Assembly: GCA_030698935.1 (NCBI GenBank)
Contig: JAUYLR010000022.1
Coordinates: 1-15,831 of the forward strand
Source of the DNA: a bacterium
GTDB lineage: Bacteria > Patescibacteriota > Minisyncoccia > Phycocordibacterales > UBA2100
DNA length: 15,831 bases
Reading direction: 5' to 3'
Below, in pieces: positions 1 to 15,831 of this stretch; within the stretch, counting starts at the first letter, position 1; the number at the start of each line of letters is the position of its first letter. The translations under genes were made by a program, and so were the position numbers. The notes beneath the pieces are model-generated. The model made no database searches. It was not told the DNA's origin and worked only from the letters and a program-made list of their open reading frames with translations.

Positions 1-1047
1 AAACAGAGAGATGTGGAAGACAGCCTGATGAAAGACCGCCAGGATGGGAAGGGGGTGGAGGGCGCCGCATATAAAACAGCAAGGGGTAAGTTGCAGGCCG
101 AAGCTGATGCTGCAAGACAGGTGCTTCAAACTGCCGAGAACGACAGGAGTAATAAGATGCCGCAATTGGAGACAGACCTCGTGGCTGCCGAAGCCGGGAA
201 GAGGGTCAAGGACGCCGCCCTTGAAGCAGCACATCAGGCGGCGCTGCAACAGCAACCGTATGCTGACCTCAATACTGCGCATGTAGCCGCGGAAGCAAGT
301 TTGACAACTGAACAAAACAACAGAACCGCTATCGTAAACGACTCGGCCGCAAAGATTAGAAACCTTGAAACGATAATCGCGAATAGTGAGGATCAACCGG
401 ATGGTCCGGAGGTTCAGGATGCTAAAGCAGCTATTGCCAAGGAAAAAGGGAACAGAGCTGCGGCCCTCGGCGCTCAAGACGAGAAGATCAGGACTGCGAG
501 GACAGAGGCCGAGCGAATCAAGGCGCAAATGGTTAATCTTGACCCTGCGGTTCAGGGGGCGACGGCTGAAGCGGAAACAGCAGGCAAAGAAGTGGACCAG
601 CTACAGACCGAAATCACGGCGCTTGATACAGCGCACGCGAATGCACGGCAGGCAGTTGTTGACAAGATTGGGGATATAAATAGTCTGGATAATACACTCG
701 CAACAAATGTGCGTCGTGATGCCCAGAAGGTTGTCGCCGATAGCGGGCAAATCGCCATAGAATATGTGCAGACCAAAGCCCACCACCGTGCCACAAACTT
801 CATATCGTGGAAGCTGCTCGGTGAGAAGCCGGGAGACGACGCGACTGCTGAGGTCGCCAGGAGAATGGCAAAAGTAAGTATCCGTCAGCTCGGCTTGAGG
901 GAACAGCTACGGGCGTTGAACTCATTGCAAGGTGAGGTAGGAGGCGCAGCAGGAGGCGGTGCTCCGGCGGGTGGAACAGGGGGCGGAGGGGGAGGCGCCA
1001 CTCCGGCGGGTGGAGCCGGTGGAGGCACAGCGGCAGGAAAGGCCTAG
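1..1047 (+). CDS. Coiled-coil, Gly-rich-tailed protein (5' end outside window)
   Basis: The reading frame is open from base 1 and ends at TAG 1045-1047, so this is the C-terminal ~348 residues of a longer protein. The GTG at 13 is not a convincing start. Most of it is Ala/Glu/Lys/Gln-rich and predicted to form long coiled coil, with heptad-like A/L spacing up to about base 780. A short less-charged stretch follows (around the codons for TNFISWKLLG), then a final ~35 residues almost entirely Gly, Ala, Pro and Thr. No membrane segment or catalytic motif is visible. It lies upstream of a prgI/virB4 cluster in the same direction, where CPR genomes often carry a VirB6/TrbL-like membrane protein with a long soluble tail. 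This could be such a tail, but no VirB6 membrane domain is in view, so that is only a guess. The stop is 28 bases before the next start. Confidence 0.75.
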   Translation, partial: KQRDVEDSLMKDRQDGKGVEGAAYKTARGKLQAEADAARQVLQTAENDRSNKMPQLETDLVAAEAGKRVKDAALEAAHQAALQQQPYADLNTAHVAAEASLTTEQNNRTAIVNDSAAKIRNLETIIANSEDQPDGPEVQDAKAAIAKEKGNRAAALGAQDEKIRTARTEAERIKAQMVNLDPAVQGATAEAETAGKEVDQLQTEITALDTAHANARQAVVDKIGDINSLDNTLATNVRRDAQKVVADSGQIAIEYVQTKAHHRATNFISWKLLGEKPGDDATAEVARRMAKVSIRQLGLREQLRALNSLQGEVGGAAGGGAPAGGTGGGGGGATPAGGAGGGTAAGKA

Positions 1048-1075
1048 TCATTAATAGGAGTTACAATGCATAATT

Positions 1076-1783
1076 ATGGGACCCGATATTGATGCAAAGA
1101 TGTTGAGCGAGAAGTTAACGGCTCGCTTCAAAGAACTACCGAAGGCGCTTCAGACCGCAATTCTGTCCGCGGATATTGAAAAGCGGTTGCGCGAACTTTC
1201 GGAGGTCCACAAACTGCACCTTGACCAGTGGCAAGGTCTTGAAAATGAGGTCATGCTCGCACTCTTGGGCTTCCAGCCGGGGGAAAAACTGGGCGAGAAC
1301 CTTAAAAACGCAATTGGCGTTTCCGAAGAGGACGCGCAGGCTCTTGCGGAAGATATTGCGGATGCAATTTTCAAGCCCATACGAACAGAGCTTGAGCGGG
1401 CCTTGGGAAAACCGCTGGAGGAGGAGGAAGAGCCTGTAGGGAAAGAGGAAGAGCTTGTAGCCAGTAGCCAACAGCCAGTAGCCAGAGAAACACAAGTGCC
1501 TGCGGCCAGAGACTCGGGTTCAATTTCTCCAGCACCCACTACAAGCTACAAGCTACAAGCTACAAGCTCACCCTTGCAAACGCCGGCTCAAACGATAATT
1601 GAAAATGTTCCGCCAAGACCGGTAGAAGTGAAAGTGGTTCCTCCCGTTGCCTCAACTCCGCCAGCGCCTGCACCGGCACAAAAATCAGTCCGCGCCGTGT
1701 TGTCGCCCGCATATGCGCCGGATACCAAGAGCCATGAGCGGAAATCTGTTGACGACGACCCTTATCGCGAAGCGATAAGTTAG
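1076..1783 (+). CDS. Helical hypothetical protein of T4SS-type cluster, with repeat-derived linker
   Basis: 235 aa, not recognised as a named family. Residues 1-112 are predicted all-helical, with short segments such as LPKALQTAIL and EDAQALAEDIADAIF. Then come a Glu patch (115-119), a low-complexity Pro/Ala/Ser/Thr/Gln linker, and a charged tail ending DPYREAIS. There is no signal peptide or membrane segment. Residues ~126-165 are encoded by an inserted heptad inverted repeat (1452-1568), which explains the LVASSQQPVA and SYKLQATS peptides; the ancestral linker was probably shorter. Start choice: ATG 1076 is the first in-frame ATG. The AGGAG at 1056-1060 is 15 bases away, which is long. The ATG at 1066 is better spaced but opens a different frame ending after 8 codons. 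A proline-rich linker with a short conserved-looking tail ahead of prgI suggests a soluble cluster partner; its role is unknown. Confidence 0.75.
   Translation: MGPDIDAKMLSEKLTARFKELPKALQTAILSADIEKRLRELSEVHKLHLDQWQGLENEVMLALLGFQPGEKLGENLKNAIGVSEEDAQALAEDIADAIFKPIRTELERALGKPLEEEEEPVGKEEELVASSQQPVARETQVPAARDSGSISPAPTTSYKLQATSSPLQTPAQTIIENVPPRPVEVKVVPPVASTPPAPAPAQKSVRAVLSPAYAPDTKSHERKSVDDDPYREAIS
1452..1568 (+). repeat. Heptad inverted repeat inserted in a coding region
   Basis: Left arm 1452-1483 is a run of 7-base units with core AGCYNNT (for example AGCTTGT, AGCCAGT). Right arm 1538-1568 contains CTACAAG four times in tandem, which is the reverse complement of CTTGTAG. The arms are inverted copies separated by 54 bases. 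The words match the elements at 11406-11501 and 14281-14373. The insertion keeps the host frame open: because 7 is not a multiple of 3, three units make seven codons, so the arms read as short heptapeptide-like strings. The period and inversion are seen directly; insertion is inferred from the intergenic relatives. Confidence 0.8.
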
Positions 1784-1791
1784 TCGTCGTC
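1751..1791 (+). other. Strong stem-loop spanning the stop codon of the 235-aa gene
   Basis: Outer stem GACGACGAC (1751-1759) pairs with GTCGTCGTC (1783-1791). Inner stem CTTATCGC (1761-1768) pairs with GCGATAAG (1772-1779), closing a GAA loop. The only defect is a C opposite TTA. The stop codon (1781-1783) lies in the stem. No T-run follows, so this is not a standard intrinsic terminator; it may be an mRNA 3'-end or processing structure. The heptad arm of the next element begins two bases later. Confidence 0.6.
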
Positions 1792-1830
1792 GAAGCTTCT
1801 AGCTTCTAGGGACTAGCTGCTAGCTACGAC

Positions 1831-2199
1831 GTCTTTGCGAGCGTAGCGAAGCAATCCAGTACATATTCGCATAGCGTCGCTTATGATTCCTTGCGTATAC
1901 ATTCTTGCGAGCAAGAGAAATGGCACATTGTATACGGGAGTAACGTCGCATCTGGAAAAACGGCTACAGGAACATCGATCAGGAACAGTAGAGGGGTTCA
2001 CTAAGAAATACCACGTGTACACGCTTGTATATTACGAGGTGCACGAGACAATGTTTGATGCGATATCACGTGAGAAGCAGATCAAAGGCGGTTCTCGGAA
2101 AAAGAAGTTGAGTTTGATTGAGGACATGAATCCAATGTGGAGAGACTTGTCTGAAGACCTGTAGCGCTAACTAGATTGCTTCGCTACGCTCGCAATGAC
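1831..2199. mobile_element. GIY-YIG cassette bounded by 26-bp inverted repeats (inner)
   Basis: Bases 1831-1856 and 2174-2199 are inverted copies with 25 of 26 positions matching; the inner 22 (1835-1856 and 2174-2195) are perfect. The core reads TTGCGAGCGTAGCGAAGCAA on the + strand. Unlike the neighbouring repeats it has no clear 7-base period. The only gene inside is a 93-aa GIY-YIG protein, whose start is 26 bases from the left repeat and whose stop is 9 bases from the right one. Similar CGCAATGAC-ended repeats are, from general familiarity, dispersed in many bacterial genomes. Mobility in association with the nuclease is inferred. Confidence 0.55.
1883..2164 (+). CDS. Small single-domain GIY-YIG nuclease
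   Basis: 93 aa, the usual length of stand-alone GIY-YIG proteins, which are often mis-named after UvrC. Motifs in order: CVYIL at 4-8 (the GIY position), LYTGVT at 16-21 (the YIG position, with the second catalytic Tyr at 17), KRLQEH at 26-31 carrying the conserved Arg27, FTKKY at 39-43, YYE at 50-52, and REKQIKG at 63-69 with the probable metal-binding Glu64. The catalytic set looks complete. The expected activity is single-metal DNA cleavage; the natural target is not predictable. It lies in a cluster of secretion genes but is bounded by near-perfect 26-bp inverted repeats, so it is more likely element cargo than a cluster component. There is no clear ribosome binding site before ATG 1883. 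Confidence 0.88.
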   Translation: MIPCVYILASKRNGTLYTGVTSHLEKRLQEHRSGTVEGFTKKYHVYTLVYYEVHETMFDAISREKQIKGGSRKKKLSLIEDMNPMWRDLSEDL

Positions 2200-2286
2200 A
2201 CAAGATACGAAGAAACCAATGCACTGCTATCCGAAGTGAGCAGGATGTTGCGTGTTATGATAGAGAAACTGGAGACAAGCAACTAG
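2200..2286 (+). pseudogene. Possible C-terminal remnant of a four-helix-bundle (S23) gene
   Basis: Immediately after the right GIY-YIG repeat a frame reads 28 codons to TAG 2284-2286: an amphipathic helix with segments ALLSEVSRML and RVMIEKLE. Its spacing of Leu/Glu/Met resembles the last helix of the intact S23 protein at 3632-3988 (LEQEATELMMILSSIM). It ends 17 bases before a heptad arm, as the intact S23 gene ends 27 bases before its own arm. No N-terminal S23 motifs remain. This may be the stump left when the GIY-YIG cassette entered an S23-bearing element. The match is short and could be chance. Confidence 0.35.
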
Positions 2287-2341
2287 CTGTCATTTCTGTT
2301 TTTCCTAGAAGCTAGAAGCTAGTCCCTAGCAGCTAATCCCT

Positions 2342-2830
2342 ATGCAATTCCAAGTCCCTCAATTTATTGAAGTTGAAGATAAGATTTTCGGGCCGCTCAC
2401 GTTCAAACAGTTCGTGTACGTGGCCGGAGGCCTCGGCGCATGCTACCTTTTCTGGAAAGTCCTGCCCGCCCTTATCTCCGCCCCCCTTATCGCCGTGACG
2501 TTCGCGCTCGCCGCCGTTCTCGCATTCTTCAAATTCAACGGCAGGCCGTTCATCAACGGGCTTGAGCACGGATTTTACTTCCTCATCCGGAGCAAGCTCT
2601 ATCTATGGAGAAACGATGAGAACGGGAGGGAGCGCATGGCGACGAAAAAACAAATGCTGGAGAAGCAATCTCAGGCGCGGGAGAAATCGCTCGTACATGT
2701 CCCCAATCTTACCGACAGCAGGCTCCACGACTTGGCGTGGAGTTTGGACATAAAGGAGCGCATCGCCGACAGCGAGGAAGAGAATGTGTCTATCGGGACA
2801 CCAGCACGGTCGTCGCATGACCTTACATAG
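2342..2830 (+). CDS. PrgI-family membrane protein
   Basis: 162 aa. The N-terminus has the PrgI pattern: QFQVPQFIEVEDKIFGPLTF (2-21), then two adjacent hydrophobic helices (about 23-41 and 44-64), then FNGRPF and a soluble charged C-terminal half. PrgI proteins are small inner-membrane components found next to VirB4 in Gram-positive and CPR type IV secretion systems, probably filling a VirB3-like place beside the ATPase. Order and direction (PrgI, VirB4 partner, VirB4) fit. Start ATG 2342 directly follows a heptad arm, with no Shine-Dalgarno. Stop 2828-2830 is followed after 11 bases by another heptad hairpin. The C-terminal ~70 residues are less conserved-looking and their role is unclear. 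Confidence 0.85.
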   Translation: MQFQVPQFIEVEDKIFGPLTFKQFVYVAGGLGACYLFWKVLPALISAPLIAVTFALAAVLAFFKFNGRPFINGLEHGFYFLIRSKLYLWRNDENGRERMATKKQMLEKQSQAREKSLVHVPNLTDSRLHDLAWSLDIKERIADSEEENVSIGTPARSSHDLT

Positions 2831-2841
2831 GGAATAAGTTT

Positions 2842-2928
2842 CAGGTGCCAGGTAACAGGTTAAAATTAAAACAATGAAACTCCAAGAAACACATTCTCCT
2901 GACACCTGTAACCTGACACCTATAACCT
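2842..2928. repeat. Heptad inverted repeat (CAGGTNN family) between prgI and the VirB4 partner gene
   Basis: Left arm 2842-2862 reads as three 7-base units starting CAGGT (CAGGTGC, CAGGTAA, CAGGTTA). Right arm 2901-2928 is inverted (units ACACCTG, TAACCTG, ACACCTA). Left versus reverse-complemented right agree at about 17 of 21 positions. The spacer is about 38 bases and AT-rich. The right arm stops six bases before the ATG at 2935, leaving no room for a Shine-Dalgarno. In mRNA it would form a hairpin inside the presumed operon. Confidence 0.75.
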
Positions 2929-2934
2929 AATCGT

Positions 2935-3585
2935 ATGCCCGGTACCCTTGCAAATAAAAAATCAACCCAGGATTTCGTCCCCGTGAAAGAGGTGCGCGAC
3001 GGAATTATCGTCCTCAAAGACGGCGGGCTGCGCGCGGTCTTGCTCGCGTCATCCATAAACTTTGCGCTGAAGTCGGACGACGAGCAAACCGCGTTCATCA
3101 CCCAATTTCAGAGCTTTCTGAACTCGTTGGATTTTTCCGTGCAGATATTCATTGAGTCGCGCATGCTGGATATCCGCCCCTATGTCGCCACGCTTGAAGA
3201 CGCATACAAAGAACAGCTGGACGACCTGATGCGCATTCAGATACGCGAGTACATAGAGTTCATCAAGAGTTTCACCGAGACCGCCAGCATCATGACAAAA
3301 AATTTCTTCGTGGTAGTGCCGTACTCCTCCGCGGGAATCAGCGCGGGGCTCTCGGGTCCCGCCTCGTTCCTGCCGTGGGGCAAGAAAAAAGGTTCCACGG
3401 AGGCGGAGAACAAGTCGTTCGGGGAGCAGGTGTCGCAGTTGGAACAGCGCATCGGCATCGTCCAGCAGGGGCTTGTGCGCACCGGCGTCCGCACCGTGCA
3501 GCTTGGCACGGAAGAAGTGATAGAACTTCTGTACAAATTATTCAACCCCGGCGAAGAGGGGAAGCCGATGGTACTTGAGCAGTAA
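2935..3585 (+). CDS. VirB4-partner protein of CPR-type T4SS cluster (VirB4 N-terminal-like)
   Basis: 216 aa. The segment STQDFVPVKEVRDGIIVLKD (10-29) and the following ASSINFALKSDDEQ are the hallmark start of the protein that precedes VirB4 in many CPR secretion/competence clusters. It resembles the N-terminal non-ATPase portion of TraC/VirB4 proteins. The rest is mixed alpha/beta, with a charged loop near FLPWGKKKGSTEAE and a helical end (LEQRIGIVQQGL, EEVIELLYKLFN). There is no Walker motif, so ATP hydrolysis must come from the separate VirB4 downstream. It probably docks to VirB4 at the inner membrane; that is inference. Whether the two were once one ORF is unclear. The S23 element lies exactly between them, with its arm starting at the base after this TAA stop. 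Start ATG 2935 gives the expected N-terminus. Confidence 0.7.
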   Translation: MPGTLANKKSTQDFVPVKEVRDGIIVLKDGGLRAVLLASSINFALKSDDEQTAFITQFQSFLNSLDFSVQIFIESRMLDIRPYVATLEDAYKEQLDDLMRIQIREYIEFIKSFTETASIMTKNFFVVVPYSSAGISAGLSGPASFLPWGKKKGSTEAENKSFGEQVSQLEQRIGIVQQGLVRTGVRTVQLGTEEVIELLYKLFNPGEEGKPMVLEQ

Positions 3586-4048
3586 ATCCGAAGCACGAAG
3601 CACGAAATCCGAAAAAATTATAAATCCAAATATGAAAAAAGAAGGCCGCAAATATGACTTGGAAGAAAGGAGTTTTTTGTTTGCAAAGAATGTGCGAGCT
3701 TTTGTGAAGACCTTGCCGCGTTCTATAACGAGCATTGAAGACACGAAGCAACTTGTGCGGTCATCTGGCTCAATTGGCGCAAATTATATTGAGGCGAACG
3801 AATCGTTGAGCAAGAAAGATTTTTTGCTGCGAATACGCATTTCGCGAAAAGAGGCAAAGGAAAGCAAATTCTGGTTACGGCTTATTGAGACCTCCACAAC
3901 AGACATAGAAAAGGAGCGTGCACGCCTTGAACAGGAGGCGACAGAGTTGATGATGATTTTAAGTTCTATTATGAGGAAATATGTTTAAACTTTCTTTATT
4001 TTTTGTTTTTCCCCGTTTTTTCGGATTTCGGATTTCGGATTTCGTGCT
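3586..4048. mobile_element. Heptad-armed element carrying an intact S23 gene
   Basis: Left arm 3586-3617 is ATCCGAA, GCACGAA twice, then ATCCGAA and an A-run. Right arm 4016-4048 is the inverted form: a T-run, TTCGGAT repeated, then a unit containing TTCGTGC. The right arm has extra ATCCGAA-type units, as expected of tandem 7-mers that change copy number. The enclosed gene is a 118-aa four-helix-bundle protein. The element fills the gap between the VirB4 partner stop (3583-3585) and the virB4 ATG (4062). Inverted ends around an S23 gene recall the intervening sequences of some 23S rRNAs, which carry the same protein family within a stem. Confidence 0.65.
3632..3988 (+). CDS. Four-helix-bundle protein (23S rRNA intervening-sequence / S23 family)
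   Basis: 118 aa, typical for the family. Recognisable landmarks: KYDLEERSFLFAKNVRAFV (7-25), QLVRSSGSIGANYIEANE (40-57), KKDFLLRIRISRKEAKESKF (61-80), WLRLI (81-85), and a last amphipathic helix from about 95. The family forms basic four-helix bundles. It includes proteins encoded in 23S rRNA intervening sequences and is related to the Avd accessory protein of diversity-generating retroelements; its biochemical role is poorly known. Start ATG 3632 gives the family N-terminus. The frame is open further upstream, but that part is heptad repeat and not expected to be translated. There is no Shine-Dalgarno. It is flanked by inverted heptad arms and interrupts the secretion operon, so it is best read as element cargo. 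Confidence 0.9.
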   Translation: MKKEGRKYDLEERSFLFAKNVRAFVKTLPRSITSIEDTKQLVRSSGSIGANYIEANESLSKKDFLLRIRISRKEAKESKFWLRLIETSTTDIEKERARLEQEATELMMILSSIMRKYV

Positions 4049-4061
4049 TACTATATAGTCT

Positions 4062-5969
4062 ATGGCTCTCCTTGACCTCTTCAAAATTAAAAAGGCGGCT
4101 CCCGAAACCTCCGCGTTGCCGATACTGCCCGAGGAAATTTATTCCGCCGGTGTTTTGGATTTGCAGGACGTCATCGCCCCGCATGCCTTGAAAATAAGTT
4201 CTCGCGAGCTTGATTTGGGCGAGCGGATTGCGCGTACGTTTTTCGTCATATCGTATCCGCGCTTTCTCACAACGGGATGGTTCGCGCCCATCATCAACAT
4301 GGACAAGGTGTTGGACATCTCCATATTCATCCATCCGATGGACACGAGCGAAATGCTGCGGAAATTCCAGAAAAAAGTCGCCGAGGTGCAGAGTCAGATA
4401 TCCACGCGCGAACAAAAGGGAATGGTGCGCGACCCGATGCTGGACACCGCGTATTCCGACCTTGAGAACCTGCGCGATTCTCTCCAGCAGGCGCAGGAAC
4501 GCATCTTTGAGGTCGGCCTGTATTTGACCGTGTACGGCAATACGCGCGAGGCGATAGATAAAATTGAATCCGAGATACGCTCTGTGCTGGAATCCCGCCT
4601 CGTCTACATCCGCCCCGCGCTTTTCCAACAGGAGCAGGGGTTCCGGAGCGTTCTCCCGCTCGGCAACGACGAGCTTGATGTGCACACGAAACTGAATTCC
4701 GCGCCGCTCTCGTCAATATTCCCGTTTATTTCATTTGACCTTACTTCAAACCGCGGCATTTTGTACGGAATAAACCGCCACAACTCTTCTCTCATTTTGT
4801 TTGACCGTTTTTCTCTGGAAAATTACAACTCGGTCATGTTCGCTAAAAGCGGTTCCGGAAAGAGTTATATGACGAAATTGGAAATCCTGCGCTCGCTTAT
4901 GTTTGATACGGAAGTTATCGTCATAGACCCCGAACGCGAGTATGAATATCTGGCATCCGCCGTCGGAGGCCGGTACTTCAACATTTCACTCTCATCGGAA
5001 CACCATATCAATCCGTTTGACCTCGCTATCCCGCGCGAGGATGAAAACCCTGCGGACATACTGCGCTCCAACATCATTACGCTGGTCGGCCTCTTCCGCA
5101 TCATGCTCGGAGGCCTTAGCCCTGAAGAAGACGCCATTATTGACAGAGCGATAACGGAAACGTACGCGCTCAAGGACATTACGGCGGACGCAAATTTTGC
5201 GGCGATAGAGCCCCCGCTGCTCTCGGACTTTGAGCTCGTGCTCTCGGGCATGGAGGGGAGCGACTCATTGGTCCAGCGGCTTTCAAAATACACGAAGGGC
5301 ACATGGGCCGGTTTTATGAACAGGCCGACAAACGTGGACATGAACAAAAAACTCGTCGTCTTTTCCGTGCGCGACATGGAGGACGACCTGACACCGATTG
5401 CCATGTACATCATTACGCACCACATCTGGAACGTGGTGCGGAAGGAATTGCGCAAACGCCTGCTTGTCATTGATGAGGCGTGGTGGATGATGCGTTCCGC
5501 GGACACGGCTTCGTTCCTCTTTTCCATCGCAAAGCGGGGGAGAAAATATTTCCTTGGAATTTCCACTATCACGCAGGACGTTTCCGACTTCCTCAACTCG
5601 CCCTACGGAATTCCCATGATTACAAACTCTTCAATTCAATTGCTTTTGCGGCAATCGCCGACCTCGGTTGATTTGGTGCAACAGACCTTCAAGCTTTCGG
5701 ACGAGGAAAAATACCTCCTTCTGGAATCCGATGTGGGGGAGGGAATTTTCTTCGCCGGATTGAAGCACGTGGCGATTAAAGTCATCGCCTCATACACGGA
5801 AGACCAGATAATCACTTCCGACCCGTCGCAAATCCTCGCCATCCGCAAGGCAAAGCAGGACCTTGCCGATGCGGACAGCGCAGAAGCCGCGGCCGCAATT
5901 TCCGCTGACGCCGCTCCCGCTCTGCCGCCTCAAAGCACTGTCCCGAATTCTGGAGGAACGACGCGATGA
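4062..5969 (+). CDS. virB4: VirB4-like T4SS ATPase
   Basis: 635 aa. The N-terminal ~250 residues form the VirB4/TraC-like non-catalytic domain (IARTFFVISYPRFLTTGWF and a helical hairpin region). Walker A is AKSGSGKS at 261-268; Walker B is LLVIDEAWW at 467-475 with Asp471/Glu472. After it comes the arginine/Gln-rich helicase-like core (SIAKRGRKYFLGISTITQD, SSIQLLLRQSP). The tail is Ala/Pro-rich and variable. It powers assembly or substrate movement in a type IV secretion/DNA-uptake machine and would sit at the inner membrane with PrgI and the partner protein. No VirD4 coupling protein or relaxase is in view, so uptake/competence is as likely as conjugation. ATG 4062 lies 13 bases after the S23 element arm and lacks a Shine-Dalgarno. 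The stop overlaps a small ORF by ATGA. Confidence 0.93.
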   Translation: MALLDLFKIKKAAPETSALPILPEEIYSAGVLDLQDVIAPHALKISSRELDLGERIARTFFVISYPRFLTTGWFAPIINMDKVLDISIFIHPMDTSEMLRKFQKKVAEVQSQISTREQKGMVRDPMLDTAYSDLENLRDSLQQAQERIFEVGLYLTVYGNTREAIDKIESEIRSVLESRLVYIRPALFQQEQGFRSVLPLGNDELDVHTKLNSAPLSSIFPFISFDLTSNRGILYGINRHNSSLILFDRFSLENYNSVMFAKSGSGKSYMTKLEILRSLMFDTEVIVIDPEREYEYLASAVGGRYFNISLSSEHHINPFDLAIPREDENPADILRSNIITLVGLFRIMLGGLSPEEDAIIDRAITETYALKDITADANFAAIEPPLLSDFELVLSGMEGSDSLVQRLSKYTKGTWAGFMNRPTNVDMNKKLVVFSVRDMEDDLTPIAMYIITHHIWNVVRKELRKRLLVIDEAWWMMRSADTASFLFSIAKRGRKYFLGISTITQDVSDFLNSPYGIPMITNSSIQLLLRQSPTSVDLVQQTFKLSDEEKYLLLESDVGEGIFFAGLKHVAIKVIASYTEDQIITSDPSQILAIRKAKQDLADADSAEAAAAISADAAPALPPQSTVPNSGGTTR

Positions 5970-6040
5970 GTACGGGACAGGGGGACGAGCGCGCATTTCT
6001 TCCGCAGTATGTGCAACGGTATCCGTCAAACACGATATAA
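5966..6040 (+). CDS. 24-aa ORF overlapping the virB4 stop
   Basis: ATG 5966 overlaps the virB4 TGA as ATGA. It is preceded by GGAGG at 5952-5956, one of the best Shine-Dalgarno sequences in the window. The frame gives 24 residues (beginning MSTGQGDERAFLPQYVQR) and stops at TAA 6038-6040, inside the TATAAT of the next promoter. The setup suggests translational coupling to virB4. The peptide has no membrane segment and I recognise no family. It may be a real microprotein or simply the vestige of a former gene start. Confidence 0.35.
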   Translation: MSTGQGDERAFLPQYVQRYPSNTI

Positions 6041-6041
6041 T
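6036..6041 (+). promoter_or_regulatory. -10 hexamer of a leaderless promoter for the 6048 operon
   Basis: A perfect TATAAT at 6036-6041 ends six bases before ATG 6048, so transcription would start at or next to the A of the start codon. No Shine-Dalgarno precedes the ATG. The -35 region (around 6013-6018, GCAACG) is weak. Confidence 0.5.
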
Positions 6042-6047
6042 TGGCCC

Positions 6048-7073
6048 ATGCAGGCAAGAAGCAAAATATTTTTTCTGCTCGTCTTTTTGGTGTTTCCCGC
6101 CGGCTTGCTTCACGCGCAATTAATCGCACAGGGCACTGCGGGTGAAATCGTCATCAGGATGACGCCGGAAAATCCCGTGCCCGGCGGGTACGTTCATCTT
6201 TCCGCTTTCAGCTCGGCGATAGACTTGGAGAGAAGCGATATAACGTGGTACGCGGACAGAAACATTATCGCGCAGGGACTCGGAACTACGGAAACGGATA
6301 TTGCCGCGGGTACTGCGGGAACGGAAATTGACGTCGTCGTCATCGCGCAAGATGCGAGTGGCAGAACGGCCTCCGGAGAGGCATTCATCCGGCCGGCGGA
6401 AGTTGACCTCGTGTGGGAATCCGATTCATACGTCCCTCCTTTTTACAGGGGCCGCGCCCTGCCTTCCGCGGGAACAAAAATCCGCGCATATGCCATTGCA
6501 CAGTTGAAACTTTCTAACGGAACACCCGTGCCGGAGAGCGATATAACATATACCTGGCGGCGCAACGGATCCGTCATTCAAACCGCATCGGGCAGGGGAC
6601 GGTCGTTTGCGATATTTTCCGCCCCCACGCTTTTCGGTACGGACTTGATTGAAATAGAGGCGGTTTCTGCGTACGGTACGCTTTCCGGAAAGGCGGGCTT
6701 GAGCATTTCTTCGGTGGAACCCGTTCTGGGGCTCTATGATGACCATCCTGTTTTTGGAATTTTGTACAATAACAAATTCGGCATTACAGCGTCCGTAAAA
6801 GACGCAGAAAAGACCTTTGTCGCCGTGCCGTACTTCGCGCAAGCCAATAGTTCCGACGACTCGCAACTCGTCTACAATTGGCGGGTGAACGGCCAGAGCG
6901 TTGCGGCGGATTACGCGCGGCCAAGCGCGATTACGATAAACTCAGAGAAATCGGACGGTAATGCGGACATTTCTCTCTCGCTCACGCGCCTGCGCAATTG
7001 GTACATGAAAGCGGATGCGGCGTGGAAAATTTCTTTCCCTGCCGGAGGAAGCGGTGCTACCGGCACACAATAA
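6048..7073 (+). CDS. Exported Ig-like repeat protein of the T4SS-associated operon
   Basis: 341 aa from ATG 6048. Residues 1-23 form a signal peptide (basic start, hydrophobic core FFLLVFLVFPAGLL, cleavage likely after LHA). The mature part is beta-rich with at least three Ig/PKD-like stretches: TPENPVPGGYVHLSAFSS with DITWYAD, then DITYTWRRNGSVIQ, then LVYNWRVNGQSV. The recurrent 'W/Y-x-x-NG' after a polar strand is characteristic of surface or periplasmic Ig-like modules. There is no enzyme motif. An upstream frame extension exists but would remove the signal peptide from the N-terminus. It is the first gene of a tight operon (gaps of 3 and 1 bases). A cell-envelope structural or adhesive role with the secretion system is inferred only from position. 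Confidence 0.75.
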   Translation: MQARSKIFFLLVFLVFPAGLLHAQLIAQGTAGEIVIRMTPENPVPGGYVHLSAFSSAIDLERSDITWYADRNIIAQGLGTTETDIAAGTAGTEIDVVVIAQDASGRTASGEAFIRPAEVDLVWESDSYVPPFYRGRALPSAGTKIRAYAIAQLKLSNGTPVPESDITYTWRRNGSVIQTASGRGRSFAIFSAPTLFGTDLIEIEAVSAYGTLSGKAGLSISSVEPVLGLYDDHPVFGILYNNKFGITASVKDAEKTFVAVPYFAQANSSDDSQLVYNWRVNGQSVAADYARPSAITINSEKSDGNADISLSLTRLRNWYMKADAAWKISFPAGGSGATGTQ

Positions 7074-7076
7074 TAT

Positions 7077-8366
7077 ATGAATTCGGCACATACCGTTCTC
7101 CGATACCTCGTGGCTGCCGCGGTAGTCGTTCTGCTCGCGGGTCTCGGAGGCTGGTACTACTTTCTAAAGACGCAGGGGCAGGCGATTATCGCGACCGATG
7201 CCGGACGCGGACTGGATTCTCCCCCGCCTTTCGGGAGCGATACCGGAAGCACGTACAGCAATGTATCCGGTACGGGGGCGGGCGGCACATCACAAACCCA
7301 AGTGAAGGCCGTTCCTCGCCTGTGGCACGTCGCAAAAACTCCGGTTGCCGGCATGGGATTTGTTGACACTACCAAGAGCGCCGCCGCCACATCGTCTTCG
7401 CAGCTCTATTTCGCCGAACGCGGGACCGGATACATTTTGAAGGCCGATACCAGCACCGGCTCTGTTACCCGTCTTACAAACAAACTGTTCCCGAAAATTT
7501 ACGAGGCGCTGTTTAATTCATTCGGCGATGTCGTCCTCCGTTCCATAGACGATACCGGAAACATTTCAAGCTTTGCGGGAAATATTCCTCTGCAAGACTC
7601 TTTGGCCTCGTCTTCGCCGAGCACGCCATCAGGCTCAAGCGGCGCAACCGCTCTTTCCGGACGGTATCTGGAGAGCGGCATCCGCGACATTGCTCCAAAG
7701 CCCGGAACGCGCGAGTTGCTTCTTCTCGTGCCGGGGGCGGGCGGGGGAGCGGATGTGGTCATCTCGTCGTGGGACGGCACTAAGCAAAAAACTGTTTTTT
7801 CATCGCCGCTTTCGGGGTGGAAACTTTTCTCCCTCGCGGACGGGCGGATATTCCTCTCTCTGAAGCCCTCGGACGGCGCCGCCGGTTACGCGTTTGAGAT
7901 ACGGAACGGGACGCTCGTTCCGCGGCTGCGCAACATTCCGGGGCTGACATTCTTACCGTACTCATCGTCCGGCGGCGCGCTCTTTGGCCAATCAGCCGGA
8001 GGCGATGTTTCGCTATTTTTCAGCCCGAAAGAAGGCGCGGGGGCGGTGTATCTCCCTATACGGACTGCCGCCGACAAGTGCGTGTGGGCGCCTCCGCTTA
8101 ATAAGCAATTAATCGCCTACTGCGCCGTGCCGGACAATTTTGCTTCGCAGAACTTTCTTACGGATTGGTATATGGGAGCACAGCATACTTCCGATTCATG
8201 GTGGCGCATTGATGCGGGTACCGGAGAAGTGACTCCGTTGCTTGAACCCGGCGATACCGAAGAAACCTTTGACGCGGAGAATCCGGTGATTGACAGCGCA
8301 GGCGAACGGATAGCGTTCATGGATGCGGAAGACAAATCACTGTGGATTCTGAAAATTCAAAAATAA
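7077..8366 (+). CDS. Membrane-anchored beta-propeller-like protein
   Basis: 429 aa. One N-terminal membrane anchor (VLRYLVAAAVVVLLAGLGGW, about 8-27) is followed by a Gly/Ser/Thr-rich linker to about residue 78 and a long beta-rich domain. Recurring strand patterns suggest propeller blades: QLYFAERGTGYILKAD, GDVVLRSIDDTGNISSF, ELLLLVPG, RIFLSLKP, and the last blade ERIAFMDAEDKSLWILKI, a good match to the PD40/TolB-like blade pattern. There is no catalytic motif. The orientation would place the propeller outside the membrane. Similar anchored propeller proteins accompany secretion/pilus clusters in CPR genomes, and a scaffolding role is inferred. It starts three bases after the preceding stop, with no Shine-Dalgarno. 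Confidence 0.65.
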   Translation: MNSAHTVLRYLVAAAVVVLLAGLGGWYYFLKTQGQAIIATDAGRGLDSPPPFGSDTGSTYSNVSGTGAGGTSQTQVKAVPRLWHVAKTPVAGMGFVDTTKSAAATSSSQLYFAERGTGYILKADTSTGSVTRLTNKLFPKIYEALFNSFGDVVLRSIDDTGNISSFAGNIPLQDSLASSSPSTPSGSSGATALSGRYLESGIRDIAPKPGTRELLLLVPGAGGGADVVISSWDGTKQKTVFSSPLSGWKLFSLADGRIFLSLKPSDGAAGYAFEIRNGTLVPRLRNIPGLTFLPYSSSGGALFGQSAGGDVSLFFSPKEGAGAVYLPIRTAADKCVWAPPLNKQLIAYCAVPDNFASQNFLTDWYMGAQHTSDSWWRIDAGTGEVTPLLEPGDTEETFDAENPVIDSAGERIAFMDAEDKSLWILKIQK

Positions 8367-8367
8367 T

Positions 8368-9282
8368 ATGCAGCGCACTCTCTTGACACTCTCCTATGTA
8401 CTTTTCCCAGCATTACTGCTTGGCTTTTTTGTTCTTATTATCGCTCCGTATTTTGTACATGCCGCTGAAGCAATAAAATGTACTAACGCGTCTTTCTGTC
8501 CGCTCGCCGATGTAAAGGGTTCAAGGCTTGAGGCCCTGTATAGTACCGACCAGAACCTCGTCACGTACCTGAAAACTCTTTTCAAAATGGCAATCAGCGT
8601 CGGGGCTATTGCAGCGGTCTTACGACTGGTGTACGCGGGCTACATATACATGGCGGGCGACGTGTGGACGACTAAAGAAAAGGCAAAGGGAATCTTCCGA
8701 GATGTGTTCCTCGGGCTTTTTCTGCTTCTTTCCATATACATAATTCTCTCCCAGATAAATCCGAATCTCCTGAATTTGGACCCGAAACTCGCGAAAATCG
8801 GCGACATTCCAAAGACTCCGTCTTATACCACACCGTACGGCCTTTCTCCACTAGAACAAGGTGCCGTCAACAAAGTAGTGGCAGATGAGGCTAGGGTAAG
8901 AACTATTCTGACGAATCAATTCCACGTGGGCATAAATAAGGCGGCTTGCACTGCGATTGGCCAACGGAACTGTACCTCTGTTGGCGGTCTTGGTGAGTTT
9001 GCTATTAACGGACTAGGGTCCCTTAAATCGCGCTGCAATTGTGACGTCACGGTAACCGGTGGAACGGAGTGGTGGCTACACTCCGGAGGCACCTCTCATC
9101 AGCCCGGTCAATCTGTTGTTGATTTATCCCCTTCAACCGGTCTCAATGATTACTTACTCGGTCCGGGCATGGCCCCTTCAAGCGGGACGAATGTCATAAA
9201 AAACAACGCGCAATATAAATATGAAACAACCGGAGACAACGGGGTATCTACGGGCCCCCACTGGCACGTTATCTTCAATTAA
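8368..9282 (+). CDS. VirB2/TrbC-like membrane protein fused to M15-like peptidase domain
   Basis: 304 aa. Hydrophobic segments at about 7-34 (signal/anchor, ending VHAAEA), 72-94 and 110-130. The last two are a TrbC/VirB2-type pair separated by a short basic loop (WTTKEKAKGIF), as in pilin-like proteins of CPR clusters. A Pro-rich linker (~145-160) leads to a C-terminal domain (about 165-304) with an M15/VanY-like metal site pattern: TSHQPGQSVVDLS (His244, Asp252) and a terminal GPHWHV (His298, His300). There are Cys at 194, 202, 223 and 225. M15 peptidases trim peptidoglycan stem peptides; an anchored one in a secretion operon would fit local wall opening. The M15 assignment rests on the short zinc-motif pattern and is not certain. 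The gene ends two bases from the convergent jag stop. Confidence 0.7.
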   Translation: MQRTLLTLSYVLFPALLLGFFVLIIAPYFVHAAEAIKCTNASFCPLADVKGSRLEALYSTDQNLVTYLKTLFKMAISVGAIAAVLRLVYAGYIYMAGDVWTTKEKAKGIFRDVFLGLFLLLSIYIILSQINPNLLNLDPKLAKIGDIPKTPSYTTPYGLSPLEQGAVNKVVADEARVRTILTNQFHVGINKAACTAIGQRNCTSVGGLGEFAINGLGSLKSRCNCDVTVTGGTEWWLHSGGTSHQPGQSVVDLSPSTGLNDYLLGPGMAPSSGTNVIKNNAQYKYETTGDNGVSTGPHWHVIFN

Positions 9283-9284
9283 TT

Positions 9285-9782
9285 TTAGTTCGCCGCGTAT
9301 TTAATCACAACCCTGCGATTCTTTCCTTCTCCGGAAGATTCCGTTTTTACATTCGGCGAATCTGAAAGCACCGTGTGCACTATCAGGCGTTCGTAGGCAT
9401 TCATCGGCGTGAGTTCAACATCATATTGAAATGAGCGCGCGCGTTCGGCCATCATAATCGCTTTAGTCTCCAATTCTTTTATCTGCTTCGCGCGATAATC
9501 GTTGACATCCACCAGAAATTGAAGGTATTCAACCGGCACTGCCTCTCCGCCGGACGCTTGTGTTTCCTTTGCTTTTGCAGAGGAGCGGTTTTCCGCTATT
9601 TTTTTCACAAGGTGATCAATGGCGTGCACCGTATCTCCGTGCATGCCGATGAGCTGTCGCGCATCCTGCATCTGTATCGCAAATATTGTCTGGCCCGCGA
9701 GCACCGTTTTCACAACACCGGTATGAGCGACACCAACCGCATCGAGTAGTTCTTTGAGAATTTCTTCAACAGCGGCTTCCAT
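9285..9782 (-). CDS. jag: Jag/KhpB RNA-binding protein (KH + R3H)
   Basis: 165 aa. A KH-type domain covers ~1-105 with the loop GMHG (46-49) in RQLIGMHGDTVHAIDHLV. The R3H domain at the C-terminus shows PMNAYERLIVHTVL with Arg132 and His136 in R-x3-H spacing, then ESSGEGKNRRVVI. The separate N-terminal Jag domain of Firmicutes proteins is absent, as in many CPR and other short versions. KhpB binds RNA and is linked to cell division and elongation control. Its place downstream of yidC matches the classical rpmH-rnpA-yidC-jag order. The KH loop lacks the usual Lys/Arg immediately after the first Gly. ATG is at 9780-9782. The stop is only two bases from the convergent gene, so no room exists for an intergenic terminator. 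Confidence 0.92.
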   Translation of the reverse strand: MEAAVEEILKELLDAVGVAHTGVVKTVLAGQTIFAIQMQDARQLIGMHGDTVHAIDHLVKKIAENRSSAKAKETQASGGEAVPVEYLQFLVDVNDYRAKQIKELETKAIMMAERARSFQYDVELTPMNAYERLIVHTVLSDSPNVKTESSGEGKNRRVVIKYAAN

Positions 9783-9832
9783 TGAGCCACTATACCCCGC
9801 AAGATAATAAAATCAAACTATACCACGTGTAG

Positions 9833-9938
9833 CCAATTTCCAATGTTAAATTTCTAATTTCAAATTAATGTAGCAATGCGTTAATGTTTAAAACATTTGG
9901 ACATTGTTTTAAAATTTATCATTTGGAATTGGGCATTG
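9833..9938. repeat. AT-rich heptad inverted repeat between jag and yidC
   Basis: Left arm 9833-9870 consists of 7-base units (CCAATTT, CCAATGT, TAAATTT, CTAATTT, then CAAATTA). Right arm 9893-9938 runs in units such as ACATTTG, GACATTG, ATTTATC and ATTTGGA. Reverse-complemented, it matches the left arm over about 21 bases with small indels. The right arm ends three bases before the yidC stop (TAA at 9941-9943 on the minus strand), so it sits exactly at the gene boundary. Most of the 158-base jag-yidC gap is this element. Confidence 0.65.
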
Positions 9939-9940
9939 AC

Positions 9941-10663
9941 TTATCCATTGAATCTCCGGCCCATCAACAGTTCCTGCGCAATCATTGCGGTATTGCTCGT
10001 GACCCAGTAGAGCGCCGCGGCGGATGGCACCGTGTAGGCAACCACCCCGATGATTACCGGCAACACATATCGCGCCTGCAGGTCAAAACTCCTGGCCATA
10101 TCTCCGGCAAATGAAGCAGTGGTAGCACTCTTCTTCTTCCGCTCGCCCATGGAAAGGCGCGTGTACGCAATCTGCGTTACCGCGGCAAGAACAGCGAGAA
10201 TCACGCTTTTTCCCGCCATATCTATCAGACCGAGAAACTCCATGTTGACTCCCGCGGGCGCCGGCACGAAAGAGTAGAGAAGGGCGGCATCTATTTCCGG
10301 AAGGCCGCCGAATGCGAACACCCAGTAGAGCGCAAACAGTATCGGGAGTTGTACAAGTATCAATCCAAAACTTGCGAACGGATGGATATCGTTCTCCTTG
10401 TAAAGAGCAAACATTGCCTTTCCCTGCTGCTCGCGGTCATTTTTGTATTTCTCTTTAAGCAGCTCCATTTCAGGCGCAATCTTTTTCATCTTTTGCTGCG
10501 CAACTATGGCCTTCTTGGAGAGGGGGTACAGGACGACGCGTACGATGATGGTGAGGATTATGACGGCGAGGCCCACATCATGCGAAGGAAGTACTCCTAC
10601 GATAGAAACGAGCCCGTTGTAGAGCGGGTTGTAGATGGCCGTGTTGAACGCTGATGAAATCAT
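9941..10663 (-). CDS. yidC: YidC/Oxa1-type membrane insertase
   Basis: 240 aa from the ATG giving MISSAFNTAIYNPLYNGL; the ATG 18 bases upstream is a possible alternative. This is the short Gram-positive/CPR form without the large periplasmic domain of E. coli YidC. The Oxa1 core is visible: first membrane helix LAVIILTIIVRVVLYPL with the groove Arg42, basic cytoplasmic coiled hairpin (about 49-90, KKAIVAQQKMKKIAPEME), then LILVQLPILFALYWVF, further helices near 150-170, and the paired final helices with PSAAALYWVTSN. It inserts membrane proteins alone or with SecYEG. Neighbours are rnpA and jag. The 120-base gap to rnpA is too short for yidD, which often lies there. Confidence 0.95.
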   Translation of the reverse strand: MISSAFNTAIYNPLYNGLVSIVGVLPSHDVGLAVIILTIIVRVVLYPLSKKAIVAQQKMKKIAPEMELLKEKYKNDREQQGKAMFALYKENDIHPFASFGLILVQLPILFALYWVFAFGGLPEIDAALLYSFVPAPAGVNMEFLGLIDMAGKSVILAVLAAVTQIAYTRLSMGERKKKSATTASFAGDMARSFDLQARYVLPVIIGVVAYTVPSAAALYWVTSNTAMIAQELLMGRRFNG

Positions 10664-10783
10664 TGCGGTAGTATACCCCATGAGATACGCGTGCCCAACT
10701 CTTAAGAATTTCTGATTGCCTCATGCTCTATGTACCAATAATCCGCGACCGCGGAAAATCGGTACACGGCATATGCATTATTA

Positions 10784-11140
10784 TTACGAGGTACGGAGCT
10801 TTGCGCCTGCGCGCGCGATGAGCATGTCCACGTCGTTCTTGATGTCGGCATATGATGCATTGCGTGCAGGACGCATGGCATAAAAAACGAGTGCAGACGG
10901 CGCAGGGGCAGAAGGGAGGCAGTGACGCATCGCATCCCGCCATCGGCGTTTTATTACATTCCTATCAACCGCGCGCGCGGCGGTTTTTTTGGAAACAACG
11001 CAGGCAGTCTTACATTCCCGCGGTTTTTGGCCCGCAAGAACCCCAAAGGAGAGAATAAAGAGGGAGCCGCGTTCGCGACGGAACTTTGCCCTCTCCGCGC
11101 GCAGAAACTCCGCGTGCGTCAGTGAATTTTTACGTGGCAT
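10784..11140 (-). CDS. rnpA: Ribonuclease P protein component
   Basis: 118 aa from ATG at 11138-11140; a TTG four codons upstream is less likely. The family signature ARAVDRNVIKRRWRDAMR lies at about 56-73 and corresponds to the RNR motif that contacts the RNase P RNA, followed by a C-terminal beta-alpha segment (ALVFYAMRPARNASYADI). It is basic throughout. It assists the catalytic RNA in maturing tRNA 5' ends. It lies directly downstream of rpmH, as in most bacteria, and 120 bases upstream of yidC. The start is preceded not by a Shine-Dalgarno but by a 16-bp perfect palindrome. Confidence 0.93.
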   Translation of the reverse strand: MPRKNSLTHAEFLRAERAKFRRERGSLFILSFGVLAGQKPRECKTACVVSKKTAARAVDRNVIKRRWRDAMRHCLPSAPAPSALVFYAMRPARNASYADIKNDVDMLIARAGAKLRTS

Positions 11141-11141
11141 C

Positions 11142-11186
11142 CGATTTTGCAAAATCGCGTCGCGTACTGTCCTTTGTTACGCGACG
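11142..11186 (-). other. Palindrome plus hairpin between rpmH and rnpA
   Basis: CGATTTTGCAAAATCG at 11142-11157 is a perfect 16-bp palindrome ending one base from the rnpA ATG. It is directly followed by a 9-bp perfect stem (CGTCGCGTA 11158-11166 with TACGCGACG 11178-11186) around an 11-base loop. Together they fill most of the 53-base rpmH-rnpA gap. They could tune rnpA relative to rpmH by processing, attenuation or masking of the start; the GC-rich stem is not followed by a T-run on either strand. Confidence 0.5.
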
Positions 11187-11193
11187 GAAACGC

Positions 11194-11328
11194 TCACACC
11201 GAGAGCTTCGCCCGTCCCTTTCTGCGCCGGCGCTTCAGGAGCGCGCGGCCGCTGGTCGTGGCGGATCGCTTGCGGAATCCGTGTGTCCGTGACCGCTTTC
11301 TTTTTTTCGGCTGGTATGTTCGTTTCAT
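11194..11328 (-). CDS. rpmH: Ribosomal protein bL34
   Basis: 44 aa on the minus strand, ATG at 11326-11328 and TGA at 11194-11196. The protein starts [20 protein letters not shown] and ends in a very basic [12 protein letters not shown], matching bL34 from end to end and at normal length. It is a small basic protein of the large ribosomal subunit that lies against 23S rRNA. It begins the leftward rpmH-rnpA-yidC-jag gene row that conventionally flanks the chromosome origin next to dnaA. A plausible promoter lies just upstream. Confidence 0.97.
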
Positions 11329-11336
11329 ATGCGTGT

Positions 11337-11365
11337 ACTGTACCTGCCAATGAAGAATAAATCAA
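11337..11365 (-). promoter_or_regulatory. Candidate promoter of rpmH-rnpA row
   Basis: On the minus strand TTGATT (+ coordinates 11360-11365) and TACAGT (11337-11342) are 17 bases apart. This places the start of transcription very near the rpmH ATG (11328), another short-leader or leaderless arrangement. Both hexamers deviate from consensus, so this is a moderate call. Confidence 0.4.
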
Positions 11366-11405
11366 CTGTGCTATACGAATTTCTACGTTTCTAATATTTG
11401 CGGTG

Positions 11406-11501
11406 AGCCAGCAGCTTGTAGCCTGTAGCTTGTAGCCATTCAAAAAATAAAACCTTGTGTGTTTCTTCCGGCTACTGGCTACGAGCTACAGGCTAATGGC
11501 T
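11406..11501. repeat. Heptad inverted repeat (AGCYNGT family) upstream of dnaA
   Basis: Arms 11406-11437 and 11470-11501, each 32 bases, match as inverted copies at 25 of 32 positions. Both break into 7-base units such as AGCTTGT and AGCCTGT. The 32-base AT-rich loop contains ATTCAAAA, which is also in the loop of the copy at 14281-14373. It lies between the divergent rpmH and dnaA genes, immediately next to DnaA-box-like sites. Confidence 0.85.
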
Positions 11502-11530
11502 ATCCCCACCCTATCCACACCTTATGAACA
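11500..11530 (+). promoter_or_regulatory. Three DnaA-box-like sites at 11-bp spacing upstream of dnaA
   Basis: CTATCCCCA (11500), CTATCCACA (11511) and TTATGAACA (11522) resemble the TTATCCACA consensus with 2, 1 and 2 mismatches. They are exactly 11 bases apart on the same strand, so they face the same side of the helix. They lie just upstream of the dnaA promoter, suited to dnaA autoregulation or an upstream origin sub-region. Confidence 0.5.
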
Positions 11531-11553
11531 CAGGCGGGAAAAATATTTGTGCT

Positions 11554-11580
11554 TTGCTAAAGGAAAGGTGCGCGTATAAT
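11554..11580 (+). promoter_or_regulatory. dnaA promoter with perfect -10
   Basis: TATAAT at 11575-11580 ends nine bases before ATG 11590. A weak -35 (TTGCTA, 11554-11559) lies 15 bases upstream. Transcription would begin within a few bases of the ATG, giving an almost leaderless mRNA. This supports 11590, not the earlier in-frame ATG at 11524, as the start. Confidence 0.5.
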
Positions 11581-11589
11581 GACGGGCCT

Positions 11590-12966
11590 ATGCAAACAAC
11601 CTCAATGGCGGCCATGACGAACCGCGAACTTTGGCAAAATGCTCTGGTCCAAATTGAACTCGGTACCTCCGAAGCAAGTTTTCGCACATGGTTCCGCAAC
11701 ACGGACATCGGAAGCAGGGACGGGAGCACCGTGCACGTCGCCGTCCCGAGCAAAATCGTCAAAGAGTGGCTGGTGGAGAAGCATCACAAGCTCATACTGA
11801 AGGCTCTCCGCTCACTGGACAGCACCATACGGACGGTTGAGTATACGGTGCACCGTTCCGCAACCCCGGCAACCGCGGAGAGAAAGCCGGGGAGGGCTCC
11901 GTCGCCTGAAAACGCGTCGTTTGATCTCCAATCTCTCTACATAGACAAGCGCGACAACCTCAACCCGCGCTACACGTTTGAAACATTTGTCGTCGGCCCG
12001 TTCAACCAGCTCGCGCACGCCGCCTCAAAAGCAATTCTTGAGAGGCCCGGCCAGATATACAACCCGCTTTTTATCTACGGCTCCACGGGACACGGAAAAA
12101 CTCACCTCATACAAGCGGTGGGCAACTATTTCAAGAAGGCGCACGCCAATAAAAAAGTTCTCTACGTGACATCCGAGCGGTTCGCGGTTGATTACATCAA
12201 TGCCGTGCGCGCCGGACGCGCGAACAGCTTCAAAGACCAGTACCGCCAGTACGATGTGCTGATAATGGATGACGTTCAGTTCATTGCAAACACCGAAAAA
12301 ACACAGGAGGAGCTTTTCCACCTCTTCAATGCGCTCCACGACAACAACAAGCAGATAGTTTTCTCATCAGACAAGCATCCGAACTTTCTTCCGGGGTTTG
12401 AGGACCGCCTCCGCGGACGCTTTTCGGCCGGCATGATAGCGGAAATACCGGAACCGGATATTGAGTCCAGAACGGCTATAATCAAGGCTAAAATAGAGCA
12501 GCACGGGTTTAATATTCCGGACGATATCATCCAGTACATAGCGGAAAGCGTGCGCGGAAACATACGGGAACTTGAGGGGGTGCTCAATATGATTGTCTGC
12601 AAGTCCCAACTGAAGGGGAAGGCGGTGTCTCATGCGGATGTGCGGGCGCTCGTGAAGCATAACGTGAAACCGAATAAGGGGGTTTCTATTGAGGAGGTTG
12701 TGCGCAGGATATCCCTCTACTACGAGATTCCGGAAAAGAGCATTTACGAGAAAACGCGAAAGAAAGAGGTGGTGAAGCCGCGCCAAATAATTATGTATAT
12801 GCTCCGCGAAGAATTTAATGTCTCATACCCGTCTATAGGCGAGAAGTTGGGGGGGCGCGACCACACAACCGTCATTCATTCATGTGAAAAAATAAAACAT
12901 GAGATAAAAACAAATGTCTCATTGGAGCAGGAGGTTGAGCATATACGCTCTCTCATCCACTCATAA
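11590..12966 (+). CDS. dnaA: Chromosomal replication initiator DnaA
   Basis: 458 aa, normal length. Domain I covers about 9-85 (MTNRELWQNALVQIEL, FRTWFRNT, KEWLVEKH). Domain II is a short Pro/Ser-rich linker. The AAA+ domain has Walker A GSTGHGKTHL (164-173), Walker B LIMDDVQF (from 224), sensor I in IVFSSDKHP, the Arg-finger region RLRGRFSAG, and sensor II NIRELEGVLN. Domain IV carries the DNA-binding signature GGRDHTTVIHSCEKI (GRD near 422). It binds DnaA boxes and melts the origin, and the adjacent 12967-13181 region carries candidate sites. In-frame ATGs at 11524, 11605 and 11614 are alternatives. I chose 11590 because the TATAAT at 11575-11580 lies inside any longer coding region. No Shine-Dalgarno is present. 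Confidence 0.97.
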   Translation: MQTTSMAAMTNRELWQNALVQIELGTSEASFRTWFRNTDIGSRDGSTVHVAVPSKIVKEWLVEKHHKLILKALRSLDSTIRTVEYTVHRSATPATAERKPGRAPSPENASFDLQSLYIDKRDNLNPRYTFETFVVGPFNQLAHAASKAILERPGQIYNPLFIYGSTGHGKTHLIQAVGNYFKKAHANKKVLYVTSERFAVDYINAVRAGRANSFKDQYRQYDVLIMDDVQFIANTEKTQEELFHLFNALHDNNKQIVFSSDKHPNFLPGFEDRLRGRFSAGMIAEIPEPDIESRTAIIKAKIEQHGFNIPDDIIQYIAESVRGNIRELEGVLNMIVCKSQLKGKAVSHADVRALVKHNVKPNKGVSIEEVVRRISLYYEIPEKSIYEKTRKKEVVKPRQIIMYMLREEFNVSYPSIGEKLGGRDHTTVIHSCEKIKHEIKTNVSLEQEVEHIRSLIHS

Positions 12967-13181
12967 CATGTTGATAGGGTGTGAATATATATATAACAAC
13001 ACCCCCATAACTCTTTCTAAAAAATATATTTTGAAAAATAAATCTAACAACTTCCACCTATCAACATCTACTCAACATACGTCTGTCCAAAAAATATCCA
13101 CTCATTACAATATAAAAACATCTTATACACACTATACACATCAATAGTAGTAATAGTATTTAATATATATAAATAATATCT
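12967..13181. other. Candidate oriC (dnaA-dnaN intergenic region)
   Basis: 215 bases, strongly AT-rich, between dnaA and dnaN, the commonest bacterial origin position. DnaA-box-like 9-mers: CTATCAACA at 12969-12977 (minus strand) and at 13058-13066 (plus), ATATCCACT 13094-13102, TTATACACA 13123-13131 and CTATACACA 13132-13140. The last two are immediately adjacent and followed by TAG/TAA triplets. AT tracts lie at 12985-13050 and 13157-13180. The dnaN promoter presumably also lies here. Absence of any well-supported gene supports the assignment. Confidence 0.7.
13123..13159 (+). promoter_or_regulatory. Predicted basal origin unwinding element (tandem DnaA boxes plus DnaA-trios)
   Basis: Two head-to-tail DnaA-box-like sites (TTATACACA, CTATACACA) are followed after TCAA by TAG TAG TAA TAG from 13145 to 13156 and then TAT and an AT-rich tract. 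In Bacillus subtilis the basal unwinding system has the same order: double-strand DnaA boxes, then TAG-type trinucleotides bound as single strand by the growing DnaA filament. Order and strand fit; function is predicted. Confidence 0.55.
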
Positions 13182-14282
13182 ATGCGACTAACAACTACAA
13201 AAGAAAAAATTCTCTCTGCAGCTGTTATAGCTGAACGTATTGTTGGTAAGAAAGAATCACTACCAATTCTTTCTTGTATTTTATTGGATGTGGGGGGTGT
13301 TGTATCTGTACGTTCAACAAATTTGGAGGCGGGAGTTGATATTGGTGTGGTTGCGGAAATTGAAGAGAGGGGAATGATAGCGGTGCCGGCATTAATATTC
13401 TCACAAACAATACGGTCAATAAGTGCTGATAAGGTTGTTCTTAAGACAGATTCTGAAAATCTGATTGTGGAGTCCCGCGGAACCAGAACCCTTATAAAGA
13501 GCGTTCCACACGAAGAATTTCCGAAACTCTCATGGGGTGATGATGGAAAGAAAAGCACATCCATCGGGCGCCTCTCAATAATAAAGGGAATTCAATCTGT
13601 CTTATATTCCGCCTCCCACTCCATGATTCGCCCCGAACTAGGCAGTGTGTATGTGTCAATTAAAAAAGACGGAGTAACATTTGCGGCGACAGATTCATTC
13701 AGACTGGCGGAGAGGGTGATAAAGGGAGGGGTGTCTTCCGGAGAGGGGGAGTTCCTCATCCCGCTCAAGCATGCGGCGGAGCTCGTATACGTATTGGAGC
13801 GTAATTCCTGCGAGAACGTGAAGATAAACACGTCAGATTCACAACTTGTCGTTTTAATGGAACATGTCCGTTTTGTGGCGCGCGTGGTGGACGGAATATT
13901 TCCGAACTACACTGAAATTATTCCGAAACAATTCAGCACGGAGGCGACTATATTGAAAAATGATTTCGCCGAGATGTTGCGCAAGGCGCGCGTGTTTTCA
14001 GGGAACGATCAGTATGTGGGGCTCCATGTGTATCCGAAGAAGAAGATTTTCTCCGCGACAGCGCAGAGCCCGGATGTGGGCGAGACATCGGATTCAATTG
14101 ACGCGGCGGTGTCGGGCGAAGACATAGATATAAACTTTCACATCGGCTATCTTTCGGATTTCATCGCCGCAATAGATTCCGACAGCATAACGTTAGGATT
14201 TTCCGGCCCCAACAGGCCGCTCGTTATCCGCGGAGCCGCAGACCCCGGCTTTACATACCTTGTGATGCCGCTCAACCGATAG
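13182..14282 (+). CDS. dnaN: DNA polymerase III beta sliding clamp
   Basis: 366 aa, normal length, three clamp-fold domains by pattern. Recognisable landmarks: ESLPILSCILLDV, VPALIFSQTIRSI, VPHEEFPKL, ATDSFRLAERVI (typically TDGHRLA), FLIPLKHAAELV (cf. the conserved 'IPRKAV'), DGIFPNYTEIIP (cf. 'GxFPDYxRVIP'), and the C-terminal VMPLNR, equivalent to the conserved 'PMR' tail. The first ~90 codons are noticeably richer in A/T than the rest, merging with the origin region. It tethers the replicative polymerase to DNA. It follows dnaA across the candidate origin. The TAG stop (14280-14282) overlaps the first base pair of a heptad hairpin that separates it from the convergent penicillin-binding protein gene. 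Confidence 0.96.
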   Translation: MRLTTTKEKILSAAVIAERIVGKKESLPILSCILLDVGGVVSVRSTNLEAGVDIGVVAEIEERGMIAVPALIFSQTIRSISADKVVLKTDSENLIVESRGTRTLIKSVPHEEFPKLSWGDDGKKSTSIGRLSIIKGIQSVLYSASHSMIRPELGSVYVSIKKDGVTFAATDSFRLAERVIKGGVSSGEGEFLIPLKHAAELVYVLERNSCENVKINTSDSQLVVLMEHVRFVARVVDGIFPNYTEIIPKQFSTEATILKNDFAEMLRKARVFSGNDQYVGLHVYPKKKIFSATAQSPDVGETSDSIDAAVSGEDIDINFHIGYLSDFIAAIDSDSITLGFSGPNRPLVIRGAADPGFTYLVMPLNR

Positions 14283-14373
14283 CCATCAGCCGGTAGCTAG
14301 TAGCTTGTAGCCAGAAAAATTCAAAAGAGTGTTTTGTATTTTGCTACAGGCTTCCGGCCACAAGCTACTGGCT
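14281..14373. repeat. Heptad inverted repeat filling the dnaN/PBP convergent gap
   Basis: Arms 14281-14312 and 14343-14373 are inverted copies, about 22-23 of 31 positions alike, in 7-base units (AGCCGGT, AGCTAGT, AGCTTGT). The 30-base loop shares ATTCAAAA with the 11406-11501 copy. The hairpin overlaps the dnaN stop (14280-14282) and the minus-strand PBP stop (14373-14375), so it is the whole intergenic region. It may serve as a bidirectional 3'-end structure. Confidence 0.85.
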
Positions 14374-15830
14374 CATTGAATCGTGAACGAAACTGTGTGT
14401 TCCTGATTGCCAAGAGAGCTCTCCGCGACGGCGCGTAGTACGGAGGGGCCGTGGGTCGCCGGCATGAAGGAAATGGAATACGGCGGGACAGCGGAACTCC
14501 CGATAAACTGTCCGTTCAGGTAGTACGCAACGCGCGAAACGCTTTCCGGGCGTGAATGGGACGCGGAAACGGATATGGGCACAAAGGAGGGCACCGTCGT
14601 TCCCCGTTGGGGAGATGTAATGGTGAACGATGAACCTGAACTTGTTTGGACGGGGGTCGCCGTTGAAGTTGTGGATGCTTGTGTCGCGGTGGGGACTTGA
14701 GGATTGTTATGCGCCCAAATCTGAACGGGATATTCCCATCGTGCGAATTGCGGGTCGGCAGCGGGGTTAGCGGGGGCGCCGGAACGCGGGCTATCCTTGT
14801 TTACCCAGAACAAAATATCGTGCACTCCTTGCAGGGGATTTGTATTCCAATTTCCGCGCAAGACCGGCGGGAGCGAATCAAGCTCCATATCCGGAGCCGG
14901 AGGTGTGAATGCGGGCGACTGATATTTGGTAAGCGCGTAGGCCATCACCTCGTGCCACATCGGAGCCACGATGAACGCTGCAATCTTTTTTACCATGGGG
15001 GTGTTGTCGTTGTTGCCGGCCCACGCCCCCATGGCAATCCCCGGCGTGTAGCCGATTATCCACGCATCCCGCGAATCGTTTGTGGTGCCGGTTTTGTCCG
15101 CGACATCCGCGTCTTTGAAATAGAGCGGCGAGTCCGCGCCGAATTCCGGAGTCCGCGCGACGTTATCGGAAAGAATATCGTTTATCTGGCGGGCGATCTG
15201 ACTGTCCAGTACGCGCGAACCTTGTTCCTCGTAGTTCTCAAGTACGTTTCCGGCGCCGTCCTCCACTTTCAGTACCGGAGTAGTCGGATTGCGGACCCCG
15301 TCGTTTGCAAAAACACCGTATGCTCCCGTCATTTCAAGCAGGTTGACTTCTCCGCCACCCAGAACCAGCGTGAGCCCGTACTGATTCTTATCTCCAAGCG
15401 TGGTAATCCCGAGGTCGCTTGCGGTCTTGAGCGAGTCTGTGATACCGGCGAGGTAGAGGGTTTTTACGGACGGCACGTTCACCGATTGCGCGAGCGCATT
15501 GCGCAGCGAGAGGGGGCCGCGGAATTTTTCATCATAGTTGCCGGGCGAGTAACACGGCGCCTCGCCGTTTGCCACATCATTGGGTTCGCAGAATGTTGAG
15601 AACTGGGTCTGCAAATCAAACACCATTGTGTCGGGCGTATACCCTTTCTCAAATGCGGTTGCGTACACGAACGGCTTAAAGGATGACCCCGGCTGGCGGT
15701 TTGCAAGAGTGATGTTTACCATCCCGTCAATATCTTTGTCAAAATATCCGCGCGAACCGACCATCGTCAGGATTTGTCCGGTTTTCGGTTCTACCGCAAC
15801 GAGTCCGGCGTTTGATGCGTTGAAATTCTT
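14373..15830 (-). CDS. Class A penicillin-binding protein, transpeptidase domain (5' end outside window)
   Basis: The frame stays open to the right edge, so about 485 C-terminal residues are visible and the start, including the glycosyltransferase domain, is missing. The ATG at 15762-15764 is internal. The transpeptidase signature is complete: SSFK in GSSFKPFVYA (active Ser codon 15684-15686), SVN in LAQSVNVPSVKTLYL, and KTG in DKTGTTNDSRDAWIIGY (KTG codons 15087-15095). The order NASNAGLVAVEPKTGQILTM-VGS is typical of PBP1A-like proteins. Beyond the catalytic domain comes a Thr/Ser/Pro linker and a C-terminal ~80-residue Ig-like domain (RVAYYLNGQFIGSSAVPPY). It crosslinks peptidoglycan outside the membrane. 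It converges on dnaN with only the heptad hairpin between. Confidence 0.93.
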   Translation of the reverse strand, partial: KNFNASNAGLVAVEPKTGQILTMVGSRGYFDKDIDGMVNITLANRQPGSSFKPFVYATAFEKGYTPDTMVFDLQTQFSTFCEPNDVANGEAPCYSPGNYDEKFRGPLSLRNALAQSVNVPSVKTLYLAGITDSLKTASDLGITTLGDKNQYGLTLVLGGGEVNLLEMTGAYGVFANDGVRNPTTPVLKVEDGAGNVLENYEEQGSRVLDSQIARQINDILSDNVARTPEFGADSPLYFKDADVADKTGTTNDSRDAWIIGYTPGIAMGAWAGNNDNTPMVKKIAAFIVAPMWHEVMAYALTKYQSPAFTPPAPDMELDSLPPVLRGNWNTNPLQGVHDILFWVNKDSPRSGAPANPAADPQFARWEYPVQIWAHNNPQVPTATQASTTSTATPVQTSSGSSFTITSPQRGTTVPSFVPISVSASHSRPESVSRVAYYLNGQFIGSSAVPPYSISFMPATHGPSVLRAVAESSLGNQEHTVSFTIQ

Positions 15831-15831
15831 C

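Follow-up and report, generated by a model that had tools for sequence, protein, structure and literature searches.

Paired five-unit arms around IVP/S23 genes suggest an undescribed class of mobile elements

Among MITEs and REP/RAYT palindromes, short inverted-repeat elements are dispersed through a genome and partners that carry a gene are rarer. TRAP, a ring protein, recognises RNA triplets at a fixed spacing, and the number of these tandem units equals the number of its subunits. The intervening sequences (IVSs) of 23S rRNA in Leptospira, Coxiella and others hold a gene of the 23S_rRNA_IVP/S23 family (IVP; PF05635) that is flanked by inverted termini and oriented like the host transcript. 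In the Coxiella IVS, tandem heptamers lie just upstream of the S23p ORF in three copies (two in some strains) plus a degenerate one; the excerpted text of that paper regards them as a variable repeat without linking them to the pentameric protein, and a Xanthomonas IVP relative is described there as a toroidal homopentamer (PMC4990558). Among open-licence papers, these heptamers are the only forerunner we found. PF05635 is also said, in an excerpt of another paper, to resemble Avd, the accessory protein of diversity-generating retroelements (PMC10053308). Direct repeats of the heptamer TAACTGA are reported from Beggiatoaceae, Cyanobacteria and Bacteroidetes; in the excerpted account these 7-base tandem units lie beside gene starts, related 7-mers interrupt some of the sets, a single word is repeated two to six times or as many as 43, and the Guaymas genome has one inverted case (PMC4679880).

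The locus described here differs from each of these. The window is the whole stretch of 15,831 nucleotides analysed (contig JAUYLR010000022.1 of assembly GCA_030698935.1, a bacterium of the Patescibacteriota). In contrast to the 23S rRNA IVSs, elements of its kind lie between protein genes of many operons, usually have five units per arm and use many cores. They share with MITEs the combination of short dispersed inverted repeats and related gene-bearing copies: 24 of the 35 strong pairs in the source genome are short and dispersed, and gene-bearing relatives exist. Unlike MITEs and REP sequences, they end in five-unit arrays and have no transposase gene. STRR-like single-word direct arrays do not match them either, since the elements have many cores, inverted pairs and a mode of five. 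TRAP binds the mRNA of host genes, whereas the units here are inverted element ends with many cores, to which binding is inferred. Avd is related to IVP in family and fold, and it partners a reverse transcriptase, while the elements have none; no RVT_1 domain is found in the source genome (69% complete), and one locus with a weak PF05635 match beside a reverse transcriptase (L095) has no arms.

An earlier note on this DNA had claimed seven pairs of inverted arms with a 7-base unit, and all seven are present, at 1450–1563, 1792–2336, 2829–2928, 3582–4051, 9835–9937, 11405–11502 and 14280–14374. Each arm is scored by its matches over 20 core bases and each pair by its two arms together (maximum 40); elements 1 to 7 reach 34, 37, 37, 36, 35, 38 and 36. 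Left arms are given on the plus strand and right arms on the minus strand. Element 1 has a left arm of five 7-base units with a GTAG/TAGC-type core (1450–1481; period 7 by TRF) and a right arm at 1532–1563 (lag-7 run at 1539–1568). Its left arm lies inside an ORF at 1076–1783. Element 3, with an AGGT core, has arms at 2829–2860, where the two outer units are weak, and 2897–2928. The AATT-core element 5 is found at 9835–9866 and 9906–9937. Elements 6 and 7 both have a TAGC core. The former (11405–11436 and 11471–11502) has dnaA downstream; in the latter the left arm (14280–14311) covers the stop codon of dnaN and the right arm (14343–14374) overlaps by 2 nt the stop end of a convergent PBP gene.

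Elements 2 and 4 are the long pairs, with 481 and 406 nt between their arms, and both bear genes. In element 4 (CGAA core; arms at 3582–3613 and 4020–4051) this is an IVP gene of 118 aa on the plus strand (3632–3988; PF05635, E 6e-14). The outermost unit of its left arm, GTAA, contains the stop codon of the upstream gene, and its right arm stands directly before a VirB4-like gene at 4062. Element 2 (CTAG core; arms at 1792–1823 and 2305–2336) retains an IVP C-terminus of 28 codons plus stop (2200–2286, plus strand). The best matches of this remnant are the CTAG-core IVPs of loci L075, L171 and L174/L079 (scores 95, 91, 86 and 86), against 73 for the next match and a maximum of 43 over 50 shuffles. 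Nested within element 2 is an ORF for a GIY-YIG nuclease of 93 aa (1883–2164, plus strand; PF01541, E 1.7e-17) with an inverted repeat of another family at 1831–1860 (plus) and 2170–2199 (minus), 93% complementary. We dropped this nuclease as a candidate enzyme for element 2 because it comes with a separate inverted repeat, present at 19 places in the source-genome contigs. The source genome holds three further GIY-YIG genes.

The 7-base period is sharply defined. A lag scan of the window gives 11 runs at lag 7, none at lags 4, 5, 6, 8 and 10, and a single run each at lags 9, 11 and 12. In a sample of 61 source-genome contigs (361,475 bases, of which 21,846 are N; roughly 53% of the assembly), 69 five-unit arrays scoring at least 19/20 occur at lag 7 and none at lags 5, 6, 8, 9, 10, 11 and 13; a Markov-shuffled control also has none. 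An inverted partner (at least 16/20, within 700 nt) is found for 79 of 131 arrays, against 34 with a direct partner and 10 in a complement-only control, and 52 have no inverted partner by this measure. The proposed excess of lag-7 arrays, and of inverted pairs among them, is borne out in these contigs, and the conditions under which the earlier note would have been refuted do not hold. Each unit consists of about four constant bases (the core) and three variable ones (the spacer), and the two arms of a pair have a common core.

The earlier note had given three to six units per arm. The tandem 7-base units stand, and the count is tighter: arrays grown from three-unit seeds in the 61 contigs have 3 units in 13 cases, 4 in 44, 5 in 63 and 6 in 7. 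The core profile drops off on either side of five cores, and an outer sixth unit is at background level in the source-genome arrays. We further profiled 268 arms at IVP loci, 220 of period 7, 38 of period 8 and 10 of period 9. The outer sixth unit has at least three of four core bases in 11/220, 5/38 and 1/10 of them, which is background; the inner sixth unit does so in 33/220, 11/38 and 3/10, which is near the level seen locally at positions deeper inside. Contiguous good units number five in 112 of the 220 period-7 arms (four in 60, six to eight in 35, two or three in 13) and in 17 of the 38 period-8 arms (six to nine in 13, three or four in 8). The few period-9 arms have four units in 3, five in 3, six in 2 and seven in 2. 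Five is the modal number of units, not an absolute one, and this holds for periods 7 and 8; the mode is seen across 47 core strings, some of them rotations of each other. The weakest unit of an arm is the outermost. Left and right arms are equally preserved at IVP loci (mean 18.0 versus 17.97 of 20). Units are probably copied within an element, because three-base spacer words recur far more within elements (0.17–0.19) than they do from one element to another of like core (0.034).

A survey of 185 PF05635 loci from many phyla reveals the same architecture far beyond the source genome. An arm pair of at least 33/40 is found at 134 of them, with the S23p/IVP ORF between inverted termini as in element 4; elements of this kind occupy gene junctions in many bacteria and some archaea. 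The period of these pairs is 7 in 110 cases, 8 in 19 and 9 in 5, and lags 5, 6, 10, 11 and 12 are never best at this threshold. Of 185 random sites in the source-genome contigs, 2 have a pair as good, and a control with 185 sites from a Sphingobacteriales genome likewise gives 2. The other 51 loci fall below 33/40, some being weak family matches or decayed. The 185 contain at least one duplicate (L174 = L079). For one match set 75 of the 80 listed matches were examined, leaving out two pieces in G020:C67, G020:C64, G040:C27 and G025:C4; from another only the 30 matches with a locus were used. When sites were split by host group, loci without a telling title were counted as CPR. A further listing named 42 places, of which 24 were tested and 19 reach 33/40; 8 of these 24 were already among the 185, and 11 of the 16 new ones reach the threshold. 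A four-motif 23S scan of the 185 loci gave one match, L125, which is false: by inspection it is a pil-type gene junction, and it has no Rfam match. The window elements likewise lie between or in protein genes.

The core follows the lineage of the IVP protein. IVP clades share cores, and core and protein are correlated (Spearman 0.49), a value reached in none of 500 Mantel permutations. IVP copies in the source genome carry GTAT, AATT, CGAA and TAGC(G) arms; among its contigs no intact IVP partner is found for the short pairs with TAGC and other spacers, CTAG or AGGT.

The single gene of full-length copies encodes the IVP/S23 protein. The window IVP is predicted to form a four-helix bundle (model pLDDT 92.7). 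It matches PDB entry 2rld in a profile search (E 1e-11), and structure comparison of the model finds 2rld, 2gsc and Avd 4dwl, with E values of 0.02–0.03 for the Avd structures 4dwl and 8ub7. The only PDB relatives by profile search are 2gsc and 2rld, each with 5 chains (one of the two being the Xanthomonas homopentamer), and the modal five units of an arm equal this subunit number. Neither domain profiles nor structure comparison recognised a catalytic domain in IVP.

Presence and absence of elements can be compared at single junctions. The operon junction at the VirB4-like gene is filled in 15 and empty in 12 of 30 genus genomes (those with a locus, out of 47 having the gene), and where filled it holds elements of differing core types. 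On the host-gene tree this needs at least 8 changes between filled and empty, or 14 over all types. Three of the genomes G253, G254, G023 and G021 carry another element type there. A target duplication is unreadable between empty and filled sites, whose hosts are only 64–86% identical. Elements abut stop codons in tight gene junctions, and filled junctions include sdhA|sdhB, fadB|thiolase, araA|araD, MoxR|DUF58 and deacylase|argH. The coincidence with stop codons is partly produced by the arms themselves, because many hold stops in all three frames (47/110 left arms, 30/110 right arms). Of short source-genome elements, 2/34 lie inside ORFs; by a cruder ORF mask, 15 of 35 source-genome pairs are mostly in ORFs.

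We consider it likely that these loci form an undescribed class of mobile elements whose ends are read by an IVP ring, one unit per subunit. A full-length copy would consist of a left arm, as a rule of five direct units, one IVP gene and an inverted right arm with the same core; short copies (2–92 nt between the arms) and broken ones are taken as nonautonomous derivatives. Counts and phylogeny show that the arms go with the IVP gene. By analogy with TRAP, a five-fold IVP ring would then hold one end, each subunit reading one core, and two rings would mark or pair both ends of the element. The ring's putative target may be double-stranded DNA, single-stranded DNA or RNA. New sites would be entered, by a route we infer from the observed presence and absence, in many cases directly at a stop codon where two operon genes of the same strand lie close together, which would leave host genes intact and have the IVP gene transcribed along with the operon. 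Cutting and joining may be done by IVP, by an enzyme of the host or by some protein acting in trans. Among open-licence papers we found no named class for such elements, in agreement with the earlier note.

Other explanations for the arms need to be weighed. IVP may instead be a TRAP-like RNA-binding ring for which intergenic arms in mRNA tune the translation of downstream genes, without mobility. The position of elements in tight operon junctions beside stop and start codons would fit this, as would the orientation of the IVP gene, which runs with both neighbours at 105 of 134 loci and against both at 3 (controls 81 to 25 and 36 to 27). However, mRNA would carry the right arm as the core's complement, and still this arm is preserved like the left one at period 7; the same junction is empty or holds other core types within the genus, and convergent sites are used too (7 of 34 short source-genome elements). 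We regard immobile regulatory sites as unlikely. That the arms exist for mutual pairing, as terminators, RNase III sites or REP-like palindromes with the 7-base grain as a by-product, is quite improbable. RNA folds of four of the five short window elements do beat every shuffle and the fifth beats 190/200 (z −2.0 to −6.1), and the paired termini of 23S IVSs are cut by RNase III, as the excerpted Coxiella paper has it (PMC4990558). Spacer identity in hairpin register is nevertheless 0.53, against 0.52 for random unit pairing within an element, with no compensatory spacer change above chance; a stem requires neither a period nor five units, and no Rfam family was found on 12 element sources.

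A Y1 transposase of the REP-associated, IS200-like kind is very unlikely to mobilise the elements in trans with IVP as a passenger. Of 52 genus genomes, 45 encode Y1_Tnp, frequently more than once, but the source genome has no match at E ≤ 0.001. Only one of 20 Y1-transposase loci has a pair of at least 33/40, at lag 6; none has a best pair of that score at period 7–9, two hold a lone period-7 array, and the arms track the IVP lineage. The earlier note had ascribed the differing word families in one inverted layout to a single cause, such as slippage or reverse transcription. The single cause is supported; as setter of period and layout, the copying process is not, and we give it hardly any credence. 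Within-element recurrence of spacer words speaks for copying, which probably does occur there. Against it stand a copy number with its mode at five, cores that stay constant beside variable spacers, and the link of the arms to a single protein family; RVT_1, present in 18 of 52 genus genomes, was not found in the source genome (69% complete), G253, G254, G023 or G021. A protein reading the units, not copying, would set the layout, since five is modal, cores are constant and common to both arms, and spacers are variable. Such a protein is also suggested because the cores are tied to one protein's lineage and classes of period 8 and 9 exist.

The reading of IVP-ring-bound mobile ends may extend further. 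We see an even chance that they form a widespread selfish class moved with the IVP/S23 ring, with five subunit-matched units per end, a core and a 7-, 8- or 9-nt spacing re-invented by lineages, and insertion aimed at operon-junction stop codons, of which the 23S rRNA IVSs are special cases. If true, ring symmetry read out in DNA as five spaced words would be a new recognition principle for mobile-element ends; we know of no such case. Natural ring–core pairs would provide material for a recognition code. According to the excerpted Coxiella paper, 25 years of knowing the 23S rRNA IVSs have not made their origin clear (PMC4990558). A testable function is offered for these sequences, and also for PF05635, a family of many phyla described as without known function. 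In the source genome, the class would explain about 100 seven-base arrays in about half of the genome.

The earlier note claimed seven inverted pairs in the window, built on a 7-base period. All seven pairs are present, and a lag scan of the window finds 11 runs at lag 7 versus 0–1 at other lags. A scan of 61 contigs of the same genome bears this out: 109 runs are found at lag 7, 1–18 at the remaining lags from 3 to 13 and 78 at the harmonic lag 14. Arrays matching at least 19 of 20 core bases number 69 at lag 7, with none at seven other lags and none in the Markov control. The window spans all of contig 3, part of an incomplete genome (678,695 bases in 111 contigs, 69% complete), and carries T4SS-type genes (PrgI, VirB4-like), an R3H protein, dnaA, dnaN (identified by reading) and a transpeptidase. 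Between dnaA and dnaN, 12967–13181 is AT-rich, element-free and possibly the replication origin. A second dispersed repeat, of about 22 nt, occurs at 19 places in the 61 contigs, several of them inverted pairs 45–120 nt apart. It is observed on contigs L013, L015, L017, L033, L037, L039, L045, L055, L067 and L070, and in the window it flanks the GIY-YIG ORF (1831–1860 and 2170–2199).

A typical arm spans 32 nt and contains five 4-base cores at 7-base spacing; the same core, inverted, is found in the other arm of the pair. In the middle units base agreement is 0.86–1.0 in the core, 0.35–0.56 in the spacer and 0.20–0.32 in the outer flank, and the outermost unit is the weakest. Good RNA hairpins are predicted from the cores alone. 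Spacer agreement in the hairpin register (0.53) shows no excess over randomly paired units (0.52), thus arm pairing is not the conserved property. At core positions 2–4, read inwards, C is scarce (0.06–0.09) while G is not (0.23–0.35), which hints that one of the two strands may be the one that is read. Some GTAT elements with only 2–5 nt between the arms are inverted arm dimers (L017 3542–3607, L036 2733–2798, L054 2379–2446 and L025 6206–6274). In one IVP clade (L076, L077, L080, L081, L104, L105) many spacers are CCA/CAC and GGT/GTT, near-complements that often alternate.

The sole ORF inside element 4 (CGAA arms, 3582–4051) encodes a 23S_rRNA_IVP (PF05635) protein, hereafter IVP. Six IVP genes are found in this genome, each with a core of its own: TAGC(G), GTAT, AATT, CGAA, a poor ATCA and CGTT (lag 9). 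With the two arms scored together out of 40, three reach 37–40, the window copy 36 and one 32; the sixth gene is broken and its pair scores 25 at lag 7 and 33 at lag 9. We collected 185 PF05635 loci, mostly top-scoring family members and not a random sample: this genome supplied 6, relatives 69, the phylum 30 and named contigs 80, the last including Bacteroidota, Verrucomicrobia, Clostridia, Myxococcales, Acidobacteria, Phycisphaerae and ANME-1 archaea. A pair of at least 33/40 is present in 134 of them, and its period is 7 in 110 loci, 8 in 19 and 9 in 5; no other lag is ever best among these 134. The same threshold is reached at 2/185 random sites in the genome's own contigs, 2/185 in a Sphingobacteriales chromosome and 1/20 Y1-transposase loci, the last at lag 6. 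Sixteen additional PF05635 loci from eight non-CPR genomes give 11 passing pairs.

Y1 transposases are common, but at the 20 loci examined they have no flanking period 7–9 pairs. RVT_1 occurs in 18 of the 52 genus genomes, with none found in the window's genome (69% complete) or in G253, G254, G023 and G021. Two weak PF05635 matches adjoin an RT (G011:C15 5924–6229, RT 5166–5696; G020:C64 1281–1586, RT 1833–2471). They are probably DGR Avd genes, and the G011:C15 locus (L095) has no arms. PF05635 is described as similar to Avd of DGRs (PMC10053308). The nearest known system is the 23S rRNA IVS. In Coxiella, tandem heptamers of strain-variable number lie 5' of the S23p ORF, and the same paper terms the IVS origin unclear (PMC4990558). 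Searches of open-licence papers gave no description of five-unit inverted arms.

The elements often sit in tight gene junctions. IVP genes are co-directional with both neighbours in 105/134 loci and opposite to both in 3/134 (control genes, 81 versus 25 and 36 versus 27). Among loci with an upstream stop within 150 nt, 43/88 CPR and 21/34 other loci have this stop ending at most 7 nt from the left arm's outer edge. The junction minus the element is at most 30 nt in 53/80 and 27/34 loci, while in two controls such junctions make up only 1.6–2.2% of same-strand intergenic bases. In a check of five junctions, flanking proteins extend to their profile ends at the joint, for example sdhA|sdhB and fadB|thiolase; at araA|araD, AraA stops 10 profile positions early. 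Around 34 short gene-free elements of this genome, a gene stop lies no more than 10 nt from the facing edge in 21 (15% expected) and a gene start in 14 (7% expected). Such placement may reflect targeting of stop codons or survival of harmless insertions; stop codons are also contributed by the arms themselves.

Thirty genus genomes, the window's included, were compared at the junction between gene 2935–3585 and the VirB4-like gene. This junction is empty in 12, with a stop–start distance of 1–5 nt, and filled in 15, with pair scores of 32–38/40 and the cores CGAA, CTAG, ACAG, TAGC, GTAG, AGTA and AACA; three of the filled junctions hold an IVP-sized insert. Two are ambiguous (pair scores 24 and 27), and one (L284, in G233) keeps a lone, partnerless CTAG arm, possibly an excision or deletion scar. 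The VirB4-like gene tree requires a minimum of 8 filled/empty changes, and of 14 over all types when spacer flavours are distinguished. The window's genome differs in type from its sister, G253, here. The junction has undergone repeated turnover, despite many weakly supported branches. At the dnaN junction (element 7, 14280–14374) the pair is missing from one relative, and in another its left arm is worn.

Five units is the mode, not a fixed number. Contiguous good units per period-7 arm (n=220) are 5 in 112, 4 in 60, 6–8 in 35 and 2–3 in 13; for period 8 (n=38) they are 5 in 17, 6–9 in 13 and 3–4 in 8, and period-9 arms are too few for a mode to be read. A sixth unit with 3 of 4 core bases is found on the outer side in 11/220, 5/38 and 1/10 arms of periods 7, 8 and 9, and on the inner side in 33/220, 11/38 and 3/10. 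The levels two and three units deeper are 26/218 and 29/216 for period 7 and 9/38 and 7/37 for period 8, which leaves a small excess on the inner side. The window IVP is modelled as a four-helix bundle (mean pLDDT 92.7) that matches 2gsc and 2rld best, then the DGR protein Avd (4dwl, 8ub7). The entries 2gsc and 2rld, the only PDB relatives in a profile search, have five chains each, and the one of them from Xanthomonas is called a toroidal homopentamer (PMC4990558). The simplest reading would be one unit per ring subunit. Across highly diverse IVP sequences six columns (Q, R, S, N, E, E) vary hardly or not at all; they are candidate contact or catalytic positions.

The core appears tied to the IVP lineage. 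Among period-7 IVPs, unit similarity rises with protein identity (Spearman 0.49; 0/500 Mantel permutations as high), and IVP clades have common cores in a poorly resolved tree. Taken alone, this correlation could be explained by joint descent. In a wider comparison the three best matches of this genome's GTAT IVP are GTAT-core IVPs, while the relatives that its AATT and CGAA IVPs match first have other A-rich cores. Element 2 (1792–2336) is a sharper case than the correlation. It contains, between CTAG arms, a nested GIY-YIG piece and then 28 codons of an IVP C-terminus. Among the IVPs compared, the four best matches of this remnant are CTAG-core IVPs, two of them at one same place. Judged by these matches, the arms of element 2 by themselves foretold which IVP had been present.
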